Shown here one piece after another: positions 1-64,000 of a DNA stretch of 64,000 nucleotides. The stretch comes from Hoylesella buccalis ATCC 35310. GTDB taxonomy: Bacteria; Bacteroidota; Bacteroidia; Bacteroidales; Bacteroidaceae. The position numbers were made by a program, and so were the translations under genes. Location: NCBI RefSeq assembly GCF_025151385.1, contig NZ_CP102287.1, positions 1,116,001-1,180,000 of the forward strand, given 5' to 3'. Every line of letters begins with the position of its first letter. Position 1 is the first letter of the stretch. A model generated the notes under the pieces. It worked only from the letters and a program-made list of their open reading frames with translations. It searched no databases and was not told where the DNA came from.

Positions 1-508
1 AGACACCCGGTATCATTGCAATGCATTGGAACAGTCCTACCCGCAAAGCTCTCTTCTCTGTCAGCGGCGTAGACTCGCTTCCATGATTGAACAGGCGGTC
101 GCAAAACAACATGAAAACACCACCAATAACCAACATCACCGCAACCACTACAACGCTTCCCAACATCTTTTCAATCAAATGGTTAGCCAGTAATCCGATA
201 ACAGCGGCTGGTATGAAGGCCACTAACAGCTTCCAGTAAAAGTCCCATTTGTGCAAGAAAGCTCTGACTGGCGTACTTCCTGCCGGTGCTGGCGTGTGGT
301 CGAGCCGGAAGAATCGCTTCCAGTAGAGCGTCACAACCGACAGGATGGCACCAAACTGAATGATGACAATGAAGGCATTGATAAACGGATCGTTGGCCTC
401 CATGCCCAACAAGTCGCGCGTGATAATCATGTGTCCCGTCGAAGACACGGGCAAAAATTCTGTCAACCCCTCAACGATTGCCAGAATGATGGTCTCTATA
501 ATGCTCAT
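1..508 (-). CDS. uppP: undecaprenyl-diphosphatase, N-terminal part (cut by window edge)
   Basis: Integral membrane enzyme that dephosphorylates undecaprenyl diphosphate, recycling the lipid carrier for peptidoglycan and O-antigen synthesis. The first ~169 residues are present. Near the N-terminus lies the family signature EGLTEFLPVSSTGH, which carries catalytic Glu residues. Several hydrophobic helices follow (VGLFQCIAMIPGV at the window edge). The ATG at 508 directly abuts the TAA stop of the DUF3098 gene (509-511), so the two are probably translationally coupled. The order ftsX, DUF3098, uppP is common in Bacteroidetes. The C-terminal half, with the second catalytic motif, lies outside the window. 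Confidence 0.93.
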   Translation of the reverse strand, partial: MSIIETIILAIVEGLTEFLPVSSTGHMIITRDLLGMEANDPFINAFIVIIQFGAILSVVTLYWKRFFRLDHTPAPAGSTPVRAFLHKWDFYWKLLVAFIPAAVIGLLANHLIEKMLGSVVVVAVMLVIGGVFMLFCDRLFNHGSESTPLTEKRALRVGLFQCIAMIPGV

Positions 509-769
509 TTATTCTTCAGTATGCTGATCCTTGGGTCTACGAACAATGGCATAAATCATTGACACAAAGCCGATGAAACATACCACCGGAGCCACCTTGA
601 TGCGGCGAACGCTGAAGATGTCCGGATTGTATGTCGTTTCTGTAGAGCCTCCTCCACTCATTAGGAGGAAGCCAATGATGACAATCATCATACCGACGGC
701 CAACAATATGAAGTTGACCTTGTCGAATGCGAAGTTTCTTCTATCCATCTTATTGATTGATTTTGCCAT
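509..769 (-). CDS. DUF3098 family small membrane protein
   Basis: An 86-residue protein with two predicted membrane helices (about residues 18-37 and 60-78) separated by a loop containing GGGSTETTYNPDIFSVRR. This matches the Bacteroidetes family DUF3098, whose function is unknown. It sits between ftsX (upstream, 54-bp gap) and uppP (downstream, 0-bp gap), a context that suggests co-expression with envelope and division functions. The short plus-strand ORF overlapping it is a shadow. Confidence 0.8.
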   Translation of the reverse strand: MAKSINKMDRRNFAFDKVNFILLAVGMMIVIIGFLLMSGGGSTETTYNPDIFSVRRIKVAPVVCFIGFVSMIYAIVRRPKDQHTEE

Positions 770-823
770 GCGTCAGCGTATCCTGTATCCTGTGCATGAC
801 GATATGATTGTGAGTTTACTTAT

Positions 824-1705
824 TTAGATGTTATATAATTCACCAGCCTTCATCCGCAAGAACTTGTTCACGGAAATATGTGCGCAGATAGCCGTAATGA
901 TGATGCCGAACAAGAACACCACAGCCGATGTGACGGCCATGTCGCGCCATGTGACAACGCTCAAGATGTCAGGTTCAGAGACATACAAGCCATAGATACA
1001 TGCAGCCAGCACGGTGTTGGCTATCAAGCCGGCTATCAAACCTATCCATATCGCACGATTGACAAACGGTCGGCGGATGAAGCTCCATGAGGCACCCACG
1101 AGTTTCATGGTGTGTATGGAGAAGCGCCGTGCGTAGATGTCCAGTCGAACGGTATTGTTGATCAGGGAGAATGATACGGTGGTGAGCAAAATGGCTAACA
1201 CCAACATCACCAAACCCGTCTTAGCCAGGTTGCGGTTGACGCTGTCTATCAACTCTTTTTGATAATTAATCTGATTGACTTTGGGATATTTCTTCAATTC
1301 GTCGGTAATCCATTTCAACGAATCATTATTGGCATAATTCGACCTGAGTGTCACCTCAATGGAGGCAGGGCAGGGATTCTCGCCATCGGTAAACTCGGAA
1401 GGGTCGCTTCCCATGGCCGCCGTAATCTCCTTAAGGGCCTGTTCTTTACTGATATAATCCAAGCGTTTAATATAAGGTCGCTTCTTGATGTCGGCACAAA
1501 TCTTCTGAGCTTCAGGATTTGTCATGTCATTTTCCAAAATCAGTTGCACCACCAAATTCTCCTTGACATACGAAGAAAGATTCCTGCCGGTAAGCGTTGA
1601 AAACACAACCAATCCCAATAAAATAAGCACCAAGGCTGTGCTAATACAAAGAGTAATGGCCTGTAGTCCACGATGACTACTGGTTCTATTTCGTTTTTTT
1701 CCCAT
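824..1705 (-). CDS. ftsX: cell division protein FtsX
   Basis: Permease-like subunit of the FtsEX complex, which couples ATP hydrolysis by FtsE to activation of periplasmic peptidoglycan hydrolases at the septum. The 293-residue product has the FtsX layout: a basic cytoplasmic N-terminus, TM1 at ~15-38, a periplasmic domain (~40-160) and three more TM segments, with the cytoplasmic motif MKLVGASWSFIRRPF before TM3. The open frame extends upstream to 1792. I chose the ATG at 1705 because the protein then starts MGKKRNRTSS and because a promoter-like -7 box lies at 1738-1745, downstream of the longer start. No ftsE is visible nearby, which is usual in this phylum. Confidence 0.9.
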   Translation of the reverse strand: MGKKRNRTSSHRGLQAITLCISTALVLILLGLVVFSTLTGRNLSSYVKENLVVQLILENDMTNPEAQKICADIKKRPYIKRLDYISKEQALKEITAAMGSDPSEFTDGENPCPASIEVTLRSNYANNDSLKWITDELKKYPKVNQINYQKELIDSVNRNLAKTGLVMLVLAILLTTVSFSLINNTVRLDIYARRFSIHTMKLVGASWSFIRRPFVNRAIWIGLIAGLIANTVLAACIYGLYVSEPDILSVVTWRDMAVTSAVVFLFGIIITAICAHISVNKFLRMKAGELYNI

Positions 1706-1737
1706 TCCGATACGGATATAATACACCAAATTTGTTG

Positions 1738-1745
1738 CAAAGGAA
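1738..1745 (-). promoter_or_regulatory. probable -7 box of ftsX-DUF3098-uppP
   Basis: On the minus strand the box reads TTCCTTTG, one mismatch from the Bacteroidetes consensus TAnnTTTG. It would place the transcription start near 1731, 26 nt before the chosen ftsX start codon. It argues against the longer ORF start at 1792. Confidence 0.45.
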
Positions 1746-1984
1746 CAAAAAAAACAGCGATATAGCAACGGTTTAACGACAATTAACGTCAATTCTGCAC
1801 GGGGCTTTCATTGAAGAATGAAGCATTGAGTTTTCAGGTCAAACGAAACGTTTTTCGGTAAAATGTTCTCTGTCGCAACGTCATTTTAACACAAATGCAG
1901 GCGTTTTTTCTGCCATCTCTGCCATATTTCTGCAAATATGCGAATTATGAGAAATATTTATTAACAGACTGACTACTAACTTGT

Positions 1985-2240
1985 TAAATGATTTTTGAAC
2001 TAAAAACGCCAACAAAAAGTAATGTGTTTGGAGCTAAAATCCCTTCTATTAGATGCCAATTGAGAGGAAAAAGCATGTAAGTTGAAGGGCAAAAGCATGA
2101 TGATTGAGAGGCAAAAGCATATCAATTGAGCGGCAAAAGCATGATAATTGGCGATTTGTACGGTGTGAATGTGCCACAAATTGATTATTTGAAGGTTTAT
2201 ATGAGCTATTTCTCAATTTTATTTTGTCAAAGAAAAAGAA
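1985..2240 (+). repeat. intergenic 22-bp phased array, family copy A
   Basis: Four tandem 22-bp units at 2062-2083, 2084-2105, 2106-2127 and 2128-2149, each carrying the core CAAAAGCAT or AAAAAGCAT and ending in TT. A weak ATTTGT/ACAAAT inverted repeat follows, then GAAGG and the tail TTGTCAAAGAAAAAG (about 2225-2239). The same modules recur in five other intergenic regions of this window. I see no credible gene between ftsX and the lipoprotein gene at 2664; the small ORFs here run through the repeats. Confidence 0.75.
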
Positions 2241-2518
2241 TGCATTTAACAAATAAAAGATTTATTAACAAAAGTGAGTGCCGTGGTCAGTTGTGCTTCC
2301 ACACATTGTGGTTCATGGCTGGTTTTTGCATCAAGTTTGTTGTGAATACATTGGTTTTAGACAACAAACAACCTTTCTTTAATAAAAGAGCCATGTTTAT
2401 GCCAGCAGATAGGTCTACAATGGTTTTATCACTTTGCACCAATCATGAACGTTGCTGATTAACAACTTGCGAGGCATCGAATGGTTGCTTGGTTACGTTC
2501 TTCATCGATACAAACAAG

Positions 2519-2645
2519 AAATGCACATCAGTTATCTTTTTCTCCAAACTTGCAATAAAGAGAGGATAGAGATAAATGATGTGCATTTTAATGAAGGATT
2601 ACTGCTTGTCTGCATTGTCATCCTTCACTTTATCATCAGTAATCA
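2519..2645. other. structured intergenic region with three nested/overlapping inverted repeats
   Basis: Perfect arms ATGCACATCA (2521-2530) and TGATGTGCAT (2577-2586), with further complementarity inside (TTATCT against AGATAA). These are followed by TGAAGGAT (2592-2599) with ATCCTTCA (2620-2627), and GATTACTG (2597-2604) with CAGTAATC (2637-2644). The last two hairpins are mutually exclusive because their left arms overlap. The region lies just beyond the 3' end of the SusC/D operon and may act as its terminator or 3' RNA structure. No -7 box was found for an independent RNA. Confidence 0.5.
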
Positions 2646-2663
2646 ACTGTTTGCTGTGCTTTG

Positions 2664-3713
2664 CTATTCAGTGATTTTTACCAGATAAGGATAGAAAAGA
2701 TCAAGGGCACTACCCGCCAAGTTTGCACTCTTGGGTGGAGTTGTTTTTTTCTTGAATGCGCCAATAACCATTGCTTGCATTTCCTCACCATTGATGATTG
2801 CGGTCAGCGGTGCCGTAGTTCCTTCTTTCTCTGAATAAGAGAAGGGAGCCAAAGAAACAGCCTTGCTGTTGCTTACGGTCCAATATTTCTCAGACTCATA
2901 ATAGGTATACAAGTATAAACTTTGCATTTCACCAAGATACTGGCAAGAAGGTATTGATAATGTCGCAGTTTCTGAATCGAAATCCACATTCAGTTTCTCA
3001 GTAAACAAGCCCGGGAACTTCATGTATCCCTTTGTAATTTTAACGTTGACCGCACCCTTTTGTGTCTTATTTGCATCCTTATAGAACACCAGATGATACA
3101 TACCAACAATATCCTTATCAAAATCACACTGCGTGATTTTAATAGAGTCTACGATGGTTGAACCAGCTTGATACTTGATGTAGCCCTGCCGCATGTGTCC
3201 TGTGTCGTTCTTCGTGAGGTCTATAGACACCTCTCCGTCTTTCAACGAACAGGTAATCCAATCTGCCATACTGGTGAGCTTAACGTCCACATTATGTTTC
3301 AGTGCGAGGCTGAATGAGCGTTTAGCATCATTGAAAGCCATGGCATTGCCTCCCTCCATGGCGAAGATGATGCCTGTCTGCTGCACGGTTACCTTTGTAA
3401 AATCGTCACCCGAATAAATCTTCAGAACCGATGAGCGACCTAAGGCTCCAGCGTTTTCCTCCACCTTGACGGTCACCACATCGCCACTGACAGTTGCCGT
3501 ACACCATGGGTGCTCCGACTCTACTTTCGTGATTCCATGAGGAGCCACTACCTTGACATGCCCAGTAGACGGAGCTGCCTGGAACAACACCGAGCAACTG
3601 TCTACCCGAATAGTAGATTCCTTTGCATAAGGGTTGTCCACTTCGTCCCTGCTACAGGCCACGAAGCCTATAAGAAGAAAGAAGACTCCTAATATTCCAT
3701 GTATTCTTTTCAT
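2664..3713 (-). CDS. BACON-domain surface lipoprotein, last gene of the SusC/D operon
   Basis: A 349-residue lipoprotein: signal peptide with lipobox GFVACS (Cys ~20), then two BACON-like segments. The first spans ~35-112 and contains VTVKVEENAG and TVQQTG; the second spans ~115-195 and ends ITQCDF. BACON domains are all-beta modules common in Bacteroidetes surface glycan- or protein-handling lipoproteins. The C-terminal ~150 residues are beta-rich and unassigned. It follows the DUF4302 gene by 12 bp and is the distal gene of the operon that starts at 10946. Its likely role is ligand capture at the outer surface; the ligand is not evident. Confidence 0.7.
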   Translation of the reverse strand: MKRIHGILGVFFLLIGFVACSRDEVDNPYAKESTIRVDSCSVLFQAAPSTGHVKVVAPHGITKVESEHPWCTATVSGDVVTVKVEENAGALGRSSVLKIYSGDDFTKVTVQQTGIIFAMEGGNAMAFNDAKRSFSLALKHNVDVKLTSMADWITCSLKDGEVSIDLTKNDTGHMRQGYIKYQAGSTIVDSIKITQCDFDKDIVGMYHLVFYKDANKTQKGAVNVKITKGYMKFPGLFTEKLNVDFDSETATLSIPSCQYLGEMQSLYLYTYYESEKYWTVSNSKAVSLAPFSYSEKEGTTAPLTAIINGEEMQAMVIGAFKKKTTPPKSANLAGSALDLFYPYLVKITE

Positions 3714-3725
3714 ACGTTTTCTCCT

Positions 3726-5060
3726 TTACTGTTTAATCATTTTTGTTACATGCGCAATTTGATGACTCAGTCTCGTTGTCCCTACAAGATACTTGGAGCC
3801 TTTGTATTTGCCAGCACTTCCGCCTGACGGTTTCAATGTCCACATGATGAACGAGTCAATGACATAATTAGTCAACCCGTTGTTCACCCATGTATAGACA
3901 GGATGCGCCTCATCACCATTCCATGATGTCTTCATGCCGGCGTCGGTGTTCCATGTCAGGGTTCCACCAGCATCCAATGCCCATGCACACATGAAAACGA
4001 TGTTTCCACCTTCCTCGCCTACAGGTTGTGAGTTCCAGAATAGCGTACCAGTGGCCTTGTTGTAAATAAGTACAACAGGGGTTTCGGGTGAATTGGCAAA
4101 GAAATTGGTCATGTAGTAGCAACCCTTTTCCTTGTTAGGCGTGAGTTTGACTGTCAGCTTTTTAGTTTTGTCGTATACCAACTGGTAGGTGCCCTCATAT
4201 TCACTGAACTTGCGGAAACCTTCCGGAAGCACCCCTTGCAGCGTAAAGGCTTTTCCACCCTCGCCCTCACTCGTCAGTGTACCCGCCTCATAGTCGAACG
4301 CTAACTCCGAGAGCTCGACACCGTTCACCGTGATAGGCTGATAGAAGCGAATACCCTTGTTGGTGTATACAAATGCTACTTCCATTTCCTCAGACGCTTT
4401 GTTCGTGGTATCTGGATTGACATAAAATTGGTTATTATTCAAATCAAACTCTACCCCAACTTTCTTACCGCCAATGCTGCCACCATAGGTTCCAAAGATG
4501 AAATCGGACTGTACGGCAATCACGCCCTTGACATATTCCTCGGCCGGCATGGTGAGGCGGCGCAAGTAGCAAGTGTTACCCGAACGTGCGCCATGAAGTT
4601 TGATAACATCAACGCCCACGCTATCAATCAGGTACTCAATGTCACCTCCATAGGCCTGATAGCGGTCACTGGTTCCTTCGGCCAAGATGTGAAACAATTT
4701 GTTGCCTGTGTCAAAGATAATGCCGGGGCCACCCTCACTGGTCATTTTATAATAGGATGTTTCCGAAACGGCCGGATTGCCACTCATCTCGCCCCGTATG
4801 GTTGCCTGCAGGCTGTCAAATTTTACCGTGTAGACAAAGCCACCATTCTCCTGGTCCTTGTCCCTGAGCCCTGGATAAACCTCAAACACCCATCCATGCT
4901 CCGATTTCATCAGTGCTTGTCGCGTTGAATTCAACAAATTGTTGACGCGTTTGGATGATGGGACATCAAAATATTCGTCCTGTTCCGGATTGCAGGCTAC
5001 TACCGCCAACAATGCGGGAAGCAAGAACAGCAGATATGCGAAATATTTATTTTTTTTCAT
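3726..5060 (-). CDS. DUF4302 lipoprotein
   Basis: A 444-residue lipoprotein with signal peptide and lipobox VVACN (Cys ~23), followed by SSKRVNNLLNSTRQALM and HGWVFEVYPG, the N-terminal hallmark of DUF4302 proteins. These occur almost only in Bacteroidetes operons with SusC/SusD pairs and zinc metallohydrolase lipoproteins. The rest is predicted mostly beta. Function is unknown; surface ligand binding is an inference from context. It is 15 bp downstream of the metallohydrolase gene and 12 bp upstream of the BACON lipoprotein, so it is clearly co-transcribed. Confidence 0.78.
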   Translation of the reverse strand: MKKNKYFAYLLFLLPALLAVVACNPEQDEYFDVPSSKRVNNLLNSTRQALMKSEHGWVFEVYPGLRDKDQENGGFVYTVKFDSLQATIRGEMSGNPAVSETSYYKMTSEGGPGIIFDTGNKLFHILAEGTSDRYQAYGGDIEYLIDSVGVDVIKLHGARSGNTCYLRRLTMPAEEYVKGVIAVQSDFIFGTYGGSIGGKKVGVEFDLNNNQFYVNPDTTNKASEEMEVAFVYTNKGIRFYQPITVNGVELSELAFDYEAGTLTSEGEGGKAFTLQGVLPEGFRKFSEYEGTYQLVYDKTKKLTVKLTPNKEKGCYYMTNFFANSPETPVVLIYNKATGTLFWNSQPVGEEGGNIVFMCAWALDAGGTLTWNTDAGMKTSWNGDEAHPVYTWVNNGLTNYVIDSFIMWTLKPSGGSAGKYKGSKYLVGTTRLSHQIAHVTKMIKQ

Positions 5061-5075
5061 AATAGTCTCCTCTCG

Positions 5076-5984
5076 TTATTTTACTGTCAAATCCAACAAG
5101 TCGACCTTTCCGTCAACAACTTCAGCCTCGCGCCTGAGTACGATCTTTCGCAACTCATCCATATCGATTCCCCATGCCTTTTCCATATAGTCTTTCACGA
5201 TGGAGAGTTTCGAAGCAATCAGTCCAGAACCTTCTTCGCCTGCCTTTTTCATCAATGCGTCCCATTGCTCGGCGGTATTGGTAACATAAATTGAAACCAT
5301 TTCGGCAAAGTCCTCACCATGAGAATGCTGCGCATAGGAAGAAATGAAGCCATGCTCCAGGCAATAATTACTTCCATTGTACGGAGGATCACTCCACTCG
5401 CCTGCCACATAACCTGTGGAGGTGATCAGCTGGTAGTCGGCTGGATAATCTTTTGTCTGGTTAAGAATATGAGTGAACTCATGGTAGACGGTCTTCAGAT
5501 AATAATGATTCAGCGAAGACACACTTCCAAGGTTCTCGTTTAAATGATTCACACCTGCCAGGAAAACCTTCTTGCCTCCCTCGGCAGTACCTAGTACAAA
5601 CGTGCCGTTGTTCTTGAACTCCCAGTTCCCAACCAGATAAATTTGCTTGGGAAAGTTACTGCGCGTGAAGTTGATACCGGCCGCCTCGTCAAAGGCTTCA
5701 AGCACGGCGTACTTGATGACGTGAGCCAACTTCACCGACTGCTCATAGTTGGCTGGAATCAGATAGTAGTCATGGTCTGACTCAATATCCTGAAAGCGAT
5801 ATTTCAAATCAATGTTGTAGGTATTGATAAAATTAGCTTTCAGCCAATAGTCAAACTCCGTGTAGTCAACGTCGTCGACGGTGATGATGCTCTCGTCGCT
5901 TAGTTCATCTTCCGAACACGACGTGAAAGCGGTCACACCTAACAACAACGCCAGACTGTATATTGATAATTTCTTCACATTCAT
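5076..5984 (-). CDS. substrate import-associated zinc metallohydrolase lipoprotein
   Basis: A 302-residue lipoprotein (lipobox FTSCS, Cys 23). It carries a zincin motif HEFTH at residues 168-172 inside YLKTVYHEFTHILNQ, where two His bind zinc and the Glu is catalytic. DFAEMVSIYVTN downstream could supply the third ligand. This matches the Bacteroidetes family of metallohydrolase lipoproteins encoded beside SusC/SusD importers. Such an enzyme would trim a peptide or other substrate at the cell surface before import. The gene lies 17 bp after SusD and 15 bp before the DUF4302 gene. Confidence 0.82.
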   Translation of the reverse strand: MNVKKLSIYSLALLLGVTAFTSCSEDELSDESIITVDDVDYTEFDYWLKANFINTYNIDLKYRFQDIESDHDYYLIPANYEQSVKLAHVIKYAVLEAFDEAAGINFTRSNFPKQIYLVGNWEFKNNGTFVLGTAEGGKKVFLAGVNHLNENLGSVSSLNHYYLKTVYHEFTHILNQTKDYPADYQLITSTGYVAGEWSDPPYNGSNYCLEHGFISSYAQHSHGEDFAEMVSIYVTNTAEQWDALMKKAGEEGSGLIASKLSIVKDYMEKAWGIDMDELRKIVLRREAEVVDGKVDLLDLTVK

Positions 5985-6001
5985 AATGATACTCTTGAAA
6001 A

Positions 6002-7606
6002 TTATTTTTTAGTTGTATTTCTCGGATTAGGCTTAACACCTGCATCAATTACCTTGGATGGCAACTGGAGTGCCCGCCTGTCATCGTCCTTAGAAAGGAA
6101 ATCCGTCTTCTCTTCGGGCTCTCCTGCCATAGATATCTTACGGCGCGGATATTCTATACCGTAGCGCTTGATGTCGAACCAACGGATGCCTTGATGAATG
6201 GTTTCCATCCGACGGAAGCCAAGCACACACTGCAACATCGCTTCCTGCGTGCTGCCTTCTTTATCGATTGTGAACGCAGGATGCAAATGCTTCTTGATGG
6301 TCGAGGCTAATGGACTTTCCTTGTCATCATAACTATACTTCGCCTTATTATAGAATTCCTCGATCTCTTTGGGCGTGAGCACCATCTTCGACTTAGTGGC
6401 ATTCTGCATCCACAGGGTCAGATCGGCTGCCGCCTGGTCAAACTTTTTAGTCATAATGTAGGCCTCAGCACGATTCAACAGACACTCGTCTGTGGTGAGC
6501 AAAGTAAATATAGACTTGTTGTAACCTATACCTGCCACAGGGTCAGTATACTCAAATAGATGAGGTATGCGCCAGTAAATCACGTAACTATAGCCTGTTC
6601 CTGGATAGGTGTGAGGAGCATCGTAGAGCCTCGTGCTGCCACCCCAGATGTTTTGAGCTCCGCCAAGTTCATTGGTAGAGATATAGGTGCCATGCGTGTA
6701 TTTCTTCCAAGTCCTGTATGGCCCGAACGCTAACCCACCTTTTGAAAATCCCGTAGCCAACAAAAGATTGCAATTCAGTTCTGATGAAACATAATGTTGT
6801 GAACGCACATCAAATTTAGAGGGCAGCTTAGCCGTATTAGCCCAGTCTCTGAGTAACGACGCAGGATTACCTCCTAAGCACTTGTTGGCATACTCAATGG
6901 CCTTGTCCCATTTTTCATAATACAGATAGAAACGTGCAGCAAACGCATAAGCGGCACCCACATTAAAATGATACTTAGGCACACTGAGATGACTGTCACC
7001 AACCAGCGGAAGGGCTTTCTGGATATCCGCATCTATCGACTTGTACACATCGGCAACCGTTCCCCTATCGGGGACCTGGCCAATCAGCGAGCCTGTTTCA
7101 TACATCAGTGGGATACCCAAATCCTTGTCGGACGTGGCTGCGTTGTAGTTTTTGCAGAAGATGTTCACCAGCATGAAATGTCCGTATGCTCGAACCATCA
7201 ATGCCTCGCCCATGCTCTCACGCAACAAAGGGGTGGTTGGACCTCCCAGCTTGTCAATAGCATCGAGTGCGTTGTTGGCCGTGGTAATAGCGTTGTAGGC
7301 ATTCTGCCAATAGTTCTCGGGCGACTCATTGTTGTTCTCCGTGGGATCTTTCCAAGCATAGAACTCACCAACGAATCGGTCTGTATAGGTATTGGGATAC
7401 TCGTCGACATTGTCAGACATCAGTTCTGTGAAGATCTGATAGGTGTGGGTAGGATAGGCCGAAACGAGCAGGTCCTTTACCTTCACCTCATCGTCCACAA
7501 TAGTACGGTTGTCGGGCATCACGTCCAAAAAATTATCGCATCCTGTGAGTACTGCAACACCCAAAGCCAGGATAAATGTATGGTATATAGATCTCATTGT
7601 TCTCAT
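6002..7606 (-). CDS. SusD/RagB-family surface nutrient-binding lipoprotein
   Basis: A 534-residue lipoprotein with lipobox LTGCDNFLDVMPDNR, the standard N-terminus of SusD proteins. TPR-like helices follow (EALMVRAYGHFMLVNIF; YAFAARFYLYYEKWDKAIEYANK), with a C-terminal SusD region (CVLGFRRMETIHQGIRWFDIKRYG). SusD lids the paired SusC channel and binds the substrate on the cell surface. A second in-frame Met at residue 4 could also serve as start. It is located 14 bp downstream of SusC. No polysaccharide-degrading enzyme is nearby, and the operon carries a metallohydrolase instead, which hints at a peptide-like substrate as for RagAB of Porphyromonas gingivalis. Confidence 0.92.
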   Translation of the reverse strand: MRTMRSIYHTFILALGVAVLTGCDNFLDVMPDNRTIVDDEVKVKDLLVSAYPTHTYQIFTELMSDNVDEYPNTYTDRFVGEFYAWKDPTENNNESPENYWQNAYNAITTANNALDAIDKLGGPTTPLLRESMGEALMVRAYGHFMLVNIFCKNYNAATSDKDLGIPLMYETGSLIGQVPDRGTVADVYKSIDADIQKALPLVGDSHLSVPKYHFNVGAAYAFAARFYLYYEKWDKAIEYANKCLGGNPASLLRDWANTAKLPSKFDVRSQHYVSSELNCNLLLATGFSKGGLAFGPYRTWKKYTHGTYISTNELGGAQNIWGGSTRLYDAPHTYPGTGYSYVIYWRIPHLFEYTDPVAGIGYNKSIFTLLTTDECLLNRAEAYIMTKKFDQAAADLTLWMQNATKSKMVLTPKEIEEFYNKAKYSYDDKESPLASTIKKHLHPAFTIDKEGSTQEAMLQCVLGFRRMETIHQGIRWFDIKRYGIEYPRRKISMAGEPEEKTDFLSKDDDRRALQLPSKVIDAGVKPNPRNTTKK

Positions 7607-7620
7607 ATCGATAAATGTTT

Positions 7621-10600
7621 TTAAATTCCTAATCGCAAGGTAAGTGTAAACTGCTTCGGAACGGGAACGGCAACACCACCCGTATTGAAGAACTCGGGAT
7701 CTTGTCCGTTGAGTTTCTTGTCAGCATAAATCAAGAAGAGGTTCGTAGCCTGCAACTTCAGGGAAAGGTTGTTCAAACCGATAGCACCGTATAGGGACTT
7801 TGGGAAATCGTATCCCAAAGATATCTCTTTCATGCGGATAAAGTCGCCCTTGGCGATACGCGCCGTAGAGAAATTATAGGAGTTGTAGGCAATACGCAGG
7901 TCGGTGTCGTTCCAGTTCTGCCGTTGTGTGGCAATCGCTGGAATGTCTGTTGTTTTCTCCTCTCCTGCCGCATCCATCGGTTCTTGAACTCTTTTGGGGT
8001 TGAAGTCAGGTCATTGTAATATGCCTTGAACACAGGATCCAGCCTTACCACGTTTCCAAAGGAATAGGTAATGAATACATTCATGCTCAGTCCCTTATAT
8101 CGGAATATGTTTCCCAACGAGCCAGTGGTGGTGGGATCTGTAGGGCCTTCGTATTTCAAGAAGTCAAGCTGCTCTTTCTTACTGTCCTGGAAATAGATGC
8201 CCGACACGGTGGTTGTACCGTCCCAATTGGTGAACGTGGGAAGTCCCTCGCCATTCAATCCTGCAAATGGAACGGAGAACAGAGCCCTGACGGGATAGCC
8301 CTCGCGTGCGAAACCGCCTCCACTCACCAGGTCGATAACACGCGTAGACGTTTCCAAATCAGTCACCTCGTTATGTACGTATGAGTAGATGAGACTGGTG
8401 GTCCACGAGAAGTCTTTCGTCTTGATGTTCGTGGTGCTCAAGCTTATCTCCAGACCATTTGATTCCATCGAGGCGATATTTCCATATTTACGTACAAAGC
8501 CATCGGTACCTGCCGTAGTGGCAAGCCCAATCAAGTCGTAATTGTCACGCGAATACACGTCGACTGCAAAATTGATTCGGTTTGACAAGAAGCCTGCCTC
8601 CAAGCCAAAGTTCCATTCCTTCTTCTTCTCATAAGTTAGATTGGGGTTGGCCGCATCGTCTATATACAGTCCCGACTCGCTGTCCTTGGTGATGTATCTC
8701 CACGGTGTGAAACTGCCTATGACGGCCTGTGCATTGGTTACCGAGGGGCGGTCTGCAGTCAGTGAATAAGATGCTTTCAAAGTGAGGTGGCTTAATGCCG
8801 GCCTAAGTTTCTCAAACCAAGGTTCTTCGTGTGCGTTCCAAGCCCCAGAGATATTCCATGTTGGGAGCCATCGTGCCTGTCTTGACATACCCAGTCCGTT
8901 GGTACCTTCGTATCGATAGGTTCCATTCAGCGTATAGCGTCCTTTCCATGAATAGGTGGCGTTTGCAAAGAAAGCGGCACTGCGCACATGCGTGTTACGC
9001 AGCGAATAGTAGTCGGCGCCCTCTTCCTTGCTCTTCTTGAATACCTGATAGGCATAGTTTGGGATTTCACCCATTTGGTACTGCATGCCCCATCCGCGGA
9101 ACCATGTCTTATGGCGGTCATAGCTATTGGTTTCCAATCCCCCATACAGGTTCACGATGTGATCCTCGGCAAAGACATTGTTGTAGGCCGCCGTGGCACG
9201 GAAGTCGAATCCAAACATACGGTTGTCGGTGCGTTCCATAATACCACCATAAGGCATAACCGTCACAGGCAGGGCCGTTAGATTCTCGGGATCTCTGTAC
9301 AAGAACGGATTCTTGTCACGGATGGTCGATGTACCCATGGCCCGGTAAGCCATGGCTTGGTTCGAGGCATCAAGTATGTTGTGCTCGTTTGAGGTCGCAT
9401 CGTACTTCACCGCTCCCAGCACTGTGAGTTCAACAGGTGTGATGGGCTTATAGGTCAAACGGCCTTGAACACGGAAGTTGATGACATTCAGATCCAGATA
9501 ATTGTTCTCCAACTCATGCATGATGTTGAACGGTGCGTAGTTGCGGGTATAGAATGTATTTGCATCCAATGCGCGCGAAGTGTTCAGTGCGTACGAGTAG
9601 GGGTTGATATCGAAGTCACGCTTCACCTCACCCATCACGGCATCCACCGACGAACTGAGGGTTCCTGGTGCGCGCTGCTTACGATAGGAGGCATTGGCGA
9701 TCAAATTGAAGTTCACCTTTCTCAAAAGGTTGAACGACGAATTGACATTCGCCGTATAGCGTTGCACCTTGCTCTGCTCTGTCCAGCCCGGGTCAAACAT
9801 GGCACTCACCGAGGCATACGTCTGCGATTTGTCCGTTCCCGAAGAAATGCTAACCGAATGGTTGTGCATGATATTGGTTGAGAACAGCTGGGCAAACCAG
9901 TCGGTGTTGCGATACTCTGCCTCACGAAGATATTCGGCAATGGCTTTCGGAGTGTTCTCCAAAGCAAACTGCCCTGTCCGCACGTCATACTGACTCAGCA
10001 TCTGGTACATTTTTCCATAGACACCCGAGTCGGAGGCGTTGGACGTTCCTGCATAAGGAAGATATCCCTTGAGGAACAACTCCTGGTATACGGCCATCTG
10101 GTCCTGCGAGTTCATGATGTTGAACTCGGCATACGAGGGTACCAGCCTCATGGTGTACTCGCCACTATAATTAATGTGTGCCTGCCCTGCTTTTCCTTTC
10201 TTGGTGGTAACGACAATCACGCCAGCCATGGCGCGTGCACCATAAATAGAGGTGGCCGAACCGTCTTTCAAGATTTGGAAACTCTCGATGTCATCGGCGT
10301 TCAGTCCGGCGATGGCCGAAGAAATTAGCGTATTGGCATCACCTGAGGAGAGCTGATCTGCACTGACATTCTCTACATCCTCCATGATGACACCATCCAC
10401 CACCCATAGTGGCTTGCTGCTACCATATATAGAGGTGGCACCACGTACACGAATCTTGGGCGCGGTACCAAAGGTTCCCGTCACGTTTTGTACGGAGACA
10501 CCTGCCGCGCGACCCTCTAACGATCGACTGATATCAGCCATACCGTCTATCTTCGCATCCGCGGCATTAACTTTAGCGGAGGCACCGGTAAAGAGGCGTT

Positions 10601-10946
10601 TGTCTATCTTCTGCATACCAGTCACCACTACTTCGTCTACTTTCTGCGCGTCCGACTGCAACACGATCTTCATGTTTTGCGTACCGCGCAAGGTCTGCGT
10701 CTTCATTCCTATGTACGTCACCGTAATCATAGGATTGCTCTTCGTTGAAGTAAGCGAAAACTTACCGTCAACATTCGTCACCACGCCTGTCTTTGTCCCA
10801 ACAACCATCACAGATGCTCCAATCACCGGTTGGCCATCATCCGCAGAGGTTACGGTACCATTGATTAGCGTCTGAGCATTTGCCACTCCTATACAGAGAA
10901 ACAAATCCACAAGCAAAATCGTTAATTTTTGTTTCATATTTTTCAA
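7621..10946 (-). pseudogene. SusC/RagA-family TonB-dependent outer-membrane transporter, frameshifted near the C-terminus
   Basis: The main frame (10946 to 7830) encodes a signal peptide (cleavage after VANAQ), a carboxypeptidase-regulatory-like domain (~27-105), the SusC signature DEVVVTGMQKID, a plug domain with ILKDGSATSIYGARAM, and most of the beta-barrel. At 7968-7980 the correct reading jumps frame. One frame reads KNRWM then RQERRKQQ and terminates at 7830. The other continues DAAGEEKTTDIPA to a normal barrel end (PKQFTLTLRLGI) at 7621. The total length, 3326 bp, is one base short of a multiple of three, so one base (or four, from a short ATGG repeat) is missing. As written, the last ~115 residues of the barrel are lost. 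It is the first gene of the operon. Confidence 0.88.
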
Positions 10947-11075
10947 GTTAAGATTACTCCCAATTTAATCATTATTGAGTATTTCATCCTGTCTCACGAC
11001 ATGAAATTATGAATTAAAAGTAAAAACAGTACAAATAATAACAAAAAAGAGTTATAGTCACTAAAACATCTTGGA

Positions 11076-11106
11076 CAAATATAAGTTAAAAAAACTATAA
11101 ACGCAA
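11076..11106 (-). promoter_or_regulatory. promoter of the SusC/D operon
   Basis: Minus strand: -7 box TATATTTG at 11076-11083, a perfect TAnnTTTG, with a TTGC -33 element at 11103-11106 about 20 bp upstream. The transcription start would be near 11069, giving a leader of ~120 nt. The 11000-11470 stretch is AT-rich and otherwise shows no gene. No ECF anti-sigma or hybrid two-component regulator gene adjoins the operon. Confidence 0.6.
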
Positions 11107-11469
11107 GTTGATTTAAAAGTATAATATCGTTTTTAACTTTCTTTTACAATTAAACCTCCTTTTACCACTTTTTATCGGTAAAAATCAAATGATATTGCTT
11201 GCGCTCAAACGTACTGTAAGCCCATAGCTCACAGATTGCTTCCTAAGAATCAACATATCTTTTTTCTTGTCGAATATGGTAAATCATTTTCTACAAGAAA
11301 AATAGCTTTGCTGCTTTAATAAACAAAACTGTACATTTGTTGCTTGATAAACATCACAACCCAAACAAATGATTATCCACAAAACGACCAGACCCTGCTG
11401 ATTTATAATTTTCTAGAACCGGATTTTGTCAAGAAAACCAACCGTTTTTTAACACTTCCCGAACGCTTC

Positions 11470-11814
11470 TTCTAGAAAAAGAATAGGGTGATTCAGATGC
11501 AGTGACGAGAGTTTTGGCGGGGTGTTCATGCACATTGAAGGCCAATCTCCATGCTTTTTCAACACTTCTTATGCACTTTGGGCTAAAAATAACCATGACA
11601 TTGAGTGATTAAAGTTATGGGTTTGACGGGCAAAAGCAATGCTATTGGAAGGTAAAAGCATAGCTATTGAAAGTAAGAAGCCTTGACAAAAGAGATAACA
11701 AACTGAACACAAACATCTTACAAACACGCGAAATCCTGGCCGTATTTGCGAGCAAAGGGGCATGAGGCTGCGAATACGCGAGTTATGAAGAAGGCTTTGT
11801 CAAGAAAATTTCGC
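11470..11814 (+). repeat. intergenic 22-bp phased array and hairpin, family copy B
   Basis: Begins with CTAGAAAAAGAATAGG (about 11473). Two clear 22-bp units follow at 11625-11646 and 11647-11668 (GGCAAAAGCA and GGTAAAAGCAT cores), then an inverted repeat CGTATT (11741-11746) / AATACG (11773-11778). It ends in TTGTCAAGAAAATT (11797-11810). It lies between divergent genes (SusC operon and the B6 operon). The order matches copies D and E. Confidence 0.72.
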
Positions 11815-11871
11815 ATTGCTCGCTGGGTTACGACTTGCACAAAACAACCTTTTCATTGTCATAATGAGAAC

Positions 11872-11879
11872 AATATTTG
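11872..11879 (+). promoter_or_regulatory. possible -7 box of the thiD-araC/pdxST operon
   Basis: AATATTTG, one mismatch from TAnnTTTG. It would give a start near 11886 and a ~72-nt leader before the ATG at 11958. The assignment is tentative. Confidence 0.35.
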
Positions 11880-11918
11880 TACAACTCGCTTTTTTTGTTT
11901 TCCTTTGTATCTGACAAT

Positions 11919-11950
11919 CGGCGCGCATGGTGCCACACCATCAGGGGCCG
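11919..11950 (+). promoter_or_regulatory. inverted repeat just upstream of the ThiD-AraC start codon
   Basis: ATGGTG (11927-11932), CCA loop, CACCAT (11936-11941), flanked by CGGC and GCCG arms. It ends 8 bp before the ATG at 11958. It could be an RNA hairpin limiting translation or a dyad operator bound by the encoded AraC-type domain. Confidence 0.4.
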
Positions 11951-11957
11951 ACGTAGC

Positions 11958-13031
11958 ATGAAACAGCGCAACACGATATTGACAATCACCGGTTCTGACG
12001 GTTCTGGGGGTGCCGGAATCCAGGCCGACATCAAGGTTATCACGTCCTTGGGCGGATATGCCGTGTCGGTCATCACGTCAATCACCATGCAGAACACGCT
12101 TGGCATCCAGCGCTTTTACGACATCCCGGCCGACATTGTGGCAGAGCAGGTGGAAGCTCTTATTGATGACATCAAGCCCTCGGTGGTGAAAGTTGGCATG
12201 GTTCGCAACGTGAAGACGCTGGATAACATAGTGAGCATTTTGGCGAAACGCCAACCACTGAAACTCATCTACGACCCGGTGGTAACGTCGAGCCAGGGCG
12301 ACCTGCTGATGCCGCCAGAGACGATTGACAGCGTCAAGACCAAGCTGTTGCCGCTGTGCTCGCTGGTTATCCTGAAGCAAAACGACGCAGCCTACTTGCT
12401 GAACAGTCCGCTCAAGACCCACGACGATATCGTCAACGGCATGAGAAAGCTGTTGGACATGGGGTGCCGAGCCGTGCTGTTGCACAGCGGCGATGACCAC
12501 GATTTCATCGCATGGCAGCAAGATGGCGACATGCATGTAGAGCCCTCGCCCACCCTTTGGCAAACCAACGCACACGGATTGGGCAGCAACCTGACCTCGG
12601 CCATCGCCTATTTTCTGGGCGAAACAGATGATTTCAGAGAGGCCATCAGTAGAGGCAACGCTTACATTCATCAGCAGATGAGCGAGATGGGTGAACTGAA
12701 AGGACGGGGAAGCGAGCTGCTCAACGCGTTCATGAAAGCCGTGTCTACGCATTATGCCACCAACAACGACGTGCGGTTCTATGCCGACATGCTGAACGTG
12801 AGTCCCCGTTACCTGGGACAGGTGACCAAACGCATCGTGCAGAAAACGCCGAAGACCCTCATCGACGAACAAGTTTTTCACGAAAGTAAGTTCTTGTTGG
12901 ACACCACCAGCAAGACCGTTCAAGAGATAGCGTATGCGCTGGGGTTTAACTCGCAGTCGCATTTCACGAAGTTTTTCAAGAAGATGGGAAACTCAACACC
13001 AAGTATTTACCGACAAAAACAAATAAAATGA
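11958..13031 (+). CDS. degenerate ThiD/pyridoxine-kinase-like domain fused to an AraC-type HTH domain; probable B6-sensing regulator
   Basis: 357 residues from the ATG at 11958; an upstream ATG at 11877 lies almost on the putative promoter. Residues ~5-255 are a ribokinase-fold ThiD/PdxK-like domain with the substrate loop [13 protein letters not shown] (12-24). Active-site positions are changed: the anion hole/catalytic motif usually GTGC or GTGD reads GLGSN (207-211), and the usual NxxE Mg/ATP motif reads NDAA (~142-145). Residues ~270-352 form two helix-turn-helix motifs of the AraC family ([36 protein letters not shown]). The stop overlaps the pdxS start (ATGA), so the genes are coupled. 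I infer a vitamer-binding transcription factor controlling PLP synthesis. A residual kinase activity cannot be excluded. Confidence 0.85.
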
Positions 13032-13906
13032 AAACAACTGAAAGACAAACATTGAATCGTAATTTAGCACAAATGCTCAAGGGAGGCGTCATCATGGACG
13101 TTACAACACCCGAGCAAGCACGTATCGCAGAACAAGCCGGAGCCTGTGCGGTGATGGCTCTTGAACGCATACCGGCCGACATACGCGCGGCAGGTGGCGT
13201 TTCGCGCATGAGCGACCCGCACATGATCAAGGGCATTCAGAAGGCCGTAAGCATTCCGGTGATGGCCAAATGCCGCATCGGACACTTCGTTGAAGCTCAG
13301 ATTTTGCAGGCCATTGAGATTGATTACATCGATGAGAGCGAGGTACTCTCGCCCGCAGACAATGTCTATCACATTGATAAGACCAAGTTTGAAGTACCTT
13401 TTGTCTGCGGTGCAAAGAACCTTGGTGAGGCGCTCAGACGCATCGCTGAAGGCGCAACCATGATTAGAACCAAGGGAGAACCGGGTACAGGCGACGTGGT
13501 TCAGGCTGTGACACACATGCGCATGATGCAGGCTGAAATCAGAAGGCTTACCTCTATGGCTGAAGATGAGCTGTACGAGGCCGCTAAACAATTGCAGGTT
13601 CCCTACGAATTGGTGCAGTATGTACACGAAAACGGCAAGCTGCCTGTGGTGAACTTTGCCGCCGGTGGTGTGGCAACTCCTGCCGATGCAGCCCTGATGA
13701 TGCAACTCGGAGCAGAAGGAGTGTTCGTGGGTTCGGGCATATTCAAATCGGGTAATCCTGCCAAGCGCGCAGCTGCCATCGTACAGGCTGTGACCAACTA
13801 CAACGATGCGAAGCGGTTGGCCGAGCTGTCAGAAGACCTTGGTGAAGCCATGGTGGGCATCAACGAACACGAGATTGAAGTGCTAATGGCAGAAAGAGGA
13901 AAGTAA
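13028..13906 (+). CDS. pdxS: pyridoxal 5'-phosphate synthase lyase subunit PdxS
   Basis: Synthase subunit of the ribose-5-phosphate-dependent PLP pathway. It condenses ribose 5-phosphate, glyceraldehyde 3-phosphate and ammonia supplied by PdxT. The 292-residue (beta/alpha)8 barrel has [17 protein letters not shown] near the N-terminus, the catalytic Lys region [15 protein letters not shown] (~75-90), [12 protein letters not shown], and the phosphate loop FVGSGIFKS (~235-243). Length is normal. It starts within the stop of the ThiD-AraC gene and is followed after 4 bp by pdxT. Confidence 0.97.
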
Positions 13907-13910
13907 ACAG

Positions 13911-14483
13911 ATGAAAATAGCTATATTGGCATTACAAGGAGCATTCGTCGAACACGAACGAATGCTCCGTTCTTTGGGCGTAGAAACGTTTGAAGTGAGG
14001 AACAAAGACGACTGGCAGCAGCCGAAGGACGGTCTGATTATTCCTGGTGGAGAGAGCACCACGATGGTGAAGTTGCTGCATGACCTCGATTTACTGACAT
14101 CCATACAGCGTGAAATCCATGAGGGATTGCCGGTGTTTGGCACTTGCGCAGGACTTATCTTGCTGGCTAAACAAGAGAATGGGCAAGCGGCTTCACGCAT
14201 TTCCACGATGGATATTGACGTTTGCCGCAACGCTTATGGCAGACAGTTGGGCAGTTTTCGTACCGTATCATCATTCGAAGGCATTGAAAACGATATCCCC
14301 ATGACCTTCATCCGTGCCCCTTACATCAATCAAGTATATGGCGAGGCTGAGGCATTGGCAACGGTCAACGGACACATTGTAGCCGCTCGGCAAGGTCATC
14401 AGCTGGTCACAGCCTTCCATCCCGAGCTGGATGAGGATGTAAGCATACACAAGTATTTTGTTGAGAGCATTAAAAAAGGATAG
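13911..14483 (+). CDS. pdxT: pyridoxal 5'-phosphate synthase glutaminase subunit PdxT
   Basis: Class I glutamine amidotransferase that passes ammonia to PdxS. The 190-residue protein has the start IAILALQGAFVEHE, the substrate motif PGGESTTM (~45-52), the nucleophile Cys in GTCAGLILLA (~77-86), and the His-Glu pair in TAFHPELDED (~168-177). The sequence is complete with all catalytic residues. It is the last gene of the B6 operon; the stop codon lies inside a terminator stem. Confidence 0.96.
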   Translation: MKIAILALQGAFVEHERMLRSLGVETFEVRNKDDWQQPKDGLIIPGGESTTMVKLLHDLDLLTSIQREIHEGLPVFGTCAGLILLAKQENGQAASRISTMDIDVCRNAYGRQLGSFRTVSSFEGIENDIPMTFIRAPYINQVYGEAEALATVNGHIVAARQGHQLVTAFHPELDEDVSIHKYFVESIKKG

Positions 14484-14516
14484 GAAAGCTTTTGTGCCAA
14501 CCTATCCTATTCTTTA
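14477..14516 (+). terminator. terminator of the pdx operon
   Basis: AGGATAGG (14477-14484) pairs with CCTATCCT (14501-14508), followed by ATTCTTTATA. It overlaps the pdxT stop and separates the operon from the convergent lpxA gene. Confidence 0.55.
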
Positions 14517-14537
14517 TATAAATGTGTTCGATGCGAA

Positions 14538-15320
14538 CTAAAGTTTACCGATGATTCCTGCTTTTGTAGCCTGAATGAAACGTATGATGTTCTCAATTTC
14601 AGGACCGCCGGGAACTTGTTCCTTTACTTGCAGCACCGCATCGAACACACTTGTTTGGCCATGGAATATCAGGCGGTAAGCATTGGCTATGTGACTCTGA
14701 ACCTTTTCTGTGACGCCATACGTTTCCAACATGGTCTTGTTGGGACCTCCATAGCTTACTGGCACACCGCCAGCAATGATGAATGGCGGCACGTCTTTAT
14801 AGAACGTGGTACCAGCTTGTATCATGGCGTAATCGCCAACGCGCGTGTTCGCATTCTCGATAACACTTGAACTGAAAATCACTCCATTGCCAATTTCACA
14901 ATCACCGGCAATCTTGGTTCCATATCCAAACACACATTGATTACCCACTTTGGTGTCATGTGAGATGTGAGTTCCTTCCATCAAGAAGTTGTCATGGCCG
15001 ATGACGGTCTGTCCTCCCGCATGGGTTGCCCGATTGATGACGACATTCTCACGAATGATGTTGTTGTTTCCGATAACCAATTCGGTGTCTTCTCCCTTGA
15101 ATTCAAAGTCCTGTGGAAGGGCTCCCATCACCGAACATTGATGCACGGTGTTGTTGCATCCCAGACGAGTTCCCTTCAAAATGCTGACAAAGGGATAAAT
15201 CACACAGTTGTCTCCTATCACAACATCTTCTTCAATATATACGAAAGGGAAGATTTTACAATTGTTTCCAATCTTCGCTTTGGGTGATATTTCCGCTTTC
15301 TCACTGATATCGTATGCCAT
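14538..15320 (-). CDS. lpxA: UDP-N-acetylglucosamine acyltransferase LpxA-like
   Basis: First enzyme of lipid A synthesis, transferring a 3-hydroxyacyl chain from ACP to UDP-GlcNAc. The 260-residue product is a left-handed beta-helix of hexapeptide repeats (IGNNCKIFPFVYIEEDVVIGDNCVI is visible in two pieces). It has LPQDFEFKGE, ENVVINRATHAGG and the catalytic His region FLMEGTHISHDTKVG, then a helical C-terminus (TEKVQSHIANAYRLIF). It stands alone, without lpxC/lpxD/fabZ partners, so it may be a second copy in the genome. A related trimeric acyltransferase role is less likely. Confidence 0.85.
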   Translation of the reverse strand: MAYDISEKAEISPKAKIGNNCKIFPFVYIEEDVVIGDNCVIYPFVSILKGTRLGCNNTVHQCSVMGALPQDFEFKGEDTELVIGNNNIIRENVVINRATHAGGQTVIGHDNFLMEGTHISHDTKVGNQCVFGYGTKIAGDCEIGNGVIFSSSVIENANTRVGDYAMIQAGTTFYKDVPPFIIAGGVPVSYGGPNKTMLETYGVTEKVQSHIANAYRLIFHGQTSVFDAVLQVKEQVPGGPEIENIIRFIQATKAGIIGKL

Positions 15321-15446
15321 AATTCTTCGTTTTTTAGTTTTTTGTTTTTTAGCAGATGAGTTGATACATCATGCGGGTTAGACCTTATTTCATAAGACTA
15401 TTTTGTCTAAAGAGCCCTACCTTGTCAACTTATCAACCATCCTACC

Positions 15447-16841
15447 CTATTCTTTCATACCGCCGCCGAGGGCCTGATAGAGATTTACAACGGCCTGCAT
15501 CTTGTGAAAATCGTCCGTAATCTTAGCCATCTGCGCATTGAGAAGGGTTTGCTGAGCAGTGATTACCTCAAGGTATGTACTACTCGACTGACTTAAAAGA
15601 AGCTTGGTATCCTCCACATTTTGTTGCAGAGTTTGTATTTGTTTAGCCTCAATCTTGCTCTTTTCATCTGACGAATGATAAAGCACAAGTGCGTTACTCA
15701 CTTCATTTCCTGCCTTTAAAATGCTGTTCTGCCATGTGTTGTAGGCCTTTTCATATTGCGCTTCAGCAACGCGTAGGCCTGCAATAATCTTTCCCTTTTG
15801 GAAGATAGGCTGCACCAAACTGCCGACAGCCGACAACATCCATTTGCCAGGATTGATGACCGCAGCACCCGCACTGTTAGTAAACATTCCGGTAGGAGCA
15901 ATCGTCAGACTTGGATAAAAACGGCTTCGAGCGGTTTCTACGCCATAGAAACATTCGGCTAATTGCATCTCAGCCGCATGAACATCGGGACGATTGGCCA
16001 GCAACCGGATGCCGATGCCGGTAGATAAGTTGGTGGGCAGAGCCTGATTCTCAAGCCTTCCGCGCGAAATACTCTGTGCCGGTTGTCCCATCAAGAGCGA
16101 CAAAGCGTTCTCTGTTTCACGTATCTGGCGCACTAAATCGGTCTTTTTGGCCTCCACTGCGTAGTAGTTAGCTTCGGCACTCTGTACACCTGTCGACCGA
16201 ATACCGCGTCCAAGATCTTTCAATACCTTCATCTTGTCCCACGTTTCCTTGGTCAATTCGTGCATGTTGTTGACGATTTCGAGCTGCTTGTCGAGCATCA
16301 AAAGGGTATAATACATATTCGCTACCCCGCTGATGATATTGGTTTTAACCAACGTCTGATAGTCCTTTGTGGCCAATAATGCTACCTGTGCGGCACGTTT
16401 CTGACTGAGCAAATTGCCAAACAGGTCAACATTCCAGCTGGCAGCAACGGGCAATTGATAAGTTGAAACGGCCTTTCCACCATCCCAAGAAGCGATGGTT
16501 CCCTGGGGAGCAAAGGTGAAAGAAGGCAGAAAAGACAACCTGGCTGCTTTCAATTGTGCCTCAGCCATCTTCACGTTCAGCGCAGCATTCAGAAGATCTA
16601 CATTGTTGGTCAACGCCCTTTCTATGTGCGTTTGCAACTGTGGGTCGGTAAACACACTGCGCCAAGGCATGTTACCAAAGCTCGTTGTGTCCGTCACAAC
16701 CAACGTATCTGTCATCGAAAGCGAATCACGAACGATGCCCCTGGTGTTCACATTGGGGCGTTGGTACGTTCCATAGAGGCTCTTGCAGCTGGTCAACGCC
16801 AATGCTGCAAGTCCCATAATCATTATATTTTGTATTTTCAT
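15447..16841 (-). CDS. outer-membrane efflux lipoprotein (TolC/OprM/NodT family)
   Basis: Outer-membrane channel of the RND efflux pump. 464 residues, lipobox LTSCKS (Cys ~19), then two repeated outer-membrane-efflux domains rich in coiled-coil helices (ALNVKMAEAQLKAARLSFLPSF; VAEAQYEKAYNTWQNSILKAGNEV) and the NodT motif LANRPDVHAAEMQLA. The ATG at 16841 is preferred; a GTG at 16844 would add one residue. The start codon lies right beside the pump gene's TAG stop (16844-16846), so the genes are coupled. It is the last gene of the three-gene efflux operon. Confidence 0.92.
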   Translation of the reverse strand: MKIQNIMIMGLAALALTSCKSLYGTYQRPNVNTRGIVRDSLSMTDTLVVTDTTSFGNMPWRSVFTDPQLQTHIERALTNNVDLLNAALNVKMAEAQLKAARLSFLPSFTFAPQGTIASWDGGKAVSTYQLPVAASWNVDLFGNLLSQKRAAQVALLATKDYQTLVKTNIISGVANMYYTLLMLDKQLEIVNNMHELTKETWDKMKVLKDLGRGIRSTGVQSAEANYYAVEAKKTDLVRQIRETENALSLLMGQPAQSISRGRLENQALPTNLSTGIGIRLLANRPDVHAAEMQLAECFYGVETARSRFYPSLTIAPTGMFTNSAGAAVINPGKWMLSAVGSLVQPIFQKGKIIAGLRVAEAQYEKAYNTWQNSILKAGNEVSNALVLYHSSDEKSKIEAKQIQTLQQNVEDTKLLLSQSSSTYLEVITAQQTLLNAQMAKITDDFHKMQAVVNLYQALGGGMKE

Positions 16842-16843
16842 CA

Positions 16844-19800
16844 CTATTCCTTATTATACTCATCTACTGTGATTCCTACCGGGCGACGCGCGTATTGCTG
16901 CAACTCGGCCTCTGCTTCAGAATTCTCTTCATCATCAAACTTAATCGGTGTGAATCTCTCCTGCAATGCCTGGAAGATGACAAACAAACCAGGAACGACA
17001 AACAATTGACAGAGCGTACCAATCAACATACCTCCTACAGCGGCCGCACCCAGCGTTTGATTACCATTCTTTCCCACGCCCATGGCAAACATCATGGGCA
17101 ACAAACCGATGACCATAGCCAACGAAGTCATCAAGATAGGGCGCAAACGAGCACCCGATCCGAGAATGGCAGACCATGTGATGGCCATACCCGTGCGTCG
17201 TCTTTCAAGTGCAAACTGCACAATCAGGATGGCATTCTTGGCCAACAAACCTATCAACATAATCAGAGAAATCTGCATATAGATGTCATTGTTGTGGCCA
17301 AACAACTGCGTGAAGAGGAAAGCACCCGCCAATCCAAACGGTATAGAGAGGATAACTGCGAAGGGCAACAGGTAACTTTCGTACTGCGCTGCCAATATCA
17401 AATACACGAATAAGAAGCACAATACAAATATTATGCCAGTGACATTGCTCGACTCACTCTCTGACCTTGACAAGCCAGAGAAGTCGTATCCGTAGCCCTG
17501 TGGCAAGTCTGTCGCGGCAACTTCCTTGATGGCTTGAATGGCTTCACCTGTGGAATAACCGCTATTCAGCGTTACTTGTACGTTGATGCTCGTAAACATG
17601 TTGAACCGATTGATATTAGATGGGCCGAAAACACGCTTCATCGAAATGAAACTTTGCACGGGTGCCATGCCGCCAGGTGTACGGACATAGATGTCATTCA
17701 GTCCTTCCGGACGCTCACGACTGGACACATCGCCCTGAATCATGACACGATACAGCTTGCCGTATGCATTGAAGTTAGAGGCGTACATGCCGCCGTAATA
17801 TCCCTGAAGCGTACTCAAAACGGTGGCAGGAGATATACCTGCCTGCTTACACTTAGCCACATCCACATCAATCAGATACTGAGGATAGTTTGGATTGTAC
17901 GAGGTCATGGCCATTTGTATCTCCGGACGTTTGTTCAATTCGGCCAAATAAGCCTTGGTTACTTGGAAGAATTTATTCAAATCGCCACCTGTTTTGTCCT
18001 GCAACACCAAGGAGACACCGTTACTCAAGGCAAAACCAGGAATCATAGGAGGTGCGAATGCCAAGATTTGAGCATCCTTAATCTGAGCCGTCTGCTTGTA
18101 TATCATGCCTAAAACCGCCATGGCACTTTGTCCCATGTTACGCTCGCTGAAAGGCTTCAACTTGATAATAAAGGTAGCTTGGTCAGACCCTTGCCCGGCA
18201 ATGAAGTTGTATCCTTGCAGCTGTTCGCGGCTCTGAATGGCCGGATTGCTGGCCAACATGGCATCAACCTGGTCGATCACCTGCTGCGTGCGCACCGCAC
18301 TTGTTGCCGGAGGCATAGACACCGTACAGAACAGCGTACCCGTATCTTCATCTGGAACCAATCCTGTTTTGGTTGTTTTCATGGTCAAGAACAGGGCTAT
18401 TGCACCCACCACGATGAAGACACCCGTAAGAATTGGCTTCCTAACCAGCTTTTGCAATCGATTTTTGTATTTACCCAAGACCTTCTCATAACTGGTATTA
18501 AACGACGCATGAAAACGGTCTATCCTACTCATCTTACGCTCGGTTCCATCCTCATTCTTTGGTTTCAGGAAGATGGCACACAATGCTGGCGAGAGCGTTA
18601 AGGCGTTCAGGGCCGATATGATGATTGACACCGCCATGGTCACACCAAACTCTCGGTAGAACGTTCCTGATGTTCCACCGATGAACGACACCGGAACGAA
18701 CACCGCAGCCATCACCAACGTAATGGAAATAATGGCACCCGCAATCTCGTTCATCGCATCAATGCTGGCCGTCAATGCACTTTTATACCCCAAATCCAAC
18801 TTGGCATGCACGGCCTCAACCACCACGATAGCGTCGTCAACCACGATGGCTATCGCCAGCAATAGGGCCGACAGCGTGAGCAAGTTGATGGAGAATCCAA
18901 ACAATTGCAAAAAGAAGAATGTTCCAATCAGTGACACCGGAACGGCAATCATCGGAATCAAAGTAGAACGGATGTCCTGTAAAAAGATGTAAACCACCAA
19001 GAACACCAGCAACAAGGTAATGACCAATGTCTTGAGAACCTCTGCGATAGAAGCGTAAAGGAACTCGGTCACATCATAATTAATCTTGTATTCCATGCCC
19101 GGCGGGAAGTTCTTTGCCTGATTTTCCAATTCAGCTTTCACCGCTTTAGCAATGTCGTTGGCGTTCGAACCCGCAATTTGCTGAACCATACCCATGGACG
19201 ATGGTTGGTTGTTGTTGCGCATGCTCACGGCATAAGTCAATCCCCCAAGTTCTATCTTTGCCACATCTTTCAACTTCAGGGTCTGCCCGGTCTGCGTACT
19301 GTGCAAGATAATGTTGCCAAACTCCTCGGCTGTTTTCAGACGACCTTTATAGCGCATCACATACTCGTAGGCCATGTTGCTCTGTTCACCGAACGAACCA
19401 GGAGCAGCTTCCACGTTTTGTTCGGCCAACGCGCCAGCGATGTCAGATGGCATCAAGCCATACTGTTTCATCACATCAGGCTTCAACCAGATACGCATAG
19501 AGTAGGTCTTCATACCCGGGCTCTGCACGTCACCCACGCCTTGAACACGCTTGATGGCCGGAATGATGTTGATATTGTTGTAGTTGGTTAAAAACCTATC
19601 ATCGTATTTGCCACCTTCTGACGTCAGCGTGTACATCAACACCTGCGAGGTTTGACGCTTGGAAACGGTCACGCCCACGCGGTTCACCTCTGCCGGCAGT
19701 AAGGATTGAGCCTGCGAAACACGGTTTTGCACGTTGACGGCACACATGTCTGGGTTGGTTCCCTGACGGAAATAAATGGTAATTTGCGCCGAACCAGCGT

Positions 19801-20053
19801 TGGTAGCCTGCGAGGTCATGTACTCCATGTTCTCCACTCCGTTGATGCTTTCCTCAAGAGGAGCGAGCACAGAGTTCTTCACCGTTTCAGCATCTGCGCC
19901 GATGTAACTGGTCCATACCGAAATGGTAGGTGGCGCTATATCCGGATATTGCTCGATGGGAAGCGTGGACAGTCCGATGAATCCCAAGATCACGATGACC
20001 ACGGAGATCACCGTTGACAATACCGGTCGCTTGATAAATTTTGTAAATGTCAT
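16844..20053 (-). CDS. RND multidrug efflux transporter, HAE1/AcrB family
   Basis: Proton-driven inner-membrane pump. 1069 residues with 12 TM helices in the usual 1+5+1+5 layout. The N-terminal helix carries FIKRPVLSTVISVVIVILG. The proton relay region reads LALAIAIVVDDAIVVVEAV-like (ALLLAIAIVVDDAIVVVEA, two Asp in TM4). Two large porter/docking loops follow, and the TM10-11 region contains LAKNAILIVQFA. Length and motifs are complete. The substrate range cannot be read from sequence. It lies between the adaptor (77-bp gap) and the outer-membrane channel. Confidence 0.96.
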   Translation of the reverse strand: MTFTKFIKRPVLSTVISVVIVILGFIGLSTLPIEQYPDIAPPTISVWTSYIGADAETVKNSVLAPLEESINGVENMEYMTSQATNAGSAQITIYFRQGTNPDMCAVNVQNRVSQAQSLLPAEVNRVGVTVSKRQTSQVLMYTLTSEGGKYDDRFLTNYNNINIIPAIKRVQGVGDVQSPGMKTYSMRIWLKPDVMKQYGLMPSDIAGALAEQNVEAAPGSFGEQSNMAYEYVMRYKGRLKTAEEFGNIILHSTQTGQTLKLKDVAKIELGGLTYAVSMRNNNQPSSMGMVQQIAGSNANDIAKAVKAELENQAKNFPPGMEYKINYDVTEFLYASIAEVLKTLVITLLLVFLVVYIFLQDIRSTLIPMIAVPVSLIGTFFFLQLFGFSINLLTLSALLLAIAIVVDDAIVVVEAVHAKLDLGYKSALTASIDAMNEIAGAIISITLVMAAVFVPVSFIGGTSGTFYREFGVTMAVSIIISALNALTLSPALCAIFLKPKNEDGTERKMSRIDRFHASFNTSYEKVLGKYKNRLQKLVRKPILTGVFIVVGAIALFLTMKTTKTGLVPDEDTGTLFCTVSMPPATSAVRTQQVIDQVDAMLASNPAIQSREQLQGYNFIAGQGSDQATFIIKLKPFSERNMGQSAMAVLGMIYKQTAQIKDAQILAFAPPMIPGFALSNGVSLVLQDKTGGDLNKFFQVTKAYLAELNKRPEIQMAMTSYNPNYPQYLIDVDVAKCKQAGISPATVLSTLQGYYGGMYASNFNAYGKLYRVMIQGDVSSRERPEGLNDIYVRTPGGMAPVQSFISMKRVFGPSNINRFNMFTSINVQVTLNSGYSTGEAIQAIKEVAATDLPQGYGYDFSGLSRSESESSNVTGIIFVLCFLFVYLILAAQYESYLLPFAVILSIPFGLAGAFLFTQLFGHNNDIYMQISLIMLIGLLAKNAILIVQFALERRRTGMAITWSAILGSGARLRPILMTSLAMVIGLLPMMFAMGVGKNGNQTLGAAAVGGMLIGTLCQLFVVPGLFVIFQALQERFTPIKFDDEENSEAEAELQQYARRPVGITVDEYNKE

Positions 20054-20130
20054 AATTCGTTGTTGTTTTCTCGCTTACTTTTCAGCATTCATGATAGGCC
20101 GGTTCTCACCCCAACCCATCAAATTCGCCT

Positions 20131-21348
20131 TTATTTAAAAGCCTCTTTCATCTTTCCGTAGTCACCCTGAATCTCGCCAAGTTTCTCTGCATCAGCTATT
20201 TTCTTGGCGTACTGTGCCTGCGTGATGGGCTTGATTTCCATGCCATCGCTCAACTTTGTGATGCCATTGGTAACAATGCGGTCGCCCACTTTCAGTCCCT
20301 CTGTCACGATATAGTTTTGTCCGTCGTTTTGCGGAGCCACCTTAATTTCCGTGTACTTGGCTTTGTTGTCCTTGCCAACCGTATAAACAAAAATCTTATC
20401 CTGCACCTCAGTTGCATACGACTGCGGAATAACGATGGCGTGGTTGCTTACCCGTGGTACGACGATAGAGCCAGATCCGCCACTCTTCAACAACCGATCT
20501 GGATTTTTGAAGTGTGCGATCAGCGTCAAGGTACCCGTGGTTTGGTCTATCACACCACTCATCTTCACCACCTTACCAGGCTGGTTGTAGATGGTGCCAT
20601 CGGCCATCTGCAATTTTACCGCTGGCATCGACGCGATGACAGCCGACATGTTGCCCGATGTCTTGGTCATTTCCAGCACATCTTTTTCAGTCATGGAGAA
20701 GTAAACCTCCATGGTGCTGTTGTTGGAAACGGTGGTCAACGGCGTGGGACTTGAAGCGCTGACCAAGGCCCCCACCTTGAAAGGAAGGCTGCCAACGACA
20801 CCTGCCGCCGGACTCTTCACATAGCAGAAACTCAGCATCTCCTTCGCCGAAGCCAGTGCAGCTTGTGCCTGAGCCACCGCTGCCTGTGCCGTTGCGTAAG
20901 TATTTTGAGCTGATTGTAATTCGTATTGGCCAATGACATTGCTCTTGAACAACTGCTCACTGTTCTCGTAGGTCAACTTAGCGGTGTTGAGTTGCGACTT
21001 GGCTGAGTTCACGGCAGCCTGCGCTTGGCGAACCGATGCCTGATAAGTACTGTTGTCTATCACGAACAACACCTGGCCCTTGCCTACTGTTTGGCCCTCT
21101 TTCACGTTCAGTTTTGTAATGAATCCCGACACCTTCGGCCGAATCTCAACATCTTGAATACCCTTGATCACGGCTGGATAAGTGGTCTGGGTTGTAGAAC
21201 CCGTCGACTCGATTTGCGTGACAGGATATTCGTTGTCACCGAATTTCATGTTGGGTCTACCGCCACACGAAACCAAGAGTGCAGCCATGGCTGCAAACAA
21301 AAACATACTTTTTTGTCTCATACCTTTATATAATCTATTATTTTTCAT
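20131..21348 (-). CDS. RND efflux periplasmic adaptor lipoprotein (AcrA/MexA family)
   Basis: Membrane-fusion protein linking pump and outer-membrane channel. 405 residues, lipobox VSCGG (Cys ~28), lipoyl-like half-motifs (GFITKLNVKEGQTVGKGQVLFVID; SPAAGVVGSLPFKVGALV), an alpha-hairpin (QAAVNSAKSQLNTAKLTYEN) and beta-barrel/membrane-proximal domains (VVPRVSNHAIVIPQSYA). In-frame Met at residues 10 and 15 are alternative starts. It is the promoter-proximal gene of the operon; no TetR/MarR repressor is adjacent. Confidence 0.94.
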   Translation of the reverse strand: MKNNRLYKGMRQKSMFLFAAMAALLVSCGGRPNMKFGDNEYPVTQIESTGSTTQTTYPAVIKGIQDVEIRPKVSGFITKLNVKEGQTVGKGQVLFVIDNSTYQASVRQAQAAVNSAKSQLNTAKLTYENSEQLFKSNVIGQYELQSAQNTYATAQAAVAQAQAALASAKEMLSFCYVKSPAAGVVGSLPFKVGALVSASSPTPLTTVSNNSTMEVYFSMTEKDVLEMTKTSGNMSAVIASMPAVKLQMADGTIYNQPGKVVKMSGVIDQTTGTLTLIAHFKNPDRLLKSGGSGSIVVPRVSNHAIVIPQSYATEVQDKIFVYTVGKDNKAKYTEIKVAPQNDGQNYIVTEGLKVGDRIVTNGITKLSDGMEIKPITQAQYAKKIADAEKLGEIQGDYGKMKEAFK

Positions 21349-21416
21349 TCTTTCTCAAAAAACATACAATAAGAATTCATTTGAAAATTATTGTAAGCCT
21401 ATAAGTTTTTGTCATG

Positions 21417-21424
21417 CAAATTTA
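21417..21424 (-). promoter_or_regulatory. -7 box of the efflux operon
   Basis: Minus strand TAAATTTG, a perfect TAnnTTTG, giving a start near 21410 and a leader of ~62 nt before the adaptor gene. Confidence 0.55.
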
Positions 21425-21599
21425 CATGATTTTTTCTCACTATGGCATCAATACCACTTACATTTAACATATATTATCTGCAAATAACGAAAATAGAGGA
21501 TTTACATCAAGTGAGAACAAACATTCTACCTGTGATCCAAAATTCAAAAACACGCACATCAAACGGATAGGAGAAAGATGAAAGTAAGCGTTAATATCG

Positions 21600-21955
21600 A
21601 TACCATCTTACCCCAACCAAGATGTCAAAAACGGGTTGCCTGGGATGTTGAAAAATCTTGCAAACCCGCTCAAATACTCGCGTATTTGCAAGCAACTGCC
21701 TCGGTGGTCGAAAATACGCGAATTTTGTATGTGCCTCACCCACAGCAACTTCCTGCTTAATTCCCTATGAACGTCACCTCAAAAGCAATCATATTGCACG
21801 GCAAGAGCATTGAGTTTGACCTGCAACGAGTATGCTTTTCAGGGTCAAAAAGCATGCTATAGAAGACCAAAGTCAATGCTTTTGGCCAAACAAGGGCATC
21901 AGAAAGTGATTTTTGAAGCTAAAATTAGCTGGATTTTTTCTAGAATGCAAGTTTT
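21600..21955 (-). repeat. intergenic 22-bp phased array and hairpin, family copy C (inverted order)
   Basis: Six contiguous 22-bp units at 21774-21905 (units start at 21774, 21796, 21818, 21840, 21862, 21884), with cores CAAAAGCAA, CAAGAGCAT, CAACGAGTAT, CAAAAAGCATG, CAAAGTCAATG and CAAGGGCAT. Left of the array is a perfect 10-bp inverted repeat TCGCGTATTT (21678-21687) / AAATACGCGA (21712-21721). To the right is TTTTTTCTAGAA (about 21936-21947). Module order is reversed relative to copies A, B, D and E. The 21425-21997 stretch has no gene. Confidence 0.75.
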
Positions 21956-21997
21956 GAAATGACCAAAAATATTGACAAAACCGCAGTTCTTTCACTC

Positions 21998-23434
21998 CTA
22001 TTTTTGAGGTACGTCCAACCCCATTTTTTTGGCTTTTTCAATCAAAAGAGCCATCAACGGTTCGCGTTCGTTCGGCACCTTGTTATCAAGCACCGCATCT
22101 TTCAAGGTCTGCTTCAGTGTCCCCACCTCGCGCGATGGCTGCAAGTGGAACATCTCCATAATCTCGTTTCCGTCGATGCAAGGCTGCAACAGCCGCTTAT
22201 AGTCGCGTTCTTTCAGGTCATCCAGCTTCTCGCGTACCATGCGAAAGTTGTCCAAGAACCGTTGTTTGCGCTGTGCGTTCTTACTGGTAATATCGGCTTC
22301 GCACAGCGTCATGAGGCCGTCGATGTCGTCACCGGCATCGTTCATCAAACGACGAACGGCACTATCGGTCACCTCTTCATCGGCAATGGCGATGGGACGC
22401 ATGTGCATATCAACCATCTTTTGCACATACTTCATCTTGCTGTCCATGGGGAATTTGAGCCGTCTGAAGATGCCTGGAATCATCTTGGATCCAATGTAAT
22501 TATGGTTATGGAACGTCCATCCGGCCTGTACGTCCCACCTTTTGCTGCGTGGTTTCCCGATGTCATGGAACAAAGCGGCCCACCGAAGCCACAAGTTGTC
22601 GGTATGTTGGCAAATGTTATCAACCACCTCCAAGGTATGATAGAAATTGTTTTTATGCGCTCGGCCGTTCCTTGTTTCCACGATGTCCATGAGGGTGAAC
22701 TCAGGCAAGATAAGTTCGAGCAATCCACAGCGATGCAGTTCTACGAATCCCCGACTGGGGTGGTCGGTCATCATGATTTTGTTCAGCTCGTCGGCGATAC
22801 GTTCGCCACTCACAATCTTGATGCGTTCTCTGTTGCGCTGCAATGCCTCAAAGGTTTCGTCCTCGATGAAAAATTTCAATTGTGTGGCGAAACGCACGCA
22901 GCGCATCATGCGCAATGGATCGTCAGAGAAAGTGATATCGGGGTCGAGCGGCGTGCGAATGATGCCATCTTCCAAGTCTAAAAGACCGTCAAAGGGATCA
23001 ACCAGTTCGCCAAACCGCGCCTCGTTGAGGCAGACAGCCATGGCGTTGATGGTGAAATCACGTCGGTTTTGGTCGTCCTCCAAGGTGCCATCCTCCACCA
23101 CGGGCTTGCGTGAATCGTGGCTGTAGCTCTCTTTTCGGGCACCCACGAACTCCACCTCCACCCCCCGATACTTCACTTGCGCCGTTCCAAAATTGCGAAA
23201 TACCGACAGATGGGCTTGTTTGCCCAGCCGCTGCTTCAAGGCCTCGGCTACTTTGATGCCGCTGCCCACCACCACCACGTCGATGTCGTTGGACGGTCGT
23301 TCGAGAAAAAGGTCGCGAACATAGCCACCCACTACATAGCATTCCAGCTGCAAGTCATCGGCCACAGCGGATAGGTGATGAAAGATAGGTTGATCAAGGA
23401 GATGAGCCAAGTCGGCATTGGAGAGATTACGCAT
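21998..23434 (-). CDS. CCA-adding/poly(A) polymerase-family tRNA nucleotidyltransferase with HD domain
   Basis: Class II nucleotidyltransferase that adds or repairs the CCA end of tRNAs. The catalytic head has GGYVRDLF and NDIDVVVVG with the two metal-binding Asp (DxD), plus RRDFTINAMAV and the arginine finger region DPDITFSDDPLRMMRCVRFA. A C-terminal HD phosphohydrolase domain follows (RWAALFHDIGKP; FHNHNYIG). The frame opens at 23467, but a perfect -7 box overlaps that codon (23465-23472). The ATG at 23434 (MRNLSNADLAHLL) is therefore the start, giving 478 residues. CCA-adding is favoured over polyadenylation because no other candidate is visible here, which is not decisive. Confidence 0.88.
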   Translation of the reverse strand: MRNLSNADLAHLLDQPIFHHLSAVADDLQLECYVVGGYVRDLFLERPSNDIDVVVVGSGIKVAEALKQRLGKQAHLSVFRNFGTAQVKYRGVEVEFVGARKESYSHDSRKPVVEDGTLEDDQNRRDFTINAMAVCLNEARFGELVDPFDGLLDLEDGIIRTPLDPDITFSDDPLRMMRCVRFATQLKFFIEDETFEALQRNRERIKIVSGERIADELNKIMMTDHPSRGFVELHRCGLLELILPEFTLMDIVETRNGRAHKNNFYHTLEVVDNICQHTDNLWLRWAALFHDIGKPRSKRWDVQAGWTFHNHNYIGSKMIPGIFRRLKFPMDSKMKYVQKMVDMHMRPIAIADEEVTDSAVRRLMNDAGDDIDGLMTLCEADITSKNAQRKQRFLDNFRMVREKLDDLKERDYKRLLQPCIDGNEIMEMFHLQPSREVGTLKQTLKDAVLDNKVPNEREPLMALLIEKAKKMGLDVPQK

Positions 23435-23464
23435 GTTGAAACTATAAAACTTCTTAAGTGGCTG

Positions 23465-23472
23465 CAAAGTTA
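23465..23472 (-). promoter_or_regulatory. -7 box of the tRNA nucleotidyltransferase gene
   Basis: Minus strand TAACTTTG, followed by CAGCC as at the infC promoter. Transcription would start near 23458, 24 nt before the ATG at 23434. The box decides the start codon. Confidence 0.65.
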
Positions 23473-23516
23473 CTAAAAATTAGCCATGTTTTGGATGCTA
23501 TGAAAAAGAAAAATCG

Positions 23517-23524
23517 TATTTTTG
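23517..23524 (+). promoter_or_regulatory. -7 box immediately before the 23529 lipoprotein gene
   Basis: TATTTTTG (perfect TAnnTTTG) ends only four bases before the ATG at 23529. The transcript would have almost no 5' leader. Confidence 0.45.
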
Positions 23525-23528
23525 CGAC

Positions 23529-23939
23529 ATGAAGAAATATATGTGGTTGATTCTGTGTACGCTTCTCATCTGTTCGTGCACACCATCTGAAGACGAAAAA
23601 GCAGCAAGATTGCTCTCCCAGATTAAGACCTTATATAAGGACGGTTGCTATAACGAAGCACTCGACTCCATCATGGCACTGCGCATGCGGTTTCCCAAAG
23701 CCATAGAGAGCCGCAAGGAAGCCTTGCGCATTTGGCAAAACGCTTCCTTGAAGCAGGCGCAGGCCGACATTGCCCAGACTGACTCGGCACTACAAACTGT
23801 CTTGAGAAGCATCCCCATGGAATCGAATCTGTACAAAGCCAACATGATGAGGGTGGAACGCGACTCGCTGAAAGCGCGCTACGAGGCCATGTGTGGCGTG
23901 GTGCGAATGATTAGAATGCGGCAGAAACAGGGGCTGTAG
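23529..23939 (+). CDS. small lipoprotein with helical repeat region
   Basis: 136 residues, signal peptide with lipobox ICSCTP (Cys 17), then an all-helical body. ARLLSQIKTLYKDGCYNEALDSIMALRMRFP looks like a single TPR-like helix pair; a coiled-coil-rich tail contains LKQAQADIAQTDSALQTVL. I recognise no characterised family. It is divergently oriented from the tRNA nucleotidyltransferase gene and stands alone before the DUF1599 gene. A role as an envelope accessory protein is a guess from its lipoprotein signal only. Confidence 0.72.
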   Translation: MKKYMWLILCTLLICSCTPSEDEKAARLLSQIKTLYKDGCYNEALDSIMALRMRFPKAIESRKEALRIWQNASLKQAQADIAQTDSALQTVLRSIPMESNLYKANMMRVERDSLKARYEAMCGVVRMIRMRQKQGL

Positions 23940-24129
23940 CACAGGTTTCAAATACATCATGCAGCCTGAAGGGTTGCGCAGAAGACAGAGAATGAAGAAC
24001 GACTGGCGAGAGATAACCCCGCAAAGCGATTCTTCATTTTTTTCGTTGTTAACCTATCAACCTATTCAGCGCAGATCTGTCGGCGAAAAATCGACATCCA
24101 CTTCCTTTGGATATTTCATGAAAATTGAC

Positions 24130-24137
24130 TAATTTTG
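24130..24137 (+). promoter_or_regulatory. -7 box of the DUF1599 operon
   Basis: TAATTTTG, perfect TAnnTTTG, 12 bp before the ATG at 24150. It overlaps the TTG (24135) that would extend the ORF, which rules that start out. The leader would be only ~6 nt. Confidence 0.5.
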
Positions 24138-24149
24138 CAAACAATAAAT

Positions 24150-24692
24150 ATGAACAATACGAAGACAGAAGAACAGTTCAAGAAGGTGCTGACCGAATGT
24201 CGCACGCTCTTTGAGAAGAAACTTCACGATTACAGTGCGTCGTGGCGCATTTTGCGTCCGTCGTCATTGACAGACCAGCTGTTCATCAAAGCCAAGCGCA
24301 TACGCTCGTTGGAAATCAAGAAAGAAGCCATGATAGACGAAGGCATCCGCCCGGAATTCATGGCCTTGATTAACTATGGCATCGTGGGATTGATTCAACT
24401 AGAGAAGGGGTTCGTTGACGAAATAGACATCAACACCGAGCAGGCCATGGCGCTGTACGACCGACATGCGAACGAAGCACTCACACTGATGGTGAAAAAA
24501 AACCACGACTACGATGAGGCTTGGCGCTCGATGCGCGTGAGCAGCTACACTGACTTTATCTTGACAAAGATACAAAGAATCAAAGAACTGGAAGACATCC
24601 ATGGACAGGCACTCGTTTCTGAGGGTATCGACTCCAATTTGATGGACATCATCAACTACGCTGTCTTCGGTGTTATCAGGCTCAGTGAATAA
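24150..24692 (+). CDS. DUF1599 protein with internal duplication
   Basis: 180 residues from ATG 24150 (MNNTKTEEQFKK). Two homologous halves are visible: KLHDYSASWRILRPSSLTDQ (~28-47) and KNHDYDEAWRSMRVSSYTDF (~118-137). Each is followed by a helix with conserved K-x-x-R-I-R/K-x-L-E and INYG/INYA. The repeated HDY...W...R pattern is typical of DUF1599 and resembles nucleotide-pyrophosphohydrolase-like helical folds, but no activity is proven. The 3' end overlaps the following BT_3928-like gene by ~20 bp, so the two are coupled. Confidence 0.82.
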   Translation: MNNTKTEEQFKKVLTECRTLFEKKLHDYSASWRILRPSSLTDQLFIKAKRIRSLEIKKEAMIDEGIRPEFMALINYGIVGLIQLEKGFVDEIDINTEQAMALYDRHANEALTLMVKKNHDYDEAWRSMRVSSYTDFILTKIQRIKELEDIHGQALVSEGIDSNLMDIINYAVFGVIRLSE

Positions 24693-26013
24693 ACTCAAGA
24701 CGATATCGACCAACGTTTGCCGCCTGCTCCTGGGGGTGACATTCATCCTTTCGGGATATGTCAAGGCAATTGACCCGCTGGGGACACAATACAAGATAGA
24801 AGACTATCTGGAAGCATTGGCATGGCAAGGCATGGTTCCCGACTGGATGACGTTGGGAGCTTCGGTGTTTTTGTCGGCTTTGGAATTCTGCTTGGGCGTG
24901 TTCATCCTGCTGGCTATCAGGCGGCGAGTGGTGTCGAAAATCACGCTGGTTTTCATGGCAATCATGACAGTCGTGACGCTGTGGTTGGCCATCGCCAATC
25001 CCATCAGCGACTGTGGGTGCTTTGGTGATGCTATCAAACTGAGCAATACGGAGACATTATTGAAGAACATTGTGCTGCTGGGTTGTGCCATCGTCATGGC
25101 CATTTGGCCGACACGCATGTGGCGCTTCATATCAAGGCCCAACCAATGGATCGTGTTCAACTATACCATCTTCTTCATCATCGTGTCCAGTCTGTATTGT
25201 CTGTACAAACTGCCGCTGTTCGATTTCAGGCCTTATCATGTGGGAGCTAACATTCAACAGGGCATGGTGATTCCCGAAGGAGCGGAGCAACCCAAGTTTG
25301 AAACAACGTTCTTGCTGAAAAAAAATGGTGTGACGAAGGAGTTCACACTGGACAATTACCCAGACTCTACTTGGACTTTCGTGGACAGTAAGACCGTTCA
25401 GACGGCGCAAGGGTACGTACCTCCCATACACGACTTCAGCATACAAACCCAGCAGGGAGATGACCTAACCCAGGAAGTGTTGAACGATACGAGTTACACC
25501 TTCTTGCTCATCTCGCCTCATCTGGAATATGCAGACGACTCAAACTTTGGCGATATTGACCGGATTTACGAGTATGCACAGACGTACAATTATCCATTTT
25601 ATTGCCTCACGTCAAGCACCGAGCCGCACATCAAGCGTTGGCAGGATCTAACGGGCGCCGAATATCCGTTCTACATGACTGACGAAACCACGCTGAAGAC
25701 CATCATCAGGAGTAACCCTGGGCTGCTTTTACTGAAAAAAGGAACCATTATCAGGAAATGGAGTCACAACGACTTGCCGAAAGAAGTCGACATGCAACGG
25801 CCGCTGAACGAAGAGGTAATTGGGCAAATGCCGGCCAACAGCGTGCCAACCAGGATTACTGAAATCTTCTTGTGGTTCATTCTGCCGTTGATGTTGCTAA
25901 CCATTGCCGACCGTCTTTGGGCCTGGAGCCAGTGGTTGAAGTTCAAGAAAAAGAAAGAAGAACGCTATCAAAAGAAAGAAAAAGATAATAAATCAACTCT
26001 TAAAAAAGAATAG
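24670..26013 (+). CDS. BT_3928-like membrane protein: DoxX/MauE-type membrane domain plus thioredoxin-like domain
   Basis: About 447 residues. The N-terminal ~130 residues form four TM helices of the DoxX/MauE type ([20 protein letters not shown]; a CGCFGD motif at ~116-121 after helix 3). A further TM helix follows (~155-180), then a soluble domain with a thioredoxin-like pattern ([50 protein letters not shown]) and a C-terminal TM helix. It probably works in redox or membrane-protein maturation, by analogy with MauE; the exact function is unknown. The start is a GTG at 24670 or more likely 24685 ([10 protein letters not shown]), both inside the DUF1599 gene. tpiA follows after 4 bp. Confidence 0.78.
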
Positions 26014-26017
26014 TAAA

Positions 26018-26779
26018 ATGAGAAAAAAAATCGTAGCAGGCAACTGGAAGATGAATCTGAACCTGCAAGAAGGTGTTGCTTTAGCAAAAGAAATCAATGA
26101 AGCATTAGTAGCAGAAAAGCCCAACTGCGGCGTTATCATCTGCACACCGTTCATTCACTTGGCATGTGTTGCAGACGTATTGGATAAAAACTTAGTGGGT
26201 TTGGGTGCTGAGAACTGTGCCGATAAGGAAAAAGGAGCCTACACAGGTGAGGTTTCTGCAGAGATGGTAAAGAGCACCGGAGCACAATATGTCATTCTTG
26301 GACACTCTGAAAGACGTCAATATTACAAGGAAACTCCAGAAATCTTGAAGGAGAAAGTGCAATTGGCATTGAAGAATGGTCTGAAGGTAATCTTCTGTAT
26401 TGGCGAGACTTTGGAGGAACGCGAGGCCAACAAGCAGAACGAAGTGGTGAAGGCAGAACTCGAAGGTTCTGTATTTAACCTTTCTGAAGAGGATTTCAAG
26501 AACATCATTATCGCCTATGAACCCATCTGGGCCATTGGTACTGGAAAGACTGCTACAGCCGATCAGGCAGAAGAGATTCATGCCTATATTCGTTCAATCG
26601 TTGCTGAGAAGTATGGTAACGAGGTGGCTCAGGACACTACTATCTTGTATGGAGGCAGCTGCAAAGCTAGCAATGCACCTGAATTGTTCGCTAAAGAAAA
26701 CATCGATGGCGGTCTGATTGGTGGCGCATCACTCAAATGCGCCGACTTCAAGGGCATCATTGACGCTTGGAAGAAATAA
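26018..26779 (+). CDS. tpiA: triose-phosphate isomerase
   Basis: Glycolytic enzyme interconverting glyceraldehyde 3-phosphate and dihydroxyacetone phosphate. 253 residues, TIM barrel with all catalytic elements: GNWKMN (Asn and Lys at ~8-13), LGHSERR (catalytic His ~98), [13 protein letters not shown] (catalytic Glu ~170 and flexible loop 6), and the phosphate loops [10 protein letters not shown] and [10 protein letters not shown]. The start is preceded by a short 4-bp gap from the upstream gene, so it is part of that transcript. Confidence 0.98.
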
Positions 26780-26865
26780 GACTCCACACATGTTGAGTGA
26801 GGCAAGGCCCATCCAATAGTGAGCCTTTGTCTCACTTGATATTTTTGAATTAACAATCAAGAAAA

Positions 26866-27549
26866 ATGAAGAAATTCGTCACTTTATTCATCATCATCAT
26901 TTGTTCAGTAACATTTGCTGATGCACAGACTTTCCTTGATCATCTTCAGAAGAAGGAGCCAGGAAAAGCATCTGTCAAAGTTAGCCAGAGTAAGGATATC
27001 GACGAATTGGTTAACGGAAAAGCGAAAACCGCTACAACACAGACTGGTAGGACTGATAACAAAGCGCAAGACGTAAAAAATGTCGCAGCAACAAAGAATC
27101 AAAACACACCTGCAGTCACAACAAACCCGGCGGAGAAGAATGGTCAGAAACCTAAAGAGGGAGCTGAAACGAAACATGATTCCACGGCTAGACATGAAGA
27201 TAAACGACTGCAAAACGAAGAAACTTCGACCAATGAGATGGAGATTCCCACCGTCGACTTGCGCAAAAAAGTGATGCGGAAGGGGTATAAGATCAATGGA
27301 TACCGTGTGCAAGTCTATGCTGGAGGCAACTCACGAGCCGACAGACAACGAGCAGAAGCCGCCAGAGACATCATCAAACAGACGTTTCCTAATGAGCCGG
27401 TTTACGTTCATTTCTATTCTCCCAGATGGATTTGTCGCGTAGGTAATTATCGAAGTTATGAAGAAGCGGCTCACATTCTCAAGCAAGTGAAAGGTCTTGG
27501 GTATAAACAAGCCAGCATTGTACGCGGCAAAATTACTGTACAATATTAA
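26866..27549 (+). CDS. secreted SPOR-domain protein
   Basis: 227 residues. A signal peptide (cleavage after TFADAQ) precedes a low-complexity, Lys/Thr/Gln-rich linker (~40-130) and a C-terminal SPOR domain (~145-225: GYRVQVYAGGNSRADRQRAEAARDI; VYVHFYSPRWICRVGNYRSYEEA). SPOR domains bind denuded glycan strands of septal peptidoglycan, so a cell-wall or division role is likely. It lies between tpiA and folE, an arrangement often seen in Bacteroidetes. Confidence 0.88.
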   Translation: MKKFVTLFIIIICSVTFADAQTFLDHLQKKEPGKASVKVSQSKDIDELVNGKAKTATTQTGRTDNKAQDVKNVAATKNQNTPAVTTNPAEKNGQKPKEGAETKHDSTARHEDKRLQNEETSTNEMEIPTVDLRKKVMRKGYKINGYRVQVYAGGNSRADRQRAEAARDIIKQTFPNEPVYVHFYSPRWICRVGNYRSYEEAAHILKQVKGLGYKQASIVRGKITVQY

Positions 27550-27570
27550 ACAATAGGAACGAAGAAACAA

Positions 27571-28164
27571 ATGAATTCAGATACTGAATTTCGTGAAGGC
27601 CTGGACGAACTGGCCTCACATTACGAAAAAATATTATCACTTCTCGGCGAAGACCCACAGCGCGAAGGCCTGCAGAAGACACCCATGCGTGTGGCAAAAG
27701 CCATGCAAGTGCTGACAAGAGGATACGCACAAGACCCCAAACAAGTGCTTCTCGATGCGCTGTTTGATGAGAAATACAATCAAATGGTCATCGTCAAAGA
27801 CATTGATTTCTTCTCCATGTGCGAGCACCACATGCTGCCTTTCTATGGAAAAGTGCATGTAGCCTACATCCCCAACGGCCACATCACCGGATTAAGCAAA
27901 ATAGCTCGCGTGGTAGACATATACAGTCACCGTCTGCAAGTGCAAGAACGTCTGACGCAACAAATCGGAGATTGCATCCAAAGTGCACTCAAACCTCTTG
28001 GAGTGATGGTAGTGATTGAGGCTAAACACATGTGCATGCAGATGCGCGGAGTGGAGAAACAAAACTCCATCACCACTACCAGTGCATTCAGTGGTGCCTT
28101 CAATCAAGCCAAAACCCGTGAGGAGTTCATGAATCTTCTGCGTGGGGAATCAAAGAGAATATAA
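27571..28164 (+). CDS. folE: GTP cyclohydrolase I
   Basis: Converts GTP to 7,8-dihydroneopterin triphosphate, the first step of tetrahydrofolate synthesis. 197 residues, with the zinc/active-site motif [21 protein letters not shown] in two parts (Cys and two His at ~88-92), [22 protein letters not shown], and [12 protein letters not shown] carrying the third zinc ligand Cys. Length is slightly short but usual for this phylum. It begins 21 bp after the SPOR gene. Confidence 0.97.
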
Positions 28165-28181
28165 ATAAATTTTCACCAATA

Positions 28182-28298
28182 GTGTTTGGCATCTGTCCTC
28201 TTTCATTGTGGTGTTTCCTCACCATCAACAAGCAATTGGACGGCTATTCGGCCTTCTCAAAATCAACATAAGATGGCAACTTGAGGATTGCCAAACAC
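28182..28298. repeat. 117-bp inverted-repeat region between folE and the exonuclease III gene
   Basis: Perfect 10-bp arms GTGTTTGGCA (28182-28191) and TGCCAAACAC (28289-28298), with extra pairing inside (CCTC with GAGG). It could form a long RNA hairpin ending the folE transcript or controlling the next gene (start 28324). There is no T-run directly after it. Confidence 0.45.
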
Positions 28299-28323
28299 AA
28301 TTATTCACGATTAAGCTAAGTAT

Positions 28324-29073
28324 ATGAAGTTTATCTCATGGAACGTTAACGGGCTGAGGGCCTGTGTGAAGAAGGATTTTGAAGCATCATTCCATCATTT
28401 GGACGCTGACTTTTTTTGCCTGCAAGAAACCAAAATGCAGGCAGGTCAATTGGACTTACAGTTTGAAGGCTATCAATCGTATTGGAACTATGCCGACAAG
28501 AAAGGCTATTCGGGTACCGCCATCTACACCAAACACGAACCACTGAACGTGACGTATGGCTTGGGAATAGACGAACACGACCACGAAGGACGAGTGATAA
28601 CCTTGGAGATGGAGGACTTTTTCCTCATCACCGTCTATGTTCCCAACTCGCAAGATGAGCTTCGCCGACTTGACTATCGTATGCAATGGGAAGACGATTT
28701 CCGAGCTTACGTTATGCAATTGGATGCCATCAAACCAGTGATTATCTGCGGAGACCTGAACGTTGCCCATGAAGAAATTGACCTGAAGAACCCCAAGACC
28801 AATCGCCGCAATGCCGGTTTTACAGACGAAGAGCGTGAAAAGATGACCATTTTGCTTAACAATGGCTTTATAGATACCTTTCGTTATCTTTATCCTGAGC
28901 AAGTAACATACTCGTGGTGGTCGTACAGATTTCGTGCAAGAGAAAAGAATGCCGGCTGGCGTATTGACTATTTTCTCATTTCAGAACAACTCAAAGAACG
29001 ACTCGTTGATGCTAAAATACATACAGAGATTTTAGGAAGCGACCACTGTCCCGTGGAATTGGAGCTACTATAA
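28324..29073 (+). CDS. xth: exodeoxyribonuclease III family AP endonuclease
   Basis: Base-excision repair enzyme cleaving DNA at abasic sites, with 3'-5' exonuclease activity. 249 residues of the EEP fold: [10 protein letters not shown] (metal Asn), CLQETKMQ (catalytic Glu ~34), [37 protein letters not shown] (Asp and Asn), [22 protein letters not shown], and the terminal [11 protein letters not shown] with the catalytic Asp-His. All active-site residues are present. It is convergent with the lysozyme gene. Confidence 0.95.
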
Positions 29074-29196
29074 ATCCTTCCCACTCCTATCATTATCAAG
29101 ATAAATACTATTATTCCATTCGAGAATAAACCACAATGAATGGCTTCGGCAGACAGGTTTTTACCTCTTAGAACAACTTTTTCTTGCCAGAAGTCA

Positions 29197-30042
29197 TTAT
29201 TCATTCGATTTTAATGGAAGCAGGATATCAGTGATTGTCGTGCCGGATGCAAACGCATCCAAATCCACTTCACGATTGATACCACTCACCCATCCATGCT
29301 GATCGCGTTGCCATATATAGTGCCGATGAGCGCCATTCACCACGGGAGCCTCATCACTATAATGAGCAATGAATAGGGGTAGCTTATCAAAACGGGACGA
29401 AAGATGGGCATTATAGAAGCGACTATCGGCATAAAGTAGCGGAGACGAACCGTAATGTTGCTTCACCAACCCTACAAAAACAGCCAAACTATCCTGTATT
29501 TGGCGCTTATTCCACCCTTTTACCCCCGACCATTCCACATCAACCATCGGCAAAAGATGCTGAGATGTACTGTCAACTTGGGTGATAAAGTTGTTGAATT
29601 GTGAACGCATAGAACTAGAAGAGGTCAAAAAATGATACGACCCAACCAACAATCCCGCACGCTTGGCCTCTCGTATATTGTACTGATAAAGCGTATCGAC
29701 GTGCGTACTGCCCTCGGTAGCTTTGATATATACAAACTGAATGCATGTGTCGCTGGCCACCAAAGGCCAATCGATAGGTCCTTGATGATGCGAAACATCG
29801 ATACCATCATAATGATATTTGCTCCGGGGATGAGGCAGCAAACCGCTTTGCCAAGCCGTAGTTTGCAAACCTGAAAGAAAACTTCTGTACTGCTCTGGGA
29901 AAAAGATAACCACCGAACAGAACACAAAAAACAAAACAGACACCACAATAGCCATGGCCTTCAGCCTTCTCTTCCACCTTGAACCGTGGTGGTGATGGCG
30001 ATGATGGTGGTGCCGATAGGAATGTGAACGTTGGTTGGTCAT
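29197..30042 (-). CDS. GH25 family lysozyme with histidine-rich cytoplasmic tail
   Basis: Peptidoglycan N-acetylmuramidase. 281 residues: a His-rich N-terminus (HSYRHHHHRHHHHGSR, residues ~6-21), a basic stretch, one TM helix (~29-48) acting as a signal anchor, and a GH25 domain from ~78. The catalytic Asp/Glu region reads YDGIDVSHHQGPIDW and LLPMVDVEWSG, and the domain ends with INREVDLDAFA. It is predicted to be anchored in the inner membrane with the domain in the periplasm. It stands alone; the His-rich tail could bind metal ions, which is an inference. Confidence 0.9.
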   Translation of the reverse strand: MTNQRSHSYRHHHHRHHHHGSRWKRRLKAMAIVVSVLFFVFCSVVIFFPEQYRSFLSGLQTTAWQSGLLPHPRSKYHYDGIDVSHHQGPIDWPLVASDTCIQFVYIKATEGSTHVDTLYQYNIREAKRAGLLVGSYHFLTSSSSMRSQFNNFITQVDSTSQHLLPMVDVEWSGVKGWNKRQIQDSLAVFVGLVKQHYGSSPLLYADSRFYNAHLSSRFDKLPLFIAHYSDEAPVVNGAHRHYIWQRDQHGWVSGINREVDLDAFASGTTITDILLPLKSNE

Positions 30043-30167
30043 GATTTAAACAGCTATGGATTGGCACATTTTTTTAAAGACATATCAAATCATAGGACAA
30101 GCCATCTGGCATCAATCCACCTGTCCATGCGCATCCAACACAGGCTGCAAGAAGGTCGATACGTCTG

Positions 30168-30674
30168 CTATTGCTTGTTTTCATCCTTGATAACAAGTTT
30201 TCCTCTGAACAAAATTTGCTCTCGTTTCTGCGCCCTTACCAGCAGGTCAACCTGTCCGTTATCAAAAATTTCCATCATATAGGCGTATCGATCTTCATCG
30301 TTTTCCACATAAATATCCATTTTTGTCAACCCTTTTTTAGGGCTACTGACAGCATAATCTTGAATAGGAGCGTCGAACACCAAGGCCTTTCCGCCCCCGT
30401 ATGGAATATTGTAGGCACGCCCATAGTAGGGAAGATATGAATAAAGCGTGTCGCCAGACATGCGGATGCCATACCCATAGTCTAGATGCTTCAATCCCGC
30501 ACGGAAAGGAATGACATAATTAATATCCACTGCCATCTTTTTATTTTCAATGGCCTCGTGAACCTTTTGCGCCGTCCAGGCCAACTTCACGTCCTTCTGC
30601 TGTGATGTCAAACGGCTTGATGAGCATCCCACCAGAAGAGCAAACACACTACATAAAAGGAACTCATTTCTCAT
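30168..30674 (-). CDS. DUF4251 lipoprotein
   Basis: 168 residues from the ATG at 30674, which follows a TTGGAGG ribosome-binding site; the frame's earlier TTG (30686) is unlikely. Lipobox LVGCSS (Cys ~17). The body contains DINYVIPFRAGLKHLDYGYGIRMSGDTLYSYLPYYGRAY and MDIYVENDEDRYAYMMEIFDNGQVDLLV in sequence, the pattern of the DUF4251 family. Function is unknown. It is monocistronic between the lysozyme and the endonuclease genes. Confidence 0.82.
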   Translation of the reverse strand: MRNEFLLCSVFALLVGCSSSRLTSQQKDVKLAWTAQKVHEAIENKKMAVDINYVIPFRAGLKHLDYGYGIRMSGDTLYSYLPYYGRAYNIPYGGGKALVFDAPIQDYAVSSPKKGLTKMDIYVENDEDRYAYMMEIFDNGQVDLLVRAQKREQILFRGKLVIKDENKQ

Positions 30675-30747
30675 GAAAGCCTCCAATTTTTCTGCTAATA
30701 TACATTTTTTTCAGCAGTATCACACCATTTATCTCAACTAAATGCCG

Positions 30748-32298
30748 TTATTTCTTGAGATGTTTTCTGCCATGTTGAATCACCACTCCTCTGTAATTCC
30801 TGCGCACCCGGTGCCCAAACAAATCAAACATCGGTGCCGCTGGGTCCAGCTTATTCCAATCGGTAATTACTCGGGAGATGCCCGTAGGCACACTTCCTGT
30901 CACCTTCAAGTTTCTGATTTCCCAGGTTGGCGCACACGAAGTGGTACTCTTGTAGACGAAAGCCACTTGTATTTTCTTGCCAGCATAGGCACTCAAATTG
31001 ATGGGATTGGTCTGTACAAACTTCCAATTTTCAAGTCCAGGAATCTCAACATTCAACTTCGTCCATGTCGATTGTCCTACCTCTTGAACCATCACAGACA
31101 AGAATTCTCCTCCCCTATTTTTGTAACTCTTTAAAAAGTTGCAAGCCTGTTCAAAACTCATTTGTGCTTTTTCATACGCAGTTAAATCGATGACAGGCGA
31201 TATCAACCAACTTTCAGCAGCCTGGTTTGCGCTATAGACATAGGCAGATGCCTTCATACACTGCACGTTGTCTTTCGCATAACTGAACCAAACGTAAGTC
31301 ATCCCGTTTGACAATTTCTTGTTGTCGACAGTGAACATCCCCTTGCCCGATGCAAACGACTCATTGAAAACCACGCCATCCACACCCGGTTGGGGTGTTG
31401 GGTCGGGTGTAGGATCAGGCACCACGACGCTACCTCCGCTGCGGTAATGATCATAACTAAAGGCTACATTCACAGAATCGCCCCAAATATAATCCTCCAA
31501 CCCCGGATAATCTACAAACGGATTTCTGTTGCCTTGAGCTTTTGCCACCGCCTCATTGCGATTGATCTCCTTGTCACTCACAGGATCTTTCTTCGCCCAA
31601 CGCAGTAGCATGTCCATCTGCCACTTGACCAACGGCTTGTAGGCATTTCCCGAAAAGATGTTGGCACCTCCACTTCCGCTCGACCATTTTGACACATTAC
31701 TCTCATAACAAGTAATCATGTAGAAATAAATTCGAGCCAAATCGCCCTTGTATTCATCGTTGGGTTCAAACACCGTTCCACCGTAACCTGGCAAAGTACA
31801 CGTTCCAAGTTTGCTGAATCCATTGTTCGACTGGTACTTCTCACCCTTAGTTTCGCCATAAGGAAAATTGCTTCTTCGATTGTTCACATAGCCATCTGAG
31901 GGCAGGATGTGATGAGCGTCATACTTCATCGGCTTGGCTTTAAAGAACCAACTCTGAGGCACCGTGTGCTCTCGGTTGTAGCCGTCGCCTTCACCTGAAT
32001 ATTGATGTCCTTGCGCACTACTGCCAATGATATAATTGGTAGTGTTGGAATAGATGTCGTAAAGTTTGCCGTCAGCACGCCGATCGGACGTACGGTAAAT
32101 CGCCCACAGACCATCGTAAGAACCGTGAATGGAACCGGAAATGACGTGAAAAAAGGCTGTCTTCAACGCTGCACCCGTTTTTCCATTCGTACTTTCGTAA
32201 TAGGTTCCCGTGCGGTTGGGACCTTGGGCCCACAAAGTGGCAGTTCCTAACATGAGCGTTGACAAGAAGATATGTCGTAGATTAGATGATTTCAGCAT
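30748..32298 (-). CDS. secreted endonuclease I family nuclease with C-terminal beta domain
   Basis: 516 residues from ATG 32298. The longer start at 32328 lies inside a -7 box. Signal peptide (cleavage after ATLWAQ), then an endonuclease I (EndA/NucM-type, beta-beta-alpha metal) domain: YNREHTVPQSWFF with the catalytic His (~110), DAHHILPSDGYVNNRRSNFPYG, and LARIYFYMITCYE. After a Pro-rich linker (PDPTPDPTPQPG) comes a carbohydrate-binding-like beta domain (~310-465). A short C-terminal module, APMFDLFGHRVRRNYRGVV, resembles sorting tails of surface proteins in this group. It probably degrades extracellular DNA for nutrients. Confidence 0.87.
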   Translation of the reverse strand: MLKSSNLRHIFLSTLMLGTATLWAQGPNRTGTYYESTNGKTGAALKTAFFHVISGSIHGSYDGLWAIYRTSDRRADGKLYDIYSNTTNYIIGSSAQGHQYSGEGDGYNREHTVPQSWFFKAKPMKYDAHHILPSDGYVNNRRSNFPYGETKGEKYQSNNGFSKLGTCTLPGYGGTVFEPNDEYKGDLARIYFYMITCYESNVSKWSSGSGGANIFSGNAYKPLVKWQMDMLLRWAKKDPVSDKEINRNEAVAKAQGNRNPFVDYPGLEDYIWGDSVNVAFSYDHYRSGGSVVVPDPTPDPTPQPGVDGVVFNESFASGKGMFTVDNKKLSNGMTYVWFSYAKDNVQCMKASAYVYSANQAAESWLISPVIDLTAYEKAQMSFEQACNFLKSYKNRGGEFLSVMVQEVGQSTWTKLNVEIPGLENWKFVQTNPINLSAYAGKKIQVAFVYKSTTSCAPTWEIRNLKVTGSVPTGISRVITDWNKLDPAAPMFDLFGHRVRRNYRGVVIQHGRKHLKK

Positions 32299-32325
32299 AA
32301 AAAATAATTTGAATTTGATTGTTTG

Positions 32326-32333
32326 CAAATTTA
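32326..32333 (-). promoter_or_regulatory. -7 box of the endonuclease gene
   Basis: Minus strand TAAATTTG, perfect match; start expected near 32319, 21 nt before the ATG at 32298. Confidence 0.55.
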
Positions 32334-32599
32334 CAAAACAATCTTATTTATCCATATAAATTTACAAGAAAAGTCGTTCTCACCTTAATATCCTATGCTT
32401 ATACGGCAACAAATGTAGCCTATTTTGAATCAGTCATAAGAATAATGTAGGGACGCACGACCAGTCTGTCAGCAAATCCAATAGCCACCTGCTATATTTT
32501 TTTCATTGTCAGTCAACCTCGCAACAATCAATTGTCATACTGAATGCAACACCATTATTCATCAAAGCAAAATGTTATGAACCACATCACGACCTTGTA

Positions 32600-32998
32600 A
32601 ATGTTGAAAATTTTACCCGAAAAACGGGCCTAAAACAGCTCATCAATGTTGATCATCTAGAAAAAAATGATAGGCACGCAGGGTGCAAATCGATTGATTG
32701 GTGGGTCCGAAAACTCTATTTTTACCAATAAAGTGATGGTTTTATGCACACAAATGCATCTTATTGGCGGCCAATAGGCATGGGTTAATGCTGCAATAGC
32801 ATGCGAATTACAACCTTAAAGCATTGCTTTTGGCTTAAAAATGCATGAAAAACAGTGGGCCAGCAGTAAAAAGATTTATAACTTATTGTATTATAATTAC
32901 TTATAAACCATTCGCATGCTAACCGTATTTGCAAAGACTGAAAAGGTTGTTGGGAAATACGCCAAATATGAAGAGGTTTGTTGTCAAGAAAATTCATC
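32600..32998 (+). repeat. intergenic 22-bp phased array and hairpin, family copy D
   Basis: Starts with a leader block containing CTAGAAAAAAATGATAGGC (about 32653-32672), which also occurs in copy E. GCAT cores follow at 32756, 32778, 32799, 32821 and 32843 (spacings 22, 21, 22, 22). Then come an inverted repeat CGTATTT (32924-32930) / AAATACG (32955-32961), CCAAATATGAAGAGG (32963-32977) and the tail TTGTCAAGAAAATTCATC (32981-32998). It fills most of the 820-bp gap between the endonuclease and the transporter genes. No ORF in it looks real. Confidence 0.78.
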
Positions 32999-33120
32999 AT
33001 TGTTGAGCATCGTGATTTCCACACACAACCTTTCAAACCCATTTGCCCATGCTGTTGCCAAAACAATAAAATTGGGCGTTATGAGGGTTAAACATGCCTC
33101 ATGAAAGGCATGCAGAGTCT

Positions 33121-34953
33121 TTAGAACGGGAACAGCAAGGGCAGCACAAACGTCATCACCAAACCGATGAGCAACTGAAGGGGCAAGCCTACCTTGATAT
33201 AGTCCATGAACTGGTATTGGCCAGCCTTCATCACCAGCGCATTGGGTGGTGTGGAGAAAGGCGATGCGAAACACATGCTGGCACCCAACGTCACGGCAAA
33301 AAGGAATGCGTATGGGCTTACTCCTACCTGTGAGGCGGCCGACATGGCGATAGGTGCCATGAGCACGGCCGTAGCGGTGTTGCTGATGAACATGGTTAAG
33401 AGTGTGGTAGTGTAATAAACCCCTGCCAGCAGCACCATGGGACCCATGTTACCCAAGGCATTGACCAGCGAGCTGGATATAAGAGTCGAAACACCCGTCT
33501 TCTCCAAGGCTATGGACATGGGCATCATGGCAGCGATGAGTACGATGCTCTCCCACTTGATGGTTTTGTAGGCCGCCTCGACATTTCGGAAACAACCTGT
33601 GAGCACCATAAGCAATCCCGCGACGATGACCGCAGTAACCGGTTCAACGGGAATAAAGTCGAATACCATCATGCATACCATCAGCAACATGATGAGCGCA
33701 GCAACGGGTGCCTTGTAGTTGAGCGTTACCTTGCTGGCTTGTTCAATGGGCCTGCCCAACACCACCCAGTCGCTTTCAGCCATGTCCAACTTGTCGATGT
33801 TGCTCCACAAGCCTTGCACCAGCAGCACGTCGCCAGCCAATAACTTCTGATCGGAGAGGTTCTTCAGCATATAATCGCCATGGCGGCGGATTCCCACCAC
33901 ATTGATGTTGTACTGTTCGCCAATGCCCGAATCCTTAAGCCGTATGCCGTTGATGCGCGAATTGGGCATCAACACCAGCTCAGCCATACCAATGTCATAG
34001 AAGTCAACCGAACTGTCATCGAGCTTAGCCAACCCATTTTCCGCAGCAAAGGTTTCCATCTTGTCGGTGTCACCTGCAAGGTACAGCAGGTTACCAACGC
34101 GCAGCACGGTAGATGGCTTTGGCACATTTTGCTTAACCTGCCGCATAATACGATTGGTATTGGTTAGTTCTTTCCTGATTTCGATAATCGACAGGCCATG
34201 CCTGTTGCGCAGGTCGAGCTGGGCTACCGTCTTTCCCACCAGTGGCGAATGACTGCCAATGCGGTAGGCCTCCGTATAGCTTTGCAACTGATATTCGGAC
34301 ACCAGTTCGTCCATGCTCTTGCTCTTGGACTTCCTGCGCCTACCTTCTTTCTTTTCCTTGCCAAGGAATATACGGCTCAGCGGCAACAGCACTATGATAC
34401 CTAAGGTAATACATACGATGCCAACGGGAAAGAACGAGAAGAACGACAATGGTTCAAAACCTGCGTCGGTGAGTGCTTCCTGAATGACAAGGTTAGGCGG
34501 CGTACCAATAAGTGTGAGCATTCCGCCCAGACTACTGGCAAAGGCCAGTGGCATAAGCAGCTTGCCGGGACTGGTATTCGACTGTGCCGCCATGCTCACC
34601 ACGATGGGCATCATCAGTGCCACCGTGCCAGTGTTGCTGACAAAGGCGCCGATGAAAGAGGTTGTGAGTATCACCAGCAGGAAGAGCTTGATGTCGTTGC
34701 CCTTGGATAAGCGTATGATGCGCTGGCTGGCTGCCTTGGCCAATCCTGTTTGCAGAATGGCACCGCCCACCACAAACAAGCCAATCATCATGATGACTAC
34801 CTTGGAAGAAAAGCCAGAGAGGGCCTCTTCAGGCGTCAGAATACCAGCTAAAAGCAACACTGACAGGGCGCACAAGGCTACAATATCAGCACGCAGACGA
34901 CCAACGACAAACATGATGACTGTAACAAGAAGTACAATGAGTGTAAGAATCAT
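33121..34953 (-). CDS. SLC13-family permease with RCK_C (TrkA-C) domains
   Basis: 610 residues. An ArsB/NhaD/SLC13-type transporter with ~10-12 TM helices and duplicated signature segments: GAFVSNTGTVALMMPIVV with TLIGTPPNLVIQEA, and FISNTATAVLMAPIAM with FSTPPNALVMKAG. Two regulatory RCK_C domains sit in the central cytoplasmic part (~205-390; HSPLVGKTVAQLDLRNRHGLSIIEIRK and SRINGIRLKDSGIGEQYNINVVGIRR). These domains suggest ligand- or ion-gated transport; the substrate (sulfate, dicarboxylate or cation) is not evident. The ATG at 34953 is chosen over the frame start at 35049 because the first TM helix then begins at residue 2 and the -7 box is at 35025-35032. Confidence 0.88.
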   Translation of the reverse strand: MILTLIVLLVTVIMFVVGRLRADIVALCALSVLLLAGILTPEEALSGFSSKVVIMMIGLFVVGGAILQTGLAKAASQRIIRLSKGNDIKLFLLVILTTSFIGAFVSNTGTVALMMPIVVSMAAQSNTSPGKLLMPLAFASSLGGMLTLIGTPPNLVIQEALTDAGFEPLSFFSFFPVGIVCITLGIIVLLPLSRIFLGKEKKEGRRRKSKSKSMDELVSEYQLQSYTEAYRIGSHSPLVGKTVAQLDLRNRHGLSIIEIRKELTNTNRIMRQVKQNVPKPSTVLRVGNLLYLAGDTDKMETFAAENGLAKLDDSSVDFYDIGMAELVLMPNSRINGIRLKDSGIGEQYNINVVGIRRHGDYMLKNLSDQKLLAGDVLLVQGLWSNIDKLDMAESDWVVLGRPIEQASKVTLNYKAPVAALIMLLMVCMMVFDFIPVEPVTAVIVAGLLMVLTGCFRNVEAAYKTIKWESIVLIAAMMPMSIALEKTGVSTLISSSLVNALGNMGPMVLLAGVYYTTTLLTMFISNTATAVLMAPIAMSAASQVGVSPYAFLFAVTLGASMCFASPFSTPPNALVMKAGQYQFMDYIKVGLPLQLLIGLVMTFVLPLLFPF

Positions 34954-35024
34954 ATTAAAATAAAATATATTTCTGGTTGTAAATAAAATAGCGTGAACAA
35001 TGGTTATTTCATGATAACCACTGG

Positions 35025-35032
35025 CAAATATA
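35025..35032 (-). promoter_or_regulatory. -7 box of the SLC13/RCK transporter gene
   Basis: Minus strand TATATTTG, perfect match; start near 35018, ~65-nt leader. The 34954-35271 gap holds this and a divergent promoter for the antiporter; nothing else was seen. Confidence 0.6.
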
Positions 35033-35184
35033 CGAAAAAAAAATGACAATCAGGCTGACATGTACAGGAAATGACTACTACGATACATGGAAGCATGTTT
35101 TCATGGCATGAGTTATTCATGACATTCGTATGAGGAAGAAGCGCTTTTCTTGCTCAATCAGACATATAATTTAATAATTTTATG

Positions 35185-35192
35185 TAAGTTTG
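35185..35192 (+). promoter_or_regulatory. -7 box of the K+/H+ antiporter gene
   Basis: TAAGTTTG, perfect match to TAnnTTTG, ~80 bp before the ATG at 35272. Confidence 0.55.
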
Positions 35193-35271
35193 CAAATGAT
35201 AAATGGAATCACCAAGGACGGTGAAGTTGTTCACAAGATGACATACATTTAAACCATTTGCTTAACGCGCT

Positions 35272-36756
35272 ATGATTACCTTTACAGCAGAAAACATATT
35301 TCTCTTTGGCTCGTTCCTCGTGCTGATTAGCATTCTCATCAGCAAGACGGGCTATCGGTTCGGCATCCCCACCCTGCTGCTGTTCCTTTTTACCGGTATG
35401 GGTTTTGGCAAAGAAGGACTCGGCTTAACATTCGACAGCCCGAAAGACACGCAGATGATTGGTATGATAGCCTTGAGCGTCATTCTCTTTTCAGGAGGAA
35501 TGGACACCAAGTTCAAGGAAATCAAGCCCATTATTGGCCCAGGTGTGCTGCTCTCCACATTGGGTGTCATCATGACCACCGTCCTCACGGGCGGGTTTAT
35601 CTTTGCTCTCTCACAGTGGGCAGGGATGGATATCAGGCTGTCGCTCATCGTGTCGATGCTACTGGCGGCCACCATGTCATCCACCGACTCGGCATCAGTC
35701 TTCAGTCTGTTGCGCACACAACGCATCGGCCTGAAGCACAAGCTACGGCCAATGCTCGAGCTGGAGAGCGGCAGCAACGACCCTATGGCCTACATGCTCA
35801 CCATCGCACTGATGAATGTAGCACTGTCGGGAGGCGAACTTTCTTTCTCTGACCTGTTGTTCGATGTGGCCGAACAGTTTGTGTTGGGCAGTGCATTGGG
35901 CTACGGTGCCGGTCGAATGTCCGTATGGCTGGCCAATCGTATCAACCTTCCGAACCCATCACTCTATCCTGTTTTGCTGCTGAGCATGGTGTTCATCACA
36001 TTCACCCTGACCGACCTGCTGAACGGAAACGGCTACCTGGCGGTGTATATCGCAGGACTTGTGGTGGGCAACTGTCGCCTATCGTATCGCCGCGAGATGA
36101 CCACCTTCATGGAAGGCCTTACCTGGCTGCTGCAAATCGTGTTGTTCCTCACGCTCGGTCTGCTGGTCAATCCGTCCGAACTCATTGGCGTGAGTCTGTT
36201 CTCCCTGGCCATTGCCGTGTTCATGATGCTCGTCGCACGGCCGCTGAGCGTATACCTCTGCCTGCTGCCCTATCGCAACATACCCTTCAAGGCTAAGGCA
36301 TTCCTTTCTTGGGTGGGCCTGCGCGGCGCCGTTCCCATTATCTTTGCCACCTATCCGCTAATCAATGGTGTGGAGGGTGCTGACATCTTGTTCAACATTG
36401 TGTTCTTCATCACGTTGCTGTCGCTTACCATTCAGGGCACTACCATCTCGCTCTCCGCCAAAAAACTCAAACTTGACATGCCCGAAGAAAAAACAGGAAA
36501 CGAGTTTGGGGTGGAGATACCCGAAGAGTTGGGGTCGAAGTTGCGCGAGGTGACACTCACAGAAGCCATGCTCGAAAACGGCAACTTGCTCTCGCAGATG
36601 GATGTTCCTCAGGGCACGCTCGTCATGATGGTGAAACGCGGGAAAACCATTTTGGTTCCCAATGGACAGTTGCCACTGGAAGAAGGCGACATCTTACTTT
36701 GCCTCTCCAGTGCTGTCCAACGCACGCAGGATGTTCGCAAACATCCACATTGGTAA
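35272..36756 (+). CDS. potassium/proton antiporter, CPA1/NhaP2 (CvrA) family
   Basis: 494 residues. The N-terminal ~385 residues form a CPA1-type Na+/H+ exchanger domain with ~12-13 TM helices: ISKTGYRFGIPTLLLFLFTGMGFG, AATMSSTDSASVFSLLR, and the ion-binding ELESGSNDPMAYMLT with the Asn-Asp pair (~163-165). The LSWVGLRGAVPIIFA segment is typical of K+/H+ antiporters of the NhaP2 type. The C-terminus (~410-490) is an RCK_C domain (VPQGTLVMMVKRGKTILVPNG). It likely exports K+ or Na+ for cytoplasmic ion homeostasis. It is divergent from the SLC13/RCK gene, which also carries RCK_C domains. Confidence 0.92.
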   Translation: MITFTAENIFLFGSFLVLISILISKTGYRFGIPTLLLFLFTGMGFGKEGLGLTFDSPKDTQMIGMIALSVILFSGGMDTKFKEIKPIIGPGVLLSTLGVIMTTVLTGGFIFALSQWAGMDIRLSLIVSMLLAATMSSTDSASVFSLLRTQRIGLKHKLRPMLELESGSNDPMAYMLTIALMNVALSGGELSFSDLLFDVAEQFVLGSALGYGAGRMSVWLANRINLPNPSLYPVLLLSMVFITFTLTDLLNGNGYLAVYIAGLVVGNCRLSYRREMTTFMEGLTWLLQIVLFLTLGLLVNPSELIGVSLFSLAIAVFMMLVARPLSVYLCLLPYRNIPFKAKAFLSWVGLRGAVPIIFATYPLINGVEGADILFNIVFFITLLSLTIQGTTISLSAKKLKLDMPEEKTGNEFGVEIPEELGSKLREVTLTEAMLENGNLLSQMDVPQGTLVMMVKRGKTILVPNGQLPLEEGDILLCLSSAVQRTQDVRKHPHW

Positions 36757-36832
36757 TGGCCACTCTCTGAGATGAGCTAACCCTTCTGAAGAAATTCTGT
36801 TGCAATACCAGGTGAAGTTGGTGGCATGGCAT

Positions 36833-36872
36833 CAAAAAAAAGTTGCACCTCAAATGAGATGCAACTCTTTTT
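36833..36872. terminator. bidirectional rho-independent terminator
   Basis: AGTTGCACCTC (36841-36851) pairs with GAGATGCAACT (36856-36866), one mismatch. There is an A-run on the left and CTTTTTAT on the right. It can end both the antiporter transcript and the convergent thrS-infC-rpmI-rplT transcript. Confidence 0.8.
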
Positions 36873-36894
36873 ATGTTGTTAATTTCAATTCGCT

Positions 36895-37239
36895 TTACTT
36901 CACTTTGTCAACGATAGCCTTGAATGCTTCAGGGTTATTGACAGCGAGATCTGCAAGAACTTTACGGTTGATTTCAATACCAGCTTTGTTCAAAGCGCCC
37001 ATCAAGGTGGAATAGGTCATACCTTCCAAGCGTGCAGCAGCATTGATACGCTGTATCCACAGTGAGCGGAAAGTGCGCTTCTTGTTACGACGGTCGCGGT
37101 AAGCGTAGGTAAGTCCCTTCTCCCAAGTATTCTTAGCTACGGTCCAAACATTCTTTCTTGCTCCGAAATAACCTTTAGTCTGCTTCAGTATTCGGGTCCT
37201 TCTTGCTTTTGATGCTACATGATTTACTGATCTTGGCAT
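36895..37239 (-). CDS. rplT: 50S ribosomal protein L20
   Basis: 114 residues, normal length, binds 23S rRNA early in 50S assembly. Recognised by the start [38 protein letters not shown] and [14 protein letters not shown]. Last gene of the infC operon; the terminator follows ~23 bp downstream. In many bacteria L20 represses translation of this operon; whether that holds here is not visible. Confidence 0.98.
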
Positions 37240-37276
37240 AGTTTTTCTCCTTTTAAATTGTTTGACTAAAAGTTAA

Positions 37277-37474
37277 TTAACGCAAGTTGAGCAAGTCGCG
37301 AACCTGCTTAACATTTGCAGAGTCAACGAGGGTGTAACCTACTAAGTTTCTCTTTTGTTTCTTTGTTTTCTTAGTCAAGATATGACTATGGTAAGCATGA
37401 TTACGCTTAATCTTACCAGTTCCGGTAAAGCTGAATCTCTTCTTCGCACCGGAGTTTGTCTTTAATTTTGGCAT
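37277..37474 (-). CDS. rpmI: 50S ribosomal protein L35
   Basis: 65 residues, typical L35: [40 protein letters not shown] and the end [11 protein letters not shown]. It sits 37 bp upstream of rplT and ~77 bp downstream of infC in the conserved infC-rpmI-rplT order. Confidence 0.98.
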
Positions 37475-37551
37475 TTTTTGTTAATTTTAAATGGTTATTT
37501 ATTTACTTCTGTGGCAACGTATATACCAAGACGTTACGCACATTCCAATGT

Positions 37552-38250
37552 TTATTCTTCGTTTTGGAGCTTCTTCAATGCATCCGAACCATTCTTGGCA
37601 TTGTCGAACAAGCCTCCCTTAGGTTTGTCATCAGCGGACGTACCGTCAGTAGGAACAATCTTCTTAGCGGCCTTAGCCTCAGCCATTGCCTGTTCACGGT
37701 CACGCTTTTGCTGGCTTTTCTTCTCTACTCCAACCTTCTTAGGCGCAAGATACAAGAACATTTTCTTGCCTTCCAGCTTCGGCATCTGCTCAACTTTTCC
37801 GTATTCTTCCAAGTCGTTTGCGAAGCGAAGGAGCAACACTTCTCCCTGCTCTTTAAACAGAATGGAGCGTCCACGGAAGAAGACATAGGCGCGAACCTTG
37901 TTGCCTTCATTAAGAAACCCTTGTGCATGTTTCAGCTTAAACTGATAGTCGTGCTCGTCAGTCTGCGGCCCGAAACGTATTTCCTTCACCTCTACCTTCA
38001 CTTGCTTCTGCTTCATTTCCTTAGCACGCTTTTTCTGTTGGTAGAGAAACTTACTATAGTCGACCAAACGACAAACTGGCGGTTGAGCTTTAGGAGATAT
38101 TTCAACGAGGTCAACTCCTTGCTGACGAGCTAAATCCAGAGCTTTTTTTGTCGGCATTACCTGCGATCCATCGTCACCTACAACACGCACTTCCCTTACG
38201 CGAATCTGTTCATTCACGCGGTACTGATTACTTAATTTGTCATTCTTCAT
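37552..38250 (-). CDS. infC: translation initiation factor IF-3 with C-terminal extension
   Basis: Binds the 30S subunit and controls start-codon and initiator-tRNA selection. 232 residues against the usual ~175-180. The N-domain ([19 protein letters not shown]), linker and C-domain ([39 protein letters not shown], in pieces) are complete by ~175. A Lys/Ala-rich tail of ~50 residues follows, as in other Bacteroidetes. The ATG is at 38250. It lies in the thrS-infC-rpmI-rplT cluster but has its own -7 box. Confidence 0.97.
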
Positions 38251-38288
38251 TCAACTATATTAATGTGTTTACTTTCGCTAAACGGCTG

Positions 38289-38296
38289 CAAAGTTA
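38289..38296 (-). promoter_or_regulatory. internal -7 box for infC-rpmI-rplT
   Basis: Minus strand TAACTTTG followed by CAGCC, the same context as the box of the tRNA nucleotidyltransferase gene. Start near 38282, ~32-nt leader. Confidence 0.6.
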
Positions 38297-38446
38297 CTGA
38301 TTTTACCACAATTAGCAAAACATTTAGATGAGTTTTTATTGTAGTTATAGATACAAATTGACGAGAAAACAAGGAAATGACCTCCTTACAAAGGTTATAT
38401 TCTTGTTTACTCGTCAACCCTGTCCACAGACATTTCAATACATTTT

Positions 38447-40411
38447 TTAATCTTTTGGATGGATATTGGTTGCTTCAAGCATTTGGGCTACTTCGCTGTT
38501 TATGCGCGAAGCGAAGTCTTCCATCTTCATGGTAGCTTGTTCACCGCCACCCTGTTTGCGCATGGAAACAAGTCCTTCAGCAGCTTCTTTCTCTCCAACA
38601 ATAACCATGTAAGGCACACGCTTCAACTCGTTGTCGCGAATTTTACGGCCTATTTTCTCGTTACGGTCATCGATAGTAGCCCGAATATCTTGCTCCGTGA
38701 AGTACTTGACTACTTGCTGAGCATAATCATTAAACTTCTCTGAGATAGGCAGAATGGCCACCTGTTCGGGGGTAAGCCACAGGGGGAAGTGACCAGCTGT
38801 ATGCTCAATGAGCACAGCTGTGAATCGTTCAAGCGAACCAAATGGTGCCCGGTGTACCATCACTGGTGTTTGTTTGGTATTGTCCTCCGCCGTATATTCG
38901 AGCTTGAAACGTTGTGGCAGGTTGTAATCCACCTGAATGGTACCCAACTGCCAACGTCTTCCGATGGCATCTTTCACCATGAAGTCGAGCTTAGGGCCAT
39001 AGAATGCAGCTTCGCCATAGGCCACCTTGGCATCCAATCCCTTCTCCTTGCAAGCCTCGATAATAGCCTGTTCACTTTCTGCCCACACCTCGTCAGAACC
39101 AATGTATTTCTCTTTATCGTTAGGATCGCGCAGACTAATTTGAGCTTCAAAGTTATCGAAATTGAAAATAGTGAATACGGCTTGGATGATATCCATCACG
39201 CGAAGGAATTCATTCTTAACCTGATCAGGACGACAGAAGATGTGCGCATCGTCTTGTGTGAACGAACGAACGCGCGTTAATCCATGCAGTTCGCCACTCT
39301 TCTCATAACGATAAACCGTACCAAACTCAGCGATACGCAGTGGAAGATCTTTGTATGAGCGAGGCTTGCACGCAAACACTTCGCAGTGATGCGGACAGTT
39401 CATGGGTTTCAACATGTACTCCTCGTCATCCTCTGGTGTATGGATGGGTTGGAAAGAATCTTTGCCATAGTGGGCATAGTGACCACTGGTGACATACAAA
39501 TTCTTGCTTCCAATATGCGGAGTAATGACCTCTTGATAGCCAAAACGCTTCTGTATTTTGCGCAACATCTCTTGCAAACGCAAGCGAAGTTCTGTTCCTT
39601 TTGGCAACCAAATAGGCATACCCTTGCCCACACGGTCGGAGAACATGAAGAGTTCCATTTCCTTTCCAATCTTCCGATGGTCACGTTTCTTGGCTTCTTC
39701 CAGCATCAACAGGTACTCATCCAGCATCTTCTTCTTGGGGAAGGTAATACCGTAAATACGGGTGAGCTGTGCGTTTTTAGCGTCACCACGCCAGAAAGCG
39801 CCTGCAGCACTTGTTATTTTAACAGCCTTAATCAAACCAGTGGACATCAAATGCGGCCCACGACAAAGGTCTGTAAAATTGCCTTGCGTATAGGTAGAGA
39901 TGTTTCCATCTTCCAAATCTTCAACGATGTGTTCAACCTTGTACGTCTGTCCGTCTGCCGTAAACTCATTGACAGCGTCGGCCTTGGAAAGCTCACGTCG
40001 AACAATTGGCTGGTTTTTCTTGGCCAGTTCCATCATTTTTTGTTCAATCTTAGGGAAGTCATTCTCTGAGATAGGAGTGCCATCGGCCGTCTGAACATCA
40101 TAGAAGAACCCGTTTTCTATCGCGGGACCAAAGCCAAACTGAATACCTGGATACAGTTCTTTCAATGCTTCTGCCAACAAATGAGCCGAAGAGTGCCAAA
40201 AAGTATGCTTGCCTTCTTCGTCCTCAAAGCGATACAATGCGATGGTAGCATCTTCGTTGATGGGCCGATTCAACTCAACTGTCTCACCATTAACACCGCA
40301 AGATACAACGTTGCGAGCGAGAGCCGGTGAGATGCTCTCGGCGATTTGTAACCCAGTTACGCCCTTTTCGTACTCACGTACCGAGCCGTCTGGAAATGTG
40401 ATTTTAACCAT
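38447..40411 (-). CDS. thrS: threonine--tRNA ligase
   Basis: Class II aminoacyl-tRNA synthetase charging tRNA-Thr. 654 residues with the full domain set: TGS (~1-62), the editing/SAD domain with [11 protein letters not shown] (His pair ~74-78), the catalytic core with the zinc Cys in [14 protein letters not shown], motif 2 [15 protein letters not shown] and motif 3 [20 protein letters not shown]-terminal anticodon-binding domain (~545-650) completes it. It heads the infC cluster; a -7 box lies 31 bp upstream. Confidence 0.98.
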
Positions 40412-40441
40412 AACAAATTAGTTTATTTATCTTAATCGACA

Positions 40442-40449
40442 CAAAAGTA
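40442..40449 (-). promoter_or_regulatory. -7 box of thrS
   Basis: Minus strand TACTTTTG, matches TAnnTTTG; start near 40435, ~24-nt leader to the ATG at 40411. Confidence 0.5.
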
Positions 40450-40550
40450 ATGCTTTATTTTGAGATAAAACAACGATTTGGTTTGTTTATTCCTATAAAA
40501 AAGGAGTTTGATACCAAAGGGGAAACATAGCTGAAACCCAATACGACATC

Positions 40551-42524
40551 TTATTTTGTCGCCGTTTTGCGTTTGATAACGCCATAAGCATCGTAAATAC
40601 CGAGTTCTCCCGCCTTACTCAAGTCAGCGATTCCGGCATTCTTGGTATGCGTGTTTTCCAACCGAATGATTCCTCGGTTGTAATAAGCCTCAGCCAATCG
40701 ACTGTCCAGTTCGATGGCCTTGGTATAATCGTCGATAGCCAACTGATAGTCTTTGCGTGCCGCATGGAAGTTGCCGCGGTTATAATATAGGTAGGCATTC
40801 TGCCCATCCAGCTTGATGGCTTGATTGAAATCATCGAGCGTCTTGGCTGCCTTCAACTGGATGTCAACACCATGAGAGGCATTGAAATCGTTCATCATAA
40901 ACTGACATACGGCCCTCTGCCAGTAGGCAATGGTCGAAGTACTGTCTTGATCGAGATAGACATTCAGGTCGTTGATAGCCTCGTCAAAGTTCTGCGTAAC
41001 GCTATATGCTACGGCACGTTGTAACAACCAAGCATGCACAGCCTTCATATCCTTCGCATCTTGGATAGAAGCCGACAGCTGATCAATGAGAGAAAGAAAC
41101 GCCTTTGACTGCTCTTCGGTCAGCTGGGCGGAGTTACAAGTGATGTTAAGCGGATATTTCAGGTGGTGCAAATCGTTAAAGTCTTCTATTTCTTTGTTGA
41201 AAGCCTGATAGGTATTCATGCCATTATGATACGGCAGATACGACACCTCAAACATCGGCATGCGTGCGACATCCACCTTGCGATGCTGAATCTGTCCCCG
41301 ATACTCACTCTCGTACTCGCGCTCAACCGTATTCTCGTCGGCCACAACGATTTGATTATACTTTTCGGGATCAATCTCGCTGCGCTTACGCATGGCCTTC
41401 AATTTGTTGTTGCTCCAGCGTTTTTGAACGCCACTGCGCTTGTCCATCTGCGCCTTGAAGATACGAAATTCGTCCATTTCGGCTTTTGCCGTCATGCCCA
41501 ACCGGCGATAACAATTGGCACGATAGGACAATCCTGTCCAGAAATTAGGGAACTGATCTATCACTGCCGAATAGTCACGAATGGCCGCACGCAAATCGCC
41601 AGTCCTGTCGTGCAGTAGTGCTCGGTTAAAAATGGCCATCACGTTTTTCGGCTCCATCTTGATGACGAAGTCAAAATCTTCTATCGCCCGGTTGTCATCA
41701 CCCAGCTGCATGCGCAGCAATCCTCGGTTGTAGTGAGCCAAAAAGTCGTTCGGTGCCAAATCGAGTGCCAAGTCATAATCGGCCATTGCCCCACGAAGAT
41801 TGTTGTAATTAAGTCGGGCCAAGGCACGGTTCACATAGTTGTTGGCCACATTGGGCTTCAGGTGGATGGCCTTAGAGAGTTCCTCGTCGGCATCTTTCCA
41901 CTTCCTGCGAGCCAGACTGATATAGGCGCGTGTGGTCCATGTGTTGCCATCGTAAGGGTCTATCTTCAAACTCTTGTCCAAAGATTTGGCTGCTTGCGTG
42001 GTATCTTTCTGATGCAGATAGATTTCGGCTTTCAGCGAATAGGCGTTGGCTGCGTTAGCCCATTTCTGCACGATGGTATCAGTCTGCAGCAACGCCTCGT
42101 CGTATTTCTTTTCGTTCATCAAGCAGACAGCCCGATTAAACCAATAACTTTGTTGCCTGGGTTGCAGCCTGATGGCCCGATTATAGTCGGTGATGGCCTC
42201 ATCATAACGCTCTTGTCTAATCTTGGTGATGGCCCTTAAATCAAAAAACTGATGGATGTAAGGGTTCAGTTCGATGGCTTTAGAGATGTCAGCTTCGGCA
42301 CCTGTAAAGTCATCCAAATAGAATTTTGCCACAGCTCGGTATTGCCATGGCTCATAAAGGTAGGGTTTTAAGGCAATAATTTGGTTGAAATACTGTATCG
42401 ACAGCACATAGTCTTCATAGTGAAGGGCCACCTGACCATTCCTTAGCAGCTTTTCTATATTGTATTGCGCCCGTGCCACGAGCGACAAACAAGCCATGAA
42501 TATGATGACTACATGCCGATACAT
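40551..42524 (-). CDS. secreted tetratricopeptide-repeat protein
   Basis: 657 residues from ATG 42524 (the frame opens at 42563; this start gives a proper signal peptide ending SLVARAQ). The protein is almost all TPR units. About nine lie in the first ~330 residues (for example FDLRAITKIRQERYDEAITDYNRAIRLQP) and two or more near the C-terminus (YYNRGNFHAARKDYQLAIDDYTKAIELD), separated by a non-repeat segment (~370-520). TPRs mediate protein-protein contacts; no enzymatic motif is seen. It lies between def and thrS, a conserved Bacteroidetes neighbourhood, and is exported to the periplasm. Confidence 0.86.
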   Translation of the reverse strand: MYRHVVIIFMACLSLVARAQYNIEKLLRNGQVALHYEDYVLSIQYFNQIIALKPYLYEPWQYRAVAKFYLDDFTGAEADISKAIELNPYIHQFFDLRAITKIRQERYDEAITDYNRAIRLQPRQQSYWFNRAVCLMNEKKYDEALLQTDTIVQKWANAANAYSLKAEIYLHQKDTTQAAKSLDKSLKIDPYDGNTWTTRAYISLARRKWKDADEELSKAIHLKPNVANNYVNRALARLNYNNLRGAMADYDLALDLAPNDFLAHYNRGLLRMQLGDDNRAIEDFDFVIKMEPKNVMAIFNRALLHDRTGDLRAAIRDYSAVIDQFPNFWTGLSYRANCYRRLGMTAKAEMDEFRIFKAQMDKRSGVQKRWSNNKLKAMRKRSEIDPEKYNQIVVADENTVEREYESEYRGQIQHRKVDVARMPMFEVSYLPYHNGMNTYQAFNKEIEDFNDLHHLKYPLNITCNSAQLTEEQSKAFLSLIDQLSASIQDAKDMKAVHAWLLQRAVAYSVTQNFDEAINDLNVYLDQDSTSTIAYWQRAVCQFMMNDFNASHGVDIQLKAAKTLDDFNQAIKLDGQNAYLYYNRGNFHAARKDYQLAIDDYTKAIELDSRLAEAYYNRGIIRLENTHTKNAGIADLSKAGELGIYDAYGVIKRKTATK

Positions 42525-42573
42525 ACCTTCTACTTGTACACCCGTTTTTGCGGGCAGGTACACTGTTGTCGCC

Positions 42574-43137
42574 TTATCTGCGAACGGGTTTGGTGCGGTA
42601 GTGACATTCGTACTTGCCCTGCGTCATACCCTTCAATTTGTTTTTGATCATTTGTTTACGGAACGGCGAGATGCGATCAACGAACATTTTACCGTCCAGA
42701 TGGTCGAACTCATGCTGCATCACACGAGCCAAATAACCTTCAATCCATTCATCATGCGGTGTAAAGTCTTCATCCATGTACTGCACATGAATGCGTGTGG
42801 TTCTCGAAACAGCTTCATGAATGCCGGGAATGGAGAGGCATCCCTCGTCCATCGACTCCTTGGGTGCGTTCTCATCAATCTCTATGATATGCGGATTGAT
42901 GTATACGCGCCTGAAATCTTTGTATTCGGGAAAGTCGTCACTCAACACGTTGAGGTCGATAACTACCACCCGGATGGATTTTCCTATCTGCGGTGCGGCT
43001 AGGCCAATACCATCTGACGAATCAAGTGTTTCAAACATGTCTTGTATCAACTGTCCCAATCCTTCATACTCGGGCGTGATGTCCTGTGCCACTTTGCGAA
43101 GCACGGGTTGACCATATATATATATAGGTAATATCAT
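42574..43137 (-). CDS. def: peptide deformylase
   Basis: Removes the formyl group from nascent N-terminal fMet. 187 residues with all three motifs: GIGLAAPQIG (~43-52), EGCLSIPG (metal Cys ~98) and QHEFDHLDG (HExxH, two metal His). A (TA)n run of about seven units near codons 5-8 (about 43114-43127) encodes the PIYIYG stretch and could be prone to slippage. It is co-oriented with the TPR gene downstream and ruvX upstream. Confidence 0.97.
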   Translation of the reverse strand: MILPIYIYGQPVLRKVAQDITPEYEGLGQLIQDMFETLDSSDGIGLAAPQIGKSIRVVVIDLNVLSDDFPEYKDFRRVYINPHIIEIDENAPKESMDEGCLSIPGIHEAVSRTTRIHVQYMDEDFTPHDEWIEGYLARVMQHEFDHLDGKMFVDRISPFRKQMIKNKLKGMTQGKYECHYRTKPVRR

Positions 43138-43142
43138 TTTTT

Positions 43143-43215
43143 AGTTTACAAGTTGACAAGTTGACGAGTTTACGAGGTGATAGTTTACAAGTTGATGGTT
43201 GACGAGGTGATCGTT
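43143..43215. repeat. degenerate ~8-bp tandem repeats between ruvX and def
   Basis: About nine imperfect copies of AGTTKACR, e.g. AGTTTACA, AGTTGACA, AGTTGACG, AGGTGATA. Similar short runs (for example CTTGTCAACTTATCAACC near 15421) appear elsewhere in the window. No gene is visible in the ruvX-def gap. Confidence 0.6.
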
Positions 43216-43326
43216 CTGTGGCTGACAAGGTGATGGATTCCTGTTTCCTATTTATGACCGAACCATGAACTTGCCTACTCGCAGCCATGTCCATGCAAAC
43301 ACATATCAAACCTGTTACAACGTCGT

Positions 43327-43743
43327 TTACCTTAGTCGTTTCGACTCCATATAACTTTGCAGAATGATGGTAGCAGATATCTCGTCTACCAATGCTTTAT
43401 TTTGCCGGGCTTTCTTGCCGATGCCACTTGCGATCATGGCCTTATGAGCCAACACGGATGTAAAACGCTCGTCATAATATTCGATGGGAATCTGTGGCAT
43501 GGCCTTTCGCCATCGGTTTACAAACTGCTCCACCCTAGCCATGTTTTCACTGGGTTTGCCATTGGTCTGCATGGGCTTTCCAATGACAATCCGTTCCACC
43601 TCCTCGCGCGCTACATAGTCTTTGAGATAGTCGAAGAGTGTAGATGTAGAAACAGTTGCCAATCCATTGGCAATGATTTGCAATGGGTCGGTAACTGCTA
43701 TGCCCGTACGTTTCTTTCCGTAATCTATCGAAAGGATACGCAT
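43327..43743 (-). CDS. ruvX: RuvX/YqgF-type Holliday junction resolvase-like nuclease
   Basis: 138 residues from ATG 43743 (MRILSIDYGKKRTGIAVTDP); the frame opens earlier at 43788, but the family starts here. RNase H-fold protein: first catalytic Asp in SIDYGKKRTG, IGKPMQTNGKPSE, YDERFTSVLA with the Glu, and the terminal Asp in ALVDEISATIILQ. Family members act in 16S rRNA 5' maturation and/or branched DNA resolution. It lies upstream of def. Confidence 0.93.
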   Translation of the reverse strand: MRILSIDYGKKRTGIAVTDPLQIIANGLATVSTSTLFDYLKDYVAREEVERIVIGKPMQTNGKPSENMARVEQFVNRWRKAMPQIPIEYYDERFTSVLAHKAMIASGIGKKARQNKALVDEISATIILQSYMESKRLR

Positions 43744-43901
43744 AGTATCTTTAAATGGTATTGGAGCGGGAGTTAACTGGGAGTTCACCCGGATCGAATC
43801 TGAGTAACAAAATCAAACCCTTGTTGGTGAACTCGTGCGTAACTATCTTTTGCTGGCACTTACCAGCACCTCTTTAGCTCACACCATTTACCATCATCCT
43901 C

Positions 43902-44384
43902 TTATTTCTTGTACAGCAACCAAGCGTCAGGATACTTTGAACGGAACTGGTTGCGCGATGCTACAGCCGAAGCTTTGTCGGCATGAGTTGTGGCAACAAC
44001 GCGGTACATATTACGAGCTGAATTGTAAGCGATTTGTGCTCCATAGCCAGCTGACTGCAACGTACGCTGCAATCCCTCTGCGTTGGCCTTCAATCCGAAC
44101 GAACCTACAACCACGCTGAATGCGCTCAGTCCACTGCCGCTCACCACGGTCACGTCCTCGGTACGTACTGTTGCGTTGTCAACATTATCTACAACCTGCG
44201 TCTGTGTTACAGGGGCTGGCGTCAAAGGAGCAACCACCGGAGCCTCGGTCTGAGCCGAAGTCTGTACAGATTCCTGTGCCTTTGCCTTTTCGTATGCTTT
44301 CTTATAAGCGCTCTCGCTTGATTTACAACCGGTAAAAGCCAGTGCTATACACAAGCCCGCGCACAAAACAATACTTTTTTTCAT
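43902..44384 (-). CDS. SPOR-domain lipoprotein
   Basis: 160 residues. Lipobox AFTGCKS (Cys ~20), a charged helical segment (YKKAYEKAKAQE), a Pro/Thr/Val-rich linker, then a SPOR domain (~85-158: AFSVVVGSFGLKANAEGLQ; YGAQIAYNSARNMYRVVATTHADK). Probably an outer-membrane lipoprotein that binds septal peptidoglycan. It is the second SPOR protein of the window; the other, at 26866, is not a lipoprotein. It is monocistronic and divergent from the YtxH gene. Confidence 0.87.
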   Translation of the reverse strand: MKKSIVLCAGLCIALAFTGCKSSESAYKKAYEKAKAQESVQTSAQTEAPVVAPLTPAPVTQTQVVDNVDNATVRTEDVTVVSGSGLSAFSVVVGSFGLKANAEGLQRTLQSAGYGAQIAYNSARNMYRVVATTHADKASAVASRNQFRSKYPDAWLLYKK

Positions 44385-44556
44385 AATTCTGTAAGATATT
44401 ATTAATTAAACTTATTGATTCATTATACCTTGCGAAGGTACAAAATATCCGCTAAAATGGAACAAAAGTGCCGCATAAAGTTTGTTAAATGCACAAAACT
44501 CATGTTTTTTAACAAAAATATGCAATACATTAACTATCTATCTGCAAAACTTTTCA

Positions 44557-44564
44557 TATATTTG
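44557..44564 (+). promoter_or_regulatory. -7 box of the YtxH/holin-like operon
   Basis: TATATTTG, perfect match; start near 44571, ~70-nt leader before the ATG at 44640. Confidence 0.55.
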
Positions 44565-44639
44565 CGATAGTTCGAAACATTCGAACGCTTATAACGTTAT
44601 AAACAACTAATTTAATAACAATTTAAAAAGAATAGAACA

Positions 44640-44858
44640 ATGAGAACAGTAGGTTATATCGGCGCATTCTTAGGTGGCGCCATCGCAGGTGCAGTGGTTG
44701 GGTTATTGATAGCTCCACAAGAGGGTAAAAGAACACGTAACAAAATTTCTGACACGGTTGATGATTTCTGCAAGAAACACGACATCAAACTGTCAAAAAA
44801 AGATGTTGACAACTTGGTTGACGACATCAAGGAGGCTGCATCAGACATCGTAGAGTAA
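44640..44858 (+). CDS. YtxH-domain small membrane protein
   Basis: 72 residues. An N-terminal Gly-rich membrane helix (YIGAFLGGAIAGAVVGLLIAP) is directly followed by the conserved QEGKRTRNKISD and a charged helical tail. This is the YtxH (gas-vesicle-like/general stress) family. First gene of a three-gene cassette with a holin-like membrane protein and a small basic protein; similar cassettes are linked to envelope stress in other bacteria, which is only suggestive here. Confidence 0.86.
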   Translation: MRTVGYIGAFLGGAIAGAVVGLLIAPQEGKRTRNKISDTVDDFCKKHDIKLSKKDVDNLVDDIKEAASDIVE

Positions 44859-44868
44859 ACATTAGTAT

Positions 44869-45219
44869 ATGTTTTCAAACGATCAGAACGTTGAGACCAT
44901 CGGCCGTTTGGTCGATATATGCAAACATTACATCGGGCTTCAAACAGAATATGTGAAGCTCGATGTGATTGAGAAGGTGGTACGTCTTATCACAGTCATC
45001 ACCTTGGTCACAGCGCTTTCCATCATCATGATATTGGCACTCATCTACGTGTCGTTCGCAGCAGCCTACGCACTCGAACCTCATGTGGGGCTGCCCATAG
45101 GCTTCCTGATTGTGGCCGGAGGCTATTTATTCATCTTTTTGTTGTTCTTCCTCTTCCGCAAACAGTGGATAGAGCGACCACTTGTCAGATTCCTGGCAAG
45201 CCTATTAATGGAGAAGTGA
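44869..45219 (+). CDS. phage-holin-superfamily (Holin_X/YqjE-like) membrane protein
   Basis: 116 residues. A soluble N-terminal helix (VDICKHYIGLQTEYVKLDVIEK) precedes two TM helices (~43-66 and ~76-97) and a short basic tail, matching the Holin_X/YqjE-type layout. Despite the family name it is not evidence of phage. It begins 10 bp after the YtxH gene and ends 1 bp before the next gene, so the three are one operon. Confidence 0.83.
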   Translation: MFSNDQNVETIGRLVDICKHYIGLQTEYVKLDVIEKVVRLITVITLVTALSIIMILALIYVSFAAAYALEPHVGLPIGFLIVAGGYLFIFLLFFLFRKQWIERPLVRFLASLLMEK

Positions 45220-45220
45220 C

Positions 45221-45487
45221 ATGACAAACAATACAGATAATAACGCTCCCGCACAATATAAGTCGCTCGATGAAATCAGGATACGCAAAGACCAGATTTT
45301 GAAAAGCATCAGGAAGGATGACGAAGGCATGCGGCATCTTTGGAACAGCATGTTCAACAAGCCGGCCACACTGACATCAAAGCTGCCCTCGAAACGTATA
45401 TCGGGGTTGATGAACACTGGGACTGGCATCTTCGACGGCGTGCTGTTGGCCTGGAAATTGTACAGAAAATTTAAGAAAAGAAGATAA
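45221..45487 (+). CDS. small basic protein of the YtxH/holin-like operon
   Basis: 88 residues with no signal peptide and no TM. KSLDEIRIRKDQILKSIRKD is followed by a basic C-terminus (LLAWKLYRKFKKRR). It occupies the position of YqjK-like proteins in comparable operons. I do not recognise a characterised domain. A strong terminator follows 20 bp after the stop. Confidence 0.75.
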   Translation: MTNNTDNNAPAQYKSLDEIRIRKDQILKSIRKDDEGMRHLWNSMFNKPATLTSKLPSKRISGLMNTGTGIFDGVLLAWKLYRKFKKRR

Positions 45488-45507
45488 TTTTTTTTCAGAA
45501 ACTAAAC

Positions 45508-45539
45508 GATGACAACCTATTGACGGTTGTCATTTTTTT
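45508..45539 (+). terminator. terminator of the YtxH/holin-like operon
   Basis: ATGACAACC (45508-45516) pairs perfectly with GGTTGTCAT (45524-45532), followed by a run of T. Confidence 0.88.
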
Positions 45540-45774
45540 CACACTCTACTACCATTACTATCCAAAAGCATCGACAGAATCTTTATCAATCGTAAGTCTG
45601 GACCTCAACAACAAGTTTCCATTCGTAAACAGAGCTGACGACTATATGACCCATTTTGTTGTTGATTGTTAGCTTACCAGATGAACCTCTCCTGAAAAGG
45701 AACAAGGGAAAACGCACCTTATGACAATGTTAATTCCGATTGAACACTTGACTGCGAGTTGCGATTTTGTTGTG

Positions 45775-46165
45775 TTTATTCAACGATTTTCGCCCCTAAA
45801 ACGGCACCTGTAAACTTTCAAACTAGAAAAAAAACGATAGGCTTGGAGGATGCAAACAAGAGATTTTGGAACGAGAAAAATCGAATTTTATCACAAAAAG
45901 ATAGACTTTACGCGCAAAAAAGCATCACTTTGGCAACCAATCAACATGTTTTTGAGCAGCAAAAGCATGCATATTGCACCCTAAAAGCATTGCTTTTGGT
46001 ATGAAAAGTCTTATCAAATTGGCACGAAACAGCATCATATATTTATAAATACCTGTGTATGAATGATATATAAAAACCGCTCATTTTGGGCGTATTTGTG
46101 ACAAGACGGATGGTTGTTCGCAAATTCGCCAAGCATGAAGAGGTTGGTTGTCAAGAAAATTCATC
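45775..46165 (+). repeat. intergenic 22-bp phased array and hairpin, family copy E
   Basis: Leader block with CTAGAAAAAAAACGATAGG (about 45823-45842), alignable with copy D over ~100 bp. Array cores follow at 45900 (GATA), 45922 (GCAT), 45944 (ACAT), 45965 (GCAT) and 45987 (GCAT), spacings 22, 22, 21, 22. Then comes a hairpin GGCGTATTTG (46089-46098) / CAAATTCGCC (46121-46130), one mismatch, GAAGAGG (46137-46143) and TTGTCAAGAAAATTCATC (46148-46165). The short ORFs crossing this block are spurious. Confidence 0.78.
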
Positions 46166-46342
46166 TGCACTTTTCTCCGAAATCTTATTCATGACGATAC
46201 GGTGAGTGATAAAGTAGAGCTTGCAAAATGGTGTGACTTCTGAATTGGTTTCGGGGTAGTAGGCACTAACAGTTGCTGCTGGAAAGCTGTGTTCATGCTG
46301 CCAACGAGCAAGGTATGTGTCGTAATTTTAATGATTTATGAG

Positions 46343-46406
46343 CAAAAAAAAAGAGTACCGCCGTACTCTCAATCTTATTAACCTTAAATCTAATACTATG
46401 AAAAAC
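46343..46406 (-). ncRNA. candidate small RNA with own promoter and terminator
   Basis: Minus strand: a -7 box TATCTTTG at 46413-46420 and a TTG -33 element (46440-46442) 19 bp upstream predict a start near 46406. About 60 nt later a perfect hairpin (AGAGTAC at 46363-46369, loop, GTACTCT at 46352-46358 as read on the minus strand) is followed by a run of nine T. Between them lies TTCATAGTATTAGATTTAAG. I have an uncertain impression that similar short sequences are common in Bacteroidetes, but this was not checked. It lies ~150 nt downstream of the metallo-hydrolase gene, so it could also serve as its terminator. Confidence 0.6.
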
Positions 46407-46556
46407 ACATTGCAAAGATACAAAATGATATCGTATTTGCAAGATTTGGCCATGAATTTGGACTTTTTATAACTATTTTTAATCGAACTAAAGGTATTTT
46501 TGACAAGAAGACTCAATTTGCCCATAAATTGTTGACGAATGCAAACAACGCACTTT

Positions 46557-47318
46557 TTACGCATCTATCTGCAACCCGTCATAAGCCAATTGCATGCCAG
46601 CGGGCAGCTGTTTGTTCACTTCTTCATGAAAACCCACGTCGTGATTCATGTGTACAAAATAGGTTCGGTGGGCTCCAATGCGCTTGGCAAACGCCACTGC
46701 TTCATCTACCGTCATGTGCGAATGGTGTTGCGGCTCATACCTCAGCGCATTCACAACGAGCGTGTCGATGCCTTCAAGATAGGCATATTCGGCATCATCG
46801 ATGGTCTTCATGTCCGTGATATAGGCAAGGCTACCAAACCGATAGCCGAAGATGGGCAGCTTGTCATGCATCACCTGGAAAGGCAACACCTCGACATCCC
46901 CCACGATTAGGGGTTGATGTGGGACCACAGGGGTTAAGTCGAGCCGTGGCACACCGGGATAAAGTTTCTCCGTAAAACAATAAGGCATGGTCTGATGCAG
47001 CTGATCTACCGTTTGTTGGTCAGCAAAAACATGTACGGAACCGAACACGCAGAAGGGTCGCAAATCGTCGATGCCGGCCACATGGTCATAATGAACATGC
47101 GTGAGCAACACACCATCCAACGGAGTAAAAGCGAAGGGCATGAGCTGCTGACGGATGTCGGGGCCACAGTCAATGAGAATCCTCGTTGTTTGCGTTTCCA
47201 GCAAAGCAGCCGTACGCAAACGCTTGTCATGTGGGTCAGTACTCTCACATACCGCACAATGACATCCCAAAGAAGGGACGCCACCCGACGTGCCGGTACC
47301 CAAGAATGTTAATCTCAT
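46557..47318 (-). CDS. MBL-fold metallo-hydrolase (PhnP-like)
   Basis: 253 residues. A metallo-beta-lactamase fold with the dinuclear metal motif LLTHVHYDHVAGIDD (HxHxDH at ~79-84), further His in VMHDKLPIFGYR and MNHDVG, and an N-terminal zinc-ribbon-like loop GCHCAVCES typical of PhnP-like phosphodiesterases. Likely a cyclic phosphodiesterase or related hydrolase; the substrate is unknown. Its ATG overlaps the murB stop (47315-47318), so it is translated with murB. Confidence 0.87.
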   Translation of the reverse strand: MRLTFLGTGTSGGVPSLGCHCAVCESTDPHDKRLRTAALLETQTTRILIDCGPDIRQQLMPFAFTPLDGVLLTHVHYDHVAGIDDLRPFCVFGSVHVFADQQTVDQLHQTMPYCFTEKLYPGVPRLDLTPVVPHQPLIVGDVEVLPFQVMHDKLPIFGYRFGSLAYITDMKTIDDAEYAYLEGIDTLVVNALRYEPQHHSHMTVDEAVAFAKRIGAHRTYFVHMNHDVGFHEEVNKQLPAGMQLAYDGLQIDA

Positions 47319-48328
47319 AAGATGTTTACCTCCGGTTTGATGATGATGCCGAAGCGTTGGAAGACATCATGCCGTATGGCCTCACACAACTTTACAATAT
47401 CGCTTCCGGTGGCTCCACCACGATTCACCAGCACAAGTGCCTGCTTGTCGTGCACGCCGGCGGCCCCCATGGAACGGCCTTTCCACCCGCATTGGTCAAT
47501 CAACCAGCCGGCTGGAATCTTCTCATGTTCATCATCTATGGTATAATGGGGCATCTGAGGATATTGCATGGCCAAGCGTTCATACTCCTTTCGGTCAACA
47601 ATGGGGTTCATAAAGAAGCTGCCTGCATTGCCTTGCACCTGTGGATCGGGCAGTTTGGCCTGACGAATGGCAATGATGGTTTGACGCAATTGCTGTGGCG
47701 TGGGGTGTTCTATTCCCTGTCGCTGCAATGCTGCTCGAATGTTACCATAATCTAAATGAGGACGATAGGTGCAGTCAAAACGGAACTCAACATGGGTGAT
47801 GACAAACCGATTTTTCCACTCATTCTTGAACTTGCTGTATCGGTAGGCGTACTCACAATCAGCGAGAGCGAACCTTACCTCATGCCCCGTGGCGATTTCT
47901 ACAGCCGTTACGGAGTGGATGAAGTGATTGACCTCGCTGCCGTAAGCGCCGATGTTCTGCACGGCCGCAGCGCCTACCGTGCCAGGAATTAAAGAGAGAT
48001 TTTCCAGACCGTAAGCTCCTTGCTCAACACAAGTGGCGACTAAATCGTCCCAAACCACGCCACTGCCACTCGTGATGACGGCCTCATGGTTGTTAATCGC
48101 GATGTCTACCGAACGGATGTTCGAACACAAAACGGTGCCATCAAAATCTTTTGTCAACAACAGGTTGCTGCCTTTTCCCAATGGCATGATGGGATAATCG
48201 GCCTCGGTGAGCCTCGAAAGAGCCTCGAGAAGTTCGGCTTTCGTATCAAACTCGATGAAACGACGGCACGAAACATCGATGCCGAACGTATTGTGATGCA
48301 GCAAACTATGGTTGTGTATATCTCTCAT
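47315..48328 (-). CDS. murB: UDP-N-acetylenolpyruvoylglucosamine reductase
   Basis: FAD enzyme that reduces UDP-GlcNAc-enolpyruvate to UDP-MurNAc in peptidoglycan synthesis. 337 residues: FAD-binding PLGKGSNLLL (~48-57), SLIPGTVGAAAVQNIGAYG (~112-130), the catalytic Ser in GNAGSFFMNP (~228-237), and the catalytic Glu in the C-terminal PEVNIL. It is a type I (E. coli-like) enzyme by length and the YRYSKFK segment. It overlaps the downstream metallo-hydrolase gene and lies 10 bp after the DUF4348 gene. Confidence 0.97.
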   Translation of the reverse strand: MRDIHNHSLLHHNTFGIDVSCRRFIEFDTKAELLEALSRLTEADYPIMPLGKGSNLLLTKDFDGTVLCSNIRSVDIAINNHEAVITSGSGVVWDDLVATCVEQGAYGLENLSLIPGTVGAAAVQNIGAYGSEVNHFIHSVTAVEIATGHEVRFALADCEYAYRYSKFKNEWKNRFVITHVEFRFDCTYRPHLDYGNIRAALQRQGIEHPTPQQLRQTIIAIRQAKLPDPQVQGNAGSFFMNPIVDRKEYERLAMQYPQMPHYTIDDEHEKIPAGWLIDQCGWKGRSMGAAGVHDKQALVLVNRGGATGSDIVKLCEAIRHDVFQRFGIIIKPEVNIL

Positions 48329-48338
48329 CCCTACTCTA

Positions 48339-49196
48339 TCAGCTATTAAATTTCATCAATTTCCATTCAGACTTCTGGCGACGGAACACCATGATATTCT
48401 CCAAATCGGTAGCGATGCCACGCACAACAAAGATTTTTTGATTCCCTCGCTTATGCTTCTGACCATAAACTATATTGTAGATAGTTCCTTTGGGGATGAT
48501 GGGTGGCTTGAACGCCGACCACTGTTCGGGAACAATAGAACCCGTGATGGTACCAAAATCGTCATCGGGGTCGGGAGCTGTGAACTCAACAGTTTCGTTC
48601 ATACTACGCACCTGAAAAGCACTGTCGACAGCAAATCGTTGGTAAAACTGCAAAAAAGAGCCGTTGACACTCTCGTGCATTGGCTGGTAAACAATTGAGG
48701 TTAGCATAAACTCACCATTGATTCGATTGAAGATATACTGCTTGACGGTTTTGCTTTTGAACAATATCTTTTCAACAGTCACCTGGTTCACCGATGTGTC
48801 TTTCATCACTTCCATCTGTTTGAGATTATCAAAAATAAGCGTAAAATAGCCTTGTTTCATGAAAAAGTAGTCCATTTTCCACTGCTCTTTCTTGATTTCG
48901 TCTGTCTGTTCTCCATGCTTCATCACAGGAAGTGGAAACTTCACACGCTTGAGCTGCAGCTTTCTGTTCGCGGCAAAATTAAAGATAAAGTCGTCAAACA
49001 GCTCGTCGGCTGACTTCGACATGGGCGATTCAGCAATCATGTTTGACAGCGTATCCTCGTCAACACTATCCTCTTCAATGGAATCAACCGCCAAGGTATC
49101 AACGGCTTGAGGCTTTTTATCCACACATCCCGTTGTGGAAAACAGGACCGATATCAACATCATCAATGCCAAAACGAAGAAAGTAAATTTTCTCAT
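48339..49196 (-). CDS. DUF4348-like lipoprotein
   Basis: 285 residues. Lipobox STTGCVD (Cys ~24), a strongly acidic spacer (DSIEEDSVDEDTLS), then a domain of ~210 residues starting SADELFDDFIFNFAANRKLQLKRVKFPLP. It contains WKMDYFFMKQGYFTLIFDN and YNIVYGQKHKRGNQKIFVVRG, which I match to DUF4348, a Bacteroidetes family of unknown function. It is the promoter-proximal gene of a three-gene transcript with murB and the metallo-hydrolase. Confidence 0.75.
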   Translation of the reverse strand: MRKFTFFVLALMMLISVLFSTTGCVDKKPQAVDTLAVDSIEEDSVDEDTLSNMIAESPMSKSADELFDDFIFNFAANRKLQLKRVKFPLPVMKHGEQTDEIKKEQWKMDYFFMKQGYFTLIFDNLKQMEVMKDTSVNQVTVEKILFKSKTVKQYIFNRINGEFMLTSIVYQPMHESVNGSFLQFYQRFAVDSAFQVRSMNETVEFTAPDPDDDFGTITGSIVPEQWSAFKPPIIPKGTIYNIVYGQKHKRGNQKIFVVRGIATDLENIMVFRRQKSEWKLMKFNS

Positions 49197-49280
49197 ACGA
49201 ACGCTTTTGCTTATAAAATCCTCTCATTTTTTTCTAACATACCCCTTCAAATTCCTATCTATACACGACATTTCTGGACG

Positions 49281-49437
49281 AAGGTGCAGTCTATTTTATG
49301 CAAAGATAGTGCAAGCCGAATCCAAAAGAAGTTTACTTATTTTGGTAAGGTGCAGCCTATTTTATGCAAAAATAGCGCAAACCGAATCCAAAAGAAGTTT
49401 ACTTATTTTGGTAAGGTGCAGCCTATTTTATGCAAAA
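49281..49437 (+). repeat. 66-bp tandem repeat, 2.4 copies, upstream of pheS
   Basis: AAGGTGCAG starts at 49281, 49347 and 49413, an exact 66-bp period. Copies 1 and 2 differ at only a few positions outside a short divergent start. Each contains CCGAATCCAAAAGAAG and TTACTTATTTTGG. The third copy stops after ~24 bp, about 50 bp before the pheS -7 box. The rest of the 49197-49514 gap has no gene. Confidence 0.9.
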
Positions 49438-49484
49438 TTACGACTTAATTTCGATATAAGTCTTCTTTTTAACTTAAAAAATAG

Positions 49485-49492
49485 TACCTTTG
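49485..49492 (+). promoter_or_regulatory. -7 box of pheS
   Basis: TACCTTTG, perfect TAnnTTTG; start near 49499, ~16-nt leader before the ATG at 49515. Confidence 0.6.
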
Positions 49493-49514
49493 CAGTAGGA
49501 AATTATAATAAAGT

Positions 49515-50552
49515 ATGATACTTGATAAAATAGATGAGCTTCTGCATGAAGTAAGCAACCTTTCAGCAAAAAACGCTGAAGAAGTTGAACGGTTGCGCCT
49601 GAAATACCTCAGTAAGAAAGGTGAAATCAATGCTTTGATGGCCGATTTCCGCAACGTGGCCGCTGATGAGAAGAAAACAGTAGGCATGAAAATCAATGAA
49701 TTGAAGCAGATGGCGTTGGACAAAATCAATGCCTTGAAAGAGCAAGTTGAGACTTCCGCCGATGCTTCTGATGACATTGACTTAACTCGTACGCCCTATC
49801 CTATCCGCTTGGGGACACGACATTCGCTGACCATCGTGAAGAATCAAATCTGCGATATCTTCCAACGAATGGGCTTTGTGTTGGCCGATGGCCCAGAGAT
49901 TGATGACGACTTGCACGTTTTTACCAAGCTCAATTTTGCGTCAGATCATCCTGCCCGCGACATGCAAGACACGTTCTTCGTGAGCAAACATCCCAATGAT
50001 GTGACCAAAAACATACTGCTACGCTCACATACATCAGGTGACCAGTCGCACTATATGGAGACCCATCAACCTCCTATCCGCATCATCTGCCCGGGAAGAG
50101 TGTACCGCAACGAGGCTATCTCGGCCCGCGCACACTGCTTCTTCCATCAGGTAGAGGGTCTATATATCGACAAGAACGTGTCGTTTACCGACCTCAAGCA
50201 GGTCTTGTTGACCTTTGCACGTGAGATGTTCGGCCCAGATACCGACATCAGACTGCGTCCCAGCTACTTCCCTTTCACTGAGCCAAGTGCCGAAATGGAT
50301 ATCTCTTGTTTCATCTGTGGTGGTGATGGTTGTGCCTTCTGCAAGCATACTGGTTGGGTAGAGATACTCGGTTGCGGCATGGTTGACCCCAACGTGCTGG
50401 AATCTTGCGGCATTGATAGTAAGGTATACAGTGGTTATGCCTTCGGAATGGGCGTGGAGCGCATCACCAATCTGAAGTATCGTGTGAGCGATTTGCGCAT
50501 GTTCTCAGAGAACGACCTGCGGTTCTTGAAAGAATTCGAGGCCGCCTATTAA
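49515..50552 (+). CDS. pheS: phenylalanine--tRNA ligase alpha subunit
   Basis: Catalytic subunit of the (alpha-beta)2 PheRS. 345 residues: an N-terminal coiled coil (~1-85), then a class II core with HPARDMQDTFFV, the motif 2 region RIICPGRVYRNEAISARAH, the Phe-binding FFHQVEGLYIDKNVSF, and DGCAFCKHTGWVEILGCGMV with motif 3 in GYAFGMGVERI. pheT is not adjacent, as is usual in Bacteroidetes. A strong terminator follows, so the gene is monocistronic. Confidence 0.98.
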   Translation: MILDKIDELLHEVSNLSAKNAEEVERLRLKYLSKKGEINALMADFRNVAADEKKTVGMKINELKQMALDKINALKEQVETSADASDDIDLTRTPYPIRLGTRHSLTIVKNQICDIFQRMGFVLADGPEIDDDLHVFTKLNFASDHPARDMQDTFFVSKHPNDVTKNILLRSHTSGDQSHYMETHQPPIRIICPGRVYRNEAISARAHCFFHQVEGLYIDKNVSFTDLKQVLLTFAREMFGPDTDIRLRPSYFPFTEPSAEMDISCFICGGDGCAFCKHTGWVEILGCGMVDPNVLESCGIDSKVYSGYAFGMGVERITNLKYRVSDLRMFSENDLRFLKEFEAAY

Positions 50553-50610
50553 TGACAGAAGACACAGACAGTAAGCTGATATCGCCTGCCTGTGCCATCA
50601 AATAACTACA

Positions 50611-50641
50611 AAAAGACAGTCCATACGGATTGTCTTTTTTG
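50611..50641 (+). terminator. terminator of pheS
   Basis: AAAAGACAGTCC (50611-50622), loop ATAC, GGATTGTCTTTT (50627-50638), one G-T type mismatch, followed by T. Confidence 0.85.
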
Positions 50642-50698
50642 TGTTTGTGCACGACACTTTACAGCCGAAAGCGTGATACCAAGCCGCCCAGTTCACAC

Positions 50699-51847
50699 CT
50701 ATTGTTCTATTTTCTCATAGTATCTCAACGAACCTAAGGCCGTTGCTTCGGGATGTAACATGATGATGAGATCCCTTAATAATAAGTCGGGACGGAAAGG
50801 AGTCTCCTCAAAATAAGGTTTAACACTGCCATTACACTGATAAATCTGGCCCGTCTTGAAAGCTTTCAATCCATCATATCCATGATATTCGGCCAACAAA
50901 TCCTTCTTCGTCATGAGCCTTTCGCCGTTAAATTTGAATGCCCAAACGTCACTATCTCCAGCCTTTTCCAACACTTCTTCAAACGACAAAGGCAGGCTAC
51001 CGCTATGCTTGTCGTCCGAAAAGGCATAGGTACCATTGGCATCGGCTATCATTTGTCCCATCGTACTCATCCCTCCGGGGCAGTACCACACGCTACCTGT
51101 CTTGCGTTCCGTTAAGATTGAACGCCCAGCGTGCCACGCTTGAGCCGTCGTCTTCAACCCTTGATAAAGACTGTCCACGACATTAAACAGCGAATCGGCA
51201 CGCTTTTCCTGACCGAACAACATGCCATAAAATTTCATCCACTCGGCTCTGCCCAATGGAGAAGTTTCCATATAATCGGCCATCTCTATGATGGGCGTTC
51301 CCAATTGCGCCAACTTTCCATAACCACCGCTGTTCTCAAAAGGTGACAAGAACAACGCCTGCGGCTTCAATTCGATGATTTTTTCTAACTGGGGTACCAT
51401 GCCTTCACCACAATCCACAATCTTTCCCAATCGTACTCGCTCATGAATAGAGGGTATCAGGATGTATTTCAAGTCGGCAACGCCAACAATTTGATCCAAA
51501 CAACCTAAATATTCCAGCAGTTTGCAGTGAGCTGTCGTGAAGACAACGCTGCGCATTAAAGGCGTATAAACCAACGTTCCTTCGGGCAAATGATCCACCC
51601 GAGCCGAATCTTTCCTATCCACCAGCACATAAGTATGCAACGTTTTCCCCTCACGCCACGGGTCAACGAGTGTGACAACCGTAAACAGTTGATGCTTCAC
51701 CACCTTAATATGTTGGGCATACTTGAATGCCAATGGCTCCCCATTGCTCGAACTTGTCGACCCTCTGCCATGCCGGCAACCCGCCAACGAGATGACCGTG
51801 AAGAGGGCAAAAGCTCCAAACCAACTCAAAAAAAACTTATTCTTCAT
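50699..51847 (-). CDS. ABC transporter substrate-binding lipoprotein (siderophore/B12 type)
   Basis: 382 residues from ATG 51847 (MKNKFFLSWFG, lipobox SLAGCRH, Cys ~24). The 52 upstream codons of the open frame are rejected because a -7 box lies at 51896-51903. The body has the periplasmic-binding-protein type III fold of BtuF/FepB: MRSVVFTTAHCKLLEYLGCLDQIVGV (lobe 1), PQLEKIIELKPQALFLSPF, TPIIEMADYMETSPLGRAEWMKFYG, and lobe 2 (SVWYCPGGMSTMGQMIADANG). Likely ligand: ferric siderophore, heme or cobalamin. No permease or ATPase genes adjoin it, so it must pair with components elsewhere. Confidence 0.85.
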   Translation of the reverse strand: MKNKFFLSWFGAFALFTVISLAGCRHGRGSTSSSNGEPLAFKYAQHIKVVKHQLFTVVTLVDPWREGKTLHTYVLVDRKDSARVDHLPEGTLVYTPLMRSVVFTTAHCKLLEYLGCLDQIVGVADLKYILIPSIHERVRLGKIVDCGEGMVPQLEKIIELKPQALFLSPFENSGGYGKLAQLGTPIIEMADYMETSPLGRAEWMKFYGMLFGQEKRADSLFNVVDSLYQGLKTTAQAWHAGRSILTERKTGSVWYCPGGMSTMGQMIADANGTYAFSDDKHSGSLPLSFEEVLEKAGDSDVWAFKFNGERLMTKKDLLAEYHGYDGLKAFKTGQIYQCNGSVKPYFEETPFRPDLLLRDLIIMLHPEATALGSLRYYEKIEQ

Positions 51848-51895
51848 GCCTTTCAGTTCTATACATGGTGCAACATGCCATGCCAAAACACGATA

Positions 51896-51903
51896 CAAAA
51901 ATA
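51896..51903 (-). promoter_or_regulatory. -7 box of the substrate-binding lipoprotein gene
   Basis: Minus strand TATTTTTG, perfect match; start near 51889, ~42-nt leader. Confidence 0.5.
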
Positions 51904-52022
51904 CAAAATTATTAAACAAAAGCAACATTGAAGTGCCACAATTTTGCATCTTCCTACCATTATGTTCGCCTGTCATACGAGAAGGGAAAAGGATGTTTTT
52001 CAACTATTATTATGTCATAATT

Positions 52023-52052
52023 TTTGTTTATTCCAAAAAAATCATAACTTTG
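52023..52052 (+). promoter_or_regulatory. promoter of the DASS symporter gene
   Basis: -33 TTTG (52023-52026), 18 bp, -7 TAACTTTG (52045-52052), a near-ideal Bacteroidetes promoter. Start near 52059, ~28-nt leader before ATG 52087. Confidence 0.65.
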
Positions 52053-52086
52053 CCCAATCTAATTATAACTAAACACTCAATTAACC

Positions 52087-53559
52087 ATGGAAGAAGAAAA
52101 AGAAAACGTCATGAGCGGTCAGCTGAATACCAAGAAGCTGTTTACCTTCTTAGGAATCATAGCCGTGACCGCTATCGTGTGGAACCTACCCATCGACACC
52201 TTTGGCATCGATGGATTGACCGTCATTCAACAGCGAATCATCGCCATTTTTGTGTTCGCCACCCTGTCGTGGATCACCGAAGCCGTGCCTTCGTGGGCCA
52301 CCTCATTAGCCATCATCACCGTGATGTGCTTAACTGTTTCTAACAACAGTCTATCAATGTTCAAGGGCGAAGAGAATGAAGTATTCGGCACCTTGCTCAA
52401 ATCAAAGGATATCATGGCGACCTTTGCCAACCCCGTTATCATCCTGTTCTTGGGCGGATTCATCCTTGCCATAGCAGCGACAAAATCGGGATTGGATGTC
52501 CTTTTGGCCCGTAACCTCATCAAACCGTTCGGACACAAGAGTGAGAATGTACTTTTAGGGTTCCTCCTCATCACCGGCATTTTCTCCATGTTTGTCAGCA
52601 ATACCGCCACGGCAGCCATGATGCTCACCTTCCTCACGCCTGTATTCGCAGCCCTTCCACCCAACGGTAAGGGGCGCATTGCACTGACTATGAGCATCCC
52701 TGTAGCCGCCAACCTTGGCGGTATGGCCACGCCTATCGGCACACCACCGAACGCAATTGCCCTCCAAGCCCTCAACGACCCTGAAGGATTGAACATGGGT
52801 ATCGGCTTTGGTAACTGGATGGCCTTCATGTTTCCATTAGTCATCGTCCTGCTGTTCATTTCGTGGCGCATCATCTTGAAATTCTTCCCCTTTACCCAGA
52901 AGACCATTGAGCTGGAAATCAAAGGGCGCATACATAAAGGATGGCGCATGTGGGTAGTAAGCGGAACCTTCATCCTCACCATTCTTCTCTGGCTCATTCC
53001 GGGCAAGATTACAGGCATGGACTCTAACACCGTGGCCATGGTACCTATGGGTATTTTCGCCATTACGGGCGTCATTACAGGCAAAGATCTGCAAGAAATC
53101 AACTGGAGTGTCATATGGATGGTGGCCGGCGGATTCGCCTTAGGCCTCGGCATGAACGGTTCTGGCTTGGCCGACCGTGCCATCGAGAGCATTCCTTTCA
53201 AGGAATTCAGTCCGGTAATCATACTGATTTTGTCGGGATTGATTTGCTATTTCTTGTCCAACTTCATCTCCAACACCGCAACAGCAGCCTTGTTGGTTCC
53301 AATTTTGAGCGTTGTCTGTGCAGGCATGGGCGACACCCTCAATTCCATTGGCGGCACATCTACGATACTCATCGGTATTGCCATCGCTGCTTCTTCAGCC
53401 ATGTGCTTGCCTATCTCAACGCCACCAAACGCCATCGCCTATTCAACAGGACTGGTCAAGCAGAACGACATGCTCAAGGTGGGCTTGACAGTGGGTATCA
53501 TCAGCATGATATTGGGTTACGCACTCCTGTTCTTTATTGGCGAAACCCATTTGCTGTAG
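52087..53559 (+). CDS. SLC13/DASS-family sodium:dicarboxylate (anion) symporter
   Basis: 490 residues, ~11-12 TM helices, without RCK domains. The two DASS signature repeats are intact: MFVSNTATAAMMLTFL with ATPIGTPPNAIALQAL, and FISNTATAALLVPIL with PISTPPNAIAYSTG. The SNT and P-P-N motifs bind Na+ and the carboxylate substrate in this family. The likely substrate is a C4-dicarboxylate such as succinate or fumarate, which cannot be decided from sequence. It is monocistronic, and a perfect 22-bp inverted repeat 80 bp downstream probably ends its transcript. Confidence 0.92.
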   Translation: MEEEKENVMSGQLNTKKLFTFLGIIAVTAIVWNLPIDTFGIDGLTVIQQRIIAIFVFATLSWITEAVPSWATSLAIITVMCLTVSNNSLSMFKGEENEVFGTLLKSKDIMATFANPVIILFLGGFILAIAATKSGLDVLLARNLIKPFGHKSENVLLGFLLITGIFSMFVSNTATAAMMLTFLTPVFAALPPNGKGRIALTMSIPVAANLGGMATPIGTPPNAIALQALNDPEGLNMGIGFGNWMAFMFPLVIVLLFISWRIILKFFPFTQKTIELEIKGRIHKGWRMWVVSGTFILTILLWLIPGKITGMDSNTVAMVPMGIFAITGVITGKDLQEINWSVIWMVAGGFALGLGMNGSGLADRAIESIPFKEFSPVIILILSGLICYFLSNFISNTATAALLVPILSVVCAGMGDTLNSIGGTSTILIGIAIAASSAMCLPISTPPNAIAYSTGLVKQNDMLKVGLTVGIISMILGYALLFFIGETHLL

Positions 53560-53619
53560 CATAGCGAATGAATCACCATGACCCGTTGTGAGCACCCTAC
53601 TCCAGCGGGATTATGGGTG

Positions 53620-53850
53620 TGAATATTCTTGACAAGCAGCCGCTTCATATTTGGCTTATTTACAAACGACAATCGTTTCGTTGCAAATAAGCCAAATATG
53701 AAGCGGTTTTCAGATGTACATGTGGGTCAATACGTTACGGCTGATTGTCACCACTAAAAAGTTGATTAGCAAATTATTTTGAGCTAAAAGCATTGCTTTA
53801 AGACTGCAATCTACATGCTTTTGCAGGCCAAAGTCCTGTAAATTGACCAT
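53620..53850 (-). repeat. intergenic phased array and long hairpin, family copy F (inverted)
   Basis: Perfect 22-bp arms at 53640-53661 and 53685-53706 (CCGCTTCATATTTGGC... / ...GCCAAATATGAAGCGG) with a 23-bp loop. Read on the minus strand they are followed by TTGTCAAGAATATTCA (53620-53635), the family tail. On the other side two array cores, AAAAGCAT (GCAT at 53790) and ACAT (53813), lie 23 bp apart. The hairpin probably doubles as the DASS gene terminator. This is the last chromosomal landmark before the mobile element. Confidence 0.75.
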
Positions 53851-53979
53851 CAACTAATCAACGAAAATGAAGAAATATCCAAATTGGTGTAAAATGACTG
53901 ATAATGAGCAGGAAACGGAATAATTTGCATAGAAGTGCTCTTTTCAAAAAGGGTCATAATGTGCAGATTTAGGCAGAAG

Positions 53980-54044
53980 TTCAGTTACCAAACCGTTACC
54001 CGATTTTGCCATAGGTAACGATAGAGTAATGTTCGGTAACTGAA
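53980..54044. promoter_or_regulatory. cluster of four GTTACC/GGTAAC sites at the element's left end
   Basis: TTCAGTTACC (53980-53989) and GGTAACTGAA (54035-54044) form perfect 10-bp inverted arms. GTTACC (53995-54000) and GGTAAC (54014-54019) lie inside. The arrangement resembles integrase or excisionase arm-type binding sites. The attachment core itself could not be identified because the right end of the element is outside the window. Confidence 0.5.
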
Positions 54045-54100
54045 TTATTTTCGCTCGTGTGGCTGTTGCTACGGTCGGCAGTTTTCTGCATAAGTGATGA

Positions 54101-54142
54101 ACGCTTTGAAATTGGTATTTTTGCCACAAAACATCAAAGCGT
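54101..54142 (+). promoter_or_regulatory. integrase promoter enclosed by an inverted repeat
   Basis: -7 box TATTTTTG at 54116-54123 lies between ACGCTTTG (54101-54108) and CAAAGCGT (54135-54142). The right arm touches the ATG at 54143. The dyad could be an operator for autoregulation or a leader hairpin. Confidence 0.5.
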
Positions 54143-55372
54143 ATGAAAACAGAAAAAATGAAGGTGTTGCTCTACCTCAAAAAGAGCGGTCTGGACAAGT
54201 CGGGCAAGGCTCCGATTATGGGACGCATTACCATTGGACGTTCCATCGCCCAGTTCAGTTGCAAGCTCTCCTGTAATCCTGGCTTGTGGAATCCCCGTGA
54301 GAGCAGAATGGACGGAAAGAGCCGTGAGGCGGTGGAGGTGAATGGCAGGTTGGAGAACTTGCTGCTGTCCATCCAGTCAGCCTATCAGTCTTTGCTTGCA
54401 AGAGGTTGCCCATTTGACGTAACCGATGTGAAGGAACAGTTTCAAGGCAGTGTGCAGACACGGTGCATGCTCATTGAAAGGCTGAATATGCTCATTAAAG
54501 AGAAAGAAAGTCATATCGGTGTAGACATCAGAAAAGAGTCCATGGCAAGCTATCACTCCACGAGAATCCACTTGCTGGAGTTCATCCAAAAGAAGTATAA
54601 GGTTTCTGACTTAGCCTTCTCACAACTGACAGAGAACTTCATCCACGAGTTTCAGCAGTACTTCTTGGGAGAGTGTGGATTTCAGGAAAGCTCATTCTAC
54701 AATGTCGCCACCCATTTGAAAACAGTTTGCAGGCTGGCTTACCGTGAGGGATTGGCAGACATCCTGCTTTTCGACAAAGTCAAAATCAGCAAGGGCGATA
54801 AGAAACTCCCAAAGGCACTTGACAGACGTTCACTTGACAAACTAATGAATACCCACTTCGGAGAGTTGGAGGAAGAAATGGAAACAGCAAGGGATTTGTT
54901 TGTTTTTGCCTGTCATACAGGTGTAGCCTATTGTGATTTAATGGGATTAAGTAAGACACATCTTGTCCGTGATGATGAGGAAAATCTTTGGATGAAGTTC
55001 AATAGGAAGAAGACAGGTGTACTTTGCCGTATTAAGTTGTTGCCTGAAGCGATTAGGATAATAGAGAAGTATCGAGGCGAAGAAAGGGAAAGACTGCTGC
55101 CACAGATGAAGTATGCCACCTATCAGTCGTATCTTAAAGCATTGCGCCTTAGAGAGGATATAGCCTTTCCCTTTACCACGCATACGGCAAGACACACCTT
55201 TGCCACACTTATCACGCTTGAGCAAGGAGTACCTATTGAAACGGTGAGCAAGATGCTCGGACATAGCAACGTAAGCATGACCGAGCGTTATGCAAAGGTA
55301 ACACCGCAGAAACTCTTTGAGGAATTTGACCGTTTCCTTTCTTTCACTGAAGATATGCAGTTAACAATCTGA
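54143..55372 (+). CDS. tyrosine recombinase 1 (Bacteroidetes-type site-specific integrase)
   Basis: 409 residues: an arm-type DNA-binding N-terminus (~8-95, GRITIGRSIAQFSCKLSCNPGLW), a SAM-like core-binding domain (~110-215) and a catalytic domain (~230-395). Box II reads HTARHTFATLITLEQGVP, then LGHSNVSMTERYAKVT with the nucleophilic Tyr (~387). The usual box I Arg is absent (CHTGVAYCDLMGL), as known for IntDOT-type integrases. It is followed after 52 bp by a second recombinase gene, a tandem typical of Bacteroides/Prevotella conjugative or mobilizable elements. It mediates integration and excision of the element starting here. Confidence 0.93.
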   Translation: MKTEKMKVLLYLKKSGLDKSGKAPIMGRITIGRSIAQFSCKLSCNPGLWNPRESRMDGKSREAVEVNGRLENLLLSIQSAYQSLLARGCPFDVTDVKEQFQGSVQTRCMLIERLNMLIKEKESHIGVDIRKESMASYHSTRIHLLEFIQKKYKVSDLAFSQLTENFIHEFQQYFLGECGFQESSFYNVATHLKTVCRLAYREGLADILLFDKVKISKGDKKLPKALDRRSLDKLMNTHFGELEEEMETARDLFVFACHTGVAYCDLMGLSKTHLVRDDEENLWMKFNRKKTGVLCRIKLLPEAIRIIEKYRGEERERLLPQMKYATYQSYLKALRLREDIAFPFTTHTARHTFATLITLEQGVPIETVSKMLGHSNVSMTERYAKVTPQKLFEEFDRFLSFTEDMQLTI

Positions 55373-55424
55373 TTCCTATTTTTTTCTATCTTATCATTAC
55401 TTATAAATCAAGACTACCAAGACA

Positions 55425-56720
55425 ATGAGAAGTACATTCAAGATACTATTTTATATCAACAGACAGAAGACAAAGGCAGACGGCAATACCGCCATTCTCT
55501 GCCGTATCACCATTGACGGAAAGAATACCGCCATTACCACAGGAGAAGAGTGTAAAGTCTCCGAGTGGAACACCAAGCAGGGTTTGACAACCAACAGGAA
55601 GACCAATCAAAGAATCAATGAGTTCAGGGATTTGGTGGAAAAGACCTATCGGGACATTCTTTTAAAGAACGGAGTTGTAAGCGTGGAACTTATCAAGAAC
55701 CGCTTGCAAGGTATTGCCACCAATCCGACCACGCTCCTTGCCATGAGCAGGGCGGAACTCCAAACAGTCCAGGAAAGTGTTGGCAGATCAAGGGCAGAGG
55801 GAACTTACCTAAATCTGTTCTATTCTGACAGAAATCTCCGTGAATTTGTAGAAAACAAAGGAGTGCAGGATATATCCATCGGAACAATTACAGAGGACTT
55901 GTTCGAGGAATACCGCTTCTTTCTCAAAAAACGTGGGCTGAAAGCATCCACCGTCAACAGCAACCTCTGCTGGCTGAGCCGACTGATGTTCCGTGCGGTC
56001 AGCAAGAGAATTATCCGCTGCAATCCCTTTGAGAACGCCAAGTATGAAAAAGCAGAAAAGAAGATACGCTTTCTGCAAAAGAGCGATGTGATGAAACTTA
56101 TGGCAATGAAGATGAACGACAAGGAAGCGGAGCTGGCAAGACTGATGTTTGTCTTTTCCTGCTTCACAGGCTTGGCTATCTCAGATATGGAGAATTTGGA
56201 ATACAAGCATATCCAAACGGCATCGGACGGACAGATGTACATAAGAAAGGAACGTCAGAAGACCAAGGTTGAGTTCATCGTGCCGTTACATCCCATAGCG
56301 GAAACCATCATCACTCATTGCCGGAAAGAGCCGGAAAGAAACGAGGTACAGCAGACGGTGAAAGAAAAAGGCGACCACCTTGTTTTTCACCGTGATTGCA
56401 GCCGCAGTGTCATGGATGCCAAACTGAGTATTGTGGGAAAGGCTTGTGGTATTCGCCAAAGACTTTCCTTCCACATGGCAAGACATACATTCGGCACGAT
56501 GAGCCTAAGCGCAGGTATTCCCATTGAGAGCATAGCCAAGATGATGGGGCATACCTCCATATCAAGCACTCAAGTCTATGCGCAGGTAACGGACAGGAAG
56601 ATATCAGAGGATATGGACAGGCTCATTGCCAAGCAATCGGCAAAAGAAAAGGAAACTTTGGAGAGAGAGGCTTGTGAACCTTCGGATATTGTAACCTGTA
56701 AAATGGAGGAAACGGCATGA
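55425..56720 (+). CDS. tyrosine recombinase 2
   Basis: 431 residues, same architecture as its neighbour but clearly diverged: arm-binding N-terminus (FYINRQKTKADGNTAILCRIT), core-binding domain (~115-215), catalytic domain with FHMARHTFGTMSLSAGIP and MGHTSISSTQVYAQVT carrying the catalytic Tyr (~388). Box I again lacks the Arg (CFTGLAISDMENL). Its stop overlaps the start of the following gene (ATGA at 56717-56720). Why two recombinases are needed is not known; one may serve excision or a second site. Confidence 0.92.
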   Translation: MRSTFKILFYINRQKTKADGNTAILCRITIDGKNTAITTGEECKVSEWNTKQGLTTNRKTNQRINEFRDLVEKTYRDILLKNGVVSVELIKNRLQGIATNPTTLLAMSRAELQTVQESVGRSRAEGTYLNLFYSDRNLREFVENKGVQDISIGTITEDLFEEYRFFLKKRGLKASTVNSNLCWLSRLMFRAVSKRIIRCNPFENAKYEKAEKKIRFLQKSDVMKLMAMKMNDKEAELARLMFVFSCFTGLAISDMENLEYKHIQTASDGQMYIRKERQKTKVEFIVPLHPIAETIITHCRKEPERNEVQQTVKEKGDHLVFHRDCSRSVMDAKLSIVGKACGIRQRLSFHMARHTFGTMSLSAGIPIESIAKMMGHTSISSTQVYAQVTDRKISEDMDRLIAKQSAKEKETLEREACEPSDIVTCKMEETA

Positions 56721-57139
56721 AGACAATCAATAATCCCAAAAGAAAAGTAAGCGTAACCAATCAGCGCAGTTATTTCGACTGGACTGATGGAATGCAGGTT
56801 GTTCGCAGAGGAAATGGCGAAATTGGCATGACAGAGAGCGAACTTGTGAGGTTCTTCGGGGTAACATGGAGAAAACTCAACCATAGGCTGCAAACGATAA
56901 TAAAATCCTCCAACCTGCATCCCGATGAAAGGGGTGCAGGTGAGGAAGTTATTTATGCAAACGAACAACTAAAAGGTTATGCTACGCTCTATCCACTTCC
57001 TATTATCATTGCCCTTTCCTTTCATCTTGACAGCGTAGAGGCAGATATGTTTAGGAAATATCTCTGCCAAACACTGCAATCCCCTGCGCCAATATTCATT
57101 CCTATTATTGTTGATACAAGTGGCATACAGGGGTGCTGA
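56717..57139 (+). CDS. recombinase-coupled protein of the mobile element, possible HTH
   Basis: 140 residues, not assigned to a known family. TESELVRFFGVTWRKLNHRLQTIIKS (~40-65) looks like a helix-turn-helix, similar in style to RhuM-type N-termini. The remainder (LKGYATLYPLPIIIALSFHLDSVEADMFRKYL) is helical, and the tail is hydrophobic. It overlaps recombinase 2 by 4 bp (translational coupling), so an accessory or regulatory role in integration/excision is plausible. Confidence 0.68.
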   Translation: MKTINNPKRKVSVTNQRSYFDWTDGMQVVRRGNGEIGMTESELVRFFGVTWRKLNHRLQTIIKSSNLHPDERGAGEEVIYANEQLKGYATLYPLPIIIALSFHLDSVEADMFRKYLCQTLQSPAPIFIPIIVDTSGIQGC

Positions 57140-57158
57140 ATGGCAGTTATATAGACTA

Positions 57159-57430
57159 ATAATTAGTGTTTACTGAATAAATTATATTCGTTTGACATAC
57201 AATAAATTATATTGTTTTATCTTTGGTTGTTTAACATAAAATTCGTACCTTTACAGTGTTAAATCAGAAGTGATGTGCTATTTTGTCAAGAACGTGATGA
57301 AGTTCCTCATGGAACTTTGTCTTGCCCTTTTCGAAATTAAGCTCAATTTATGGACAAATGCCATTGCAAAGTTTAGAGTCCGCTGCTTTGCAGTCATGGC
57401 AATTTATTAATTCAGCGAACACTAATTATA
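57159..57430. mobile_element. small inverted-repeat element (MITE or IS remnant)
   Basis: Ends are inverted 20-bp repeats with two mismatches: ATAATTAGTGTTTACTGAAT at 57159-57178 and, on the other strand, ATAATTAGTGTTCGCTGAAT ending at 57430. The ~270-bp interior has no long ORF. A 45-codon frame (57274-57411: start MCYFVKNVMKFLME, end FAVMAIY) runs to the right end, as a transposase C-terminal remnant would. A clear target-site duplication was not found. Confidence 0.5.
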
Positions 57431-57682
57431 TCCTTTTTTCTTTCACTGTTATATTTTACTACATAACTACATTAAAGGTAAAGCGATGAAAGAGAAAGGA
57501 TTAATGAGTAGTAGGGCTATTATCGAAATGATACTACATAGTAACTACATTTAACCTTCTTCTTTCACTGCTTAGGTATATCTATAAAGAGTTCAATAAC
57601 CGCTATCATGATTTTTAGGCGTTTTTCAGGAAGATGACGAAAAAAAATTGCCTACTTATTTGCTTTTTTCATAAAAAGTACA

Positions 57683-57690
57683 TATATTTG
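57683..57690 (+). promoter_or_regulatory. -7 box of the first cargo lipoprotein
   Basis: TATATTTG, perfect match; start near 57697, ~31-nt leader before ATG 57728. The 57431-57682 stretch is AT-rich, contains repeated ACTACAT motifs and shows no gene. Confidence 0.55.
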
Positions 57691-57727
57691 CAGCGTATTT
57701 ATTTATAAAACTCTAAAACTTATAGTT

Positions 57728-58504
57728 ATGAAAGCAAAACAAACAATCCTTTACACTCTTACTTTCATATTGGCATTATTTGTAGGAGTATTAACATCGT
57801 GTTCTAATAATAATGAGGTAGCTGAAATTAATGCTACTAGAGATTACCTAACTGATTCTAAGGTTCTTGCTAAATTTGTTGATATAAATAAAACAGTTGG
57901 CGAGTACTATTTGAATGTAAATAAAACCTCTTTCAAAGATTTACTTTCTGATAAGGATTGGCAAGAATTGCAGAGCGTTAATCCTTTAAATAAACAAAGA
58001 TTTGAAAAAGAAATAGCAGAATTAAATATGCGATTACAAACCGCTGCAAATAATCCAAAAACTTCTCAAATAGTATATTCTACGTATAATGAAACTTGGA
58101 TTAGAAATCTTACACAAGATAATATAGTGCAAGTTGAAAATACCGTAAAAAGCTCTCTAACAAGAGGAAGTAATCTTGCAACATTATCAATTTTCCCTGA
58201 AAGTAAAAGTCAGTGTTATTTCACTTCTGGAAAGAAAATTATTTCAAGAATTCAATTAAATATCTTCAATGGTAGCTATTTCTTTTTTGACATTCTTTGT
58301 AAAACAGATGCAAAAAAAGAACCCAATCCGAATATGAATGAAAAACTAATAACTCTTTCAGGAGTATCAATGCTTCCATATAATTATTTTACTTGGACAG
58401 CATATAGCAATGATGCTAATATAAATTGGCAATTTGAAGGATTAGGTTATGAACCCAGAAATGGTGGTCCTATTGCCACTGCTACTTTTGAATCGTACAA
58501 TTAA
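57728..58504 (+). CDS. AT-rich cargo lipoprotein 1
   Basis: 258 residues. Signal peptide and lipobox LTSCSN (Cys ~25). The body is helical in the first half (QRFEKEIAELNMRLQTAANN) and beta-like in the second (QLNIFNGSYFFFDILCK; NINWQFEGLGYEP). No family is recognised. Codons are far more AT-rich than in flanking chromosomal genes, a sign of horizontal origin. It has its own promoter and a strong terminator, so it is an independent cargo gene of the mobile element; a function in surface interaction is only a possibility. Confidence 0.72.
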   Translation: MKAKQTILYTLTFILALFVGVLTSCSNNNEVAEINATRDYLTDSKVLAKFVDINKTVGEYYLNVNKTSFKDLLSDKDWQELQSVNPLNKQRFEKEIAELNMRLQTAANNPKTSQIVYSTYNETWIRNLTQDNIVQVENTVKSSLTRGSNLATLSIFPESKSQCYFTSGKKIISRIQLNIFNGSYFFFDILCKTDAKKEPNPNMNEKLITLSGVSMLPYNYFTWTAYSNDANINWQFEGLGYEPRNGGPIATATFESYN

Positions 58505-58519
58505 ATGTTTTTATATATG

Positions 58520-58547
58520 GGGGGATATTATATATCCCCCTATTTTT
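58520..58547 (+). terminator. terminator of cargo lipoprotein 1
   Basis: GGGGGATAT (58520-58528) pairs perfectly with ATATCCCCC (58532-58540), followed by TATTTTTT. Confidence 0.88.
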
Positions 58548-58559
58548 TAATTTAAACAA

Positions 58560-58997
58560 ATGAACTCCACGTATAAGTTATTAGTAATGTTTGTTTTCTC
58601 TTTCTGCTTAATAACTTGCACTACTAAAGACGATTATACTACTAGTAATGATATTGTAGAGAAACTTACAAATAAAATATGGGTAAATATTATCAAGGAT
58701 AAACCCAAAACGATGCATGAGCAATATATTTTTTTTAAGAATGGAACAGGATATCAAGTAGTTCAAGAATATCAAAACAAAGAAGTTGAAAAAGAAACAA
58801 AATCATTTTTTCATTGGACTTTTATGTATCCTGATAATAAAGTTATATATATAGATTGGGGATTGTATTGGAAAATAAATTCCTTGTCAGATGTTGTCTT
58901 TAATGTAGAGGAAACTTATGACGACCCCTATCAGACCCCTAGTCAACTCTATAAAAGAAAATTAGAGATGACCTCTAAAAACAGCATTTTTATGTAG
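58560..58997 (+). CDS. AT-rich cargo lipoprotein 2
   Basis: 145 residues. Signal peptide with lipobox LITCTT (Cys ~20), then a compact, probably beta-barrel-like domain (KLTNKIWVNIIKD; YIFFKNGTGYQVVQEY; FFHWTFMYPDNKVIYIDWGLYWKI). The motif order is reminiscent of lipocalin-like immunity or binding lipoproteins, but I cannot assign a family. It lies 55 bp after cargo lipoprotein 1, beyond that gene's terminator. A group II intron relic on the other strand begins ~20 bp after its stop. Confidence 0.68.
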   Translation: MNSTYKLLVMFVFSFCLITCTTKDDYTTSNDIVEKLTNKIWVNIIKDKPKTMHEQYIFFKNGTGYQVVQEYQNKEVEKETKSFFHWTFMYPDNKVIYIDWGLYWKINSLSDVVFNVEETYDDPYQTPSQLYKRKLEMTSKNSIFM

Positions 58998-59014
58998 TCG
59001 GTCTGAGTTATAAA

Positions 59015-59310
59015 GAAATCTGGTAGGAGGTAAATATTACTCATAAGAGGCATCCTCCTCCTACTTTTACATTTACCAACCTCCCACACCACCGTACGTG
59101 CCGTTCGGCATACGGCGGTTTTGTACTTTTACACCTCATGGTGTGTGGCAAGTTGTTTTCAGCTATCCCTTTGAGTAACATCACTTCTATCCTATTGTCG
59201 GATTTCGTCCTATCGTCTTGGATAGAGAGCTTCTTTCGGGCATCTGACGAAGAGGTTCGCAGGGTAGCAATCATTGGGCTTACTTGGGACTTGCACCCGT
59301 TAGATAATGC
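59015..59310 (-). mobile_element. ORF-less group II intron relic (domains V and VI plus domain I fragment)
   Basis: Read on the minus strand: a domain I-like GGGTGCAAGTCCC (59286-59298), then directly a domain V-like hairpin at 59087-59120 (CCGCCGTATGCC with GGCACGTACGGTGG around a GAAC loop). A domain VI-like hairpin follows with arms GTAGGAGG (59057-59064) and CCTCCTAC (59023-59030). There is no reverse transcriptase/maturase frame; the 77-codon ORF here is a read-through of intron RNA sequence. Most of domains I-IV is missing, so the relic is probably inactive. Confidence 0.62.
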
Positions 59311-59330
59311 TTATGCCGAGCGTACAAATA

Positions 59331-59368
59331 GACCGTTACTACATATGTAAGTAACGGTCAAATATTTT
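59331..59368. terminator. inverted repeat, probable terminator
   Basis: GACCGTTACT (59331-59340) and AGTAACGGTC (59350-59359), perfect 10-bp arms, followed on the plus strand by AAATATTTTTATA. It may end transcription of the convergent cargo genes. Confidence 0.5.
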
Positions 59369-60992
59369 TATAGATTTTGGGCTAATAGAATATTACCTTC
59401 TTCCTCCAAAGTGCACTCCTGAGAAAGACTTTTGTCTGGTGCCTCTTGTACAATCCTTGCACCTATCCATCCATTACCATCTCTTGTATATACTATACCT
59501 TCGCAAAAGAAGATTTCAGGCGTACCAAAAAAATCATTATCAGAAATATCTGGTTTTCCATCTATTATTAACTTAGAACCACCAAAGTTGATAGATACCT
59601 CCAATACAATATTTTTATAGTATTTTAGGAATGTGTTATGTACCCTATAACCTCCACCATTCCATGTTAAATCATTACTAAAGAAGCTATACACGGACTT
59701 ATCATTCTCAGAAAAGAATTGTATCTGCTTCCCTGAATTGCCCGTATCTAATCCTGAGAAAAATTTAATTACTTTATTTACCAAAAAAAGGTATAGAGTT
59801 TTTGCTTTTTTTTCAGAAGCTTTATTCTCTCCTAATACATTAAAGACACTTTCTCCTATAATAGGAATGACGTACGGACTTTTTGATGGATTCCCATTGT
59901 ATACTGTAGTCCACTTATTCTCAATCCCTCCCTTAAAATTCTTTGTTGCTCCTGCATAGGTTGTGAAACGATGATTATTAATACTATTCCATTGTTGTTG
60001 CAACTTTGACTTATTAAATTTCATGAAATCTTTAAAAACTGGTTCTTTTATTTGTTGTCTTACAATCAACGAAGATAGGCCATAATAGATTCCATCATCC
60101 CAATGTACCATTCTTCCCCAGCTTAAACCATGTCAAAGTTTTTTCATTACTTTACAGTCAATACCAATGGACACACCAAATACATAATCATATTGATATA
60201 AAGAAACATATAGTTTTCTGCGTGAATTTGAATTGAACCTGATTTTTATATGTTTCAGGTAACTAGGAGAAAATCTAATTATCTTATCTATAATATGAAC
60301 TTTAACTGCTCCTACTTTCGGAAAATTTTGCACATCTTCTCGCGTAAGTTCATGACGAGTTGCTGCCCTTGTTGTAGGTTGGTTAGGTATGACAACATCA
60401 TCAGAGTCTTCATCGAAATATTGTTCGTTGTCTATTGGACTAGAAGGGCTATCGTTCCATCTACAGAAGGTATCTTTCAACTTTACATTACCTAATTTCT
60501 TTAATCCCTCTGCAACATTAGTAAAGTCTTTCACTTTGGTAACTGCATTCTCAAGTTCTATCTTATTAGAGCAGTGGGTAAAGAATGTTCCATCTTTCGT
60601 TATACGATACAATGTATCATTAACAATAATTTCTAAGTTTTTATTCAGGAAATGTCTGAATTTTTCATCAGGAATAAGAAATCCTATCTGTTCGATATTC
60701 GTATTTCCTTCAGAAAAATCATTATAAATATCATCAGCAGATGAAAAAGAGTGCGAGGATCTTGTTTTAATTCCTTTTGTAATATCATAACTCTCAAGTG
60801 CTTTCTTAAAGGCATCCTTACTCTCAAAAGACATAATTTCGGCAGAAGTGCTTTCAGGAGAATGGAAGTTGTTTTTTCCCCTTGATCTACAATATCTTCT
60901 GAACTACAAGCACCCATAATAAGCAATTAGGCAATGCTACTAAGAAAAGTAATAAATGTTTTAATCTTATTTTTTTTGTGTGCAAAATAAAT
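59368..60992 (-). pseudogene. decayed cargo lipoprotein gene (frameshifts plus internal stop)
   Basis: Two adjacent frames are parts of one gene. The frame 60834-60133 ends at a TGA (60133-60135). The same frame continues without another stop through HGLSWGR into MVHWDDGIYYGLSS and ends at 59368. At the 5' side, GACSSEDIVDQGEK (lipoprotein start) is in another frame. A shift in the homopolymer block 60872-60881 (A6/G4 on the coding strand) would join it to NNFHSPESTSAEIMSFESK. The signal-peptide region (about 60930-60990) carries a further stop and lacks an ATG. If repaired it would be a ~520-residue lipoprotein with IIVNDTLYRITKDGTFFTH. No family was assigned. Confidence 0.7.
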
Positions 60993-61156
60993 AATAAAAG
61001 TCTTACACAATACCTATTTATAATGATTTTTACTTGAACATTTATGCTATTTTACTAATATTTGTATCAATTATTCACATCAATCTACTATTCTCTGTAT
61101 TTCCATTTTTTACCTGTAATAAGTGTTAATGCCAATTATAACTATTGAAGGCGGTT

Positions 61157-61459
61157 TTATTCGCATTCCTTATAATTATTATCCAACATTTTCTCCAAAT
61201 CCGACTCCTTATAAAGTATCTTTCCTGCAAAGTGTGTGTAGGGGATAATCCTCCTGTCCCGATAGTCCTGCAAGGTACGAGGGCTGATATACAGCCGCTC
61301 GCACACCTCCTTGCCTGTCAGGAAATGCTCACCGCCAAATAGCGGTTTGTGTGTCTGTGCCACTTCCTTTATCCGTCTGTTCACTCTTTCAAGTGCTGAC
61401 AGCACCACCTGCATATCATTCGCTTCCATATTCAAGTCCTTTATTGACTCCATTGTCAT
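61157..61459 (-). CDS. excisionase-like helix-turn-helix protein 1
   Basis: 100 residues. An N-terminal helix (VVLSALERVNRRIKEVAQ) is followed by a winged-helix HTH of the MerR/Xis type: FLTGKEVCERLYISPRTLQDYRD and RIIPYTHFAGKILYKESDLEKML. Proteins like this, in pairs, accompany integrases of Bacteroides elements (Xis2c/Xis2d of CTnDOT) and direct excision. It is co-oriented with the second HTH gene, 6 bp downstream of it. Confidence 0.85.
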   Translation of the reverse strand: MTMESIKDLNMEANDMQVVLSALERVNRRIKEVAQTHKPLFGGEHFLTGKEVCERLYISPRTLQDYRDRRIIPYTHFAGKILYKESDLEKMLDNNYKECE

Positions 61460-61465
61460 CTTGTT

Positions 61466-61768
61466 TTATGTGTTATTCTTAGATTTAACTGTTTTAGGCT
61501 TCTCCGATTTAGTCTGCAGCAGCCACTCCACGTCCTCACGCTTGTAGTAGCACTTATGCCCAATTTGGGCAAAGGGCAACACGCCCGTATCACGGTAATG
61601 CTGTAAGGTACGCTTACTGATGTTTAGCAACTTACATGCATCCCCGTTGTGCAGCCAATCGGTATGCTTGCTCTGTTCTCCTAAAGCCTTGTGGCAGGTC
61701 TCGGCAAGACAGAGTATCTCATTCCTCAACTTTGCCCAGTTTGAATCCGTAATGATAAAATATCCCAT
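61466..61768 (-). CDS. excisionase-like helix-turn-helix protein 2
   Basis: 100 residues, paralogous to the neighbouring gene: HNGDACKLLNISKRTLQHYRDTGVLPFAQIGHKCYYKREDVEWLL. The N-terminal helix (WAKLRNEILCLAETCHKALGE) may dimerise. First gene of the two-gene excisionase-type operon on the minus strand; likely binds the element ends or the integrase promoter together with its partner. Confidence 0.85.
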   Translation of the reverse strand: MGYFIITDSNWAKLRNEILCLAETCHKALGEQSKHTDWLHNGDACKLLNISKRTLQHYRDTGVLPFAQIGHKCYYKREDVEWLLQTKSEKPKTVKSKNNT

Positions 61769-62001
61769 AGTTTTATTGTTATTTTGTTTGTAATTCTATC
61801 TTATTGGTATTGACAATATCTTTGCCTGTTCTGCGTTTCACCGCACGTTTATGCCTACAAAAGTATGATGAGTTTGTCACACTTCAAAGCAGTAGGGAAC
61901 AGCAGGGAAATATCGGGAAGTTGAAGGAAAAGTTAACGCATTTTATCGGCAGCCGTTTGCGCATTATTACCCTGTTTTCTTCTTTCACCGTTAGTTTAGT
62001 G

Positions 62002-62038
62002 CAAAAATAGGACAATTCATGTCCGTGTATGTCCTATT
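62002..62038. promoter_or_regulatory. candidate promoter/operator upstream of the HTH pair
   Basis: Minus-strand -7 box TATTTTTG (62002-62009) overlaps the left arm of a perfect inverted repeat AATAGGACA (62006-62014) / TGTCCTATT (62030-62038). It would give a ~225-nt leader to the HTH genes. Apart from this dyad, the 61769-62368 gap shows no gene. Confidence 0.4.
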
Positions 62039-62368
62039 CAATCATTCTTCGTTCAAGTGGCACCTTGTAGCACTCTTGGTGTAAACAAACGCTACCTTTT
62101 TCTGTGCTGATACTATTGTTTGCAATATCGGTGCAGAATACCGCATACATGCGCAAAAGGTACATTCCTGCCTCTGCCTTTTCTTGTTATTTTATCATCT
62201 GTTTTGACTTAATTTGGGCTTCAATCAGTCATTTCTTTTCCTGTCTCCTCAAAAATCCGTGCGAACTTTATTGCGAATGAACGCAACATCATGCAAGCAC
62301 TCCCCGAATGCTTGGAACTTTCCCATTCTCTTCATAACTTCACTCTCGGAAACAAAAACAGGCATATA

Positions 62369-63640
62369 ATGAAAACAAGCGCAGATAAAGGCAATTCGGA
62401 GGGCGGGAACAACATGGCCAGACCGAGAAAGGCTTCCTCTAAGAACTCAGAGATAGAAGCCTATCTCTCCAAGCATTATGAGTTTAGATACAATACGGTA
62501 TTGGGACGAACCGAATACCGTAGAAAATCTGATTGCGATTTTGTCAAGGTGGGTCGCTATGAAATCAATACGCTCCGCAGGGAGATAGACAACGACATCA
62601 GTATAACAACCTCCTCGGATAATCTGTACTCCATCATCGAGAGCAGCTTCTCTCCACGTGTCAATCCCATACAGGAGTATTTTAAAAGGTTGCCATCGGT
62701 GGATATAAGCAGTAGTTCTCCCTTTGCGCTGAAAGTTATTCCCGAATTGGCAAGTTGCGTAGTTGTTCGCAACTCTGACAAGTGGCTGCCATACCTTACC
62801 AAATGGCTCGTGGCAACGGTTGCCAACGCCATGGACGACCGTGAATGTCGTAACCACACTTGCCTCGTGCTGACAGGTGAGCAGGGCAAGTTCAAGACAA
62901 CATTCCTTGACTTGCTCTGTCCTCCGGCTCTTCACGGTTACAGCTATACGGGCAAGATATATCCGCAGGAGAAGGACACGCTTACCTATATAGGGCAAAA
63001 TCTCATCGTAAACATTGATGACCAGCTCAAAGCCCTCAACAAGCGTGACGAGAACGAGCTGAAAAATCTCATCACCTGCCCGATGGTCAAGTACCGTATG
63101 CCCTACGACAAGTATGTGGAGGAACATCCCCACTTGGCGAGTTTTGTTGCATCGGTGAACGGTAACGATTTCCTTACCGACCCCACAGGCAGCAGGCGGT
63201 TTCTGCCCTTTGAAGTATTGTCTATTGACATAGAACGAGCAAAGGCAATCTCAATGGATAGTGTCTATACCGAAGCAAAAGCCCTGTTAAAATCTGGTTT
63301 CCGCTATTGGTTTGACGATAATGAGATAGCAGAGCTTTACAAAGAGAGTGAGGATTTCCAAGTGCAGACCGCAGAAATGGAACTACTGCTACGCTGCTTT
63401 GAGAAGCCAACGGAGGATAATCCCTATTGTACCTATATGACCACCACCGAGATAATCACCTACTTAGGCTACTATACGCATCATCCCTTGTCCTTAAAGC
63501 ACATGGGCGAAGCCCTTAGGAAGGCAGGCTTTGAGAAAGTAAGCCGAAGGCGTGACGGTGGCAGCCCCATCTATGTGTATAAGGTAAGGAAGATTCTGCC
63601 GTGTCCTTTGCTGAATAGTTGCAGCAGTCAGATGCCATAA
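62369..63640 (+). CDS. VapE-family (virulence-associated E) helicase-like protein
   Basis: 423 residues from ATG 62369; alternatives are 62291 and 62414. The core P-loop ATPase domain has Walker A TGEQGKFKTTF (~169-179), Walker B NLIVNIDDQL, ENELKNLITCPMVKYRMPYDK, and the SF3-like sensor block ASVNGNDFLTDPTGSRRFLPFEV. The C-terminal ~100 residues (MTTTEIITYLGYYTHHPLSLKHMGEALRKAGF) look like a DNA-binding winged-helix module. VapE proteins often pair with primases for element replication, consistent with the primase-like gene that follows at 63875 and iteron-like repeats between them. Confidence 0.88.
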   Translation: MKTSADKGNSEGGNNMARPRKASSKNSEIEAYLSKHYEFRYNTVLGRTEYRRKSDCDFVKVGRYEINTLRREIDNDISITTSSDNLYSIIESSFSPRVNPIQEYFKRLPSVDISSSSPFALKVIPELASCVVVRNSDKWLPYLTKWLVATVANAMDDRECRNHTCLVLTGEQGKFKTTFLDLLCPPALHGYSYTGKIYPQEKDTLTYIGQNLIVNIDDQLKALNKRDENELKNLITCPMVKYRMPYDKYVEEHPHLASFVASVNGNDFLTDPTGSRRFLPFEVLSIDIERAKAISMDSVYTEAKALLKSGFRYWFDDNEIAELYKESEDFQVQTAEMELLLRCFEKPTEDNPYCTYMTTTEIITYLGYYTHHPLSLKHMGEALRKAGFEKVSRRRDGGSPIYVYKVRKILPCPLLNSCSSQMP

Positions 63641-63808
63641 ACTATGTGTAGTAGGCAAATGTAGTTGGATGTGTAGTTTCTTCAAAATCATAATATATAA
63701 CTGATTAACAACAACTTAGAGTAGAGTAGTTTGTAGTAAGAAGAAAGATGAAAAAGTTTGGAGGGGAAAGACTTAGGAAAAGGGAAATTCATTCAAATGC
63801 AATCAAAT

Positions 63809-63857
63809 ATAATTCAGACAATCGATTATAATTCAGACAATCGATTATAACTCAATC
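63809..63857 (+). repeat. iteron-like 19-bp direct repeats
   Basis: ATAATTCAGACAATCGATT occurs twice in tandem (63809-63827, 63828-63846), with a third, partial copy (ATAACTCAATC) from 63847. They sit between the VapE and primase-like genes, where a replication origin with iterons would be expected. The 63641-63808 stretch has scattered TGTAGT motifs and no gene. Confidence 0.6.
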
Positions 63858-63874
63858 ACTTAAATTATTCAAGC

Positions 63875-64000
63875 AATGAAAGAAGAAGATTTATCACTTA
63901 TCAAGCGATATCCCATCGTGGAGTATCTCGAAAGGAAAGGCATCAAGCCTGTACGTAGGACTGCAGTCTATGCCCTGTATTGTTCACCGCTCAGGGAGGA
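63875..64000 (+). CDS. putative primase N-terminus (cut by window edge)
   Basis: Only 42 codons are inside the window: MKEEDLSLIKRYPIVEYLE, then RKGIKPVRRTAVYALYCSPLRE. The pattern (helical start, IVEYLERKGIKP, then a first Cys followed by S-P-L-R) resembles the beginning of a CHC2-type zinc-finger DNA primase. Such genes commonly follow VapE in Bacteroides mobilizable elements. The identity is inferred mainly from context. Confidence 0.65.

Follow-up and report, generated by a model that had tools for sequence, protein, structure and literature searches.

The DNA analyzed here is a 64,000-nt window (the whole stretch under study) of the 3.31-Mb genome of Hoylesella buccalis ATCC 35310 (GCF_025151385.1, NZ_CP102287.1, positions 1,116,001–1,180,000, forward strand). 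It contains six repeat-bearing regions, copies A to F, which the initial annotation had placed in one family sharing a single set of ordered modules. The modules are present in the sequence far above chance, the tail TTGTCAAGAAAATT occurring 60 times in the genome at ≤1 mismatch against 0 for a reversed control. The repeats are real, yet the six regions belong to two families, not one: copies B to F form one family (type 1), as described, and copy A represents a second (type 2). That observation is therefore confirmed for the modules and not for the single six-copy family.

Two of the type-1 copies are full elements: copy D (32595–32998, + strand; profile match 32632–32997), with a phased array at 32721–32852 (+; model columns 91–222), and copy E (45765–46165, +; profile match 45798–46164), with its array at 45887–46018 (+; the same model columns) and an inverted-repeat region, CGTATTTG/CAAATTCG, at 46077–46141 (+; model columns 281–345). 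The FopS sRNA adjoins copy E and is the sole Rfam match at gathering score. Copy B (11424–11815, +; profile match 11460–11810) is divergent and has the TTGTCAAGAAAA motif at each end, and copy C (21650–21982, −; profile match 21668–21961) is shortened. Copy F (53620–53853, −), previously taken as a whole copy, is indeed type 1 but comprises the tail half only; it is cut at 53843–53853, and its head half lies beyond the window at genome positions 1183400–1183545. Scored with a type-1 profile built from 24 copies including D and E, the E-values were 1.5e-75 for E, 1.2e-66 for D, 1.7e-38 for F, 1.9e-28 for B and 1.2e-21 for C. Copy A (1798–2283, −) carries a four-unit array at about 2061–2148 (−) with the same 22-bp unit as type 1, and matches the type-1 profile weakly, on the opposite strand (46.3 bits, 1901–2149, −). 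Judged by module order it is inverted, so A joins C and F, the two copies originally listed as inverted.

Copy F is interrupted by a mobilizable transposon (MTn) that occupies 53854–64000 (+) and continues beyond the window to about genome position 1183399. An att core, TTG-N5-CAA, lies at the junction (53843–53853, −), followed by two tyrosine recombinase genes (54143–55372 and 55425–56720, both +), each with Phage_integrase, Phage_int_SAM_5 and Arm-DNA-bind_5 domains. MTnPi1-3 are P. intermedia mobilizable transposons to which the available text (PMC4755523) gives a tandem pair of tyrosine recombinases and an att of 11 bp; the MTn in copy F, matched to them by description and not by sequence, likewise has two tandem integrases (54143–56720) and an 11-bp att. 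In the H. buccalis genome the MTn end has five full-length matches, and every one abuts type-1 or type-2 DNA. Across 39 MTn-end flanks from 19 genomes (1 of 40 loci was omitted, having no end-touching match), the adjoining DNA showed a mean 22/44-bp period, although the best lag was other than 22 or 44 in 15 of the 39, including the three from H. buccalis itself, and the flanks are non-independent, with several per genome and L341 and L342 near-identical. The unit sequences beside MTn ends vary between species. Judged from these junctions, a mobile element probably uses type-1 and type-2 elements as places to land.

Type 1 is a ~400-bp element with about 75–80 copies in the genome. A profile check of 75 H. 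buccalis loci, from a source set that includes neither B nor C nor the partial copy F, found 75 copies; 5 fell short of full length, leaving a full set of 70 (a first alignment had omitted 6 of 30 loci: L005, L009, L020, L027, L029 and L030). The full copies have a mean identity of 55.8% and measure 363–369 bp in 56 cases, 350–362 bp in 9 and 382–388 bp in 5, the longest being read as carrying one additional unit; these lengths, like the column rates below, rest on sequences aligned by fitting them to the profile. The element has discrete ends, and its array has fixed places for five divergent 22-bp units plus a half unit, rather than the 2–6 units described before. Each of the 70 full copies is intergenic relative to the longer called ORFs, short ORFs inside the element excepted. 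A/T runs recur with an 11-bp period (2.78, versus 1.10 in shuffles and 1.11 in a flank control). IHF-like sites at one shared place were found at ≤1 mismatch in 17 and 19 of the 70 copies, and exact matches in 8 of 70 versus 2.0 expected, a modest signal.

Type 2 is about 470 bp long and shares the 22-bp unit with type 1, in different flanks; its TTAACA-like ends may be inverted. A DNA search with copy A gave 20 matches in the H. buccalis genome, counting all lengths and copy A itself. Because the flanks differ while the unit stays, the common unit points to a putative trans-acting factor.

A scan with the type-1 profile, as the initial annotation had proposed, bore out a high-copy family in this genome; of 23 relatives in the same genus, only 7 gave profile matches. 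In four relatives the number of matches with E ≤ 1e-20 is 80, 76, 74 and 86, opposite-strand echoes possibly counted. Type-1 copies occupy orthologous loci in relatives: 44 of 49 loci in G041 pair with an H. buccalis copy, the 49 being the best-scoring of the listed matches and so biased toward conserved copies (27 of the 76 G041 matches lie outside the set). Copy C has a diverged counterpart at the same locus in H. timonensis (G043), and the counterpart of copy D in a MAG (G042) is interrupted by an 18.6-kb insertion.

Over 29 orthologous pairs, which excluded 16 H. buccalis copies matched by one flank and the 5 of 49 G041 loci without a partner, substitution rates by information quartile were 0.188, 0.141, 0.094 and 0.034, such that orthologues diverge roughly fivefold more slowly at the columns that paralogues conserve (3.4% versus 18.8%). 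The gradient holds by base, from 0.165 to 0.027 at A/T sites and from 0.226 to 0.048 at G/C sites. An earlier set of 37 pairs gave a like gradient (0.185, 0.133, 0.097 and 0.039); its loci had been picked by head motif, and for that reason the second set was picked by profile score. Module rates show that the slower change extends to the head, the inverted repeat and the tail. Indels are less frequent, by a factor of about three, in the element than in non-coding flank (3.25/kb versus 9.48/kb), at similar substitution rates in the same comparison (0.114 and 0.118). Type-1 elements thus appear to be old, fixed in length and under selection. The earlier proposal that selection maintains the two-turn spacing, for protein binding on one face and/or curvature, is supported by the near-constant length, the slow conserved columns and the 11-bp period of A/T runs.

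The claim that no described element resembles these repeats was too strong. PINSR of P. intermedia (2015, PMC4755523) is described, in the available text, as a 188-bp intergenic repeat in many copies, mostly common to strains, with ~180 copies on two chromosomes including one downstream of tnaA; that text does not report terminal inverted repeats, mention array phasing or place the att of MTnPi1-3 in PINSR arrays. We tentatively take a repeat in G104 for PINSR: it has 201 tail matches, measures 187–191 bp in 47 copies, and has a copy 3' of a Beta_elim_lyase-family gene (460 aa) that we read as tnaA. The G104 repeat contains four 22-bp-phased dyads, and the type-1 profile matches it at 19 of 19 places checked (from 44 profile rows, leaving out 4 opposite-strand rows at the same places and 21 weaker ones). 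The centers of its units 1 and 3 are complementary at 6.00 of 7 positions versus 5.37, with 0 of 500 shuffles reaching 6.00, a coupling absent in type 1 that suggests a fold or inverted-repeat conversion. PINSR is most readily seen as the nearest published relative of type 1, which is not PINSR itself: both are intergenic and high in copy number, with no terminal inverted repeat reported for PINSR or seen by eye in type 1, but PINSR is 188 bp against about 400, differs in unit sequence and lacks the head and inverted repeat of type 1.

Among the literature matches listed, PMC4755523 was the only one on PINSR, and the only other comparable repeat was the BrickBuilt MITE of Porphyromonas gingivalis (PMC4596501), for which the available text gives 19 copies, a leader–tandem repeat–tail structure, 1 to 22.8 near-identical 23-nt units each and IS5-like terminal inverted repeats, GAGACCTTTGCA. 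Type 1 shares this intergenic layout, but has five fixed, divergent 22-bp units where BrickBuilt has a variable number of near-identical ones. REP/BIME and REPIN sequences are likewise dispersed intergenic palindromes and targets of mobile elements; REPs, however, are short and GC-rich, in contrast to a ~400-bp element with phased arrays. BOX elements of pneumococcus also consist of modules in a set order, one internal box being repeated, and are set apart by description, with another sequence and a unit number not fixed as in type 1.

The copies had been said to fall 8–13 kb apart, which holds only locally: across 78 places the gaps average 42 kb (CV 0.97), like random placement. This gap analysis assumed an origin at dnaA; as in Bacteroidetes dnaA often lies well away from oriC (PMC4755523, available text), the polarity test placed the origin by GC skew of sampled loci, giving fork co-orientation in 37 of 78 (p 0.73) and distances that fit uniform (p 0.30). 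Many copies and phased sites would suit a chromosome-marking or nucleoid-organizing site, but with no strand bias or positional pattern we rejected replichore polarity and regular spacing, and such a mark is largely refuted and the least probable reading here. A family of structured RNAs could account for the long-armed inverted repeat in single copies and for the unit 1–unit 3 coupling in PINSR (the G104 repeat). The TATTTG/CAAATA module, supposed to be a hairpin, is an inverted repeat whose base pairs do not covary: pairing stood at 0.697 versus 0.693 expected, no excess, over 59 both-side cells of standard pairs (23 pairs, 70 copies), and mutual information with APC over all type-1 column pairs found nothing. 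Both tests rule against a structured RNA for type 1, Rfam at gathering score gave no match in these regions, and the lack of pairing covariation favors DNA-level constraint over folding; we regard the RNA reading as very unlikely. Iteron origins have tandem repeats adjoining an IHF site, which the 22-bp tandem dyads beside an IHF-like site resemble, but plasmid-type initiator sites, with a role as a sink or in incompatibility, are hard to square with 75–80 chromosomal copies or with a Pfam search of 20 window proteins that found no initiator, and seem more improbable still.

High copy number, intergenic placement, discrete ends and families that vary by species would also fit an old non-autonomous selfish element, spread per lineage, whose conserved columns reflect a mobilizing enzyme's needs and no host use. 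Against this, those columns remain slow between orthologues at fixed loci, 44 of the 49 G041 loci have a partner, no terminal inverted repeat was seen in type 1 on inspection by eye, no empty-site allele was met in the pairs compared (a non-exhaustive set), and the one lost copy examined was a deletion with a remnant left; we consider a selfish element unlikely. A MITE, as proposed earlier, is unlikely: no terminal inverted repeat was seen by eye in type 1, no empty site was met in those same pairs, and copies are shared by descent. The arrays might instead be primarily recombination sites, att of the two-recombinase MTn family or a related recombinase and kept by that system, as the five junctions in this genome, the 22/44-bp mean period of flanks elsewhere and the TTG-N5-CAA core would allow. 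Most of the 75–80 copies, however, have no MTn, and the head, inverted repeat and tail are constrained though unneeded by the insertion point, which makes this reading distinctly improbable. Of the initial interpretation, then, selection on two-turn spacing is supported, whereas a regular or polar mark and a type-1 structured RNA are not.

Type-1 elements combine near-constant length, phasing, slow conserved columns and shared loci with MTns joined to arrays and no covariation. We favor, at about an even chance, the explanation that both element types are dispersed, inherited, selected, protein-bound phased DNA platforms that are also MTn landing sites. Each non-coding platform would present a row of 16–17-bp dyads at intervals of two helical turns, where a putative sequence-specific protein would align as dimers on one face of bent DNA, and an IHF/HU-like bend beside the array may assist. 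We infer the protein, its one-face binding, the bending protein and the benefit from sequence; the platform would be passed on at its locus and maintained by selection, the benefit plausibly lying in the local architecture of the DNA or in insulating neighboring genes from each other. The two-recombinase MTn family would integrate in the spacer between adjacent dyads, a gene-free safe harbor. Counting against this platform reading are the few same-genus relatives with profile matches, the bias of the G041 sample toward conserved copies, the modest IHF-like signal, the unit coupling in the G104 repeat and the MTn flanks whose best lag departs from 22 or 44. A broader version, which we offer only tentatively, extends this across Prevotella, each species having a fast-evolving dimeric protein on roughly 75–200 phased arrays and the MTn reading the nucleoprotein 22-bp phase, not the unit sequence; the same MTn end would then stand beside 22-bp arrays of unrelated units across species. 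If true, MTns would use protein-decorated arrays as safe landing sites. PINSR, a one-species repeat without explanation, would join a wider class with 22-bp phasing and a species-specific dyad, and that class gains a locus-by-locus sign of selection. Together, these results suggest an integration place for a common Prevotella MTn family and make the role of dispersed intergenic repeats testable, by seeking the dyad-binding protein.

R1, a sequence-only profile built from 24 copies of type 1 (the roughly 400-bp intergenic repeat with 22-bp-phased dyads, copies B–F of the window), aligned 75 type-1 copies at the 75 loci searched in the source genome. Full-length copies made up 70 of these (mean identity 55.8%), with lengths of 363–369 bp in 56, 350–362 bp in 9 and 382–388 bp in 5. 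The type-1 element combines a 5′ end marked by TTGT...TTTTTT roughly 30 bp upstream of the head (in 62 copies), a head around CTAGAAAAAATCAATAGGC, an array of five and a half dyads at 22-bp spacing, an inverted repeat whose arms read CGTATTTGC/GCAAATACG and the tail TTGTCAAGAAAATTC, which occurs 60 times in the genome at ≤1 mismatch (control, 0); between the array and the inverted repeat, the motif TAA....TTG..TATCA fits two overlapping IHF-like sites. Type 2, the second family (copy A; 10 copies aligned), has flanks unlike type 1 and the same 22-bp unit. At L199 (genome about 1322582–1322720), the type-1 copy contains a short stretch bounded by long inverted ends (GGCTGGTTCTATAAATTA...).

The window lies at 1116001–1180000 on a single contig of 3,307,707 bp, and its orthologous DNA, at about 92–97% identity, was found in Hoylesella buccalis ATCC 35310, Prevotella sp. 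BV3P1 and MAG SUG2085, which makes the source closely related to them. At E ≤ 1e-20, R1 gave 80 matches in genome G040, 76 in G041, 74 in the MAG G042 and 86 in H. timonensis, some perhaps opposite-strand echoes. Eight of 40 genomes, the source included, had R1 matches, all within the genus (7 of 23 relatives), and none of 16 genomes from other families did. Genome G006 carries intergenic CAAAAGCATAGGTTTTG arrays lacking an obvious type-1 head or tail (L166, L167, L168), with exact 22-bp spacing in L167 and L168. The initial annotation had raised a chromosome-organising site and proposed a test of spacing regularity and strand bias; neither held on a map of 78 type-1 places that included copies B, C and F, where gaps looked random, 37 of the 78 were co-oriented with the replication fork and distance from the skew-based origin showed no trend. 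ORFs called on either side of 70 copies were divergent at 23, codirectional at 37 and convergent at 10 (raw counts without background).

Comparison of orthologous copies argues that type 1, as a vertically inherited element, is under selection. In 29 orthologous pairs between the source genome and G041, the substitution rate fell across quartiles of paralogue information from 0.188 through 0.141 and 0.094 to 0.034 (Spearman −0.65 across columns), and the fall persisted at A/T sites alone (0.165 to 0.027) and at G/C sites alone (0.226 to 0.048). The overall rate resembled that of non-coding flank (0.114 versus 0.118), and indels numbered 3.25/kb in type 1 versus 9.48/kb in non-coding flank; this contrast applies to non-coding flank only, because all flank, coding included, did not differ from type 1 (3.30/kb). 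Twenty-nine copies were matched to G041 through both flanks and 16 through one. One missing copy of the source genome was lost by deletion, its right arm and tail still being present. Of the loci on the G041 side, 44 of 49 score-chosen G041 loci were the best partner of a source copy via at least one flank. Spacing was equal within 3 bp in 40 of 54 locus rows, some being alternative alignments of one pair, from loci picked by the head motif, which biases the presence of copies. At L169, the flanks are 89–94% identical to L305 and L099 of H. timonensis, to which window DNA is mostly 66–81% identical in larger matches; transfer is possible for this copy. Beside another copy, L180, two relatives (L086, L125) carry about 200 bp more than the source genome.

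As to the level of action, the results favour DNA over RNA. A and T runs in type 1 have an 11-bp period (power 2.78 versus 1.10 shuffled and 1.11 in the flank control), as would be expected of phased bending or binding on one face. A structured RNA, also suggested initially, was ruled against: standard pairs filled 0.697 of cells in the inverted repeat versus 0.693 expected from independent columns (23 pairs, 70 copies), the strongest-coupled column pairs formed no helix, and no pair of type-1 units was complementary in excess (z −2.2 to 1.5).

PINSR of P. intermedia is described in PMC4755523 as a 188-bp intergenic repeat of 177 and 184 copies, without TIRs, of unknown function and placed downstream of tnaA. 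A tail pattern at ≤2 mismatches occurs 201 times in genome G104 (control, 0) and 165 times in G017 (control, 2), with 0 in G081 and 1 in G096. The G104 repeat, which we provisionally take as PINSR, is 187–191 bp long across 47 copies, and its four dyads are set 22 bp apart; one copy lies downstream of a 460-aa Beta_elim_lyase family gene, the best of five matches, taken for tnaA. In all 19 places checked, R1 matched this repeat, weakly (best 25 bits) and on either strand, and therefore the array drives the match. Unlike type 1, it has centres of units 1 and 3 that are complementary beyond chance (45 copies); across L381–L400 these centres are coupled as complements, and units 1 and 2 show the reverse.

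The same paper describes mobilizable transposons (MTns) that carry a tandem pair of integrases and have an att of 11 bp. Copy F, the tail half of a type-1 element, terminates at an 11-bp core, TTG-N5-CAA, followed by an MTn with two tandem tyrosine recombinases; the head half of that type-1 element lies 13.5 kb away, and the element is uninterrupted in G041. Copy D is split by a related element in the draft assembly G042. Five full-length MTn ends occur in the source genome, two adjoining type-1 halves and three type-2 remnants, and some match to the end was found in 37 of 150 genus genomes, source included. Across 39 flanks from 19 genomes, three of them the source's own, mean self-match peaked at lags 22 (0.398) and 44 (0.365); it did not exceed 0.296 at any other lag between 8 and 49, and shuffles gave 0.272. 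Lag 22 or 44 scored best in 24 of the 39. The period was not seen in the source's three flanks taken singly, where about one unit remains, and some flanks (e.g., L336, L344) are plain-looking, with no array. Flank units vary by species, as in G096 (GTGGAGAACAAATTATCCA) and G157 (CAACCTCCGTGGTTCACGATGT). Besides its recombinases, the MTn at window 53854–64000 encodes two further recognisable proteins, one VapE-like/DUF5906 and one HTH_17. Four intervening proteins had no Pfam match; among those run was a 140-aa ORF that follows the second recombinase.

Elsewhere in the window, an island at 1795–11369 (SusD-like, TonB-plug, Peptidase_Mx1, DUF4302 and BACON proteins), with type-2 copy A at one end and copy B's upstream side at the other, is present in G042 and absent from G040 and G041; in its place those two have about 210 bp of different sequence. 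A FopS-family sRNA (Rfam RF04319, 71.7 bits) lies just downstream of copy E at 46342–46408, and a further repeated stretch at 49282–49436 shows 79–84% similarity to places within L140 and L116, as well as to a second one within L123 and L146.

Type 1 is an ordinary interspersed intergenic repeat of known kind, related to PINSR. New are two-turn phasing as a common feature, species-specific dyads, locus-by-locus selection and MTn ends at arrays. We put at roughly even chances that type 1 would function as a protein-bound architectural platform.
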